Source: an uncultured Tidjanibacter sp. (lineage in GTDB: Bacteria; Bacteroidota; Bacteroidia; Bacteroidales; Rikenellaceae). Taken from it: DNA of 47,160 nucleotides. Positions 1-47,160 of this stretch are shown here, piece by piece. Under the pieces are notes generated by a model that was not told the DNA's origin, did not search any database, and worked only from the letters and a program-made list of their open reading frames with translations. Every line of letters starts with the position of its first letter. The first letter of the stretch is position 1. The DNA lies in the NCBI GenBank assembly GCA_947852905.1, contig CANTVF010000010.1, forward strand, positions 1 through 47,160, given 5' to 3'. A program made the translations under genes and the position numbers.

Positions 1-45
1 TTCTAACACCTCTAAACAAGAACTAGTCCCGTCCAAAAGCGGTCG

Positions 46-76
46 CAAAGATAGAGACATTTCCATTACTTGCAAA
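46..76 (-). promoter_or_regulatory. Bacteroidetes-type promoter for a gene left of the window
   Basis: Read on the minus strand, TTTG (76-73) is followed after exactly 19 nt by TATCTTTG (53-46). This matches the known Bacteroidetes sigma-ABfr consensus TTTG-N19-TAnnTTTG without a mismatch. It points out of the window, so it probably drives a divergent gene beyond base 1. Nothing else in 1-280 is recognisable, and I found no equally clear promoter for the lipoprotein gene at 281. Confidence 0.75.
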
Positions 77-280
77 CATTCTTACGATATTATTTCAGAA
101 TAAATCCGTCACAATAAGGTAATGCTTTTGCAATAAAACAGTTACGCATGCAACTTTTTCATATCTCTTTTCGGCATTATGGCACACGCTTTGCCGTATT
201 TTATAAAATACGGATATAGAAACACAACATTCATAGAGGCGTGATCGCCGAACACCATTAAATAATAACTATAAAACGAC

Positions 281-652
281 ATGAAAAAACTCTTCATTCT
301 TGCAATGGTAGCCGCATGCGCGGTATGCTGTAAATCCAACCAGAAAGAACTCGCAGGCATTTGGGTGCAGCCCATTCCCGGCCAGACGGGACAGGCGGCT
401 ATCCAGGGGATAGCGCTCAATCCGGACGGAACGGCAACCTCGGTCAACATGCACACTCTTTTGTACACTTCGTGGGAAGTGGATGGCAACAAACTGATAT
501 TGCGTGGGGAAAGCCTAGGCAACGGACAAACGATTCCGTTCACCGACACATTGACCATAGACCAGCGCACCAGCATGGAGACACTGGTATTGCACGACGG
601 CGACAACGAAATAGTTTTCTCAAGAGTGGAAGCGATGCCCCCTATGGAGTAA
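281..652 (+). CDS. small lipocalin-like lipoprotein
   Basis: This 123-residue protein begins MKKLFILAMVAAC, a very short lipoprotein signal. The best lipobox is V10-A-A-C13, although C16 or C17 could also be the lipidated residue. The mature part (G-I-W-V-Q-P, then N-P-D-G-T-A, S-W-E-V-D-G-N-K-L, and D-T-L-T-I) has the alternating strand-and-turn pattern of Bacteroidales lipocalin-like lipoproteins, which form small outer-membrane-attached beta-barrels of unknown ligand. The family assignment rests on this pattern only. The gene is monocistronic: a strong terminator hairpin follows at 689-723. Its likely location is the periplasmic face of a membrane. Confidence 0.6.
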   Translation: MKKLFILAMVAACAVCCKSNQKELAGIWVQPIPGQTGQAAIQGIALNPDGTATSVNMHTLLYTSWEVDGNKLILRGESLGNGQTIPFTDTLTIDQRTSMETLVLHDGDNEIVFSRVEAMPPME

Positions 653-688
653 CGGCGCCGGACCGCATCATCTACTGCAGTTAATGAC

Positions 689-723
689 AGCCCCCTTGCC
701 GGCACATCGCAGACAAGGGGGCT
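689..723 (+). terminator. rho-independent terminator after the lipoprotein gene
   Basis: A 10-bp perfect stem (AGCCCCCTTG at 689-698 with CAAGGGGGCT at 714-723) encloses a 15-nt loop, 36 nt after the stop codon. There is no long T tract, so termination strength is inferred from the GC-rich stem. Confidence 0.7.
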
Positions 724-862
724 ATTCAATCATGCCGGCAGGCAACATACGATTTACGGAATACGACTGCAAAAACGATGTTGCAGACTTTCAAACAGCA
801 CAATACAATAAGCCAACTGATACGACAATGTATATGTATCATCACCTTAGTCTCTTCCACTC

Positions 863-870
863 TATTTTTG
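863..870 (+). promoter_or_regulatory. probable -7 element for the LysR gene
   Basis: TATTTTTG fits the Bacteroidetes -7 consensus TAnnTTTG and lies about 50 nt before the preferred start at 922. No good TTTG is seen 19 nt upstream, so the call is tentative. Confidence 0.4.
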
Positions 871-921
871 TACCTTTAAAAGCCGCTCGCCATGCGGTTA
901 ATGACACAAAACCATTCGTCA

Positions 922-1824
922 ATGATAACCGACTTCAGATTACAGGTATTCAAGGCCGTTGCCGACAAGCTCAGTTTCACGAAAGCCGCATCGGCATTGC
1001 TTATATCGCAACCGGCGGTCACTAAACACATCGGAGAACTCGAAAAGCAACTCGGCGTTCCGTTGTTCACCCGCCACGGCAGCAGCATATCGCTGACCCG
1101 GCACGGCGAACAGGCTCTCGACTATGCCAACCGCATACTCGCCCTGTATTCCGACTTCAACGACGCTTTTGCCGACGACGGCAAGGTTCCCGCCGGCCAC
1201 CTGCGCATAGGGGCCAGCACCACGATAGCGCAATACGTCCTGCCAGACATACTCGCATCGTTCAAAAGACGTTACCCGGAAATAAGCATCGAAATGTCTA
1301 ATGCCAACACAGAGGTTATAGAGGAACTTGTAGCCGGCGGCAAGATAGATCTTGGACTGATAGAAGGCAAACATTCGGGGCGGACGCTCCACTACGAACT
1401 TTTCATGAAAGACGAACTCGTACTGGTAGTCTCTTCGGTCAACCCCGTTTTCCGCAACGACGAAATCAGTATTGAAGATCTACAGAAAATGCCTCTCGTG
1501 ATCCGCGAGAACGGCTCCGGTACGCTCGACATACTCGAAGAGGCGTTGGCACGACACGGACTGCAACTGAAAAACATGAACATCGAAATACAGCTCGGAA
1601 GCACGGAAAGCATCAAACGCTACATACAGCGTTCCGACGCGGGCGCTTTCATCTCAATACAGGCCGTAGCTGACGACATAGCCCGAAACAAGTTGAGAAT
1701 AATAGATACCGAAGGATTGGACATAATCCGCCATTTCAGTTTCGTCGAACCGCACGGACACCACGGACGCCTTTCCGACCTGTTCAAACAATTCTGTACG
1801 GCACACAATAACTTCAAGTTATAA
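922..1824 (+). CDS. LysR-family transcriptional regulator
   Basis: A 300-residue LysR regulator of normal length. The N-terminal winged helix-turn-helix reads F-R-L-Q-V-F, then L-S-F-T-K-A-A-S-A-L, S-Q-P-A-V-T-K-H-I and L-G-V-P-L-F-T-R. The remainder is a periplasmic-binding-like effector domain (L-R-I-G-A-S-T-T-I near residue 93). I place the start at 922 because LysR proteins begin a few residues before this F-R-L-Q-V-F segment; the frame is open from 892 but the extra residues look non-native. The next gene is a YeiH-type exporter, mirroring the yeiE-yeiH arrangement of enterobacteria, where YeiE is a CysB-like LysR protein. By that analogy it probably controls the neighbouring transporter. 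The effector is not known from sequence. Confidence 0.9.
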   Translation: MITDFRLQVFKAVADKLSFTKAASALLISQPAVTKHIGELEKQLGVPLFTRHGSSISLTRHGEQALDYANRILALYSDFNDAFADDGKVPAGHLRIGASTTIAQYVLPDILASFKRRYPEISIEMSNANTEVIEELVAGGKIDLGLIEGKHSGRTLHYELFMKDELVLVVSSVNPVFRNDEISIEDLQKMPLVIRENGSGTLDILEEALARHGLQLKNMNIEIQLGSTESIKRYIQRSDAGAFISIQAVADDIARNKLRIIDTEGLDIIRHFSFVEPHGHHGRLSDLFKQFCTAHNNFKL

Positions 1825-1837
1825 TCAAGCACTTTTA

Positions 1838-1845
1838 TATATTTG
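1838..1845 (+). promoter_or_regulatory. probable -7 element for the YeiH-like gene
   Basis: TATATTTG matches TAnnTTTG and lies about 55 nt upstream of the ATG at 1901, inside the intergenic gap after the LysR gene. A matching -33 TTTG is not obvious. It would be a natural site for control by the adjacent LysR protein. Confidence 0.45.
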
Positions 1846-1900
1846 ACTTTTATAATTCGTGGAGATAAATTTGCTTCGTGAAACCATAAAAATCGAATAT

Positions 1901-2842
1901 ATGACAACAGCACTACCCTCGCGCACCACGCTGACAAAAGCAGGGTTCATACTCGCCCTCATATTGTGCGCCACCCCGTTCGTATCGGCGCCCATAGCGC
2001 TCATAGGCGGTTTCCTGTTCACCTACTTCTTCGGACATCCGTTCGCCCGTCTCAACGGCAAAGCCACGAGCCTGCTGCTGAAAGCGTCGGTCGTCGGTCT
2101 CGGCTTCGGAATGAACATACACAGCGCGCTGAACGTAGGACGCGAAGGTTTGGGACTAACCATAGCCTCCATAACCACGGTACTCGTACTCGGTTTCGTA
2201 ATCGGAGGCTGGCTCAAGATGCCACGCAAGACCTCGCATCTGGTAGCTTCCGGCACGGCCATATGCGGAGGCAGTGCCATAGCGGCGGTAGCTCCGGCGG
2301 TCAATGCCAATGACAAAGAGATATCCGTAGCGCTCGGCGTCATATTCCTGCTCAATTCCATTGCGCTGATCGTATTTCCCATGATAGGACACGCTCTCGG
2401 ACTTTCCCAACACGATTTCGGCATGTGGTGCGCCATAGCGATACACGACACGAGTTCGGTCGTGGGCGCCGCATCGGCCTACGGCAACGAAGCGCTGCAG
2501 GTGGCCACGACAGTCAAACTCGCACGCGCACTGTGGATCATACCCGTATCGCTGCTGTCGGCCTTCCTGTTCCGCAGCAAGGGCAAAAAGATCTCGATCC
2601 CGTGGTTCATCGGTCTCTTCATACTCTCCATGCTCGCCAACAGCTATCTCCCGTTCATCGGACAAACCGTAGGCCCGGCGATAGTACAGATATCCAAGGC
2701 CGCTCTGATCGTCACCCTGTTCCTCATCGGCGCCGGTCTGTCGGTCGAGAAGATCAAATCAGTAGGCTGGAAACCGCTGATACTCGGCGTAGCCCTATGG
2801 GTAGTGGTTTCAATAATGTCGATAATAGTAATAATGAACTGA
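1901..2842 (+). CDS. YeiH/YadS-type putative sulfate or anion exporter
   Basis: A 313-residue polytopic inner-membrane protein of the conserved hypothetical family usually annotated as YeiH or putative sulfate exporter (PF03601). Family signatures include G-L-G-F-G-M-N near residue 66, S-G-T-A-I-C-G-G-S-A-I-A-A near 121 and H-D-T-S-S-V-V-G-A near 183, with about ten hydrophobic segments. I prefer the ATG at 1901: the 14 extra residues encoded from 1859 (E-I-N-L-L-R-E-T-I-K) overlap the promoter leader. The upstream LysR gene and downstream marC-like gene (1 nt gap) suggest a small operon. The substrate is unproven; the sulfate label is a database convention. Confidence 0.85.
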   Translation: MTTALPSRTTLTKAGFILALILCATPFVSAPIALIGGFLFTYFFGHPFARLNGKATSLLLKASVVGLGFGMNIHSALNVGREGLGLTIASITTVLVLGFVIGGWLKMPRKTSHLVASGTAICGGSAIAAVAPAVNANDKEISVALGVIFLLNSIALIVFPMIGHALGLSQHDFGMWCAIAIHDTSSVVGAASAYGNEALQVATTVKLARALWIIPVSLLSAFLFRSKGKKISIPWFIGLFILSMLANSYLPFIGQTVGPAIVQISKAALIVTLFLIGAGLSVEKIKSVGWKPLILGVALWVVVSIMSIIVIMN

Positions 2843-2843
2843 T

Positions 2844-3449
2844 ATGGACGTCAAGGTATTCTTCAGCGCATTCTTCGCATTTCTCGCATTGATAAATCCG
2901 ATACAGAAAGTGTTCGTGGTGTTCTCCCTACAGGACAACTATACAAAAAACGAATTGCACAGAATCGTCTACAAGGCTACCTTGACAGCCGTATTCGTAC
3001 TCCTGTTGTTTCTCTTTCTCGGCGAGGCAATACTCGGCTACGTCTTCAACCTGCAGATATACGCCTTTCAGATAACATGCGGCGTGGTATTGTTCTACAA
3101 CGGCTTCGTCGGCTTGCAGAAAGGCGCGTTTCTGTCCATAGACAAAGGGACGCGACTGGAAGACATCATCACCGTTCCCATAGCCATACCCATGATAGCC
3201 GGCCCTGCCACGATCACGGCAGTGGTCACCATGCCCGCCGTCTACGGCCGCTGGACGACCATAGGCGCCGTCATACTCGCCTTGGGACTCAACCTGCTCA
3301 TAATGCGGTATGCCGACCGCATCGGTAAATTCCTCTCACGGCTCAACATGATGATGCCGCTGATACGCATAACGGCGCTTATAGTAGCGGCCATAGGTTT
3401 GCAGATGATACTTCTGGGATTGCAGGATTTCATCACGCAGATAGGCTGA
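2844..3449 (+). CDS. MarC/UPF0056-family membrane protein
   Basis: A 201-residue protein with six predicted membrane segments and the MarC-family hallmarks: A-L-I-N-P-I-Q at residues 15-21 and I-P-M-I-A-G-P-A-T-I near 114. MarC proteins are integral membrane proteins once linked to multiple antibiotic resistance, but their transport role is unproven. The ATG follows the YeiH-like stop codon after one base, so the two are almost certainly co-transcribed and translationally coupled. A terminator follows at 3474-3505. Confidence 0.88.
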   Translation: MDVKVFFSAFFAFLALINPIQKVFVVFSLQDNYTKNELHRIVYKATLTAVFVLLLFLFLGEAILGYVFNLQIYAFQITCGVVLFYNGFVGLQKGAFLSIDKGTRLEDIITVPIAIPMIAGPATITAVVTMPAVYGRWTTIGAVILALGLNLLIMRYADRIGKFLSRLNMMMPLIRITALIVAAIGLQMILLGLQDFITQIG

Positions 3450-3473
3450 CATCGCACCGACAGACATTACACC

Positions 3474-3505
3474 TGCCGCGGCTCGTTCAATCCGATGCCG
3501 CGGCA
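3474..3505 (+). terminator. terminator hairpin after the marC-like gene
   Basis: TGCCGCGGC (3474-3482) pairs perfectly with GCCGCGGCA (3497-3505) around a 14-nt loop and is followed by an AT-rich run. It closes the LysR-YeiH-MarC segment. Confidence 0.65.
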
Positions 3506-3672
3506 CTTATATATAATAAGGTATACCAATTACCGAAACCTTAATCGAAACGACACGGATTCATCGCAGAACAGCAAGAACAAAAAGGAAAAATCCGAAA
3601 AATAATCCGTATATTTAAACGTTAATTTGCCGGAGAATTTCATCCGACAACCAATAAAGCAAAAACCGAATT

Positions 3673-6600
3673 ATGACAGATAAAAACATGTCCCGCAATA
3701 TCATGCCCGACGTTCTGTTCGAAACGAGCTGGGAAGTCTGCAACAAGGTGGGCGGCATACATACGGTGGTGGCTACCAAAGCCAAGACCATGGTCTCGAT
3801 GCTCGGAGACAACTACATAACCATAGGTCCCGACGTAAACCGCGAAGGCGAAAACGCCGAATTCGAAGAGGACGCAAGCCTGCTGCGCGAATGGCGGCAG
3901 GAACTGTACGACAACGGCATCAGGGTACGTACCGGCAGATGGAAAGTAGCCGGACGGCCGATAACCCTGCTGGTGGATTTCAGTTCGCTTTTGGGACAAA
4001 AGGACGACATTCTGAAATATCTATGGGAAAACTACAAGGTCGATTCTATAAGCGGACAGTGGGACTACATAGAACCCGTCGTATTCGGGTATGCGGCCGG
4101 CAAGGTTATAGAGAGCTACTGCCGCAGGTTCTGCGGCACAGATAGTCATCCGGCAGCCCATTTTCACGAATGGATGACGGCGAGCGGAGGACTCTACCTG
4201 CGCCGCGAAGCGCCGCACATTGCGACGGTTTTCACGACCCACGCCACGGTCATAGGTCGCAGCGTGGCCGGAAACGGATTGCCGCTATACGGCCAATTAC
4301 CTACCATGAACGCCGACGACATGGCACGCCGTTTCAACGTCGTCGCCAAACATTCGCTCGAAAAGATCGCAGCGTCCAATCACGACCGTTTCTGTACCGT
4401 GAGCGACATAACCGCCACAGAATGCAAATACGTACTCTCTGTCGACGACGCACTCGTCACCCCGAACGGCTTCGAGGACGATTTCGTCTGGAAAGGCGAA
4501 GAGGCGGAGACACGCCGGTCTGCCGCCCGCAAGAAAATGATCGAGGTTGCGGAAGCATGCCTCGGCCATCGTTTCGACAGCGACCCGTTCATTGTCGGAA
4601 CCAGCGGACGATACGAATTTCACAACAAGGGACTCGACGTTTTTCTCGATTCGTTGAATTGTCTGGCCGACATGGAGTGCGGTCGCGAAATACTCGCATA
4701 CATAATGGTACCCGCCGGGAACAACGGCCCGCGCAAAGACCTCGCCGCACATCTGGCCGACCCGTCGGCACCGATAGACATATCGCAATTCCGCCATACG
4801 ACGCATTATCTATCCGACGAGGCTCACGATCCGATAGTACGCGTCATACGCGAAAACCCGCATCTCGACCTCGAAGGCAGGGTGCATGTGATATTCGTCC
4901 CCTCGTATCTTCAGGGCAACGACGGCATATTCGACATGACATATTACGAACTGCTGGTCGGAATGGACGCCACGGTATTCGCTTCGTATTACGAACCTTG
5001 GGGATACACGCCTTTGGAAAGCGCAGCCTTCTCGGTACCTACCGTCACCACGTCCCTCGCCGGATTCGGCCGCTGGATAGAGAAGCACGGCTGCGAAGGA
5101 GGCGGTGTGAAAGTGGTCGAACGCAACGACGACAACGCCGTCGCTGCCGCACGTGCCATAGCCGAAGAATTGGCTCGTCAGTGCGACCTGGACGAAAAAC
5201 AGCGGGAAACATTGCGTGTCTCGGCACGTGCCACGGCGGAAACGCTCCTGTGGGACAAGTTGATAGCATACTACATGCAGGCTTATGGCGAAGCCATAAC
5301 GACGGCATCGTCACGCAAAGCACACCGGGGATACGAACGTGCTAACGACTCCGGACAGATAACCTTCCTGCGCCAACAACTTTCAGGCAACCGCCCAGCA
5401 TGGACGAGACTTATCGTGGAAGTAACCCTTCCCGAACGTCTGCATCCGCTCGAAGTGTTGTCAAAAAACCTATGGTGGTCATGGACGCTCGGTGCACACG
5501 AGCTGTTCGAATCCATAGACCCGGAACTGTGGGAACGCAGCGGCCGCAACCCCATAGCATTGCTCGACAGTCTCAGCGCCAAACGGCTCGCCGAACTGGA
5601 ACAGGATAACGGCTTTCTCGCCAAAATGGACTCGGTGTACGCGGCGTTCAACGAATATATGTCGGCAAAACGCGACCAGAAGGGACCTTCGATAGCCTAT
5701 TTCAGCATGGAGTACGGACTGCACAGTTCGCTCAAGATATATTCCGGCGGGCTCGGCATACTCGCAGGCGACTATCTTAAGGAAGCCAGCGACATGAACG
5801 TTCCGATGGCAGCAGTGGGATTGTTGTACCGTTACGGATATTTCACTCAGCGGCTTTCGTCAACCGGCGCACAGGAGGCGAGCTACGAGGCTCAGAATTT
5901 CGACAAGCTGCCCATATCGCCGGTGCGCGACGCCACGGGCAACTGGCTTTCGATAAAGATAGGTTTTCCGGGGCGTACGGTAACGGCACGTATCTGGAAA
6001 TGCGAAGTCGGACGTACCGACCTCTATCTGCTCGACACCGACCACGACCTCAACATAGAGGAGGACAGATCCATAACGCACTACCTCTACGGCGGCGACT
6101 GGGAAAACCGGTTCCGTCAGGAGATACTGCTCGGCATAGGCGGTATAAGGGCGCTCGAAGCCATGGGCATACGCATGGACATATACCACTGCAACGAAGG
6201 ACACGCGGCATTCATAGGAATCGAGAGAATCAACAGGCTGATAGAACGTCACAAACTCTATTTCAGCGAAGCGATGGAGGTCGTGAGGGCTTCCTCGCTA
6301 TTCACGACACACACGCCCGTACCGGCGGGTCATGACGCATTCACCGAAGCCATGATACGCCAATACATGTCGCACTATCCCGACCGGCTCGGCATTACGT
6401 GGGACCAGTTCATCAACCTCGGCAAAACGAAACCGGGCGACCCGAACGAAAAGTTCTCTATGAGCGTCTTGGCCTCCAACCTGTCGCAGGAGATCAACGG
6501 AGTGAGCTGGCTACACGGCAAGGTAAGCTGCGAGATACTCGGCAACATATGGCCCGGTTATTTCAGCGACGAACTGCACATAGGTTACGTGACCAACGGA

Positions 6601-7935
6601 GTACACTTCCCCACATGGACGGCATCGAACATGCGCAGGCTCTACTCCAGATATTTCCCCGAAGGCTTCTCCGGACCTCAGTACGACATAAAGGCATGGC
6701 AGAAGGTGTACGACATACCGGACGACGAATTCTGGAAGGAACGTCTCGCACTGAAGGAAAAACTGCTCGACCGCATACGCCGTCAGTTCACCGAACCGGA
6801 ACAAGGCCTCATGGTATCGCCGCAATATATGATGCACACGCTCGAATCGCTGAACACCAACGTGCTGACCATAGGCTTCGCACGCCGTTTCGCCACCTAC
6901 AAACGCGCACACCTGCTGTTCACCGATCTGGAAAGGCTCGCCGCCATAGTAAACGATCCGCAGCGTCCCGTAAGATTCGTTTTCGCAGGCAAGGCGCACC
7001 CGAACGACATCCCCGGACAGGAGTTGATAAAACGCATAGTCGAAGTTTCCGCGAGGCCGGAATTTCTGGGTAAGATAATATTCCTGCCCAACTACGACAT
7101 GAATCTCGCCCGCCGCATGGTACAGGGGGTAGACGTCTGGCTGAACACCCCGACGCGGCCTCAGGAGGCTTCCGGCACCAGCGGCATGAAAGCCGCCATG
7201 AACGGCGTCATGCAGTTCAGCGTCCTCGACGGCTGGTGGATAGAAGGTTATCGCGAGGGAGAAGGCTGGGCGCTGCCCATGAAACGCACCTACGAGGACC
7301 AGAACTACCAGAATCAGCTCGACGCGGCCATGATATACCGCACGATAGAGGAACAGATAGTACCGCTGTACTACGACCGGGACGAACACGGCATACCCCA
7401 CGAATGGATACGCGCCATGAAAGGCTGCGTCGCCAACATAGCGTCGCGGTTTACGACCAACCGCATGATGAAAGACTATCAGGAACGTTTCTACGGCAAA
7501 CTGTGGGAACGCAGCAAACTCGTCACGGCAGACGATTTCGCCGAAGCGCGAAGCATAGCCGCATGGAAACGCATGGTCAGCAATGCATGGGACAAGGTAC
7601 GCATCGTGGGCGTCCGTCAGTTCGATATAAGCCGCGAGGCCGTGAAAGTAAATTCGCCTTACGACATAGAAGTGACCGTCGATACCGCAGGATTGAGTGC
7701 CGAGGATATAGGCGCAGAACTGGTATTCGCCGAACAGATAGACCACGGCCGCAGAATACGCGTAATAGACAAACTCGAACTGCAACCGCAGGAAAGATCT
7801 GTAGACGGCATAGTCAGATATACTGGTACTTCTACGCCGGCATATCCGGGATCGTTCGACGTAGCCATAAGAATCTACGCACGCAATCCCGAACTGCCCC
7901 ACCGCATGGACTTCGCACTGGTAAAATGGGCATGA
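3673..7935 (+). CDS. glycogen synthase (GT3) - alpha-glucan phosphorylase (GT35) fusion
   Basis: A single 1420-residue protein joins two opposing glycogen enzymes. Residues about 10-555 are a GT3 glycogen synthase of the eukaryotic type, which uses UDP-glucose: the donor loop K25-V-G-G-I-H is present, and the E-x7-E pair is E441 and E449 in E-P-W-G-Y-T-P-L-E. Residues about 575-1420 are an alpha-glucan phosphorylase of the short bacterial type with an N-terminal DUF3417-like segment (N-L-W-W-S-W). It has Y-F-S-M-E-Y-G-L, and G-T-S-G-M-K1173-A-A-M-N-G carries the pyridoxal-phosphate lysine. Both halves look intact and full length. This fusion is known in Bacteroidetes. It leads a plus-strand operon with debranching enzyme, GT4 and GH57 genes; gaps are 107, 89, 41 and 11 nt. 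The start at 3673 is preferred, though M6 or M11 would also fit. Confidence 0.93.
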   Translation: MTDKNMSRNIMPDVLFETSWEVCNKVGGIHTVVATKAKTMVSMLGDNYITIGPDVNREGENAEFEEDASLLREWRQELYDNGIRVRTGRWKVAGRPITLLVDFSSLLGQKDDILKYLWENYKVDSISGQWDYIEPVVFGYAAGKVIESYCRRFCGTDSHPAAHFHEWMTASGGLYLRREAPHIATVFTTHATVIGRSVAGNGLPLYGQLPTMNADDMARRFNVVAKHSLEKIAASNHDRFCTVSDITATECKYVLSVDDALVTPNGFEDDFVWKGEEAETRRSAARKKMIEVAEACLGHRFDSDPFIVGTSGRYEFHNKGLDVFLDSLNCLADMECGREILAYIMVPAGNNGPRKDLAAHLADPSAPIDISQFRHTTHYLSDEAHDPIVRVIRENPHLDLEGRVHVIFVPSYLQGNDGIFDMTYYELLVGMDATVFASYYEPWGYTPLESAAFSVPTVTTSLAGFGRWIEKHGCEGGGVKVVERNDDNAVAAARAIAEELARQCDLDEKQRETLRVSARATAETLLWDKLIAYYMQAYGEAITTASSRKAHRGYERANDSGQITFLRQQLSGNRPAWTRLIVEVTLPERLHPLEVLSKNLWWSWTLGAHELFESIDPELWERSGRNPIALLDSLSAKRLAELEQDNGFLAKMDSVYAAFNEYMSAKRDQKGPSIAYFSMEYGLHSSLKIYSGGLGILAGDYLKEASDMNVPMAAVGLLYRYGYFTQRLSSTGAQEASYEAQNFDKLPISPVRDATGNWLSIKIGFPGRTVTARIWKCEVGRTDLYLLDTDHDLNIEEDRSITHYLYGGDWENRFRQEILLGIGGIRALEAMGIRMDIYHCNEGHAAFIGIERINRLIERHKLYFSEAMEVVRASSLFTTHTPVPAGHDAFTEAMIRQYMSHYPDRLGITWDQFINLGKTKPGDPNEKFSMSVLASNLSQEINGVSWLHGKVSCEILGNIWPGYFSDELHIGYVTNGVHFPTWTASNMRRLYSRYFPEGFSGPQYDIKAWQKVYDIPDDEFWKERLALKEKLLDRIRRQFTEPEQGLMVSPQYMMHTLESLNTNVLTIGFARRFATYKRAHLLFTDLERLAAIVNDPQRPVRFVFAGKAHPNDIPGQELIKRIVEVSARPEFLGKIIFLPNYDMNLARRMVQGVDVWLNTPTRPQEASGTSGMKAAMNGVMQFSVLDGWWIEGYREGEGWALPMKRTYEDQNYQNQLDAAMIYRTIEEQIVPLYYDRDEHGIPHEWIRAMKGCVANIASRFTTNRMMKDYQERFYGKLWERSKLVTADDFAEARSIAAWKRMVSNAWDKVRIVGVRQFDISREAVKVNSPYDIEVTVDTAGLSAEDIGAELVFAEQIDHGRRIRVIDKLELQPQERSVDGIVRYTGTSTPAYPGSFDVAIRIYARNPELPHRMDFALVKWA

Positions 7936-8042
7936 TTCGTGCCGGGTATTCTTCGCAGCGAGCCGACGGCGCCGATACGTCCGACAACCTCATGCACCCG
8001 AAGACATGCCCGCCACATGCAGAAAACTAAAAAGTCAAGAAA

Positions 8043-9995
8043 ATGTCAGTTCTGGAATTCGACAAAAACCGTCTGGGCAACCTCGAATATTCGTTGCGCC
8101 GCGAGATACTCTCCACCGACCGCGCAGGGGGATATATGAGTACGACCATCGTATGTTGCAACACGCGCAAATATCACGGTCTGTTCGTATGCCCGGCGAT
8201 AGAGGGAGACGAACACGAATACGTCATGCTGTCGTCGCTCGACGAAACCGTCCTGCAACACGACCAACCGTTCAACCTCGCCATACACCACTACCCCGGA
8301 GCCTACGAGCCGAAAGGGCACAAATATCTGATCGACTTCCGATACACGCCCATGCCGACGCTCACATACCGTGTCGGAGGCGTCGTACTGAAGAAGGAGC
8401 TGTTGTGGATACATTCGAGGCCTCATCTGCTCATACGCTATACGCTCATGGAAACGACATCGCCGACTACGCTACGACTCAGGCCGTTCCTCGCATTCCG
8501 CGACAAACATACGGTAGGCAAAGCCAACCTGTACGCCGACGGGCGCTCCTACCCCGTCCGCGGAGGTGTACGCAACAGGCTTTACGAACGTTTCCCGTGG
8601 CTTTACCTGCAAACCGACGCTCAGGAAACGGAATTCGTTCCTGCACCGGACTGGTACTACAACTTCGAATACGACGAGGAGCGCGACCGCGGATACGACT
8701 ATCTGGAAGATCTGCTCACAACGGGTTATTTCGAAATGCCGCTTACCAAAGATCGTCCGGTCGTCTTCTCATGCTCGCTTGAGGAGTTCGGCGACCCGAC
8801 GCGCCTGAACGACCTGTTCGAAGAAGAGGCCGCACACCGCACCCGCAAAGACGACATGTTGTCGTGCCTGCGCCACTCGGCACGTCAGTTCGTCGTCAGC
8901 CGAGGCGACGACACCGACGTCATAGCCGGTTATCCGTGGTTCGGAAGCTGGGGACGCGACACGTTCATATCGCTTCCGGGAATAACGCTGACACAGGGCG
9001 GAACGGAAAGTTGCATCAAGGTCATAGACACGCTCGTGGGACGCATGGCCGGCGGACTGTTTCCCAACATAGGCACGGCATACAACTCGGTAGATGCGCC
9101 GTTATGGTTTTTCTGGACACTGCAACGGCTCGCGGGACATACCGGCGAAGAGAGAATATGGCTACGCTACGGCGACACCATGAAAAACATATTGGAATCG
9201 TACCATCGCGGCATAGGCGACGCAATAATGGTGAATGCCGACGGACTGGTGTGCGCCGGCACCGAAGGGCTGGCCATGACATGGATGGACGCCGTAGTGG
9301 ACGGCATTCCCGTAACCGGGAGGGAGGGCTATCAGGTCGAGGTCAACGCACTATGGTACAATGCCGTATGCTATACGCTGCACCTCGCGGACAAGTTCGA
9401 CGACAGAGACTTCACCCTTAGGTGGCAGGCATGGCCGGAACGAATATCCGGGGCGTTCGCCGAAATGTTCTGGTACGAGGAGGAGGGTTATCTGGCCGAC
9501 TACGTGTCGCCCGACGGAGAAAGGAACACATTCGTGCGTCCCAACCAGATAATAGCCTGTTCGCTCGACTACAAGATACCTACCGAGGCGCAACGTATAG
9601 CGATCATAGACACCGTGCGCAACCATCTGCTCACTTCGCGCGGACTGCGCACCCTATCGCCCCGCAATCCGCAATATCAGGGACATTACGGAGGCGACCA
9701 GCCCACCCGCGACAGGCAATATCATCAGGGTACCGTATGGGTATGGCTGCTGGAACACTACGTCAGAGCCTGCTTCGACATCAAAGGCCACAGATTCCTG
9801 AAAGAAGCCGAAGAACTGCTGGAAGGTTTCGAGGAAGACTTGTCGAGTTACGGCATCGGTTCCGTACCGGAGATATACGACGGCGATCCGCCACATGCGC
9901 AGCGCGGCGCCGTATCGCAGGCATGGAGCGTGGGAGCGCTGCTCGAAATAGACGCACTGATAAAACATTACCGCCGCCGTCATACCGAGCGATAG
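8043..9995 (+). CDS. glycogen debranching enzyme (amylo-alpha-1,6-glucosidase type)
   Basis: A 650-residue protein with a bacterial GDE N-terminal beta domain (residues 1 to about 220) and an (alpha/alpha)6 GDE C-terminal domain (about 280-645). Diagnostic stretches are Y297-P-W-F-G-S-W-G-R-D306-T-F-I-S-L-P-G, then T-W-M-D-A and N-A-L-W-Y-N-A, and H-Q-G-T-V-W-V-W-L near the end. Members hydrolyse alpha-1,6 branches left after phosphorylase action, in the cytoplasm. It sits second in the glycogen operon, directly after the synthase-phosphorylase fusion, which fits that role. It corresponds to the second half of the eukaryotic bifunctional debrancher; no 4-alpha-glucanotransferase half is fused here. 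Confidence 0.93.
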   Translation: MSVLEFDKNRLGNLEYSLRREILSTDRAGGYMSTTIVCCNTRKYHGLFVCPAIEGDEHEYVMLSSLDETVLQHDQPFNLAIHHYPGAYEPKGHKYLIDFRYTPMPTLTYRVGGVVLKKELLWIHSRPHLLIRYTLMETTSPTTLRLRPFLAFRDKHTVGKANLYADGRSYPVRGGVRNRLYERFPWLYLQTDAQETEFVPAPDWYYNFEYDEERDRGYDYLEDLLTTGYFEMPLTKDRPVVFSCSLEEFGDPTRLNDLFEEEAAHRTRKDDMLSCLRHSARQFVVSRGDDTDVIAGYPWFGSWGRDTFISLPGITLTQGGTESCIKVIDTLVGRMAGGLFPNIGTAYNSVDAPLWFFWTLQRLAGHTGEERIWLRYGDTMKNILESYHRGIGDAIMVNADGLVCAGTEGLAMTWMDAVVDGIPVTGREGYQVEVNALWYNAVCYTLHLADKFDDRDFTLRWQAWPERISGAFAEMFWYEEEGYLADYVSPDGERNTFVRPNQIIACSLDYKIPTEAQRIAIIDTVRNHLLTSRGLRTLSPRNPQYQGHYGGDQPTRDRQYHQGTVWVWLLEHYVRACFDIKGHRFLKEAEELLEGFEEDLSSYGIGSVPEIYDGDPPHAQRGAVSQAWSVGALLEIDALIKHYRRRHTER

Positions 9996-10084
9996 ACCGA
10001 CGACTGCGGACGACGGAACGCCTATCAAAGACGTACCCGTCGCAAGAATGAATATACGAACACAAAACATAAAGACTATACGCA

Positions 10085-11404
10085 ATGAGAGTACTTATGT
10101 TCGGCTGGGAGTTTCCGCCGCATATAGCCGGCGGCTTGGGTACGGCCTGCTACGGCATGACACGCGGTCTCGCCAAAAACGGCGTGGACGTCATATTCGT
10201 CATGCCCAAGGCTTACGGCGACGAGGACCAACGGTTCGTTCGTGTAGTCAACGCCAGCGATGTGGAGGCCGTTTACCGTGAAGACGGCATATCAGAGGCC
10301 CTGTGGAACAAGGTCTCATTCATGCAGATCGACTCCAACATGGTCCCCTACTCCTCGCCAGAAGAGTTCGCCTGCGAACACGAAAAATGGTTGTCGGCAG
10401 GCGAAAGGAACTTGCGACGCGGCGACGTATGGAGCGAACGCTACACATTCTCCGGAGCTTACGGAGCAAATCTTATGGAAGAAGTGGCGCGTTACGCCGT
10501 AGTCGCCGAACAGGTAGCCCGCGATCTGGCGGGGCAGTTCGACGTCATACACGCCCACGACTGGCTCACCTACTGTGCCGGCATAGCCGCGAGCCGCGTT
10601 TCTGGCAAACCGCTGGTGATACACGTACACGCCACCGAATACGACCGCAGCGGCGAGAACGTAAATCCCGCCGTATATGACATAGAAAAGGCCGGCATAC
10701 TGGCCGCCGATGCGGTAATCACTGTCAGCAACCTGACGCGCAACATAGTGATAACGCGCTACGGAGCCGATCCGGACAAGGTTTTCACCGTCCACAACGC
10801 CGTCCGTTTCGCTCCGGGCGACGACATGGCTGCGGAACGTTTTCTCGACGACAAGATAGTCACTTTTCTGGGACGCATAACATACCAGAAGGGACCAGAC
10901 TACTTCGTCGAAGCGGCCGCCAAGGTGCTGCAACGTACCAACGGTGTTCGCTTCGTAATGGCAGGCAGCGGCGATATGATGCCTCACGTGGTAAGACGTG
11001 TGGCCAAACTGGGTATATCGGACAGATTCCATTTCACCGGCTTCCTGCGCGGAGCCGAGGTAAACCGCATGTTCGCGCTGAGCGATGTGTATGTGATGCC
11101 TTCGGTATCCGAGCCTTTCGGCATATCGCCTCTGGAAGCCATGCGTTCCAACGTCCCGGTCATAATATCGAAACAATCCGGCGTCGCCGAGATACTGAAG
11201 TACGCCGTCAAAGTTGATTACTGGGATGTAGACGCCATGGCCGACGCCATATACGGACTGGTCACATATCCTGCGCTGGGACACATGTTCGCCGACAAGG
11301 GGCACGAGGAGGTCACCGGGCTGAAATGGGACAATGCGGCGGCGAAAATCAAAGCCGTATACGAACACGTAACGGGAGCGGAGCATAACGCCGCATCAAT
11401 ATAG
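10085..11404 (+). CDS. GT4-family glycosyltransferase, glycogen-operon type
   Basis: A 439-residue GT-B fold glycosyltransferase. The N-terminal Rossmann domain opens with G-W-E-F-P-P-H-I-A-G-G-L-G-T, the donor-binding glycine loop shared with starch synthases. I-H-A-H-D-W-L-T lies near residue 155, and the C-terminal domain carries the E-x7-E motif (E343-P-F-G-I-S-P-L-E351). It resembles both GT4 and the ADP-glucose GT5 synthases. Its position between the debranching enzyme and GH57 genes suggests action on alpha-glucans, perhaps as a second glucan-elongating transferase. Donor and acceptor are not decided by sequence, so I leave the symbol empty. Confidence 0.88.
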   Translation: MRVLMFGWEFPPHIAGGLGTACYGMTRGLAKNGVDVIFVMPKAYGDEDQRFVRVVNASDVEAVYREDGISEALWNKVSFMQIDSNMVPYSSPEEFACEHEKWLSAGERNLRRGDVWSERYTFSGAYGANLMEEVARYAVVAEQVARDLAGQFDVIHAHDWLTYCAGIAASRVSGKPLVIHVHATEYDRSGENVNPAVYDIEKAGILAADAVITVSNLTRNIVITRYGADPDKVFTVHNAVRFAPGDDMAAERFLDDKIVTFLGRITYQKGPDYFVEAAAKVLQRTNGVRFVMAGSGDMMPHVVRRVAKLGISDRFHFTGFLRGAEVNRMFALSDVYVMPSVSEPFGISPLEAMRSNVPVIISKQSGVAEILKYAVKVDYWDVDAMADAIYGLVTYPALGHMFADKGHEEVTGLKWDNAAAKIKAVYEHVTGAEHNAASI

Positions 11405-11445
11405 ATTCCACGGAAGGAAAAACGAAAAGAAAAGCAACGGTCAAT

Positions 11446-12699
11446 ATGAAAGAGATAACCTTATTTTTTCAGGTACACCAACCCATGCGGCTGAGGACAT
11501 ACCGCTTTTTCGATATGGGCAGAGACCACAATTACCTCGACGACGCCCGCAACCGCACAGCAATGCAAAGTATTGCGGCAGAAAGCTATATCCCGGCCAA
11601 CGAAATGTTGTTAAACCTCATCAGGAAGTACGACGGACGGCTCAAAGTGAGTTTCTACATATCGGGACTTGCCATCGAGCAGATGCGTTCGTTCGCCCCT
11701 GAAGCCCTACAGGGTTTCCGCAAACTCGCCGCGACCGGTTGCGCGGAATTCGTCGCAGGCACATACTCGCATTCGTTCGCAGCTCTCGCAGGCCGGGAAG
11801 CTCTGGAAAAAGAGGTCGAACTGCACACGGCGATGATGCAGGCCGAGTTCGGCGTCCGTCCGACCGCTTTCTTCGACACCGCCATGCTTTATGACGACGC
11901 CATAGGCGGCATGATAGCCGACATGGGATTCAAAACCATACTCGCCGAAGGGGCGCGCCATGTGCTGGGTTGGAAAAGCCCGAACTTCGTATATGCCAAT
12001 CCGCAAGACCAGAAAGTAAGACTGTTGTTGCGTAATTACCGTCTCAGCGACGATCTGGCGTTCCGCTTCTCCGACAGCCGCTGGAACGAATGGCCGCTGA
12101 CTGCCGACAAATTCGCGGGCTGGATACGCGAATCGGAGGGCGAAACATTCAACATATTCACCGACTATGCTGCCATAGGAGCATGGAACAAGGAGCAGTC
12201 TGGCATATTCGACTTCATAAAGGCATTCGTGGATAACGTATGCCGCGACGATGATATGAGGTTCGCCACCGTAACGGAAAGCGCCGCAGCGCATCAACCG
12301 ATAGGCGTACTGTACGTCAACCACGAAACCACATGGGCCGACGAGGAGCGCGACACGTCGTCTTGGCTCGGCAACGAACTGCAACAGGAGGCTTTCGGCA
12401 AACTGTATGCACAACAGGAAAACGTCCGCAGACTCGACGATCCTGATTTCAACCATGTATGGCAGTTCCTGCAGAACGCAGACAATTTCTACTGGATGGC
12501 CACGAAATGGTTTACCGACAGCAACCAGCAGATCAGCGGCAGTCCGTACAATTCGAGTTACGAGGCGTTTATAAACTATATGAATGTCCTCAGCGACTTC
12601 ATAAACGAACTGGCTAGACGCGCGGAATCTTCAGGCATAGAATTTGCACCTCTCGACGACAAGACGACGGAAAAGCCGACGTCTATAATAAACCCATAA
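11446..12699 (+). CDS. GH57 alpha-amylase-like protein, probably lacking the catalytic nucleophile
   Basis: A 417-residue protein with the GH57 opening F-F-Q-V-H11-Q-P and the family's (beta/alpha)7 barrel length. In active GH57 alpha-amylases the third conserved region reads about R-N-T-E-L-I-Y, with Glu as nucleophile. Here it is F-D-T-A146-M-L-Y, so the nucleophile is alanine (codon GCC at 11881). The fourth region, normally M-D-Y-E-T-F-G-E-H, is T-D240-Y-A-A-I-G-A-W: the acid Asp is kept but the neighbours have diverged. The following E-G-A-R-H-V-L-G-W-K-S-P-N is conserved. Such alpha-amylase-like homologues are described in GH57, and a glucan-binding or regulatory role is likely. It is fourth in the glycogen operon. 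Confidence 0.88.
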   Translation: MKEITLFFQVHQPMRLRTYRFFDMGRDHNYLDDARNRTAMQSIAAESYIPANEMLLNLIRKYDGRLKVSFYISGLAIEQMRSFAPEALQGFRKLAATGCAEFVAGTYSHSFAALAGREALEKEVELHTAMMQAEFGVRPTAFFDTAMLYDDAIGGMIADMGFKTILAEGARHVLGWKSPNFVYANPQDQKVRLLLRNYRLSDDLAFRFSDSRWNEWPLTADKFAGWIRESEGETFNIFTDYAAIGAWNKEQSGIFDFIKAFVDNVCRDDDMRFATVTESAAAHQPIGVLYVNHETTWADEERDTSSWLGNELQQEAFGKLYAQQENVRRLDDPDFNHVWQFLQNADNFYWMATKWFTDSNQQISGSPYNSSYEAFINYMNVLSDFINELARRAESSGIEFAPLDDKTTEKPTSIINP

Positions 12700-12710
12700 A
12701 AAATACTGAT

Positions 12711-13208
12711 ATGAATTTAAAGATCATGACAACCGCAGCCTTGTGCGTACTTATGCTCGGAGCCTGCGGCAACCGCAACGCCAAAACGGACGATGCGAAG
12801 GGCAAACCGACTACGACAACCGCCACGAACGGCAAAGGGCTGAATGCCGACTCCCGCTACGGCACTATCGTCAGCGAACGCTATTACGGACTGCTGCCTG
12901 CTGCCGACGGCCCCGGTATAGACTACGACCTCGTGCTGATCCGTCAGAAAGGCAGTAATCACGGCATATACTCGCTGATGATGACCTACATAGAAGGCGA
13001 AAACGGCAACGACGTCTCTTTCCTCGAAACGGGCGATTTCGCCGCATCTACCAAAGACGGAATGAAATATTTCACATTCACGCCCGACAGCGAATCGGCG
13101 GCAGAGACTTTCTATATAGTGGAGCCATCGGGCGATCTCACGCTCGTCGGCAAAGATCTGAAACGCGCCGCATCGAAACTGAACTATACGCTGCGCAGAA
13201 TCAAATAA
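12711..13208 (+). CDS. NlpE-like lipoprotein without the CxxC pair
   Basis: A 165-residue lipoprotein: the signal ends in lipobox L16-G-A-C19, then a Thr/Asn-rich linker to about residue 45. The folded part matches the NlpE N-terminal domain, with Y-Y-G-L-L-P-A64-A-D-G67-P-G-I-D-Y-D-L and a closing L-N-Y-T-L-R. NlpE usually has P-C-A-D-C at this place; both cysteines are replaced here (A64, G67), so copper binding through that pair is not expected. It starts 11 nt after the GH57 stop, so it belongs to the glycogen operon transcript, although a function in envelope sensing or binding would have no obvious link to glycogen. The first copy of the dispersed repeat follows, with its hairpin acting as a likely terminator. 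Confidence 0.75.
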   Translation: MNLKIMTTAALCVLMLGACGNRNAKTDDAKGKPTTTTATNGKGLNADSRYGTIVSERYYGLLPAADGPGIDYDLVLIRQKGSNHGIYSLMMTYIEGENGNDVSFLETGDFAASTKDGMKYFTFTPDSESAAETFYIVEPSGDLTLVGKDLKRAASKLNYTLRRIK

Positions 13209-13275
13209 GGCAGCCAACTCTGCAATAACCGGAGACGTTCGATCGATAACGACGACTATCCGATCTGAAAATACA

Positions 13276-13447
13276 TAAAGGGATCGTGTCAAAACTTAGC
13301 GTTTTGACACGATCCCTTTATGGTGTATGAGAACGGGTAAAATACAAAGGTGTGGATGTGAGGACGATAGGATTTTACGGAAGTAAATAGCTTGGTCCGA
13401 ATCACGATAAAAACGCAACAGACTGCCCGTTATGACACACTGTCAAT
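13276..13447 (+). repeat. dispersed intergenic repeat, copy A (hairpin plus conserved blocks)
   Basis: The hairpin is a perfect 20-bp stem (13276-13295 with 13301-13320) and 5-nt loop, starting 67 nt after the lipoprotein stop. Downstream are conserved block 1 (13385-13400, AAATAGCTTGGTCCGA) and block 2 (13421-13440, GACTGCCCGTTATGACACAC). Copies B (34775) and C (46955) share both blocks with the same 36-nt offset but different stems. The hairpin probably terminates the glycogen operon. The rest of 13209-13604 shows nothing else. Confidence 0.8.
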
Positions 13448-13604
13448 TTATCTCCCGACATGCGTACTGTTCGTACAACACCCGCAACGACATGTCGCCT
13501 ATTCCTGACCCGCCGTTTTCCACATGACCCGTAAACACCGCCTGCCTCTGACGGCCGAATACGGAAACATATACGAATGCAAACCGCACGCAACGCGATA
13601 CCGG

Positions 13605-14255
13605 CTAATAGGAGTCGGACGCACGCCGGTATTCGATAATGTCGGCAATCGTCAAGACCGGGAAACCGTGGTCAGCACCGAAACCAATGATCTGCGGCAA
13701 TCGTGCCATAGTCCCGTCCTCATTGGTCAGTTCACACAATACAGCGGCATCGCCCAATCCGGCGATACGGACAATATCCACACTACCTTCCGTATGACCG
13801 TCGCGTTCGAACACTCCGCCAGCGCGTGCGATCAACGGAAACACGTGTCCCGGTTTGCAAAGGTCTCCCGGACGTGCCCCTTCGGCAATGGCTGTCCTTA
13901 TGGTCGTTATCCTGTCTGCGGCCGACACCCCTGTCGTAACGCCGCTGGCAGCCTCTATAGATACAGTGAAATTGGTCCCGTAACGGCTGGTATTATCCCG
14001 CACCATAAGCCGTAGATCGAGTTCGGCCGCTTTCCTGTCCGTAATACACAGACACACTATGCCGCTGCATTCGCGTATCATCAAAGCCATATCGGCGACA
14101 GTCATACTGCTCGCCGGAAAAACAAGGTCTCCTTCGTTTTCCCTGTTCTCGTTATCGACGAGCAATATACCGCGTCCGCCGCGCAGAGCTTCCACGGCTT
14201 TCTCTACTCGCTGCCGGGCATTGCCGGCAAGTTTCACGCAATCCGTCATTTTCAT
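13605..14255 (-). CDS. ribB: 3,4-dihydroxy-2-butanone 4-phosphate synthase
   Basis: A 216-residue stand-alone RibB. It converts ribulose 5-phosphate to formate and the four-carbon precursor of riboflavin. Signature stretches: D34-N-E-N-R-E-N-E-G-D43 (metal and substrate loop), [17 protein letters not shown] and H-T-E-G-S-V-D-I. No GTP cyclohydrolase II (RibA) domain is attached, unlike the RibBA fusion common in many bacteria. The gene is isolated: AraC on the right is divergent and the dispersed repeat lies on the left. I looked for an FMN riboswitch in the roughly 170-nt leader and found none. Confidence 0.95.
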
Positions 14256-14424
14256 AATACTGTTCTTGTAAACGTTGAATAAATCCCATATACGCCGGAC
14301 GGATCGTTCTCCAAGCCGTTCCGCAATTTCTCAATGCTCCAGTCACCGCATCACGTGCATACGGTCGAGTACATACCGGTAGCCCCCCGATAAGGACGCA
14401 TTTCTTCCGACCTGCCGACAACGG

Positions 14425-14432
14425 CAAAGATA
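14425..14432 (-). promoter_or_regulatory. probable -7 element for ribB
   Basis: TATCTTTG on the minus strand (14432-14425) matches the Bacteroidetes consensus. It implies a leader of about 165 nt before the ribB ATG. The -33 region is only a weak match. Confidence 0.5.
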
Positions 14433-14480
14433 ATTCTGCCGCACGACAGGAAATGATCTTAAATTAACATAACATAATAC

Positions 14481-14488
14481 TATATTTG
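14481..14488 (+). promoter_or_regulatory. probable -7 element for the AraC gene
   Basis: TATATTTG matches TAnnTTTG. It overlaps the TTG codon at 14486 that would otherwise open the reading frame, so translation from the ATG at 14510 is preferred. Confidence 0.5.
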
Positions 14489-14509
14489 CAAACTTTTAAC
14501 CATACGATC

Positions 14510-15388
14510 ATGAAAGGCACGAAAATATTGCAACGCAAGATATTACACGAATCCGGCCGCTCCTTCACGTTCACGAGAGACATGCGTCTGACAGTACCTC
14601 TACACTATCACTACGAATACGAACTCATACGCATCACCTCCGGTTACGGCCGAGAGTTCGTCGGTGACGCGGCAGTCGAATATGCGCCCGGAGACATGAC
14701 GCTCATCGGAACCAATGTACCGCATCTTCACCTGTGCGATTCGATGACAGGCATTCCGGTCGAGCGTAGCCGTTGCGACATGATCCAGTTTCCGCCGTCT
14801 CTGTTCCCGGCAGACATGGAGCGCATAGACGAATATGCCCAGATACGGGAATTGCTGACAGCAAGCGCCCGCGGCATACGTTTCACCGACGCTACCGCCG
14901 TGGAACAGGCATGTGCCATGATGGAATATATAGACACGCTCTACGGTACGGAACGTATCGTATGCTTGCTGCGGATACTCGACATTCTCGCACGGAGCGA
15001 AGGACATCGTCTCATCTCCACACTCGGCTACGGCAATACCACCGACATGTACGCCGGCGACGAACCTGTCAACAAAGTATACGCCTATTTATTAAATAAT
15101 TTTAATAATACGATAACACTCGAACAAATAGCCGCCTACGTCAATCTAAGTCCCGCCTCGCTATGCCGTTATTTCAAACAGAGAACGGACAAAACGATTT
15201 TCCGCTGTCTGGCCGAAATACGCACTGAGCAGGCATGCCGCCTGCTGGCCTACTCCGAACTTCCGGTTTTCCAGATAGCCGACCGTACAGGCTTCAGAAA
15301 CATGGCGCATTTCAACCGCACGTTCAAAGAGATCAACGGCGCCACGCCGACAGAATACCGTCGCATGGTACGCCAATGCACCGACTGA
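14510..15388 (+). CDS. AraC-family transcriptional regulator with cupin sensor domain
   Basis: A 292-residue regulator. Residues about 15-130 form a cupin-like ligand domain (P-L-H-Y-H-Y-E-Y-E-L-I-R, then Y-A-P-G-D-M-T-L-I-G-T-N-V-P-H). Residues about 185-290 hold the two helix-turn-helix motifs of AraC/XylS proteins (I-T-L-E-Q-I-A-A-Y-V-N-L-S, and I-A-D-R-T-G-F-R-N-M-A-H-F-N-R-T-F-K, then T-P-T-E-Y-R-R). The likely effector is a small sugar-like compound, but nothing nearby identifies it. No clear target operon adjoins. Its last 39 bases are the first element of a 164-bp tandem array that repeats them twice more downstream. Confidence 0.9.
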   Translation: MKGTKILQRKILHESGRSFTFTRDMRLTVPLHYHYEYELIRITSGYGREFVGDAAVEYAPGDMTLIGTNVPHLHLCDSMTGIPVERSRCDMIQFPPSLFPADMERIDEYAQIRELLTASARGIRFTDATAVEQACAMMEYIDTLYGTERIVCLLRILDILARSEGHRLISTLGYGNTTDMYAGDEPVNKVYAYLLNNFNNTITLEQIAAYVNLSPASLCRYFKQRTDKTIFRCLAEIRTEQACRLLAYSELPVFQIADRTGFRNMAHFNRTFKEINGATPTEYRRMVRQCTD

Positions 15389-15847
15389 CACGCCTGCCAC
15401 CCGAAGGAACGACACTATGCCGAATGAAATCTTAACTCCCGTCATTTACTCCTCGCAATACGGCACGCCGCGTACGCCGTGGTATCGCATAAACTGCACA
15501 ATATTCACACTGACAGAATACCGTCGCATGGTACGCCAATGCACCGACTGAGCCGTATGCCACCCCGAAGGAACGACACTATGCCGAATAAAATCTTCAC
15601 TCCCGTCCTTTGATCCTCGCAATACGGCAAACCGCATCCGCCATGGTATCGCATAAACTGCACAATATTCACACTGACAGAATACAGTCGCATGGTACGC
15701 CAATGCACCGACTGAGCCGTCTGCCACCCCGAAGGAACGACACTCTGCCGAATGAAATCTTAACTCACGTCATTTACTCCTCGCAATACGGCACACCGCG
15801 TACGCCGTGGTATCGCATAAACCGCACAATATTCACACTGACAGAAT
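15350..15847 (+). repeat. three tandem ~164-bp repeats that begin with the 3' end of the AraC gene
   Basis: Units start at about 15350, 15513 and 15677 (offsets 163 and 164) and the array ends near 15847, where the next unit start breaks off after a few bases. Each unit begins with the AraC tail coding for T-E-Y-R-R-M-V-R-Q-C-T-D-stop and continues through a shared noncoding part. Copies differ at only a few positions, so the duplication looks recent. The unit length is not a multiple of three, so no repeated protein is encoded. From 15850 to 16290 I see no gene. Confidence 0.9.
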
Positions 15848-16295
15848 CGTCCACGACATGACAGATACCGCAGCGGCACACGCCTCGTCGGACAACCCAC
15901 ACCGCCGACCGCCGCAACACTCGATTTTCCAGTTCCGCCACAACGCCATTCGGGATTTCAGCAACGATACCACTACTATGCGTCGCCCGAAACTCACGAT
16001 ACGGCCTTCCTCCGTTACGCATTCTACATAGAACGAATATAATATAAGCGACTTCGCCGGATTCCTCCTTTCCAGTCGACACCTGCCATCCAACCTCACC
16101 AGGATACGCCGATCCCCTCTGAGACAGACTCCGACATTATCCTGACATCCTCATAGAGACAAACTCCCGCAAAACAAACAGCACAGCAAATCCTTCGAAG
16201 CTAAATACAAGCCATATATACTCTCCTGACCGTCTGACGGCATCCGCCTTTTTCATCACCTGCGTCTTATACCGTCGTCCATATAAAGACACAAA

Positions 16296-16325
16296 ACGGC
16301 AGTCCGGAATACTCCGGACTGCCGT
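16296..16325 (-). terminator. terminator of the thrS-infC transcript
   Basis: A perfect 13-bp stem (16296-16308 with 16313-16325) and 4-nt loop lies 27 nt beyond the infC stop. On the minus strand it is followed by CGTTTTGTG, a short T-rich tail. Confidence 0.75.
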
Positions 16326-16351
16326 CAATGTACGGCAAACATTGCCGCAAT

Positions 16352-16957
16352 CTATTTTTTAGGCTTCGGGGCAAGCATCATGGTCATTCGCTTACCCTCC
16401 AGCTTAGGCATCATTTCCACTTTGGCCAACTCCTCCAGATCGGTAGCGAAACGCAACAGCAATATTTCGCCCTGCTCCTTGAAGACTATAGAACGACCTT
16501 TGAAAAAGACATATGCCTTGACCTTGGCGCCCTCCTGCAGAAAGTTCTGCGCATGACGCAGTTTGAAGTTATAATCATGGTCGTCCGTTTGGGGTCCGAA
16601 ACGGATCTCCTTGATGACTACCTTTACAGATTTGGCTTTCAATTCCTTGGCCTTACGCTTCTGCTGGTAGAGGAACTTCTGATAATCGGCGATGCGACAT
16701 ACGGGCGGATCGGCCTTAGGCGATATTTCTATCAGGTCCAATTCCTGTTCACGCGCCATTTTGAGCGCCTGACTCGTCGGCATCACTGCCGAACCTCCTT
16801 CGATCTCCTCTCCGACTACACGAACCTGTGGTACCGAAATCTGTTCGTTGATCCTGTTCGGCATCTCCTTTTCGACCCTGCCCTGCGGACGACGAGGCTG
16901 TTGCCCGCCGCTGCTACCGGCCGGTCTCGGATGATAAGTTTTCTTTACAGTGTTTAT
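16352..16957 (-). CDS. infC: translation initiation factor IF-3, apparently with an AUA start codon
   Basis: IF-3 prevents premature 50S joining and proofreads start codons. The conserved core ([41 protein letters not shown]) is complete. The first in-frame ATG (16862-16864) has an AAGGAG directly abutting it, too close to work. The frame stays open further to an ATA at 16957-16955, which sits 8 nt after a strong AGGAGG (16964-16971 region), itself overlapping an in-frame TAG. Starting there gives 201 residues with a basic, Pro/Gly/Gln-rich N-terminal extension. Rare start codons such as AUU are known for infC in other bacteria and allow autoregulation. It follows thrS, but rpmI and rplT, usually next, are absent. 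Confidence 0.85.
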
Positions 16958-16998
16958 AGCTGTGTCCTCCTATGATTAGTAAAACTTGTATTTATCGT

Positions 16999-17029
16999 AT
17001 ACGGCATACGTTCAATTACCATGCCGTAT
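16999..17029 (-). promoter_or_regulatory. hairpin between thrS and infC
   Basis: ATACGGCAT (16999-17007) is complementary to ATGCCGTAT (17021-17029), a 9-bp stem in the 86-nt gap between thrS and the infC start. No T tract follows, so it may be a processing or attenuation element rather than a terminator. Its role is inferred only from position. Confidence 0.4.
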
Positions 17030-17043
17030 TGTCATTCATACCC

Positions 17044-18990
17044 TTAAGCCTGTATTTCGTTCTTAACGAGTTCGCTGATATAATCCCTGAACTCTTCGAG
17101 CTTCATGACGCCCTTGTCGCCCTCGCCCTGCAAACGTACCGAAACGTTGCCTTCGGCCTCCTCCTTCTCGCCCACGATGAGCAGGAACGGGATTCTCTTG
17201 AGTTCGTTGTCGCGTATCTTTCTACCAATCTTTTCATTGCGGCAATCCACTTCGGCACGAATATCGGAATTATTCAGGAATTTTGAAACACTCTGCGCGT
17301 AATCGTTGAATTTTTCGCTGATCGGCAATACGACCACCTGCTGCGGCGTCAGCCACAACGGGAACTTACCGGCCGTATGTTCGAGCAACACGGCAACGAA
17401 ACGTTCCATAGAGCCGAACGGCGCACGATGTATCATGATAGGCCTATGAGGCAGGTCGTCAGCACCCGTATATGTCAGGTCGAAACGTTCCGGCAGATTG
17501 TAGTCCACCTGTATCGTGCCGAGCTGCCACTTGCGGCCGAGCGCGTCCTTAACCATGAAATCGAGCTTCGGACCATAGAACGCCGCTTCTCCCAACTCCA
17601 CTACCGTATTCAGGCCTTTGTGTTCGGCGGCCGTGATTATCGCTCTTTCGGCCTTTTCCCAATTCTCGTCGCTGCCGATATATTTCTCCTTGTTTTCCGG
17701 GTCACGCAAAGATATCTGAGCCGTGAAATCCTCGAACTTGAGCGTCTTGAATATATACAGCACTATGTCTATTACTTTCTCGAACTCCTCCTGCAACTGG
17801 TCGGGACGCACGAAAAGGTGGGCGTCGTCCTGCGTGAATCCCCTAACGCGCGTCAGTCCGTGCAGCTCGCCGCTCTGCTCGTAACGGTACACGGTACCGA
17901 ACTCCGCGAAACGCAACGGAAGATCGCGATAGGAACGCGGTTTGTAACGGTATATCTCGCAGTGGTGCGGGCAGTTCATCGGCTTGAGCAGGAACTCTTC
18001 GTTCTCATCCGGCGTATGTATGGGCTGGAACGAGTCCTTACCGTATTTTGCATAGTGCCCGGATGTCACATAAAGGTCTTTCATTCCGATATGGGGCGTA
18101 ATGACCTGCTCGTAACCGTATTTCTTCTGCACGCTCTGAAGGAAATTCTGCAATCTTTCGCGCAACGCCGTACCTTTCGGAAGCCACATGGGAAGTCCCT
18201 GCCCGACTCGGTTAGAGAACATGAACAGTTCCAGTTCCTTGCCGAGTTTGCGGTGGTCGCGTTTCTTGGCCTCTTCCAGCATCACGAGATACTCGTCGAG
18301 CATGGATTTTTTCGGGAACGATATGCCGTATATACGTGTCAGCATCTTGTTCTTCTCGTTGCCGCGCCAGTATGCCCCGGCAACGGAGGTCAGCTTTATC
18401 GCCTTGATAAGTCCCGTATTGGGAAGGTGCGGACCGCGGCAAAGGTCTGTGAAACAGCCGTTCGTGTAGAACGTAATCGTTCCGTCGGCCAACTCGCCGA
18501 TAAGCTCCGTCTTATACTGGTCGCCCTTTTCGGTGAACACGCGCATCGCTTCGGCTTTGCTCACCTCCCTGCGAACGAGAGGCTCTTTGGTGCGCGCGAG
18601 TTCCTCCATTTTTTTCTCTATTTTCGGAAGGTCGGCCTCGGTTATAGGCACCGGAGAATCTATGTCGTAATAGAAACCGTTGTCGATACTCGGACCTATG
18701 CCGAACTTGATCCCCGGATAAAGACTTTCCAGCGCCTCTGCCAACAAGTGCGAGGACGTATGCCAGAACGTCGATTTGCCTTCGGGATCGTCCCATTTGT
18801 TGAGTTTGACCGTCGCATCGTTATTGACGGGCATCGAGAGGTCCACTACCTTGCCGTTTACCGTAGCCGACAACACTTCCTGTGCGAGACGCTGGCTGAT
18901 AGACTCGGCTATCTGGAACGAAGTGACCCCTTTCGGATACTCCCTGACACTACCGTCCGGGAATGTGATTTTTACATTTTCCTGACTCAT
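17044..18990 (-). CDS. thrS: threonyl-tRNA synthetase
   Basis: A 648-residue class II synthetase of full length. Residues 1-62 are a TGS domain. The editing domain carries H77-T-S-S-H81 and C184-R-G-P-H187, the residues that clear mischarged serine. The catalytic core includes K-P-M-N-C340-P-H-H-C-E, whose first Cys is the expected zinc ligand, and the C-terminal anticodon-binding domain ends near residue 648. It is the first gene of a thrS-infC unit on the minus strand. No T-box or other tRNA-sensing leader is recognisable upstream. Confidence 0.97.
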
Positions 18991-19166
18991 TATTCTTTTG
19001 TTGTAACGGCGACCGGCTACAAACCCGGCCGCAACGATTTATATTGTTTTCAAGTCGTCGACATTCTATGCGTCTACCGTCGCGATTGTCATGCCGCATC
19101 CCGGCCACCAATGGCTACGCTGCTCAGACCTACGGTCTATTCTTACGCTGCGCCCGTATCGCACGG

Positions 19167-20264
19167 CTATTCATCCTGCGTTTCCGGCAGTTTCAGGTCT
19201 TTGACCGAAACGTCGGCACCGCGTTCGCGTTCGTAACGTCTGAGCGGATTGGCCGTTATCTCCGCAAAGCACTGACGGTTGCGATATACGTCGATCGCCA
19301 GGTATATGGCCTCGCGCATCGAACTGCAATCGGCGACGCCTTTACCGGCAATGTCGTAGGCCACGCCGTGATCCGGACTGGTTCTGACCACCGGAAGCGA
19401 CGCGGTGAAATTGACTCCTGCCGGACACAACGTCTTGAACGGCGCCAATCCCTGATCGTGATACATGGCCAATACGGCATCGTATTTCCTGTAATTGCCC
19501 GACGCAAAGAATCCGTCGGCAGCGAAAGGCCCGAAAGCCAGCGTTCCTCCGTCGGACGCATCCTGTATCGCGGGTTTTATTATTTCCGTATCCTCCACGC
19601 CTATCACACCGCCGTCGCCGGCATGCGGATTCAGACCGAGTACGGCGATACGCGGTTCCACTACGGCGAAATCCTCTTTCAGCATGCGCCGCAACTGACC
19701 GATACGTTCCTCGACACGCTCTTTGGTTATCATGCCGCTCACCGCAGACACCGGAACGTGAATCGTCACAAGCCCCACTTTCATCAGATTGCTGCACATG
19801 ACCATCAGGGGTTCGCCGCCGAAACGGTCGGCGAAAAACTCCGTATGTCCCGTAAAGCCGAATCCGGCAGCCTGTACATTCTCCTTATTTATCGGAGCCG
19901 TAACCACCACGTCGATAATACCCTCTGCCAGATCGTCGGCAGCCATGCGCAAAGCCTTCACGGCTTCGGCACCACCTTCCGCAGTGGACGTTCCTGCCTC
20001 TATCCTTACATCGCCTTCAGTATCCACAAGATTGATCCTGCGCGGACGCGCATCGCGTGCATCGTCCACTATCTGGAACGAGAAGGTCTCACCGTCGGCC
20101 AGACTCCTCTTGTAATACGCGAAAACCTTTGACGAACCGTATATCACCGGCACGAAAAGTTCACACATGCGCGAATCGGCCAAAGCCTTTATGATGACTT
20201 CCGGACCGATACCGTTTATATCTCCTTGGGTAATGCCTACCCTTATCATTTTATTATCACCCAT
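19167..20264 (-). CDS. pdxA: 4-hydroxythreonine-4-phosphate dehydrogenase
   Basis: A 365-residue PdxA of usual family length, if started at the ATG at 20264 (M-G-D-N-K-M-I-R-V); the ATG at 20249 is an equally reasonable start. The open frame runs 61 codons further upstream but passes through the promoter. It oxidises 4-phosphohydroxy-L-threonine in DXP-dependent pyridoxal phosphate synthesis. Seen: G-I-T-Q-G-D-I-N-G-I-G-P-E near the start, T-A-P-I-N-K, G-H-T-E-F, L-N-P-H-A-G-D-G-G, and M-Y-H-D-Q-G-L-A-P-F with the metal-binding histidines. It ends with a poorly conserved charged tail. The DXP-pathway partner pdxJ is not in the window. Confidence 0.95.
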   Translation of the reverse strand: MGDNKMIRVGITQGDINGIGPEVIIKALADSRMCELFVPVIYGSSKVFAYYKRSLADGETFSFQIVDDARDARPRRINLVDTEGDVRIEAGTSTAEGGAEAVKALRMAADDLAEGIIDVVVTAPINKENVQAAGFGFTGHTEFFADRFGGEPLMVMCSNLMKVGLVTIHVPVSAVSGMITKERVEERIGQLRRMLKEDFAVVEPRIAVLGLNPHAGDGGVIGVEDTEIIKPAIQDASDGGTLAFGPFAADGFFASGNYRKYDAVLAMYHDQGLAPFKTLCPAGVNFTASLPVVRTSPDHGVAYDIAGKGVADCSSMREAIYLAIDVYRNRQCFAEITANPLRRYERERGADVSVKDLKLPETQDE

Positions 20265-20598
20265 AATATGTACTCGATAATCACTGCCCCCAGCCTGTCC
20301 GACCGACACTTTCGGCCATTGCCGGGTTCTCGGCACACCGGACAATGACTGATACCTTACACGCCCCATCCGATATTCATACAAAGATACGAATAAGCCG
20401 AGAGCAAAAGCAAATTTATTTGCATTTTGCCGCAGCGAAGCATCCAAGATGAAGTCAAAGATAGGAATAAAAAACGAAAGATTCCGTAGAAACGGCCAAT
20501 AAACTCAGCGCATATCAATTCCATACACCGGACAAACCGAATGGCACTCCGCAGTTCGGCTTCTTCGGCACTGCACACGAATGCGTACCGCCCCGGCA
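20265..20598 (-). promoter_or_regulatory. pdxA leader region with TATCTTTG at 20382-20389
   Basis: This gene-free gap contains a minus-strand TATCTTTG (20389-20382), with TTTG copies at 20408-20405 and 20414-20411, close to but not exactly at the ideal 19-nt spacing. It would give pdxA a leader of about 110 nt. I see nothing else in the gap. Confidence 0.5.
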
Positions 20599-20937
20599 TC
20601 AATGGCCTGCGGTACGCGAAAACAGATTGATAACGACTACGCCCGCAATTATAAGCAAAAGTCCTATCACGGCCGGAAGATCTAGTCTTTGTCTGAACAC
20701 GAACAAACCGATCAGCGTTATCAACACGATACCGACTCCCGACCATATAGCATAGGCTATACCTACCGGAATGGTTTTCAATACGATACTGAGACAATAG
20801 AACGCGCCGGCATAACACACTACGGTAACTATGCTCGGCACCGGGCGCGTAAATTGTTCGCTTTGCTTGAGAAACGATGTCGCAACGGTCTCGAATACGA
20901 TAGCCAGCAACAATACGAGATAATTCTTCATCGTCAT
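20599..20937 (-). CDS. small multidrug resistance (SMR/EmrE-type) transporter
   Basis: A 112-residue protein with four membrane segments. The first helix contains the essential glutamate in L-A-I-V-F-E16-T-V-A-T-S-F-L-K, followed by A-Y-A-I-W-S-G-V-G in helix 3 and a closing hydrophobic helix 4, all as in EmrE. SMR proteins work as dimers exchanging protons for cationic compounds such as quaternary ammonium or guanidinium. Only one SMR gene is present, consistent with a homodimer. A minus-strand TATTTTTG (20963-20956) just upstream is a likely -7 element, which would leave a very short leader. Confidence 0.92.
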   Translation of the reverse strand: MTMKNYLVLLLAIVFETVATSFLKQSEQFTRPVPSIVTVVCYAGAFYCLSIVLKTIPVGIAYAIWSGVGIVLITLIGLFVFRQRLDLPAVIGLLLIIAGVVVINLFSRTAGH

Positions 20938-21157
20938 ACCCGTTTACTGTAACGGCAAAAATACGACACACAGCCATTCCAAGACTTAACAAAAGATAAG
21001 AATCACCCCTTCCACATCCGAAAACGCACTCCCCGTATATCGTATGCATTCGACAAGCACAATGCGATCCGCAGAAACGGCCTGTCTCAGCACGCGCTGC
21101 AAACCGCGCTTAACTCCCGTCTCCGAATCGCAGCCATACGGACTGCGCAGTTTCCCG

Positions 21158-21910
21158 TCACCGTATCCTGCGCCGGAACTCTGCGCATACGAGAGCCGTA
21201 GCCGCAGCCACATTCAACGACTCGGATCCTCTGCGGTCTGCCGGGAAAGGCGGTATGAACAGTTTGCGTGTTACGAAAGCCGATGCTTCAGGAGAGACGC
21301 CGCGACCTTCGCTCCCCATAAGCACGATACCCTCAGGCGAAAGGCCGGTGGAATATATGTCCTCGCCTTCGAGAAAAGTTCCGTACACCTCCGTACCGCT
21401 CGCTCTGGCGGCTCCGAGTTCGTCGACAAGACATGCATACGAAACATTGACACGGAATACGGCGCCCATAGTGGCCTGCACGACTTTGGGATTGTAACAA
21501 TCGGCCGAATCGAGAGAACACACCACGTCGCATATCCCGAACCAATCGGCTATCCTTATTATCGTTCCGAGATTTCCGGGGTCCTGTATCCCGTCGAGAA
21601 ACAGCGCCAACCCGCTGCCGTACTTCCTACTGCCTCTAATTTCCGGAATCCTCACCACAGCCAATACGTCGGACGGCGTTTTCAGACTACTCATACGTTC
21701 CATATCGGCATGCGACACGGCCTCGCCTCCGCGCGCCTCCCAGCCGCCAGATTTGCCTCCCGGCACGAAATATACAGCCTCTACCGACGCCGAGGAGTTC
21801 AAGGCCTCCGCAACCATTTTCGCACCCTCGACCACGAAAAGTCCGTTATCGCGACGTGCTTCCTTGTCCGCCAGAGACCTGACGAGCCTTATACGCGCTT
21901 TGGTTAGCAT
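21158..21910 (-). CDS. SpoU/TrmH-family RNA 2'-O-methyltransferase
   Basis: A 250-residue SPOUT methyltransferase. Residues 1 to about 90 are an RNA-binding SpoU_sub_bind-like domain (F-V-V-E-G-A-K-M-V). The knotted SAM-binding domain has motif 1 L-D-G-I-Q-D-P-G-N-L-G-T-I-I-R, motif 2 V-L-M-G-S-E-G-R-G-V and motif 3 I-P-P-F, then E-S-L-N-V-A-A-A-T-A-L. Members methylate the ribose of specific rRNA or tRNA nucleotides using S-adenosylmethionine; which nucleotide cannot be told from sequence. Confidence 0.92.
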   Translation of the reverse strand: MLTKARIRLVRSLADKEARRDNGLFVVEGAKMVAEALNSSASVEAVYFVPGGKSGGWEARGGEAVSHADMERMSSLKTPSDVLAVVRIPEIRGSRKYGSGLALFLDGIQDPGNLGTIIRIADWFGICDVVCSLDSADCYNPKVVQATMGAVFRVNVSYACLVDELGAARASGTEVYGTFLEGEDIYSTGLSPEGIVLMGSEGRGVSPEASAFVTRKLFIPPFPADRRGSESLNVAAATALVCAEFRRRIR

Positions 21911-22119
21911 AATTTACAATCCTTCCTATAAGTTTTCAATACGTGTCCTCGTGCGACATTACTGCGACGACAGCCGCTACACACCCGCCACGGCGCAGGT
22001 CATAATCTTCCCCGACGGCAATACAACCGTCTCGACTTTACATGCATCGAACATGCTACAGCCACCCCGCACTATACACCGCCGCCGTCATTTCACCAAG
22101 CTACCGCTATGGAACTGCA

Positions 22120-23328
22120 TTAGCCCAGCAACGTAAAAACTATGTTCACGAACTGCACCACTCCGTATCCGAGCGCCTTCTCGTCGGGACGAAATGTCGA
22201 TGTATGTACCCTGCCGGCAGAATGCTGTTCGAAAAATTCGCCGTCGCCGCCAACACCTATTCTGTAATAGACCGAAGGATAACGCTCGGAATAATATCCG
22301 AAATCGTCCGACGTGGGACGAAGTCCGAGTTCCGTAACCGCCTCTTCGCCGAACAGGGCCGCCGTAGCCTCGGCAACTTTCCGCGTAAGTTCCGGATCGT
22401 TCGTCACACACGGATAACCGTCGCTGATATTCACTTCCGTCCTGACACCGAACAGTCCGTTCGTCTTGGCGCCGGCATCGCGGACAGCCTGTTTAACGCG
22501 CGCACGCCAATCTTCGTCGAAAGTACGCATGGTACCCTCCATATACACCTCGTCCGGCACTACGTTGGTGGCGCCCGCCGCAACGACCTTGCCTACCGAC
22601 ACTATGGTCGGCGCCTGCGGATCGGGATTCGCGGCGGGTATCGCATACAGCTCCTGCAACAATGCGGCGGAAGCCTGTACCGGATCCTTTATCCTGTCCC
22701 TCAAAGCCGCATGCCCTCCGACACCGCGGACATGAAACCGAAGTTCGTCATTGGAAGCCATATATTTGCCCTTGCGGAATCCGAACATGCCGGTCTTCAA
22801 CAAAGGTTCCACATGCTGTCCGACGAAAGCCGTTATGTCGTATCCCTCGAACGGCTCCTCCTTCAACACGCTGAAAGCACCGCCCGGATTGAGTTCTTCG
22901 CCCGGCTGGAACAGCCCGAACACCGTACCGGAAAACTTGTCGCGATGACGACGGAGTATCCTGAGTGCACCGAGCAACATGGCCGCATGCATGTCGTGGC
23001 CGCACGCGTGCATCACCCCCTTGTTTTTTGACGAAAAGCCGAGACCCGTATTTTCCGTTACAGGCAGAGCGTCTATATCGGCACGAAGCACCACCGCACG
23101 ACGGGGCGTTCCCTCCGCAGTTCCCTCTATACGTGCCAACACACCCGTCCCCGCCACCGGACGGCACTCTATACCGTCGTGCGCGAGCGTATCCGAAATG
23201 AAACGGGACGTCCTGTGCTCCTCGAACGACAGTTCCGGGAACTGGTGAAGGCTGCGCCTCCACATCATCACATGAAGGAATTCACCCAACGCTTCCTTTA
23301 TTACGGTCTGTTTCTCCCTGTTATCCAT
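22120..23328 (-). CDS. M20-family amidohydrolase (aminoacylase/hippurate hydrolase type)
   Basis: A 402-residue metallopeptidase-fold amidohydrolase. The start at 23328 (M-D-N-R-E-K-Q) has a good AAGGAGG 8 nt upstream, better than the longer frame opening at 23436, which would overlap metH. Metal-binding motifs are A-D-I-D-A-L-P-V and H-A-C-G-H-D-M-H-A-A-M, with E-E-L-N-P-G-G-A (about 140), G-Q-H-V and a C-terminal H-S-A-G-R-V-H-T. Relatives remove N-acyl groups from amino acids or related amides; the true substrate is unknown. It lies 104 nt downstream of metH on the same strand and may be co-transcribed with it. Confidence 0.9.
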   Translation of the reverse strand: MDNREKQTVIKEALGEFLHVMMWRRSLHQFPELSFEEHRTSRFISDTLAHDGIECRPVAGTGVLARIEGTAEGTPRRAVVLRADIDALPVTENTGLGFSSKNKGVMHACGHDMHAAMLLGALRILRRHRDKFSGTVFGLFQPGEELNPGGAFSVLKEEPFEGYDITAFVGQHVEPLLKTGMFGFRKGKYMASNDELRFHVRGVGGHAALRDRIKDPVQASAALLQELYAIPAANPDPQAPTIVSVGKVVAAGATNVVPDEVYMEGTMRTFDEDWRARVKQAVRDAGAKTNGLFGVRTEVNISDGYPCVTNDPELTRKVAEATAALFGEEAVTELGLRPTSDDFGYYSERYPSVYYRIGVGGDGEFFEQHSAGRVHTSTFRPDEKALGYGVVQFVNIVFTLLG

Positions 23329-23432
23329 AACACGAGCCTCCTTATAATTTTCGCTGCGGCAAGGCATTCGCCTCTCCGCGCACACCATATTTTTCGTACT
23401 CGACGCCCCGCGTCTGTCTTCGTATATATCCG

Positions 23433-26400
23433 TCACTTCAAGTTACGCGGCAACATTGCACGTGCCTGTTCTATGCTCACGCCGCGACGCGCTGCATAAT
23501 CCGCCAACTGCTCCTCATCTATACGTCCGACATCGAAATATTTCAGATCGGGATCCGAAAAAATCAATCCGCACAACGACTCTCCCGGATCTATCATATA
23601 ATTTTCCGTCAGCTTCATACCTGTCGTCTTCTCCACCTCCAGCAGATCGAACACTTCACGTTTGAGAGAGTGGTCCGGCACCGACGGATACCCGAACGCC
23701 ATACGCGCCCCATCATACCGGCAGGCGAGAATATCCGCAACCGACGGCTCCGGTCCATCCTCGAATCCCCACCACTCGCGCCTTGTCGCCGAATGCACGG
23801 CCTCGGCGAACGCTTCGGTAAGCCTGTCGGCCAGCAATTTGACCATTATGGCGTTATAATCGTCACCGGCCGCACGGAACCGCGCAGTCAATTCATCCAA
23901 TCCGAAACCGGCACTCAGCGCGAACGCGCATATATAATCCTCGACCGGAACATCGCTCGGCATCAGATAATCGGCCAGCGAACGGTTCTCCGGCAAGCCC
24001 GCAGTCTGCACCCTCAACTGAGGCAGCACCACTTCGTCCGCACCCCGTCGAACAACGATGTCGCACCCGCGACTGAAAGCCGGAAATATGCCGACAACAC
24101 CGTCCAACCGCAACAACCCTTCGCGTCCGATACGTTCGAGCATGGCCGCTCCGTCATCAAGCAAACGCCGTTCCTCCGCATTCCTATCGCATGCGCACGA
24201 CGGGTCGCCGCAATGTTTCTTCATCCCCCACGAACGCACGAAACTGTCCCAATCTATATACCTTGCGACATCGCCAGGAGTGTAATTATCCAACCTGACG
24301 ATACCCACACGACGAGGTATCCTCATATGATCATAAACCTTTATATGCCGGCGGGCCGACGCCTCGGCATAACCGATCAGACTATGCCCCTCTTGTACGG
24401 CATAATAAGTCTGCCGCAAGGCCTCCTGCCTGCGCTTTATGTCACGTATGAATTCGTCAGAACGGCTTCCGAGCAATTTGCCTAGCAACGATACGTTTTC
24501 CGAAGCATCGCGGCTATGTACCACCACACCGGAATATTCCGGAGCTATCTTCACGGCCGTATGCACAGGCGACGTCGTCGCTCCGCCAACTATCACCGGT
24601 ATCGTCACCCCGCACCTTTCAAGTTCGCGCACCACCTTTATCATCTCGTCCAGCGACGGAGTGATGAGTGCGCTCAATCCTATGACATCGGCACCCCATT
24701 CTATAGCCGCATCCACTATGTCGTCGCTCTCGACCATGACGCCGAGATCGCGTACGCTATAGCCGTTGCAAGACATCACCACCGAGACGATATTTTTGCC
24801 TATATCGTGAACATCGCCTTTCACGGTAGCCACGAGCACCTTGCCTTTGGACGACGAGACGCCGGCCGAGCTGCCCTCTATCAAAGGCACGAGAGCGCCC
24901 ACCCCCTTTTTCATCACGCGCGCCGTCTTAACCACCTGCGGCAGGAACATCTTACCTTCGCCGAACAGTACGCCGACATGCTCCATGGCCGGCATGAAAC
25001 ACCGGTCTATTACTTCCAGCGGCGACAGGCCTCCCGACACGGCTTCTAGCGCATCACGTTCTATATATTCGTCTACCCCCCTGATCATGGCGTGCCGTAT
25101 CCTCTCGCTCACCCTTCCGCTACGCCATGCGTCGGACGCCGCATGCTCCTTTTGCGCATGCCCGTTCTTTCCGCCCCGCGCACTCTCGGCATACGCCGCG
25201 AGACGTTCTGCGGCATCCTCCCTACGGGCCAGTACCACATCCTCGGCGAGTTCGAGCAACTGCGGCTCTATATCCTCGTACATATCCACCATGGACGGAT
25301 TAACGATGCCGAAATTCATGCCCGCCCTGCGCGCATGATACATGAACACGGCATGCATGGCACGGCGCACCGAATCTATCCCTCTGAATGCGAACGAAAG
25401 ATTGCTCACTCCGCCGCTTATCCCTACGCCCGGGAGATTGGTCCTTATCCATGCTGCCGCATCTATGAAGTCCCGCCCGTACCGGTCGTGTTCGGGCATT
25501 CCCGTCGCCACGGCCAGAACGTTGGGATCGAAAATTATGTCTTCCGCCGCGAAACCGTTTTCTGTGAGAAGCCCGTAAGCCCGCGACGCCACCTCGATTT
25601 TACGCTGGTAGGTATCGGCCTGTCCACGTTCGTCGAACAGCATGACTACGGCTGCCGCTCCGTACCTCCTTATGAGATCCGCACGCCGCAGGAACTCCTT
25701 CTCGCCCTCTTTCAACGATATGGAATTCACTATGCTCTTGCCCTGCACGCACCGCAAACCGGCTTCAAGCGTCTCCCACGACGAGGAGTCTATCATTACC
25801 GGGACACGGGCTATGTCCGGCTCGGCGGCGACCATATTCAAAAACCTGCGCATCGCCTCCGGCCCGTCGATCATACCGTCGTCGAAACAGACGTCTATCA
25901 ACTGTGCACCGCCCTCTATCTGGGAACGCGCCACACTCAGAGCCTCCTCGAAATGCCCCTCACGTATCAGACGTGCGAACTTGGCCGATCCGGCGACATT
26001 GGTGCGTTCGCCTATACTCACGAATCCGGTATTTTCATCCACTCTCAGAGGCTCCAGACCGCTGAGAACGGTATATCTTTTCTTATGCACAGGCACCTCA
26101 CGCGGAGAATACCTGCGCGCCAGAGACGCAATGCAGCGTATATGTTCCGGCGTAGTCCCGCAACAACCGCCGACTATATTGACCAGTCCCTGACGCATAT
26201 ACTCTTCCATATGGGAGGCCATCGTCTGCGGCGACTCGTCGTATCCGCCGGAAAGGTTCGGCAGCCCAGCATTAGGGTATGCCGACACCGGATATTCCGA
26301 CACATCGGCAAGACGTTTCACGTATGGCAACAACTGTCGGGCACCGAACGAACAGTTGAATCCTACCGCCAGCGGCCGGGCATGCGCCACCGACGCATAA

Positions 26401-27080
26401 AACGCCTCGACGGTCTGCCCCGAAAGAGTCCTGCCGCTGTTGGTAAGCGTTCCGGAAATCATAATGGGGATCCTGCGACCGCGAACGGCGAACGCTTCTG
26501 TGGCAGCGAATACCGCAGCTTTACAGTTGAGCGTATCGAAACAAGTCTCTATGAGCAAAAGATCCGCCCCTCCGTCTACCAAACCTTCGATCTGCGGACG
26601 ATAAGCCGCAACGAGAGCACCGAAATCGGTCTCACGCAGCGAGGTATCGCTCATGTCGGTAGCTATGGAAGACGATTTGTTGGTAGGCCCCACGGATCCG
26701 CCGACGAAACGGTACCCTTCACCGTGAGAAGCTGCGTATTCATCCGCTACGCTTCTGGCCAGCCTCGCAGCCGCAAAACTCATGTCATACGCCCTATCGG
26801 AAAGACCGTAATCGGCCAGAGATATGCGGTTGGCATTGAACGAATCCGTCGTAACGATATCCGCCCCGGCTTCGAGATACATACGGTGTATTCCGGCCAT
26901 TACTTCCGGACGGGTCATGGCGAGCAGGTCGTTGCACCCTTTCAGTTCCCTGTCCCAACCGGCGAACTCTTCGCCGCGGAAATCTTCTTCGCCGAGCGAG
27001 AAGGACTGCACCATGGTGCCGAGACCTCCGTCGAGCACCAATATGCGTCTGCGCAATTCTTCTTCAATATCGTATTTCAT
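23433..27080 (-). CDS. metH: cobalamin-dependent methionine synthase
   Basis: A 1215-residue, complete four-module MetH (E. coli 1227). Module 1 homocysteine-binding with zinc cysteines C243 (F-N-C-S-F-G-A) and C306-C307 (G-G-C-C-G-T-T); module 2 methyltetrahydrofolate-binding (V-S-I-G-E-R-T-N-V-A-G-S and I-S-G-G-V-S-N-L-S-F); module 3 B12-binding with D-V-H758-D-I-G-K, the lower cobalt ligand almost exactly where E. coli has His759; module 4 the AdoMet reactivation domain (P-E-N-R-S-L-A-D-Y and R-M-A-F-G-Y-P-S-V-P-D-H). The start at 27080 is preferred over 27140 because it fits the family N terminus. A B12 riboswitch is not possible in the 84-nt upstream gap. It likely shares a transcript with the gene upstream. 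Confidence 0.97.
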   Translation of the reverse strand: MKYDIEEELRRRILVLDGGLGTMVQSFSLGEEDFRGEEFAGWDRELKGCNDLLAMTRPEVMAGIHRMYLEAGADIVTTDSFNANRISLADYGLSDRAYDMSFAAARLARSVADEYAASHGEGYRFVGGSVGPTNKSSSIATDMSDTSLRETDFGALVAAYRPQIEGLVDGGADLLLIETCFDTLNCKAAVFAATEAFAVRGRRIPIMISGTLTNSGRTLSGQTVEAFYASVAHARPLAVGFNCSFGARQLLPYVKRLADVSEYPVSAYPNAGLPNLSGGYDESPQTMASHMEEYMRQGLVNIVGGCCGTTPEHIRCIASLARRYSPREVPVHKKRYTVLSGLEPLRVDENTGFVSIGERTNVAGSAKFARLIREGHFEEALSVARSQIEGGAQLIDVCFDDGMIDGPEAMRRFLNMVAAEPDIARVPVMIDSSSWETLEAGLRCVQGKSIVNSISLKEGEKEFLRRADLIRRYGAAAVVMLFDERGQADTYQRKIEVASRAYGLLTENGFAAEDIIFDPNVLAVATGMPEHDRYGRDFIDAAAWIRTNLPGVGISGGVSNLSFAFRGIDSVRRAMHAVFMYHARRAGMNFGIVNPSMVDMYEDIEPQLLELAEDVVLARREDAAERLAAYAESARGGKNGHAQKEHAASDAWRSGRVSERIRHAMIRGVDEYIERDALEAVSGGLSPLEVIDRCFMPAMEHVGVLFGEGKMFLPQVVKTARVMKKGVGALVPLIEGSSAGVSSSKGKVLVATVKGDVHDIGKNIVSVVMSCNGYSVRDLGVMVESDDIVDAAIEWGADVIGLSALITPSLDEMIKVVRELERCGVTIPVIVGGATTSPVHTAVKIAPEYSGVVVHSRDASENVSLLGKLLGSRSDEFIRDIKRRQEALRQTYYAVQEGHSLIGYAEASARRHIKVYDHMRIPRRVGIVRLDNYTPGDVARYIDWDSFVRSWGMKKHCGDPSCACDRNAEERRLLDDGAAMLERIGREGLLRLDGVVGIFPAFSRGCDIVVRRGADEVVLPQLRVQTAGLPENRSLADYLMPSDVPVEDYICAFALSAGFGLDELTARFRAAGDDYNAIMVKLLADRLTEAFAEAVHSATRREWWGFEDGPEPSVADILACRYDGARMAFGYPSVPDHSLKREVFDLLEVEKTTGMKLTENYMIDPGESLCGLIFSDPDLKYFDVGRIDEEQLADYAARRGVSIEQARAMLPRNLK

Positions 27081-27164
27081 CCGATTCGTATTCTTGTGTT
27101 TGTCCGCTGCCGGAATCCGCTGTGCGCCCGCTTCCGACAACAGTGGTTTATCGTTCCTCCGCAG

Positions 27165-28004
27165 TTATTTCTTCTCTTCGAGGGCTATCCTGTAAACCTT
27201 GTTCCAGTTCTTGCCCGTTACATATATATCGCCCGTAGAGGAATCGTAGGCTATGCCGTTGAGGACATCCGTTCCGGGCAACCCGCTGTCGGCCTCCGAC
27301 TGTAACCCGGCGAGGTCTATCACTCCGCACACCGTACCGTCCGCGGGATCTATTACGAATATCTGTTCGTCTATATAGCTGTAACGATTGGCCCATATCT
27401 TGCCGTCGATCCACTCGAGCTCGTTGAGTTTGTTAACCGACAGTCCGGACGAAGTAACCCTGAAACTGCGCACGATCTCGAACGACTGCGGATCGCGGAC
27501 GTATATGTTCTCCGATCCGTCGCTCATGTACAGCATGCTTCCGTCGGTGGTCAGTCCCCACCCTTCGCCGTCATATGAAAAAGATCGTATCTGCCGGAAA
27601 TCGTCCGCATCGTACACAAACGCACGTCCCGATACCCATGTAAGCTGGTAAATACGCCCGTCGAGCAACGTTATGCCCTCGCCGAAATATTGCCTGTCGA
27701 GCTTTACGCTCTGCAACACCCGGCCCGTTGCGGGCTCTACGCGGCGCAGTTCGGAACGTCCGTTCTGCCCGGTACCTTCATAAAACGAACCATCGTGCCA
27801 GAGAAATCCCTGCGTATAGGCACCCGTATCATGAGGATACTCGGCCAACACCTTGAAAGTATACTCCACGGGCTTCGTTTTCTTTCCGTCATCGGCAGCC
27901 GTCACTGCACGCCCGCCAGTCTCCGCACGGGACATTTTGGTATTTCCTCCGCCGCATGCCGCAAAAGTCAACACTGCGACCGCAATTACAAAAATCCGTT
28001 TCAT
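27165..28004 (-). CDS. glutaminyl-peptide cyclotransferase, lipoprotein form
   Basis: A 279-residue protein starting M-K-R-I-F-V-I-A-V; the lipobox is F-A-A-C17. The body is a five-bladed beta-propeller-like glutamine cyclotransferase (PF05096), seen as Y-T-Q-G-F-L-W, Y-E-G-T-G, F-G-E-G-I, G-E-G-W-G-L, L-N-E-L-E-W and L-N-G-I-A-Y-D. Such enzymes convert N-terminal glutamine to pyroglutamate on exported proteins, a common modification in Bacteroidetes where lipoprotein-II and type I signal cleavage often leave Gln at the N terminus. The start at 28004 is chosen over 28022 because it gives a clean signal peptide. metH follows 84 nt downstream. Confidence 0.9.
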   Translation of the reverse strand: MKRIFVIAVAVLTFAACGGGNTKMSRAETGGRAVTAADDGKKTKPVEYTFKVLAEYPHDTGAYTQGFLWHDGSFYEGTGQNGRSELRRVEPATGRVLQSVKLDRQYFGEGITLLDGRIYQLTWVSGRAFVYDADDFRQIRSFSYDGEGWGLTTDGSMLYMSDGSENIYVRDPQSFEIVRSFRVTSSGLSVNKLNELEWIDGKIWANRYSYIDEQIFVIDPADGTVCGVIDLAGLQSEADSGLPGTDVLNGIAYDSSTGDIYVTGKNWNKVYRIALEEKK

Positions 28005-28026
28005 TTCATACTTTTTATCCAATTTG

Positions 28027-28034
28027 CAAAGTTA
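28027..28034 (-). promoter_or_regulatory. probable -7 element for the cyclotransferase-metH unit
   Basis: TAACTTTG on the minus strand (28034-28027) matches TAnnTTTG, about 23 nt upstream of the preferred ATG at 28004. The -33 match is poor. Confidence 0.5.
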
Positions 28035-28212
28035 TTCAAATTCGCCGGAAACGCATCATAAACACCACACAACTTGAAGTCGCGATTTTCCAATTCCCGT
28101 CTATGCGACACCTCGACGCACAGCGCGTATCCACCTCTTAAAAACGGACGGAAAATCAGACGACACCACTTAAATATAGAGAACTACGACTCCAACCTCG
28201 CATCAAAATGCT

Positions 28213-28220
28213 TATCTTTG
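28213..28220 (+). promoter_or_regulatory. probable -7 element for serS
   Basis: TATCTTTG lies 24 nt before the serS ATG. No TTTG sits at the ideal -33 spacing. Confidence 0.5.
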
Positions 28221-28243
28221 CAATCTGACAAACAATTACAAAG

Positions 28244-29515
28244 ATGCTCACTCTAAAACAGATCCGGGAAGACAAGCAGAACACTATAGCACGCCTCGCA
28301 ATCAAAGGCGTGGATGCAGCCCCGGTAATATCCAGAATAGAGGCGGAAGACGACCGCCGCAAAGCCATTCAACAGCGATTGGACAGCTCGCTCGCCGAAC
28401 AGAACGCCATCTCCAAAGAGATAGGCAAAATGTTCGCCGCAGGCCGTCGCGAGGAAGCCGATGCTGCGAAAGCTAAAGTTTCGGCGCTCAAAGAGGAGTC
28501 CCGCAAACTCGAAGAGGAACTGCGCACGGCGACGGAAACCATGAACTCGCTGATCGTGACGCTGCCCAACGTACCGGCAGCGATAGTTCCCGAAGGACGC
28601 ACGGCCGAAGACAATGTGGTAGTAAAGGTAACCGACCTGCCCTCCGCACTGCCCGAAGGGTCGCTCCCGCATTGGGAACTGGCCAGAAAATACGACATCA
28701 TAGATTTCGAACTCGGCGTCAAACTGACCGGCGCCGGCTTCCCCGTATACAAGGGACAGGGCGCTCGTCTCCAGAGAGCGCTCATTTCGTTCTTCCTCGA
28801 CCGTAACACGCGTGCCGGATATACGGAAGTTATGCCGCCGCTCATGGTCAACGAAGCATCCGGTTTCGGCACCGGACAGCTTCCTGACAAGGAAGGACAG
28901 ATGTACCACGTAGGGTTGGACAACTTCTACCTCATACCGACGGCAGAAGTTCCCGTTACAAACATATACCGCGACACCATAGTCGACGAACAGTCGCTTC
29001 CGATAAAGCTGACCGCCTACACCCCCTGTTTCCGCCGCGAAGCCGGCTCATACGGCAAGGACGTGCGCGGCCTCAACCGCCTGCACCAGTTCGACAAGGT
29101 GGAGATCGTGCGCGTGGAACATCCGGAACGTTCGTATACGGCTCTCGACGAAATGGTCGCCCACGTGGAAAGCATCGTCAAGGAACTCGAACTGCCTTAC
29201 CGCATACTGCGACTGTGCGGCGGCGACATAAGTTTCACTTCGGCGCTCACGTACGACTTCGAGGTATGGTCGGCAGCCCAGCAGAGATGGCTGGAAGTAT
29301 CTTCCGTCTCCAACTTCGAGTCCTTTCAAGCCAACCGTCTGAAACTGCGTTATCGCGACGCCAATAAAAAGACGCAACTCGCCCACACCCTCAACGGCAG
29401 TTCGCTCGCACTGCCGCGCATAGTGGCCGCACTGCTCGAAAACAACCAGACTCCCGACGGCATACGCATACCTGCGGCGCTCGTTCCGTTTACCGGATTC
29501 GACATGATAAAATAA
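28244..29515 (+). CDS. serS: seryl-tRNA synthetase
   Basis: A 423-residue class II synthetase. Residues about 1-110 form the long antiparallel coiled-coil arm that grips the tRNA-Ser variable arm (rich in Ala, Lys and Glu). The core shows motif 2 F-R-R-E-A-G-S-Y-G-K-D-V-R-G and motif 3 near N-G-S-S-L-A-L-P-R, with T-A-E-V-P-V-T-N for serine recognition. The length is typical and no residue appears missing. It is monocistronic, with its own promoter and a terminator at 29539-29571. Confidence 0.97.
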   Translation: MLTLKQIREDKQNTIARLAIKGVDAAPVISRIEAEDDRRKAIQQRLDSSLAEQNAISKEIGKMFAAGRREEADAAKAKVSALKEESRKLEEELRTATETMNSLIVTLPNVPAAIVPEGRTAEDNVVVKVTDLPSALPEGSLPHWELARKYDIIDFELGVKLTGAGFPVYKGQGARLQRALISFFLDRNTRAGYTEVMPPLMVNEASGFGTGQLPDKEGQMYHVGLDNFYLIPTAEVPVTNIYRDTIVDEQSLPIKLTAYTPCFRREAGSYGKDVRGLNRLHQFDKVEIVRVEHPERSYTALDEMVAHVESIVKELELPYRILRLCGGDISFTSALTYDFEVWSAAQQRWLEVSSVSNFESFQANRLKLRYRDANKKTQLAHTLNGSSLALPRIVAALLENNQTPDGIRIPAALVPFTGFDMIK

Positions 29516-29538
29516 TCCGACCGTCCATGACAAAAACA

Positions 29539-29571
29539 TTTACGGGTGCGTTTTCATTGCGCACCCGTAAA
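29539..29571 (+). terminator. terminator of serS
   Basis: A perfect 12-bp stem (29539-29550 with 29560-29571) and 9-nt loop is followed by TTTTCCC. Confidence 0.8.
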
Positions 29572-29691
29572 TTTTCCCACATAACCGGAAACGACGCATC
29601 GCCATCCGGCTCCCTGCTCAAGCCTCGTCAGCTAACAAACCGTAAGCAAAACGCCCTGTAGCATTCACAAAATAAAATATTCGCCGATTCG

Positions 29692-29722
29692 TTTCTTTAT
29701 ATATGGATATTATTTATATTTG
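29692..29722 (+). promoter_or_regulatory. promoter of the small ferredoxin
   Basis: TTTC (29692-29695, one mismatch from TTTG) is followed after 19 nt by TATATTTG (29715-29722), an exact -7 match. The ATG at 29758 lies about 35 nt downstream. Confidence 0.65.
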
Positions 29723-29757
29723 CGGAGGTTTTCAACAACACTTAAATACACAAAGAA

Positions 29758-29928
29758 ATGGCTTACAAAATTGATGAGAATGTTTGTATCGCTTGCGGCT
29801 CTTGCGCAGGAGAATGCCCCACTGAAGCTATCTCGGCAGGCGATGTATATGTAATCGACGCGAACAAATGTATCGAATGCGGCAGCTGCGCAGGCGTATG
29901 CCCGACCGGCGCCATCTCGCTCGAATAG
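29758..29928 (+). CDS. 2[4Fe-4S] ferredoxin, 56 residues
   Basis: A complete bacterial ferredoxin of 56 residues. Two cluster motifs are present: C10-I-A-C13-G-S-C16-A-G-E-C20-P and C38-I-E-C41-G-S-C44-A-G-V-C48-P, eight cysteines in the clostridial-type CxxCxxCxxxCP pattern, with internal two-fold symmetry. It is an acidic cytoplasmic low-potential electron carrier, for example for pyruvate:ferredoxin oxidoreductase or hydrogenase in an anaerobe. It has its own promoter and terminator and is not in an operon. The strong canonical promoter suggests high expression. Confidence 0.96.
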   Translation: MAYKIDENVCIACGSCAGECPTEAISAGDVYVIDANKCIECGSCAGVCPTGAISLE

Positions 29929-29954
29929 TTCGCCGATACTCACCGATAACACAG

Positions 29955-29984
29955 AACAGTCCGGAACTTACGTTTCGGACTGTT
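29955..29984 (+). terminator. terminator of the ferredoxin gene
   Basis: AACAGTCCG (29955-29963) pairs with CGGACTGTT (29976-29984) around a 12-nt loop. From here to 30270 I see no gene; the region ends in the aroB promoter. Confidence 0.65.
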
Positions 29985-30270
29985 TCCGTTCAAACCATAC
30001 TGTAAAAAACCAGACAGACGTAAACCGAAGACCGTTCCGATACGGTTTCCGTCAAATATGCATTCTCGTGTCCTCGACCTTACGGCATTCAGAAAGGCAA
30101 ACGGACGTTTACATATTCCCCGACAACACAGCATCCCTACAAAAAAGCCATAGCTTTCCATGCCGCAATATCACATAAGGGACTTTATGATGTGTGCCGT
30201 ACCTGAACGGAAACGAAACTTTTCCGTAATTTATACCCTTCTCGCGGATACGTTCTTCGGGATTCTGAAT

Positions 30271-30278
30271 TATCTTTG
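30271..30278 (+). promoter_or_regulatory. probable -7 element for aroB
   Basis: TATCTTTG lies 26 nt before the ATG at 30305. It supports translation from that upstream ATG rather than only from 30380. Confidence 0.5.
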
Positions 30279-30304
30279 CAATCCGTCGCACGAGTGCGAC
30301 CGTT

Positions 30305-31468
30305 ATGCAAAACGCATCGTCAGACAGTAAATACCGGACGATCAGACCGGCTTTCACGGAAACCACACCGACTGAACACATGAGAGAGACCATAGACATT
30401 CACTGCAACGAAGGCACCTGCTCGCGTATAGCTATAGGTTCCGTAGAGGAGGATTTCGCAAGCATGTTGCCGGAGGACTCTCCGCGGGTTATAATAGTCA
30501 CCGACGCGCGGGTACACTCCAACAACCTCGCATTCATCAACTCATACGAACGCATAGTCATCGGTCAGGGTGAAAGCAGCAAGACCCTCGTCAAGGTAGA
30601 GGAGGTATACCGTCAGCTGCTGGCCATGGGAGCCGACCGCAGTACGTTCATCGTAGGCATGGGCGGAGGCATAGTATCGGACATCACAGGCTTCGCCGCT
30701 TCGACATACATGCGCGGCGTAAGATTCGCATTCGTCCCGACCACGCTTCTGGCACAGGTAGATGCGAGCATAGGAGGAAAAAACGGCGTCAATCTCGACG
30801 GCTATAAAAACATAATAGGTGTTTTCCGTCAACCGGAATTCGTTCTGTGCGACCCGTCGCTCCTGTCATCGCTCCCGGACCGTGAATTTCGCGCCGGACT
30901 GGCCGAAGTCATCAAGGCCGGCATCATAGGCGACCCGACGCTGTTCGAGCTTCTCGAACGCCACACTTTCGAAGACCTGCGCGGCAACGACGAGCTGTTG
31001 CGCGACGCCATAGTACGCGCCATAAAAGTGAAAACCGCAATCGTGGAACGCGACGAGTGCGAACACGGCGAACGGCGCAAACTGAATCTCGGTCATACGT
31101 TCGCGCACGCAATGGAGAAAAGTTTCACCAATCTCTCGCACGGCGAGGCAGTAGCCGCAGGCATGGCCATAATATGCGATGCCGCCAACCGCAAAGGGAT
31201 ACTCGACACCGCAACGTGCGACCGCATAAAGGCCGTGATCGGGAAAATGGGACTTCCGCTCGAATATCCCGTAGAGATGCGCAAACTGCTGAGTCTTATC
31301 CGTTCGGACAAGAAACGCGAAGGTTCGGGCATATACCTCGTATTCCCGAAAAGCATAGGCGACTGTATTGTGGAAAAGACGGCCACCGACCGTCTTGAGG
31401 AAATGTTTCCGGGAAATCGTCCCACAGAGACATCCAGTGTGGAATCCGAATCCGAGAACATGGAATAG
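30305..31468 (+). CDS. aroB: 3-dehydroquinate synthase
   Basis: A 387-residue protein of the second shikimate-pathway step, converting DAHP to 3-dehydroquinate with NAD and a divalent metal. Seen: the NAD-binding G-M-G-G-G-I-V-S-D, F-V-P-T-T-L-L-A-Q-V-D-A-S-I-G-G-K, E-V-I-K-A-G-I-I, and the zinc-region N-L-G-H-T-F-A-H-A and S-H-G-E-A-V-A-A-G. The first 25 residues are not conserved, so the true start may be 30380 (M-R-E-T-I-D-I), which gives 362 residues, nearer the family norm. The acidic tail (S-S-V-E-S-E-S-E-N) is also extra. Other shikimate genes are not adjacent. Confidence 0.95.
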   Translation: MQNASSDSKYRTIRPAFTETTPTEHMRETIDIHCNEGTCSRIAIGSVEEDFASMLPEDSPRVIIVTDARVHSNNLAFINSYERIVIGQGESSKTLVKVEEVYRQLLAMGADRSTFIVGMGGGIVSDITGFAASTYMRGVRFAFVPTTLLAQVDASIGGKNGVNLDGYKNIIGVFRQPEFVLCDPSLLSSLPDREFRAGLAEVIKAGIIGDPTLFELLERHTFEDLRGNDELLRDAIVRAIKVKTAIVERDECEHGERRKLNLGHTFAHAMEKSFTNLSHGEAVAAGMAIICDAANRKGILDTATCDRIKAVIGKMGLPLEYPVEMRKLLSLIRSDKKREGSGIYLVFPKSIGDCIVEKTATDRLEEMFPGNRPTETSSVESESENME

Positions 31469-31494
31469 ACCGCAAATCCACGCCATACCTCGAC

Positions 31495-31565
31495 AAGACT
31501 GACATGGCTTGGGGCTGCGTACCTACACGTAAAATGCCACCTACCGCGTCCGTACACTCTACCGA
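31495..31565. ncRNA. possible structured RNA between aroB and queG
   Basis: In the 183-nt gap between the convergent aroB and queG genes, the block around ATGGCTTGGGGCTGCG and TGCCACCTACC (about 31503-31549) resembles, from memory, a sequence I associate with 6S-like or other conserved RNAs in Bacteroidales. I cannot verify this, see no clear promoter on either strand, and cannot assign the strand. Low-confidence candidate. Confidence 0.2.
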
Positions 31566-31651
31566 AAAGAATTATCACAACGTTACGCCCAAGTAAAACC
31601 GGCATACATATTTTATAATAACGAAACCGAGCGCAACGCGAACAACCGCAT

Positions 31652-32809
31652 CTAATGCCTTCGTTCAAGAATGGTCTTTATCCTTTCAAGTCCGCTGCGT
31701 TGCAACGGAGTCGCCGCGAAACCGGCGGCAAACGCACGTTCGTCTATAGATAGCCAATCACCTACCGTCATATCGCGCGGATCGAATACAGGTGCGAAAC
31801 GCGGATTACGATAAAAAGGCGACATACGGTTGTAAGGACAAACGCTCTGACATTCGTCACATCCGAATATCCAACCGTGCAGCATATCCGCCGAATGGGA
31901 ACAATCCGCGCAATACGACGCCACCGGTTTATCGGAATCGCCGCCCAGCTCGGATTCTCCGCAGTGGGGACACGACATACTCGCCCCCACAGCGTCTCCT
32001 CCTACAGATACGGAATCCGCAACCGACATCTCCGACCGTATCGTTTTCCCGTTTTCGTCACACGATCCGCCCACACCGGTTACATTCTCAGCAACGCAAC
32101 CGTCATACGCACCGTCCCCATACGGTACGGTCGGCCGCTCCATACACGAAACATCCTCTATCGTAAGTCTCGAAATACACCTGCGGGCATCAAGGCCATG
32201 CTCCGTTAACGCTCCGTTAGGACACGCCTCCACACACCGGCGACACGCTCCGCATCCTGCACCGGAATAAGGCTCGTCGTACTCGTCAGCCTCAACATCT
32301 ACGAGCAGCTCACCGAGCAACAGAAACGATCCGAATTCCGGCGATACCAGCAGCCTGTTGCGGCCGATAAACCCCAATCCCGCCTCATATGCCCACCGTT
32401 TTTCCAATACCGGCGCCGAATCGGTAAACGCCCTGAATCCCATTTTACCGAACTCGGACGACATCATGCCGGCAAGCGAGAAAAGCATATCCTTGACAGT
32501 ACGGTGATAATCGGTACTGCGCGCATAGGAGGCTACCTTGGGAGTACCATTCTCGTATCCTCCCAAACTGGTATCATTCTTGTAAATGACACCACAAACG
32601 ACCACGCTTACCGTTCCCGGCACCAACAGTGCGGGAGAAAAACGCTTGTCTATGTTACGGCTCATATACCCCAGTCCGGCATCGTATCCGTTAAGGAGCC
32701 ATTCGCCGAAAAAACGGCGGCTATCCGACAATTCGCGGGCAAGCGCTATGCCGCAAATATCGAATCCCGCCTCCGACGCGAGCTGCTTAACCCTGCGTGC
32801 GTTTATCAT
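31652..32809 (-). CDS. queG: epoxyqueuosine reductase with a cysteine-rich insertion
   Basis: A 385-residue cobalamin- and [4Fe-4S]-dependent enzyme catalysing the last step of queuosine synthesis in tRNA. The N-terminal domain carries D130-S-A-P-V-L-E-K and G-L-G-F-I-G-R-N, cluster 1 is C186-G-A-C-R-R-C192-V-E-A-C196-P, and cluster 2 is C317-D-E-C320-Q-S-V-C324-P-Y-N. Between C211-I-S-R-L-T-I-E and I-F-G-C, where the family has about ten to twenty residues, there are about 90 (219-308) with C280-P-H-C ... C300-A-D-C, a possible zinc ribbon. All expected ligands of the enzyme remain, so it is probably active; the insertion's purpose is unknown. Confidence 0.92.
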   Translation of the reverse strand: MINARRVKQLASEAGFDICGIALARELSDSRRFFGEWLLNGYDAGLGYMSRNIDKRFSPALLVPGTVSVVVCGVIYKNDTSLGGYENGTPKVASYARSTDYHRTVKDMLFSLAGMMSSEFGKMGFRAFTDSAPVLEKRWAYEAGLGFIGRNRLLVSPEFGSFLLLGELLVDVEADEYDEPYSGAGCGACRRCVEACPNGALTEHGLDARRCISRLTIEDVSCMERPTVPYGDGAYDGCVAENVTGVGGSCDENGKTIRSEMSVADSVSVGGDAVGASMSCPHCGESELGGDSDKPVASYCADCSHSADMLHGWIFGCDECQSVCPYNRMSPFYRNPRFAPVFDPRDMTVGDWLSIDERAFAAGFAATPLQRSGLERIKTILERRH

Positions 32810-33123
32810 GGAAAATACATATATGCAAATGATTGCGTGCTACATCAGATACGAAGTCACACTCCGGCGACATGCTCCGCCGCACGCCAGACAAAATTAG
32901 CCATTCGACGTACCGAATCAAAAATAATATATCTAATTTTGCCGTTGTACCATTAAAAGGCCGTGAGTCTGTTGCCGCATTCCGCATAAATCGTTAAATT
33001 GCAATGATTATTACCGTACCTGCGAATCATGACGCATACACCGCAGACTACAGGATACGTATAATACGCAGGACATTGATACCGAGACAATATTCCGGCC
33101 ACCACGCCTCATAACTTTCCGCC
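32810..33123. other. divergent intergenic region between queG and the acyl-CoA ligase
   Basis: This gene-free 314 nt contains a minus-strand TATTTTTG (32926-32919) that could be the queG -7 element with a leader of about 110 nt. No clear plus-strand promoter, hairpin or ncRNA is seen. Confidence 0.4.
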
Positions 33124-34749
33124 ATGGAATTCAAGACACTCAAAGAGATATACACCAACAGCATCCGTAAATACGGCAGTCGTCCGTCATTCTCGATGCT
33201 CGAACGCGAGTCGATGACATACAACGATTTCGACGACCGCGTGGAATACGTCCGGGGAATACTCCTCGGAGCCGGAATCGGCAGCGGAGACAAAGTGGCG
33301 TTGCTCAGCGGCAACATGCCCAACTGGAGCGTCTGTTATTTCGCTATAGTCACCTCCGGCATGATAGCAGTCCCCATACTGCCCGACTTCTCCGGCCCGG
33401 AACTCGACATGATAATAACACACTCGGAAGCCAAGGCTCTTATGGTATCCGACAAACTCTACTCGCGCATCTCCAAAGAGGTGCTCGACCGCATGAACGT
33501 AGTAGTGCGTACCAAGAATCTGGGCATCATATCCCGCAACTCGTCGGAACTCGGCGAGCCTTCCGAACCGGGCCCCGACGATCTTGCCGTAATCATCTAT
33601 ACTTCGGGTACCACCTCGTCGCCCAAAGGCGTCATGCTGACGCACTACAACATAGCTTCGCAGATCTGTATGGAACGCGAACTGTTCCCAGTCCACCCCC
33701 AAGACATATTCCTGTCCATACTGCCGCTGTCTCACACTTACGAATGTTCCGTAGGCATGCTGCTGCCGTTCATGTGCGGCGCATCGGTCGTATACGTCGA
33801 CAGGCCGCCTACGGCCACCAACCTGCTTCCCGCCCTGCGCGAAGTACGCCCGACGATAATGCTTAGCGTACCGCTAGTCATAGAAAAGATATACAAGACG
33901 CAGGTAGCCGCAAAATTCAACGGCAACGCCGTAATGCGTTGGCTGTATTCCAAGGATTTTTTCCGACGCAGGCTGCACGAGATGGCGGGCAAACGTCTGT
34001 TCAGACTTTTCGGGGGACGTCTGCGGTTCTTCGGCATAGGCGGCGCCAAACTCGATTACGATGCGGAACGCTTCCTGCTGGAAGGCCACTTCCCCTACGC
34101 CATCGGCTACGGACTGACCGAAACCGCCCCGCTCATCGCGGGCGCCGTTCCGGGCAAAACACGTCTCGGCTCCACCGGTCCGGTACTCAAAGGTATCGAA
34201 GCGCGTCTCGACAACCCCAACGAGCTCGGCGAAGGCGAACTGGTGGTCAAAAGTCCGTGTACCATGCGCGGTTACTATAAAAGCCCCGAACTGACCGCAG
34301 AGGTGTTCACTCCCGACGGCTGGTTCCGCACGCGTGATTTGTGTTCAATAGACACGGACGGCTATCTGTATATCAAAGGCCGACTGGGCAACATGATAGT
34401 AGGTCCCAACGGAGAGAACATCTATCCGGAGGATATCGAAAGCGTACTTAACAGCCATTTCCTCGTATCCGACTCAATAGTACAACAGAACGACGGCAAA
34501 CTCGTAGCCCTCGTGCGATTCGACCGCGCCGAACTCGAAAAACGGTATCATGAATTTCGCGACGACCTCTCCACAACCATGGAGGATATAAAGGCCGACA
34601 TCATGAAATACGTGAATTCTAAAGTCAACCGGTCTTCCAAAATAGCCAAAATCGAAGAACACGAAAAGGATTTCGAGAAAACCCCTTCGCATAAAATAAA
34701 ACGATACCTCTACGTCAAAAAGAACAAGGACGACAATAACAAGTCATAA
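33124..34749 (+). CDS. long-chain acyl-CoA synthetase (AMP-forming)
   Basis: A 541-residue ANL-superfamily adenylating enzyme that activates a fatty acid with ATP and then CoA. Seen: the phosphate loop Y-T160-S-G-T-T-S-S-P-K-G (residues 159-169), Y-G-L-T-E-T-A-P-L near 330, W-F-R-T-R-D-L for the hinge region and T-P-S-H-K-I-K-R near the C terminus with the adenylation lysine. It is of the FadD/LACS type that works on exogenous fatty acids at the inner membrane face. It is divergent from queG and followed, after 25 nt, by copy B of the dispersed repeat. Confidence 0.92.
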   Translation: MEFKTLKEIYTNSIRKYGSRPSFSMLERESMTYNDFDDRVEYVRGILLGAGIGSGDKVALLSGNMPNWSVCYFAIVTSGMIAVPILPDFSGPELDMIITHSEAKALMVSDKLYSRISKEVLDRMNVVVRTKNLGIISRNSSELGEPSEPGPDDLAVIIYTSGTTSSPKGVMLTHYNIASQICMERELFPVHPQDIFLSILPLSHTYECSVGMLLPFMCGASVVYVDRPPTATNLLPALREVRPTIMLSVPLVIEKIYKTQVAAKFNGNAVMRWLYSKDFFRRRLHEMAGKRLFRLFGGRLRFFGIGGAKLDYDAERFLLEGHFPYAIGYGLTETAPLIAGAVPGKTRLGSTGPVLKGIEARLDNPNELGEGELVVKSPCTMRGYYKSPELTAEVFTPDGWFRTRDLCSIDTDGYLYIKGRLGNMIVGPNGENIYPEDIESVLNSHFLVSDSIVQQNDGKLVALVRFDRAELEKRYHEFRDDLSTTMEDIKADIMKYVNSKVNRSSKIAKIEEHEKDFEKTPSHKIKRYLYVKKNKDDNNKS

Positions 34750-34774
34750 ACAGGAATGTCAGGGATAACCTCTC

Positions 34775-34924
34775 AGGGGATGCGTCACAGCGTTGTGACG
34801 CATCCCCTTAATGTATGTAAGAACGGATTAAATGCAAAACACTGAGAGTGAATTCTCCGACGTAAATGACTTAGTCCGAATTATGAAAGAAGCTCAGAAG
34901 ATTGTCCGTCATGATACACCGTCA
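34775..34924 (+). repeat. dispersed intergenic repeat, copy B
   Basis: Starts 25 nt after the acyl-CoA ligase stop with a 15-bp stem (34775-34789 with 34794-34808, loop GCGT). Conserved block 1 is AAATGACTTAGTCCGA (34864-34879) and block 2 is GATTGTCCGTCATGATACAC (34900-34919). The stem sequence differs from copy A by paired changes while the blocks are kept. The remaining stretch to 35102 shows no gene. Confidence 0.8.
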
Positions 34925-35102
34925 TTTTTTTATCGCCATTCCCTGCCGTTAAAAAACGTATGCAACATAAAAGAGGGTTATTACAACGGGAATCGACGCA
35001 GAAAAACATACAATACCGTATGCCAAGGCAATGCAACGGATACAGCCGGCAACATTCTCCCGGCAACGGCCGGATATGAATGCGGGAAACGGCACGGACA
35101 CA

Positions 35103-36455
35103 TCAGAACGGATTCCGATCGTCTATGGCGTTGGCTATTTCAGGCACTATACCGCTGTCCGACATGCGCTCCCGCGTAGCCGCCCTTACCCGCGGACGAT
35201 AATATTCATATACGCATGCAGTGACGACGCATATTATTCCCGAACCGAATATCACCGCCGTAAGCGACGTCCGTTCGGCTATCCAGCCGTAGAAAAGGCC
35301 TCCCAACGGATTCAGTCCCGCCGACGCCATGGTAAAGAAACTCATCACCCTCCCGCGCATGTCGTCGTCCACGAGACTTTGCAACAACGTATTGCTCGTC
35401 GCCAAAGTACCGATCAACGCACATCCTATAGGATATGCTATGACTATCGCAACGACAGGAATCTTAACGAAAGCTATGGACATGAAACCGGCTCCGAGGA
35501 GCAATCCCGTAAGAGTCAAGACCTTACCCAAGCCGCGTATCTTATGCCGCGCGGCAAGGTAAAACGCGGCAGTAACCGCTCCGGCACCTATCGCCGAATT
35601 GACATAACCGAGCAGTATGCTGTCGCCGCCGAGCGTTCCCTTCACGAGCGCAGGTACCACATTGACGAACGGCATACCGAAGAAACTGATGACCCCGACA
35701 CAGACTATAACGGCCTTCAACGGCAGATAACCCTTAACATAATCGAATCCGGAACGGAACTCCTCCAACATGCTGCGGCGCACGCCCGACGGCCGGTATG
35801 GATCGAGCCTCATCATGAAAAGCGCTACGAGTACGGGAATGAAACTGATACCGTTGATAATGAAACAATAACCTTCGCCGACCAGACTTATCAACACTCC
35901 GCCTATGGCCGGACCTATGAAACGCGACCCGTTGACCGTAACTGAGTTGAGCGCAATGGCATTCGTCAACGATTGCGGAGGCACCAGTTTGGAATAGAAC
36001 GACTGTCGCGCAGGAGCCTCTATGGCCGAAGCTATACCGGAAAAAAAGCTTATGACCATTACATGCCACACCCGGATAGCATCCGTCACGGCGAGTCCGC
36101 CGAGCAAAAACGCCACGCACATCAAAGCTGTCTGCGTGCCGACCAGTATACGGAAACGGTCGTAACGGTCACTCAACACCCCGGCGAGCGGCGCGAGCAA
36201 CAGCGTAGGAATCTGATTGATGAAAGCGACAGTCGTAAGCATCATTACCGAGCCGGTGAGCCGGTATACCAGCCAGCTCATCGCGATACTCTGTATCCAT
36301 CTGCCGCACAACGAAAAACACTGGCCTGTAAAATACAAACGGAAATTCCGGACTTTCAGAGATGAAAAAGCCGACATAAGGCCACGCAGGCTGCCGGTAC
36401 GCAATTCGCCCAATTCGTTGCGTTTCCACACGAAATATCCGGAAAGTCTCTTCAT
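35103..36455 (-). CDS. major facilitator superfamily transporter (EntS/MFS_3 type)
   Basis: A 450-residue inner-membrane protein with about 12 membrane segments. N-terminal F-R-L-Y-F-T-G-Q-C-F-S-L-C-G-R-W-I-Q and the loop 2-3 motif G-V-L-S-D-R-Y-D-R-F-R match the MFS_3 (DUF894) group, to which the enterobactin exporter EntS belongs. A-P-A-R-Q-S-F lies near residue 155, and the last third has the repeated G-x-x-x-N-P-L-G-G-L. The first 30 residues are an extra cytoplasmic basic tail, so M at 26 may be the start. The exported compound is unknown and no siderophore gene is nearby. Confidence 0.88.
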   Translation of the reverse strand: MKRLSGYFVWKRNELGELRTGSLRGLMSAFSSLKVRNFRLYFTGQCFSLCGRWIQSIAMSWLVYRLTGSVMMLTTVAFINQIPTLLLAPLAGVLSDRYDRFRILVGTQTALMCVAFLLGGLAVTDAIRVWHVMVISFFSGIASAIEAPARQSFYSKLVPPQSLTNAIALNSVTVNGSRFIGPAIGGVLISLVGEGYCFIINGISFIPVLVALFMMRLDPYRPSGVRRSMLEEFRSGFDYVKGYLPLKAVIVCVGVISFFGMPFVNVVPALVKGTLGGDSILLGYVNSAIGAGAVTAAFYLAARHKIRGLGKVLTLTGLLLGAGFMSIAFVKIPVVAIVIAYPIGCALIGTLATSNTLLQSLVDDDMRGRVMSFFTMASAGLNPLGGLFYGWIAERTSLTAVIFGSGIICVVTACVYEYYRPRVRAATRERMSDSGIVPEIANAIDDRNPF

Positions 36456-36630
36456 CTCCCGTAAAGCCGGTTATTCAAAAATCATAACTATTATCCCCCC
36501 CAACCACACCTTAGCCGACGACAGTGTCCACCGAATCAGCATCGCTCATGCTCATCACCTAACTGTAACCCGCCGCCCACACATACGCTACGACGCAATA
36601 TGCACAAAGCCCGGCGAATACACAACAAAA

Positions 36631-36660
36631 AACGGCGACCAACACAGATCGGTCGCCGTT
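36631..36660 (-). terminator. terminator of tRNA-Glu
   Basis: A perfect 10-bp stem (36631-36640 with 36651-36660) with a T-rich tail (GTTTTTTG) on the minus strand, 8 nt after the tRNA 3' end. Confidence 0.8.
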
Positions 36661-36668
36661 ATTCCCGG

Positions 36669-36740
36669 TACTCCATACCAGAATCGAACTGGTATTTGCA
36701 GAATGAGAATCTGCTGTCCTAACCGTTAGACGAATGGAGC
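36669..36740 (-). tRNA. tRNA-Glu (anticodon CTC)
   Basis: The minus strand folds as a tRNA: acceptor GCTCCAT with ATGGAGT, D-arm with A-C-G-G-T-T-A-G-G-A, anticodon stem GCAGA/TCTGC with loop TTCTCAT (anticodon CTC), and T-arm ACCAG-TTCGATT-CTGGT. The terminal CCA is not encoded. G1 pairs with U72 as a wobble. Confidence 0.95.
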
Positions 36741-36780
36741 GGTTATTTGCCTCAGCCGCCATTATGGCTTTCGAGTGGTG

Positions 36781-36811
36781 CAAATGTACGACAAATATCG
36801 TAAACTGCAAA
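36781..36811 (-). promoter_or_regulatory. promoter of tRNA-Glu
   Basis: Read on the minus strand, TTTG (36811-36808), exactly 19 nt, then TACATTTG (36788-36781). This is a complete sigma-ABfr consensus, placed about 40 nt before the tRNA 5' end. Confidence 0.8.
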
Positions 36812-36935
36812 ATATCATGACACGAAATTATTCTAAGAAAAAACGATTTGCCACAAGCGCTCGTATTACCACCTCCCAATATACCCCACATATACCAAAC
36901 GTTACCGCGGTACGCATTGTATACCAGCGCTCTAA

Positions 36936-37225
36936 CGTCCTAACACCGCAAACCGATAACATGCACGAAAACCGACTCGCCGCCATAAACCGGCACCGAC
37001 AAATACACATGTGGAGACAAAAACAAATTGTTCCTACATCCGACAAAAGTCAGACACGTTATAAAAAGAATGCAGCCTGACATCCTAACACAATTAACCG
37101 CAAACCGACAACATGCATGAAAACCGACTCGCCGCCATAAACCGGCACCGACAAATACCATACGTGCAAACGAAAACAGATTGTTCCTGACACCCGCCAA
37201 AAGTCTGTCACGCTATAAAACGAAT
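36936..37225 (-). repeat. imperfect tandem duplication of about 150 bp
   Basis: Two units with a 152-nt offset: CGCAAACCG at 36947 and again at 37099, each followed by the ACATGCA-GAAAACCGACTCGCC region and CATAAACCGGCACCGACAAATA, then an A-rich part, TTGTTCCT and GTC-CAC-CG-TATAAAA. No reading frame is shared. It lies between the rpmA terminator and the tRNA promoter. Nothing else is seen in 36741-37283. Confidence 0.8.
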
Positions 37226-37259
37226 CCGTCCGCAGACCGATAAAAGTCTGCGGACGGAT
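37224..37259 (-). terminator. terminator of rplU-rpmA
   Basis: A 14-bp perfect stem (37224-37237 with 37246-37259), 8-nt loop, 25 nt beyond the rpmA stop. The minus strand continues TTCGTTTTA. Confidence 0.8.
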
Positions 37260-37283
37260 CGTTAAACAATGTCTCTCGTTGCC

Positions 37284-37544
37284 CTATTCGGTAACGGGGG
37301 TTACGCTTACGTAAGATCTGCCGTTGGTTTTCTTTGCAAAAGAAACGGTTCCGTCAACCAATGCGAAAAGCGTATGGTCTTTACCCATACCCACATTCTC
37401 GCCCGGATTGTGTACGGTACCCCTCTGGCGTACTATGATATTGCCCGCTTTGGCGAACTCGCCGCCAAACAATTTAACGCCGAGTCGCTTGCTTTCGGAC
37501 TCACGGCCGTTCTTAGAGCTACCTACTCCTTTCTTGTGTGCCAT
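37284..37544 (-). CDS. rpmA: 50S ribosomal protein L27
   Basis: An 86-residue L27 with the canonical opening [14 protein letters not shown]-(E/D)-S and [18 protein letters not shown]27's N terminus reaches the peptidyl-transferase centre. It follows rplU by 20 nt in the conserved rplU-rpmA order. The N-terminal sequence is not preceded by the cleaved extension found in Firmicutes. Confidence 0.97.
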
Positions 37545-37564
37545 CTCCTGAAAATGTTTAAACG

Positions 37565-37879
37565 TTAAGCGACTGTAATGTCTTCGATAAGTATCTGGGT
37601 AAGGAACTGACGGTGACCGTTTTTAACCTTATACCCTTTTCTGCGTTTTTTCTTGAATACGATAACCTTGTCATCTTTCAGGTGACGAAGTATTTTTGCA
37701 TTCACCGAGGCGCCTTCTACTACAGGTGCGCCCACCTTGACCTGACCGTCGTTGTCTGCGAGCAGGACCTTGTCGAAACTCAAGGAAGCACCTTCGTCTC
37801 CCTGAAGACGGTTAACATAGAGTTTCCGACCTTTTTCAGCCTTGAACTGTTTGCCTGCGATTTCTACTATTACGTACAT
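37565..37879 (-). CDS. rplU: 50S ribosomal protein L21
   Basis: A 104-residue L21 of normal length when started at the ATG at 37879 ([12 protein letters not shown]). The frame is open further upstream to 37906, but the first nine codons overlap the leader. Typical parts are V-N-R-L, D-K-V-L-L, and F-K-K-K-R-R-K-G-Y near residue 76, with Q-F-L-T-Q-I at the end. A minus-strand TATCTTTG at 37922-37915 gives a 30-40 nt leader; the TTTG upstream is 16 nt away, shorter than ideal. L21 opens a two-gene unit with rpmA. Confidence 0.96.
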
Positions 37880-37914
37880 ATATTCTTTTGAAGAATTTTT
37901 GCTCAATCAGCGTG

Positions 37915-37922
37915 CAAAGATA
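37915..37922 (-). promoter_or_regulatory. -7 element for rplU-rpmA
   Basis: TATCTTTG on the minus strand; TTTG at 37942-37939 lies 16 nt upstream rather than the ideal 19. Confidence 0.55.
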
Positions 37923-38069
37923 ATTACTTTTAATTCACCAAACAATAGCCGCCATATTTATTTATCGTAGCGTTTCGCCTCACCGCAGAAAAACACACGT
38001 AATTCGCACTCCGGCGAAACGCTACACTCATTTGTTCCCAGAGCCAATATGCACTTATGATTTTTTCCC

Positions 38070-38077
38070 TAAATTTG
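38070..38077 (+). promoter_or_regulatory. probable -7 element for the GH31-like gene
   Basis: TAAATTTG matches TAnnTTTG, 47 nt before the ATG at 38124. No good -33 element. Confidence 0.45.
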
Positions 38078-38123
38078 CATAGTCCGCAACAGATGCCGGA
38101 CACCACGACAAGTCAGATTTCAG

Positions 38124-39599
38124 ATGCGTAAAATATTATATATTACCGCAATCGCGTTAGCCGCCACAATGTCGGCCGTAGCACAAACTTCAGACACGCT
38201 CCGCGTGGCAACCCTCCGCGACGAAAGATGGTGGGGACTTTTCAACGACACGCAGACAACCCAACCTTTCAATACGCCATTCACCGCCGATCTGTCCGGC
38301 CGAAGCTCGGCAATGCCGCTGCTCGTCTCCTCTCAGGGACGGTATATTTGGGCGCCGGACGCAACGACCATAGAGTTCGACGGCAAGACTTTCTCCGTAG
38401 CAGGTTCCGATGCGACAGCCGTTACGGGTAAAAAGGGACGTACCGTCCGCGAAGCCTACCTTTATTGTATCCACCGATACGTATGGCCGGAATCGCAGCA
38501 CGAAATCATTCTCCCGAAAACGCCTATTTACATTCTTCCGGCAGGCACCGACTTAAAAAGCGAGAATGTCGCAGGCACCGTACTGATTCCCGAGGGCTGG
38601 CAGAGCTACTGCGACGACCATATTTTCGACCTGAACGTCTTTCCCGACCCGCAACGGGACTTCGACGTGACGACGGATGCGGGTTATAAAACGATACTAA
38701 CCGTCACACCGTATATTCCGGCCTGCGGTCGCCCATACACCGATGCACTCAAACGCGGCGATCTGCTGACAGGCGACGACGGCCGGCCTGTGATATTCAG
38801 TTCCGAAGCCGGTTATTTCGCCTGCCTCGACGTAACAGTGCCGCACGTGAGGGAACGCATCCATGCAATGCTCGCAGAATTGCACACCGCTTACGGAATC
38901 GAAACATTCCTCTTCGATTGTAGCCGAATACTGCCCGAACTGTCCGCTGACAAACGGGAAGACTTCGCTTTCTGGTGGAAAAGCGTATGCGAGGCATATC
39001 CCGGCTCCGTGACAGGAATCTCCGACGGAACAGTCGAACGCTGGCATCCGACGGCTTTCATGCCCGCAACAAACGCCACATGGCAATCTTTGGCCGACAC
39101 TCTCACGGCGATTATAGCGGCAGGTTTTTCCGGTTACACATACCCATGCATGCCGTCATGCACGACAGCCGGAGACGACGAACTCTTGCAGTTGCGCATA
39201 TTGCAACTCGCCGCAATGATGCCTCTGCCCGTCATATACCCCGCAGAAGACATTTTCAGTTCGGAAAAGCTGAACGAGGCTCTGGCAAACACCTATGCAC
39301 AGCGGCTCGCAATGCTGTCGTACACCGAAGAACTGCTCCGCGAATCCACCTCCACGGGCGAACCTACGGTAAGACACATGGATTACCAATTTCCGGGCGA
39401 AGGATTCGCCGATTGCGACGACCAATATATGCTCGGAGCCGAATACCTCATAGCCCCAGTAACCGATCCTTCCGGCAAACGCACCGTCAGACTGCCGAAA
39501 GGAAGGTGGCAGGATTGCGACGGCACAAAATATAAAGGTCCTCGCGTCGTTAATATAGACGTCAGCGACGGGAAAATACCAGTATTCAAGGCATTGTAA
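38124..39599 (+). CDS. secreted GH31-like protein with degenerate active site
   Basis: A 491-residue protein with a type I signal peptide (cleavage after M-S-A-V-A, leaving Q as the first mature residue). It has an abbreviated N-terminal beta domain, a barrel region with G-W-Q-S-Y-C-D-D-H-I-F-D and F-P-D-P, and the GH31 C-terminal part (M-D-Y-Q-F-P-G-E-G-F, D-D-Q-Y-M-L-G-A-E-Y-L-I-A-P-V, L-P-K-G-R-W-Q-D). The nucleophile position may be D265 in E-T-F-L-F-D-C-S-R. Where active GH31 enzymes have S/H-D-I-G-G-F with the acid-base Asp, this protein reads G337-Y-T-Y-P-C-M-P-S-C, with no Asp. It is shorter than typical GH31 enzymes and may bind rather than cleave glycans, or use another residue. Confidence 0.72.
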   Translation: MRKILYITAIALAATMSAVAQTSDTLRVATLRDERWWGLFNDTQTTQPFNTPFTADLSGRSSAMPLLVSSQGRYIWAPDATTIEFDGKTFSVAGSDATAVTGKKGRTVREAYLYCIHRYVWPESQHEIILPKTPIYILPAGTDLKSENVAGTVLIPEGWQSYCDDHIFDLNVFPDPQRDFDVTTDAGYKTILTVTPYIPACGRPYTDALKRGDLLTGDDGRPVIFSSEAGYFACLDVTVPHVRERIHAMLAELHTAYGIETFLFDCSRILPELSADKREDFAFWWKSVCEAYPGSVTGISDGTVERWHPTAFMPATNATWQSLADTLTAIIAAGFSGYTYPCMPSCTTAGDDELLQLRILQLAAMMPLPVIYPAEDIFSSEKLNEALANTYAQRLAMLSYTEELLRESTSTGEPTVRHMDYQFPGEGFADCDDQYMLGAEYLIAPVTDPSGKRTVRLPKGRWQDCDGTKYKGPRVVNIDVSDGKIPVFKAL

Positions 39600-39696
39600 C
39601 CTACCGGGCGACTACGCAAAGGAATTTTATTCCTCCCCGCGGCCTCAAACGGTATGAAATATGTACCCACACGAATCAAAAACACAATAACCGCAA

Positions 39697-40536
39697 ATGA
39701 TCACCAGCGAACAAAAGGAATATCTCCTGCCCAAAGCATGCAATGCAGCCATACGGGCGGGAGCTGCGATACTCGACATTTACGAAAGCGGCGCCGAAGT
39801 GGACGTCGACATCAAAAGCGACCACTCCCCGATAACCCAAGCCGATCGCGACGCGCATAAAGTCATCAGGGAATATCTCGGTCAGACGCGCATACCGCTG
39901 CTGAGCGAAGAAGGCCGCGAAATGCTGTACGCCGAACGGAAGGACTGGGATCTGTTCTGGATGGTCGATCCGCTGGACGGAACCGTGGAATTTCTCAAGG
40001 GCAACGGAGAATTTACCGTCAACATAGCCCTCATGACCGACAATGTTCCCGCATTCGGCGTCATATACGTTCCCTACAGGCGCAGACTCTACTTTTCGGA
40101 TTGCGACCGCGGTGCGTTCCGCTCGTGCGAGATAGCCGCCGACCATAACGCCGAATACGGCTATTACGACCTTTTCGCCGAAGCACAGCAACTGCCCGTT
40201 ACCGCCAAAGCCAACGATCCCATAAAAATAGCTGTAAGCCGCTCGCACCGTAACGACGAAACGATAAGACACATCGAGAAAATCATACATGCCCACCCCG
40301 GTGCTGAAATCATCGAACAGGGTAGTTCGTACAAACTGTGCCTCATAGCCGAAGGTACCATAGACTACTATCCGCGAACGACGGATACATACGAATGGGA
40401 TACGGCAGCCGGCGAGGCCATAATCGCCAAGGCCGGAGGTTCCATAGAGGCCATAGACGGAAGCGGCAGACTGCGTTACAACAAGCAGCAGTTGCATAAT
40501 CCGCATTTCGCCTGCCGCAGCAAATGGTTCGCCTGA
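39697..40536 (+). CDS. cysQ: 3'(2'),5'-bisphosphate nucleotidase (inositol monophosphatase fold)
   Basis: A 279-residue enzyme of the IMPase superfamily, CysQ group, which removes phosphate from 3'-phosphoadenosine 5'-phosphate (PAP), a by-product of sulfate assimilation and sulfotransfer. Metal-binding residues are visible: T-Q-A-D-R-D-A, S-E-E-G, W-M-V-D-P-L-D-G-T-V-E-F and the C-terminal W-D-T-A-A-G-E-A. The usual neighbours (sulfate adenylyltransferase) are not here. It begins 97 nt after the GH31-like stop and may share its transcript; a perfect bidirectional terminator follows. Confidence 0.9.
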   Translation: MITSEQKEYLLPKACNAAIRAGAAILDIYESGAEVDVDIKSDHSPITQADRDAHKVIREYLGQTRIPLLSEEGREMLYAERKDWDLFWMVDPLDGTVEFLKGNGEFTVNIALMTDNVPAFGVIYVPYRRRLYFSDCDRGAFRSCEIAADHNAEYGYYDLFAEAQQLPVTAKANDPIKIAVSRSHRNDETIRHIEKIIHAHPGAEIIEQGSSYKLCLIAEGTIDYYPRTTDTYEWDTAAGEAIIAKAGGSIEAIDGSGRLRYNKQQLHNPHFACRSKWFA

Positions 40537-40660
40537 CAGACAGAGCGGCATTCACATGGGACATATAGAACTGCTCCCGTCATCTAAAAGACACCAACGC
40601 GCACTGAATAATCATATCTTGTGTCTCCACACGCAAGGAATACGGCCACGAAATACACAA

Positions 40661-40709
40661 TAAACGCTACGGGCTGTCGGACGATTTGTCCGACAGCCCG
40701 TAGCGTTTT
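40661..40709. terminator. bidirectional terminator, 22-bp perfect stem
   Basis: Arms 40661-40682 and 40688-40709 are perfectly complementary around a 5-nt loop; both ends are TAAA/TTTA. It separates convergent cysQ and the small Cys-rich membrane protein gene. Confidence 0.85.
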
Positions 40710-40802
40710 ACGTTCACCGGAACATGACCGGAGCGATTTTTCGTACAAAACAACACACACCGCATGTCATACCCGGCGAAAAATCCGCAACTCCGGAGTA
40801 AA

Positions 40803-41057
40803 CTATTTCGTCATTATCGAGTCGCACGACCCGCAATTTCCCGCGCTGCAACCCAGACAATCCTCTTCGGATTTCTTTCCGTCGAGTTCGAGCGTCTCCT
40901 GAACGGCACACTTTATGCCCCGCTCCTTCATGTGTTCGTTGTCGCTTATTTCCGACTTGATGTTATGACCCTTGAATATGAGTGTCAGAGACATTCCGAC
41001 AACGAAGAATGCTACCAACACTACGGCTATCAATATGACAAGCAATGTAGACGACAT
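40803..41057 (-). CDS. small membrane protein with cysteine-rich cytoplasmic tail
   Basis: An 84-residue protein that I do not recognise as a named family. I place its start at the ATG at 41057 (M-S-S-T-L-L-V-I-L-I); the open frame extends further but those residues are Cys/Gly-rich low-quality coding. Residues 4-28 are one membrane helix, followed by a charged linker and the tail D-C67-L-G-C70-S-A-G-N-C75-G-S-C78, plus C50. The CxxCx4CxxC tail could hold zinc or an iron-sulfur cluster. The layout recalls the NqrM (DUF539) maturation factor, one helix plus four Cys, but the motif differs and no nqr genes are near. Confidence 0.65.
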   Translation of the reverse strand: MSSTLLVILIAVVLVAFFVVGMSLTLIFKGHNIKSEISDNEHMKERGIKCAVQETLELDGKKSEEDCLGCSAGNCGSCDSIMTK

Positions 41058-41347
41058 ATCTGTAAAATATTTTCCATTAGACCGGACGGTATACAAGCCC
41101 CCTCCCCCATTGCGAAAATTTGCATCCCCGCGGGCAGCGGACCCATTACTGCCGGTAACCATATACAGGCAAATTCCATGCAAATGTAACGACTGCCGGC
41201 GAAACGGACAAGAACAGCCGCATCCGTCTGCGGATACCGCCCGGATAATTCGTTCTCTAAACACGAACATGGTTGAAACAGATGAATTTTAACGCTTTCT
41301 TAGTGAAATATTCACCCACGGCGACGGCAATCTCACGGTAAAGTTAT

Positions 41348-41355
41348 TAAATTTG
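41348..41355 (+). promoter_or_regulatory. probable -7 element for trkA
   Basis: TAAATTTG matches TAnnTTTG, 37 nt before the ATG at 41392. No TTTG at the ideal spacing. Confidence 0.45.
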
Positions 41356-41391
41356 TAGTGATTATCTTCCATTCAAAGAAATCGACAACAG

Positions 41392-42729
41392 ATGAAAATC
41401 ATAATCGCAGGCGCCGGTGAAGTAGGCACGCACCTGGCCAAGATGCTCAGCGGCGGAGGCCACGACATTACCGTTATCGACACCGACCCGAAACTTCTGG
41501 ACGACGTCGAGGGCATGGCCGACATTCTCACCATAGAGGGAGATTCGACGACCTTCTCCGCTCTCAAGAAAGCGTCGGTACGCAAGGCCGACCTGTTCAT
41601 CGCCGTCAACCACGAAGAGAACATCAACATAATATCCGCCATACTGGCCAAACAGCTCGGCGCACGCAAGTCCATAGCCCGCATAGACAACAACGAATAT
41701 CTGGAGCCCAACAACAAGGAGATGTTCATGAACATGGGCATCGACTACCTGTTCTATCCCGAAAAAGTCGCGGCACTCGAAGTCATCAACCTGTTGGGAC
41801 ACACATCCACCACCGAATACGTGGACTTCTCCGGCGGACGTCTCGCACTGGTGGTCTTTCCTCTCGACAGATCTTCGGAATTCACCGGCAAGACCGTCGC
41901 CGAAGTCAACGAAATGGCCGGCGACCTCTTCTCCCCCGTGGCCATAAGCAGGGACGACAAAACGATAATCCCCCACTCGCGCGACATGTTCTACGAAGGC
42001 GACACGGTATACATAATCGCCAACAACGAAGCCGCAAAGACGGTCATGAACTATTCTGGCAAAACGAACGTCTCGATACGCAACCTGATGATTCTGGGCG
42101 GAAGCCGTATCGGAGTACGTATAGCAACGGAACTACAGGACGAGCTGAACGTAAAGCTGATCGAATACAACTCCGACAAAGCGTACCGTCTGGCCGAAAT
42201 GCTCGACAAGACGCTCATCATCAACGAAGACGGCCGCGACATAGACGCCATGTTAGAGGAGGGGCTCACGAGCATGGACGCATTCGTCGCGGTAACCGGA
42301 CGTTCGGAAACCAACATTCTGACCGCCATGCTCGCCAAGCGCATGGGCGTCAAGAAGGTCATAGCCGAAGTAGAGAATCTCACGTACATAAACCTCGCCG
42401 AGAGTATCGGCATAGATACCATAATCAACAAGAAACAGATCACCGCGAGCCGTATATTCCGGTTTACCATGGACACCGACGTGCAGGCTATAAAATGCCT
42501 TACCGGCAGCGAGGCCGAAGTTCTGGAATTCGTCGTCAAACCGGACGCTCCGGTTTCCAAAGCGAAACTGGGGCAGGTCGGTTTCCCGGACAACGCCATA
42601 GTAGGCGGCATCGTGCGCGGAGACAAGGTATTCATTCCCGACGCCGAATTTCAAGTAAACCCTTACGACCGCGCCGTAGTCTTCGCACTTCCGGCAGCTA
42701 TTCCGCGCATAGGCAAGTTTTTCAACTGA
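41392..42729 (+). CDS. trkA: Trk-type potassium uptake regulatory subunit TrkA
   Basis: A 445-residue peripheral protein with two NAD-binding RCK_N/RCK_C pairs. The first Rossmann motif is G7-A-G-E-V-G-T-H-L near the start, with D30 binding the ribose, and the second is L-G-G-S-R-I-G-V-R-I near residue 235. Each is followed by a TrkA_C domain (F-P-L-D-R-S-S-E-F-T-G-K-T-V; V-S-K-A-K-L-G-Q-V). TrkA gates the membrane subunit TrkH in response to nucleotide binding. trkH is normally adjacent but is not in this window; a GH3 gene follows instead, 64 nt downstream. Confidence 0.93.
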   Translation: MKIIIAGAGEVGTHLAKMLSGGGHDITVIDTDPKLLDDVEGMADILTIEGDSTTFSALKKASVRKADLFIAVNHEENINIISAILAKQLGARKSIARIDNNEYLEPNNKEMFMNMGIDYLFYPEKVAALEVINLLGHTSTTEYVDFSGGRLALVVFPLDRSSEFTGKTVAEVNEMAGDLFSPVAISRDDKTIIPHSRDMFYEGDTVYIIANNEAAKTVMNYSGKTNVSIRNLMILGGSRIGVRIATELQDELNVKLIEYNSDKAYRLAEMLDKTLIINEDGRDIDAMLEEGLTSMDAFVAVTGRSETNILTAMLAKRMGVKKVIAEVENLTYINLAESIGIDTIINKKQITASRIFRFTMDTDVQAIKCLTGSEAEVLEFVVKPDAPVSKAKLGQVGFPDNAIVGGIVRGDKVFIPDAEFQVNPYDRAVVFALPAAIPRIGKFFN

Positions 42730-42793
42730 CAGGCTGCGACACGCATGTCCGAAAGCCGGATAACCCCTGCTACAACCACACATACTTCACCGC

Positions 42794-44317
42794 ATGGCTT
42801 ATATAAACAAAATCATAAATATGTACTTCTCCGGCAGGCTCCGGGAAATAGACCGTTTCCGACGACATCCGGCCGAAGTACAGCAAAAGCAGTTCGAATA
42901 TCTCCTCGAACACGGAGTGAAAACCGAATTCGGAATCGACACCGGAATGCGTGGCATCTCCACTCCGGAACAATACCGTAGCCGCATCCCCATATACGAT
43001 TACCCTACTATCAGCGAGTTCATAGACCGTATGCGTCGCGGCGAAAAGAACGTTCTCTGGCCCGAAGAGGCCAAGTGGTTCGCAAAGTCTTCAGGTACCA
43101 CAGGCTCCAAAAGCAAGTTCATACCCGTAACCATGGAAGGCCTGCGCAAATCCCATATGCGCGGTCCCAAAGACATCATGGCGATATACTGCCACCTCTA
43201 CCCAAAGTCATCCGTCGTGCTGGGCAAGATGCTTACACTCGGAGGCTCGAAAAAGATAGAGCGCGAAGGCGACAGCATGCTTTCCGGCGACCTGTCGGCC
43301 ATACTCATAGAAAACACGCCGGCCATTGCCGACATACTGCGTATACCGGACAAAAAGACGGCGCTGATACCGGACTTCGACGAAAAGGTGCGTATCATAG
43401 CCGAACGCTCCACCCGCGAAGACGTCCGCTCGTTCACGGGCGTGCCGTCGTGGAATCTCGTCATGCTCAACAAAATCCTCGAGTACACCGGCAAAAAGGA
43501 CATACTCGAAATATGGCCACGTATGGAGTTGTTCGTCCACGGAGGCATGGATTTCAGACCTTACGAAGCGCAGTACCGCAAGATAATACCCTCGCCCGAC
43601 ATGCGTTACATGGAGACATACAACGCATCGGAAGGCTTCTTCGCCATAGCCGAGGAGCCGGGCAGACAGGACATGCTGCTGATGCTCGACTACGGCACCT
43701 ACTACGAATTCATGCCTACCGACCGACTGGGCGACCCCTCGGCAGTCGTACCTCTCGAAGGCGTCCGCCCCGGCGTTAACTACGCCATGATAATATCCAC
43801 GTGCAACGGCCTGTGGCGTTACATGATAGGCGACACGGTACAGTTCGTATCCACCGACCCGTACACCATAAAAATTACCGGCCGCACGAAACACTACATC
43901 AACGCATTCGGCGAGGAGATCGTCATAGACAACGCCGAAGCCGCCATGCTCAAGGCATGCGAAGCCACCGGAGCCCACATAGCCGACTACACCGCCGCGC
44001 CGGTCTATATGGAGGGGCGCAGCAAAGGCGCACACGAATGGGTGATAGAATTCCGCACGCCTCCCGACGATCTGGGCAAATTCGCCGAAGCTCTCGACAA
44101 GGGTTTGCAGGAGGTCAACTCCGACTACGAAGCCAAACGCTTCAAGAGCACCACGCTGACAGGACCGCGAATCACTCCCGTTCCGCAGGGCTCGTTCGAG
44201 GGGTGGCTCCGTTCGCAGGGAAAGATAGGCGGACAGAACAAGGTGCCGCGCCTTTACAACGACCGTACATATGCCGACGAAATAATACATTTCGCCACGG
44301 GCATGGGACGTGACTGA
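42794..44317 (+). CDS. GH3 auxin-responsive promoter family protein (acyl acid-amido synthetase fold)
   Basis: A 507-residue ANL-superfamily enzyme of the plant GH3 family (PF03321), also common in Bacteroidetes. Seen: the ATP-binding A-K-S-S-G-T-T-G-S-K-S-K near residue 93, Y-N-A-S-E-G-F-F near 273, and Y-M-I-G-D-T-V-Q-F and I-T-G-R-T-K-H-Y-I-N-A-F-G-E-E in the C-terminal third. Plant members join amino acids to jasmonate or auxin; bacterial substrates are mostly unknown. The start at 42794 follows trkA by 64 nt. No signal peptide. Confidence 0.9.
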   Translation: MAYINKIINMYFSGRLREIDRFRRHPAEVQQKQFEYLLEHGVKTEFGIDTGMRGISTPEQYRSRIPIYDYPTISEFIDRMRRGEKNVLWPEEAKWFAKSSGTTGSKSKFIPVTMEGLRKSHMRGPKDIMAIYCHLYPKSSVVLGKMLTLGGSKKIEREGDSMLSGDLSAILIENTPAIADILRIPDKKTALIPDFDEKVRIIAERSTREDVRSFTGVPSWNLVMLNKILEYTGKKDILEIWPRMELFVHGGMDFRPYEAQYRKIIPSPDMRYMETYNASEGFFAIAEEPGRQDMLLMLDYGTYYEFMPTDRLGDPSAVVPLEGVRPGVNYAMIISTCNGLWRYMIGDTVQFVSTDPYTIKITGRTKHYINAFGEEIVIDNAEAAMLKACEATGAHIADYTAAPVYMEGRSKGAHEWVIEFRTPPDDLGKFAEALDKGLQEVNSDYEAKRFKSTTLTGPRITPVPQGSFEGWLRSQGKIGGQNKVPRLYNDRTYADEIIHFATGMGRD

Positions 44318-44610
44318 CAACGAAAAGACAGATAACGGCAAACTCTATCGGTTAAGAATACCGACAGGCGGAAGCGCCACAAACCTCCGTAGCCCGTTCA
44401 AGCCACGAACAGGCAAACGCGACGAGGACATCCGAAGCCACGCAGCGGAACGGCATAGCCGGACAAGACCGGTACCGGAACGAAAGGAACAGCCGTGATC
44501 CGCCGCTCGACAACCGGGACACGAAAATACGACGGTGCAATGTATACCGGACAAACGCTACACCGCGCCGCACACGGGACTACACGACAATGACAAACAA
44601 AACTACCGAT

Positions 44611-45228
44611 ATGTACATAGCGATTTCAGGCAACATAGGCAGCGGCAAGACGTCGCTCACGGATCTGCTGACCGAGCGTCTCGGAGCTACGGCGCTATAC
44701 GAGGAGACCGGCAACCCTTACATAGCCGACTTCTACGAGGACATGAAACGCTGGTCGTTCAATTTCCAGATATATTTTCTCGGCTGCCGCATGAAACAGG
44801 GCATGACAATCCGCAATACGCCCGGTTATATCATACAGGACCGCACGATATACGAAGACGCCCTCATATTCGCAGCCAACCTTCACGAAATGGGTCTCAT
44901 GTCGTCGCGCGATTTCGACACATACATGAAAATATTCGAGTTGTCCGGCAATCTCATTCCTACGCCCGATCTGCTCATATACCTGCGAGCAAGCGTACCC
45001 ACGCTCGTCAGTCAGATACTCAAGCGAGGCCGCTGTTACGAAATGGGCATAGACATCGACTATCTGGAACGCTTGAACAACAAATACAACGACTGGATAG
45101 ACAACCGCTACGCCGGACGTGTCCTCACGATAGACATAGACAACGAAGATTTCATCCTCAACCCCTCGATAGTGGATGAAATAGTGGACAAGATAAAAGG
45201 GCTTGAAATCTCCGCGGAGAAACGCTGA
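44611..45228 (+). CDS. deoxynucleoside kinase family protein
   Basis: A P-loop kinase of about 205 residues when started at the ATG at 44611 (M-Y-I-A-I-S-G-N); the frame opens at 44590 with a 7-residue extension. The Walker A loop is G-N-I-G-S-G-K-T-S, with the E-E-T-G-N-P-Y-I base-binding region and Q-D-R-T-I-Y-E-D, whose D-R-T/S motif is diagnostic of dNK/dCK/dGK enzymes, which phosphorylate deoxynucleosides in nucleotide salvage. The lid is R-G-R-C-Y-E-M-G. The exact nucleoside cannot be read from sequence. It sits about 293 nt after the GH3 gene. Confidence 0.88.
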   Translation: MYIAISGNIGSGKTSLTDLLTERLGATALYEETGNPYIADFYEDMKRWSFNFQIYFLGCRMKQGMTIRNTPGYIIQDRTIYEDALIFAANLHEMGLMSSRDFDTYMKIFELSGNLIPTPDLLIYLRASVPTLVSQILKRGRCYEMGIDIDYLERLNNKYNDWIDNRYAGRVLTIDIDNEDFILNPSIVDEIVDKIKGLEISAEKR

Positions 45229-45296
45229 ACAACGGACAAGCGTCCGCCCGTACTCCAAATGGATTGCATAACCGACAACGAATAAAACTTACAGGT

Positions 45297-46931
45297 ATGA
45301 AAACTATTCTTACCCTCTCGGCGGCTCTCGCCATAGCATGCGCGGGCATGGCCGTACCTTACAGCACTCCGGCAAACGGCGCATCCGCAGTCTCGGCCAC
45401 TACGACCGATGCAGTTGCCGATGCCAAACATAGGATCGACGGCATCCGCAGTAACGGAAACTCCGAATCGTCGGAGACAGCGACGAAACCGCGAAGGCTG
45501 CGCGGCAACGGACGGCAGTTTACGCAGACTTTCGTAACGGCAGACGCATACAATTCGATACACGTATCCGACGGAATCGAAGTAACCGTTTCCGCATCGG
45601 CAGAATACATAAGCGTAACGGCAGACGAAAACATAATAAAATATGTAACCACAGACAGGTCGGGACGCACGCTGCGATTCTCTGCAAATTCACGCGTCAT
45701 CGACGGCGGTACGGTACAGGTAACCGTTCCCGCTTCGACAACCCTGCGCAATCTGACTGCCGAAAACGGCGGCTCGATAAATTGCGAAACACCGCTCGGT
45801 TACGGTAATGTAAACATACAGACCTCTGGCGGGGGAAGAGTCGTCGCCGACATAACGGAGGCGGGCAGACTGACGATGAAAATCTCAAGCGCAAGCAGTT
45901 TCAAAGGTTCCGCAGAGTGCCGCAGTTGCGACATAACGCTCTCTAACGCCTCGCGAGTTGATGCCCGAATAAAAAGTCTCGGCGATTGCCGACTGAATTG
46001 TTCGGGAGCGAGCGCATTCACAGGTGCGCTCGAAGGAGCGGACTGCAATGTCGCAGCCTCCGGCGGATCGTGCGTAGAAGCACATGTCAAAAGCGGTGAC
46101 AACGGTACGGTAACGCTTTCCAAAGCGAGCAGTTTTACGGGTACACTCGAAGGGGCGGATTGCAATGTCGCCGCCTCCGGCGGATCGTGTGTAGAAGCAC
46201 ATGTCAAAAGCGGCGACGACGGCACGGTAACGCTTTCCAAAGCGAGCAGTTTCAGCGGCTCCATGCAAGCCGTATGCGGCAAGATAATCTTGTCTGACGG
46301 ATCGGTAGCAGAAGCGCAGGTAGACTGCTCCGGTAAATGCGAAGCTACAGTATTGTCATCCAGCAGTTTCAACGGCTCGATAAACGCCGGACACGGTACA
46401 TTCAGCGTTTTGGGCGGCTCGGTATTCAACGCTCCCATAGCATGCGACGTACACGCCGACATTACACTGAGCCGCTCAGGTTCTCTGGAAGGCAATCTGT
46501 CCGGCCAATCGCTGCACATACATCTGTCAAGCGGCTCGGTACTGCACGGCGATGCATCCGCCGACGTCGTACTTATAGAAGCGTCCAATTCGAGCTATTT
46601 CGACGGGGACATATCGGCAGAAGGACAAGCCAACCTCGCCGGCACGAGCGGCAGCATCATTACGGGCAGCTTTACAGGCGGCCACATACACGCGGCGGCT
46701 ACAAACTCGGCGTTCATCGAACTGTTAGGTTCCGCGACAGTACCTACGGCCGTAATAGCCGTCTCATCGGGCGGAATATTCAATGCTCCCGACCTGCGCG
46801 TAACCGACTACTCGATAACCGCATCGTCGTCAGGCCACGCCGAAGTCTACTGCACGGGACTGTTGAACGAACAGATCACATCCGGCGGTACGGTAAGTCA
46901 TAACGGCGAATGCCGCGTACAACAATGGTAA
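45297..46931 (+). CDS. DUF2807 (head-GIN) beta-helix surface or periplasmic protein
   Basis: A 544-residue exported protein beginning M-K-T-I-L-T-L-S-A-A-L-A-I-A-C-A-G. A signal peptide is clear; whether C15 is a lipobox (A-I-A-C) is uncertain. After a low-complexity linker comes a DUF2807 domain (F-N-S-I-H-V-S-D-G-I-E-V-T-V; here Y-N-S-I), then many rungs of G-S/S-S-F-G-like repeats rich in Ser, Gly, Ala and Asn, forming a right-handed beta-helix of adhesin type. Residues about 241-318 are two nearly identical 39-residue copies (E-G-A-D-C-N-V-A-A-S-G-G-S-C-V-E-A-H). The function of this family is unknown; surface structure or adhesion is the usual guess. Confidence 0.85.
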   Translation: MKTILTLSAALAIACAGMAVPYSTPANGASAVSATTTDAVADAKHRIDGIRSNGNSESSETATKPRRLRGNGRQFTQTFVTADAYNSIHVSDGIEVTVSASAEYISVTADENIIKYVTTDRSGRTLRFSANSRVIDGGTVQVTVPASTTLRNLTAENGGSINCETPLGYGNVNIQTSGGGRVVADITEAGRLTMKISSASSFKGSAECRSCDITLSNASRVDARIKSLGDCRLNCSGASAFTGALEGADCNVAASGGSCVEAHVKSGDNGTVTLSKASSFTGTLEGADCNVAASGGSCVEAHVKSGDDGTVTLSKASSFSGSMQAVCGKIILSDGSVAEAQVDCSGKCEATVLSSSSFNGSINAGHGTFSVLGGSVFNAPIACDVHADITLSRSGSLEGNLSGQSLHIHLSSGSVLHGDASADVVLIEASNSSYFDGDISAEGQANLAGTSGSIITGSFTGGHIHAAATNSAFIELLGSATVPTAVIAVSSGGIFNAPDLRVTDYSITASSSGHAEVYCTGLLNEQITSGGTVSHNGECRVQQW

Positions 46932-46954
46932 CAGGCCGACCGAAAAGACAAAAA

Positions 46955-47124
46955 CACACCAACGGGGGAGCAAAACGCTGAGTTTTAACGTCCCTCCTTT
47001 GGTGTGTAAGAATTGTAAGATGCAAGGCTGTAAGGACGACAGGAGTTTGCGAAAGGTAAACGACTTAGCCCGATTCACGATATAAACGATGCGGATTGCC
47101 CGTTGTGACACACCGCCTTGTCTG
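46955..47124 (+). repeat. dispersed intergenic repeat, copy C
   Basis: Starts 23 nt after the DUF2807 stop: outer stem CACACCAA (46955-46962) with TTGGTGTG (46999-47006) around an imperfect inner stem. Block 1 is AAACGACTTAGCCCGA (47058-47073) and block 2 is GATTGCCCGTTGTGACACAC (47094-47113), again 36 nt apart. Confidence 0.8.
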
Positions 47125-47160
47125 CATGTATTCCGTATTGCCGATCATCAAGGGCGCCGC

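Follow-up and report, generated by a model that had tools for sequence, protein, structure and literature searches.

A probable fossil MITE-type element family in a Tidjanibacter genome, with an end hairpin that is a putative transcription terminator

Results and discussion

The intergenic repeat described here is, on balance, best explained as a family of fossil MITEs with an end hairpin that has turned into a putative transcription terminator, a reading that we favor from comparisons of sequence and predicted structure. Its copies would be old, non-autonomous DNA transposons of the MITE type, each unit consisting of a 5' hairpin with end-like arms followed by an imperfect long palindrome, termed the rod. 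Relatives in another genome (G366) carry the target duplications that transposase-driven insertion leaves. In the genome under study, copies sit exclusively in gaps bordered by at least one gene 3' end. There the long hairpin, flanked by A's and T's, most likely terminates transcription intrinsically, and between convergent genes it may do so for both.

Three copies in the window and 50 in the genome

The window is the whole stretch of DNA that was analyzed, 47,160 nucleotides from an uncultured Tidjanibacter sp. of the order Bacteroidales. The initial annotation described three copies of a dispersed element, and all three were found where it had placed them (Table 1). The strong hairpins that it saw after stop codons are confirmed by folding energies and z scores, and its exact 36-nt spacing of two conserved blocks is borne out in all three copies, in which the blocks start at 13385/13421, 34864/34900 and 47058/47094. 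Block 2, the right-hand arm of the inverted repeat, has three matches in the window at up to three mismatches, versus 0 expected from 100 shuffles. Block 1, which comes after a small inner hairpin, is weaker when taken alone: three of its four window matches are the copies, and the shuffle mean is 1.04. Conservation spans the whole element of ~170 nt, beyond the two blocks. The hairpin of copy 3 is lengthened, with ACACACCAA pairing with TTGGTGTGT. An Rfam scan of the window matched only a tRNA, leaving the element without a match at the gathering score, and TRF found no repeat array near that tRNA.

Table 1. Parts and gene contexts of the three copies in the window
Feature	Positions	Strand	Remarks
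Copy 1, 5' hairpin	13276-13319	+	19 pairs, CTTAG-type 5-nt loop; -30.1 kcal/mol, z -11.5
Copy 1, context			67 nt 3' of the stop of an NlpE-like gene (12711-13208)
Copy 1, body (decayed rod)	13320-13444	+	folding z -2.7
Copy 1, inverted-repeat arms	left ~13322-13340, right 13421-13444	+	
Copy 2, 5' hairpin	34775-34808	+	15 pairs; -29.4 kcal/mol, z -7.8
Copy 2, context			~25 nt 3' of the stop of an AMP-binding enzyme gene (33124-34749)
Copy 2, body	34811-34923	+	right arm 34900-34923; no rod pairing left; z +0.4
Copy 3, 5' hairpin	46954-47007	+	-26.1 kcal/mol, z -5.3
Copy 3, context			22 nt 3' of the stop of a DUF2807 gene (45264-46931)
Copy 3, body	47001-47117	+	z -2.1
Copy 3, arms	left ~47001-47018 (overlaps hairpin), right 47094-47117	+	

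A covariance-model search of the 2.24-Mb genome that contains the window (G000) located 50 full-length copies, among them the three in the window; the proposed family thus withstood the search for further members. The same search gave two weak or partial places (C4:158472, with E 0.098, is doubtful). A 25-base match to the right end at C2:94919 lies inside coding sequence, looks like chance and was rejected as an extra copy. The unit consists of a 5' hairpin (~43 nt) followed by a body (~125 nt) whose ends form an inverted repeat. Full copies measure 139-176 nt and keep no ORF, so that they are short, non-coding and multicopy, as MITEs are (n = 50); their mean identity is 71.5%. Terminal inverted repeats are present, with body arms 72-83% paired. 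The ends of the window copies read AAGGGGTTGTGTCAAAAC / GACGGTGTGTCATAAC, and the arms of the 5' hairpin resemble the element's end sequence. No target duplications above the level of shuffles were found in G000, where 50 of the 52 places were used; the copies may be too old to retain them. The family looks inactive in this genome, being old, with decaying rod pairing and without target duplications. A literature search, which covered subscription journals thinly, found no account of this element family.

Young relatives and the search for a transposase

Copies in the complete genome G366 have a mean identity of 98.1% and exact 12-bp terminal repeats, with ends GAGACTGTTGCA. All eight of eight copies carry direct target duplications of 4-6 bp; in six the length is exactly 5 bp at a single offset, a number that did not exceed 3 in shuffles. 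These relatives are plainly a small DNA transposon (MITE). The MITE-like repeat suggested by the initial annotation therefore holds for the family, by way of the inverted repeats and target duplications in G366, but not through any target duplication left in G000. The complete list of exact ends in G366 has 49 places: 16 pairs with a spacing of 162-164 bp, and 17 ends that stand alone. The only end combination of IS size (126171/127792) was rejected: it is two rod copies flanking an ORF of 437 aa, and the right end of the second copy is mutated.

The search for a transposase partner covered the families PF01609 and PF13751. No parent transposase of either family was found in G000, and no gene of these families in G010, G040, G366, G213 or G300 has element ends on both sides. 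Locus L259 in G213 holds a transposase piece with a single end similar to the element's. Pairs of IS size are possible in G213 and G300, because the end places there cover only the matches listed. In a fossil family, the parent of a MITE is not required to share its genome.

The 5' hairpin at gene 3' ends

The positions of copies in G000 must be read against a background that is biased, because the stretches are centered on copies: among the 47 of 50 copies with both neighbors known, 29 lie in convergent gaps, 18 in codirectional gaps and none in divergent gaps; at 29 gene ends (same-strand copies within 70 nt of a stop) the copy lies 14-68 nt past the stop codon, with a median of 24; and a hairpin score of at least 30 is reached at 79% of these ends versus 9% of 120 other non-operonic ends. 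At none of the 29 ends does another hairpin (score of at least 24) lie between stop and copy. A stable GC-rich hairpin shortly past a stop codon, as seen here, is typical of intrinsic terminators, and the hairpin has A's on its 5' side and T's on its 3' side. Moreover, the AMP-binding enzyme gene before copy 2 has an orthologue that is followed at the same place by a strong unrelated hairpin and then T-rich DNA in four of six congeners, and by a weaker hairpin in a fifth.

The T run 3' of the stem is usually CCCCTTTAA, that is, three T, and neither copy 2 nor copy 3 had its hairpin listed by a terminator scan of 28000-47160 that asked for five T in eight. The 3'-UTR/terminator module raised in the initial annotation is thus putative: it is favored by position, by conservation of the hairpin and by the congener hairpins, and disfavored by the short T run and the scan. 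A uniform orientation relative to the preceding gene, also claimed there, holds for all three copies in the window but not for the genome, in which six of the 50 full copies have an upstream neighbor on the opposite strand (one has no upstream neighbor in view). The gene setting is different in relatives, where 35 copies divide into 12 ++, 15 --, 5 convergent and 3 divergent.

The observation that stems differ between copies through paired changes is corroborated genome-wide. In G000, 92.4% of hairpin cells are paired and 14 of 18 pairs show double changes; the body helices are 72-87% paired, with few double changes. RNAalifold found only the 5' hairpin when given 32 G000 copies, and the rod emerged once relatives were added. 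Mismatches in the hairpins, tabulated with copies scoring below 8 excluded, number 29 G-T versus 22 A-C. This little strand bias gives no support for selection on one strand's RNA. The loop is found in both orientations (first and last base G..A 20, T..C 12, A..A 4, T..T 5), and at locus L162 the left body arm is the exact reverse complement of the right arm, unlike in its relatives. The loop inversions and the copied arm show a DNA-level process that is able to make function-free paired changes. Selection for pairing, copying of palindrome arms in the DNA, or the two together would account for the paired changes in the stem.

The same observations lend themselves to a neutral account, in which dead MITEs are tolerated only at gene 3' ends, where they do little harm, and functionless hairpins are held perfect by copying of palindrome arms at replication. 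This is a possible explanation, if a doubtful one. Besides the inverted loops and the copied arm, it is in keeping with the short T run and with hairpins that are perfect even far from a same-strand stop, such as C4:184509, which is 449 nt distant. However, codirectional gaps are commoner in any genome, and harm avoidance alone predicts no excess of convergent over codirectional gaps. The close spacing to stop codons without an intervening hairpin also argues against it, subject to the biased background. We prefer the explanation in which the hairpin of a fossil MITE has become a putative terminator.

The rod core in related genomes

Searching other genomes of the order, as the initial annotation had proposed, revealed kin of the rod in 62 of the 393 genomes covered; by genus, the count is 44 of 206. 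In these relatives the body forms one long rod of short helices set apart by tandem G-A mismatches, with arms 93-97% paired. Twenty of 41 pairs covary, with 42 cells versus 10.0 in shuffles (0/500). When the three reverse-strand rows are left out (42 of 45 rows), 125 of 291 internal loops have GA on both sides, and for 40 of 42 rods the + strand gives the more stable fold; over all 45 rows, three of them reverse-strand, G-U outnumbers A-C by 134 to 37. The rod covaries, favors one strand and has regular tandem G-A mismatches, which suggests that it is recognized in single-stranded form. This would fit the structured RNA among the readings of the initial annotation, or single-stranded DNA.

A transposon family normally conserves its ends while its interior drifts. 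The reverse pattern is seen here: kin in other genera have the rod core in common and differ in their end sequences. Rfam gave only matches far under gathering scores on the kin loci. Plasmid and phage records had no rod match at E 0.01 or 0.001, and when the limit for phage cores was raised to E 10, every match had an E of 1 or more. In viral contigs, one 26-base pattern matched three contigs, two 18-base patterns matched nothing, and two further patterns gave 0. One core match lies ~90 nt 5' of a phage major head protein gene.

It is conceivable, although speculative, that selection across the order and beyond maintains the tandem-G-A rod as a single-stranded module, RNA or DNA, with a function of its own. 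Such a module would travel on transposon units whose ends change with lineage like cassettes and would make insertions at gene ends tolerable; it would also occur in phages before structural genes, and G000 would represent an end state with the hairpin as a genome-wide terminator set. It is unlikely that the rod is itself the functional entity, as an RNA family or single-stranded DNA structure with mobility as its means of spread and the hairpin as an accessory terminator or processing site. The breadth across genera, the covariation, the G-A and strand preferences, the G-U excess and the match before the phage gene all point in this direction. However, the rod is decayed in G000 (the + strand is the more stable in 28 of 50 copies; -27.8 versus -26.0 kcal/mol), the copy 2 body folds no better than shuffles, orientation to genes varies among relatives' copies, and distribution is patchy.

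A REP/RAYT-type repeat mobilized by a Y1 transposase is highly improbable, although the element is palindromic, intergenic and never in divergent gaps in G000. The Y1 family PF01797 had no matches in any of four genomes (G000, G010, G040 and G041), for which this origin is rejected, whereas five of 14 control genomes were matched. The relatives in G366 also carry target duplications, and leaving these is not a known feature of RAYT-type movement. Finally, the small minus-strand peptide gene considered in the initial annotation can be dismissed: VCHNGQSxxFLS-stop is readable in many copies, but its frame ends after 11-13 residues in just 23 of 50, a stop lies within 12 codons upstream in 29 of 48 anchored copies (no anchor in 2 of 50), a start giving at least 30 residues exists in 17 of 50, and differences from the majority are spread evenly over codon positions (128/132/134), a non-coding pattern.

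With ~50 versions of the same hairpin close to gene ends as natural replicates, G000 makes the takeover of a transposon end as a terminator testable. The family also carries a warning: palindrome copying at the DNA level can yield paired changes in short hairpins.

Comparison with known systems

Porphyromonas gingivalis, which belongs to the same order as the window's genome, carries several comparable systems. The ends of the G366 relatives, given above, equal the left TIR listed in PMC4596501 for ISPg4 (IS5 family) and MITEPgRS/MITE464. Like our element, MITEPgRS/MITE464 is non-coding, intergenic and present in many copies (PMC4596501); the comparison of sequence covers the TIR. The window copies differ from ISPg4 and MITE464 in their ends, as these are listed there. 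In the two transposase families searched, we found no IS that carries the rod. BrickBuilt of P. gingivalis is likewise an intergenic MITE with long stem-loops (PMC4596501). Identity with BrickBuilt was rejected: its TIR GAGACCTTCGCA and 23-nt internal repeats, as given in Table 2 of that source, are absent from the window copies by alignment.

REP/RAYT systems are intergenic palindromes that have been proposed to act in termination and in stabilizing mRNA (PMC3733652). A REP measures 20-40 bp, bears a GTAG or CGTC tag and is associated with RAYT genes (same source), whereas the element is 170 nt, with no Y1 gene in four of four genomes.

ERIC and Correia elements, too, are imperfect palindromes in intergenic DNA; they are 100-odd bp long, and some lie at gene 3' ends. 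They are named among the MITEs reviewed in PMC10969869. The same text names SPRITE of Streptococcus pneumoniae, a repeat with a terminator-like hairpin and, compared by description, a functional precedent; the rod and order-wide core are not part of that description. By description, our element is set apart from ERIC and Correia in that its genera share an internal core rather than a terminal repeat, and in its regular tandem G-A mismatches.

A dispersed repeat with a two-part anatomy

The repeat forms a dispersed family whose members have two parts. Each copy begins with a hairpin (AAAGGGGTTGTGTCAAAAC-loop-GTTTTGACGCAACCCCTTT), which is followed by a body that starts with GGTGTGTnAGAACGGGTAA and ends with TTGCCCGTTATGACACACCGTC. 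The body is bounded by inverted repeats, and the hairpin arms are similar to the body end (GGTTGTGTCAAAAC versus GGTGTGTCATAAC). The initial annotation described three copies in the window, with two conserved blocks whose starts are 36 nt apart, and both the copies and the spacing were confirmed. Block 1 comes after a small inner hairpin, and block 2 is the right arm of the body's inverted repeat.

The window's own genome (G000) comprises 2,236,194 bases in 17 contigs. With copy 1 as a blastn query, 35 more places were found on both strands with most of the query covered; window copies 2 and 3 are too diverged to be matched in this way. A covariance model (R1) built from 32 G000 copies (alignment A2) detects 50 full-length places and two that are weak or partial. 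Full copies measure 139-176 nt and have a mean pairwise identity of 71.5% (range 57.7-90.0%).

The right end of copy 3, together with DNA beyond it, recurs at the start of another contig (C11), where a unit of slightly more than 110 bp containing this end is partly tandem-repeated. The window contig and C11 are probably neighbours, the assembly being broken at the shared duplication. In one copy on contig C1 (L019), TTTTTTGTCCAATTTTGGGGGGCAGTTC stands in place of the right end. This sequence resembles an IS3-type end, and the copy was possibly cut by an insertion sequence.

Locations of repeat copies, cores and other features, with folding z where calculated
Feature	Location	Hairpin z	Body z
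Copy 1	window 13276-13447	-11.5	-2.7
Copy 2	window 34775-34924	-7.8	+0.4
Copy 3	window 46955-47124	-5.3	-2.1
Copy 3 right end plus ~60-70 nt beyond	window 47094-47160		
Recurrence of this end	C11, start (L106 1-200)		
Copy with replaced right end (L019)	G000:C1:43105-43273		
Perfect 20-bp hairpin	window 40662-40708		
56-bp direct repeat	window 36945-37000 and 37097-37152		
Core in viral contig L265	about 11950-12059		
Core in viral contig L267	about 8560-8720		

A rod structure in relatives

In relatives, the body folds as a rod, which is one long run of short helices separated by tandem G-A mismatches. Four stretches in the GTDB collection contain the 20-base right end. Three belong to the uncultured Bacteroidales MAG BRZ_QB bin6 (G040); the fourth comes from an uncultured Alistipes MAG (G041). 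At E 0.01, G040 gives 70 match rows, including partial and opposite-strand rows. An alignment (A6) of 16 bodies from G040, G041 and a genome of the window's genus (G010) yields a single long rod of 41 pairs, 20 of which show two-sided changes. These changes occupy 42 cells versus 10.0 in shuffles, a value reached by none of 500 shuffles, and slid controls give 1-4 cells. The outermost arm differs between copies in matched fashion (GGCGGTGTGT, GGAGGTGCGT, CCGGCATGT, GGCGGTTTGT), and the best-conserved stretch is TGCAAGGC ... GGGAG-stem-TGAC ... GAAAGCAACGCAGCAG. At E 1e-7, a covariance model of the rod (R2), with up to eight candidates scored per genome, matches at least 62 of the 393 genomes in the window's order, probably Bacteroidales (G000 included), and at least 44 of its 206 genera.

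In some G040 copies (L186-L194), additional palindromic modules, 80-200 bp in length, are attached to the tip or the side of the rod or body. The modules recur from copy to copy, as if the rods were built of interchangeable pieces.

When 42 rods were aligned to the model structure, a procedure that leans towards the model, 125 of 291 internal loops had GA on both sides (GA/GA being commonest, at 66), and the plus strand folded better than the minus strand in 40 rods (mean -52.1 versus -39.2 kcal/mol). In 45 rows aligned to the same structure, three of them reverse-strand, G-U pairs number 134 and A-C pairs 37. Because copying of a palindrome would yield Watson-Crick pairs, the rod's G-U bias and its G-A loops are better evidence for a single-stranded form than paired changes are. 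The relevant form of the rod may be RNA or single-stranded DNA. A strong hairpin lies at most 75 nt upstream of 10 of 34 rods (control stretch, 0 of 34), and upstream sequence is similar to the right end in 14 of 34 (p <=0.01 by shuffling).

A 26-base pattern of the core also matches three IMG/VR contigs. In one (L266) the rod is complete (89.9 bits with R2), and, judged from its ORFs, this contig looks like a mobilisable element. In L265 the core scores 38.4 bits and lies ~90 nt upstream of the gene for a major head protein (PHROG 1005); in L267 it is below the reach of R2 and lies 77 nt upstream of an ORF that presumably encodes a tail tube protein. The core (GGGAGCATAC-4-GTATGTGACCGA) in these two GC-rich phage contigs does not share the setting of the repeats analysed here. 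We regard the cores in viral contigs as leads only.

Insertion in relatives and transposase searches

Related elements insert with target duplications. G366, a genome of one contig (2,186,370 bases), carries near-identical copies (mean identity 98.1% for eight fetched) that start with GAGACTGTTGCA and end with TGCAACAGTCTC. Each of the eight insertions is accompanied by a 4-6 bp direct duplication, which is exactly 5 bp at a single offset in six (shuffled maximum, three). The 12-mer end occurs 49 times in G366 (reversed control, 0), and 32 of these places form 16 pairs 162-164 bp apart. Similar ends and a 4-5 bp flanking duplication were seen by eye in two of four copies in another genome (G300). 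No target duplication is left in G000 copies.

Y1 transposase is absent from G000, G010, G040 and G041, and neither DDE_Tnp_1 nor DDE_Tnp_1_6 occurs in G000. None of 12 DDE loci in G010, G040, G366, G213 and G300 contains the rod or has the element's ends on both sides; the DDE locus L259 has a single end similar to the element's. Given these searches for Y1, DDE_Tnp_1 and DDE_Tnp_1_6, the mover of the G000 copies may have been lost, may belong to another family, or may never have been resident.

Within the genus, R1 matches nine of 23 genomes at E 0.01 (G000 included), and strong copies beyond G000 are found only in G010 (n=3). All three lie near genes that also have a copy in G000 (G010/G000: L121/L078, L120/L079, L119/L082), but they are oriented oppositely with respect to the shared gene and have a G010-specific sequence and subtype. 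We tentatively read these as separate insertions at the same gene ends or neighbourhoods. The shared sites might reflect common hot spots or the substitution of one copy for another.

Decayed rod and maintained hairpin in G000

In G000, the rod has decayed and the hairpin is maintained. Across all 50 copies (alignment A3), 92.4% of hairpin cells are paired and 14 of 18 pairs show two-sided changes; body helices are 72-87% paired, with few such changes. The strand difference in folding is nearly gone, with the plus strand better in 28 of 50 copies (-27.8 versus -26.0 kcal/mol). Mismatch pairs in the hairpins are near balance (G-T 29 versus A-C 22), so no strand preference is visible there.

Ranked by mutual information, the column pairs are led by the two terminal loop bases (columns 21 and 25) and, in second place or first, one stem pair; the lower ranks hold more stem pairs interspersed with column pairs outside any helix. 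The loop ends change jointly (G..A 20, T..C 12, A..A 4, T..T 5), a pattern resembling inversion of the loop. In the copy L162, moreover, the left arm GAACTCAGTCACGTACT is the exact reverse complement of its own right arm, where relatives have GAACGAAGGAGCGTACT. We interpret the apparent loop inversions and this arm as palindrome copying at the DNA level. Thus, paired changes alone do not prove selection in such hairpins; they may result from selection, from copying or from both.

Gene context and possible terminator function

The G000 copies occupy gaps bordered by a gene 3' end. Overlap with genes called by a simple codon-usage method never exceeds 20 nt in the 50 full copies. Where both neighbours are known (n=47), 29 gaps are convergent, 18 codirectional and none divergent; the remaining gaps of 60 nt or more in the fetched stretches number 7, 70 and 23, respectively (Fisher p 3e-12 for convergent and 1e-4 for divergent, against a background biased by stretches centred on copies). 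Every genome has roughly as many convergent as divergent gaps, and therefore 29 versus 0 remains strong despite the biased background.

The neighbours of 35 copies in G366, G300, G337, G139, G040, G010 and G041, called with little training sequence, are 12 ++, 15 --, 5 convergent and 3 divergent. Thus, the convergent excess and orientation bias are peculiar to G000, where, with the relatives' genes called from so little sequence, the positional bias fits retention more than insertion preference.

At 29 gene ends with a same-strand hairpin, the hairpin starts 14-68 nt past the stop codon (median 24), and at none does another hairpin of score >=24 intervene. A hairpin score of at least 30 is reached at 79% of these ends versus 9% of 120 other non-operonic ends (shuffled controls, 0). 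The gene upstream of copy 2, encoding an AMP-binding enzyme, has orthologues in six congeners; by eye, four of the six show, at the same site, a strong hairpin of unrelated sequence with T-rich DNA after it, and a fifth shows a weaker one. Two observations count against a terminator: the T run after the element's hairpin is short, and the hairpins of copies 2 and 3 are absent from a terminator scan of window positions 28000-47160 (criterion, 5 T in 8; 33 sites versus 26.0 expected). We infer that the hairpin would end transcription and that G000 copies would have been retained for that function.

Two other features were observed in the window. One is a perfect hairpin between an A run and a T run; its sequence is not related to that of the element, and it exemplifies an ordinary bidirectional terminator form in G000. 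Near a tRNA-Glu gene, the units of a direct repeat are 96% identical and ~150 bp apart; TRF reports no array there.

Classification and comparison with known elements

No description of this repeat family was found in the literature searched, Rfam gave no match at gathering scores, and phage and plasmid records gave none at E 0.01 or better. We classify the element as a MITE, although only a relative shows target duplications and no parent was found. Its conservation pattern is unusual in that the core is kept and the ends are exchanged. A terminator role for MITEs is called conceivable in a MITE review, with SPRITE as a precedent (PMC10969869). The start of the G366 copies, GAGACTGTTGCA, is the left TIR given for ISPg4 and for MITEPgRS/MITE464 of P. 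gingivalis in Table 2 of PMC4596501.
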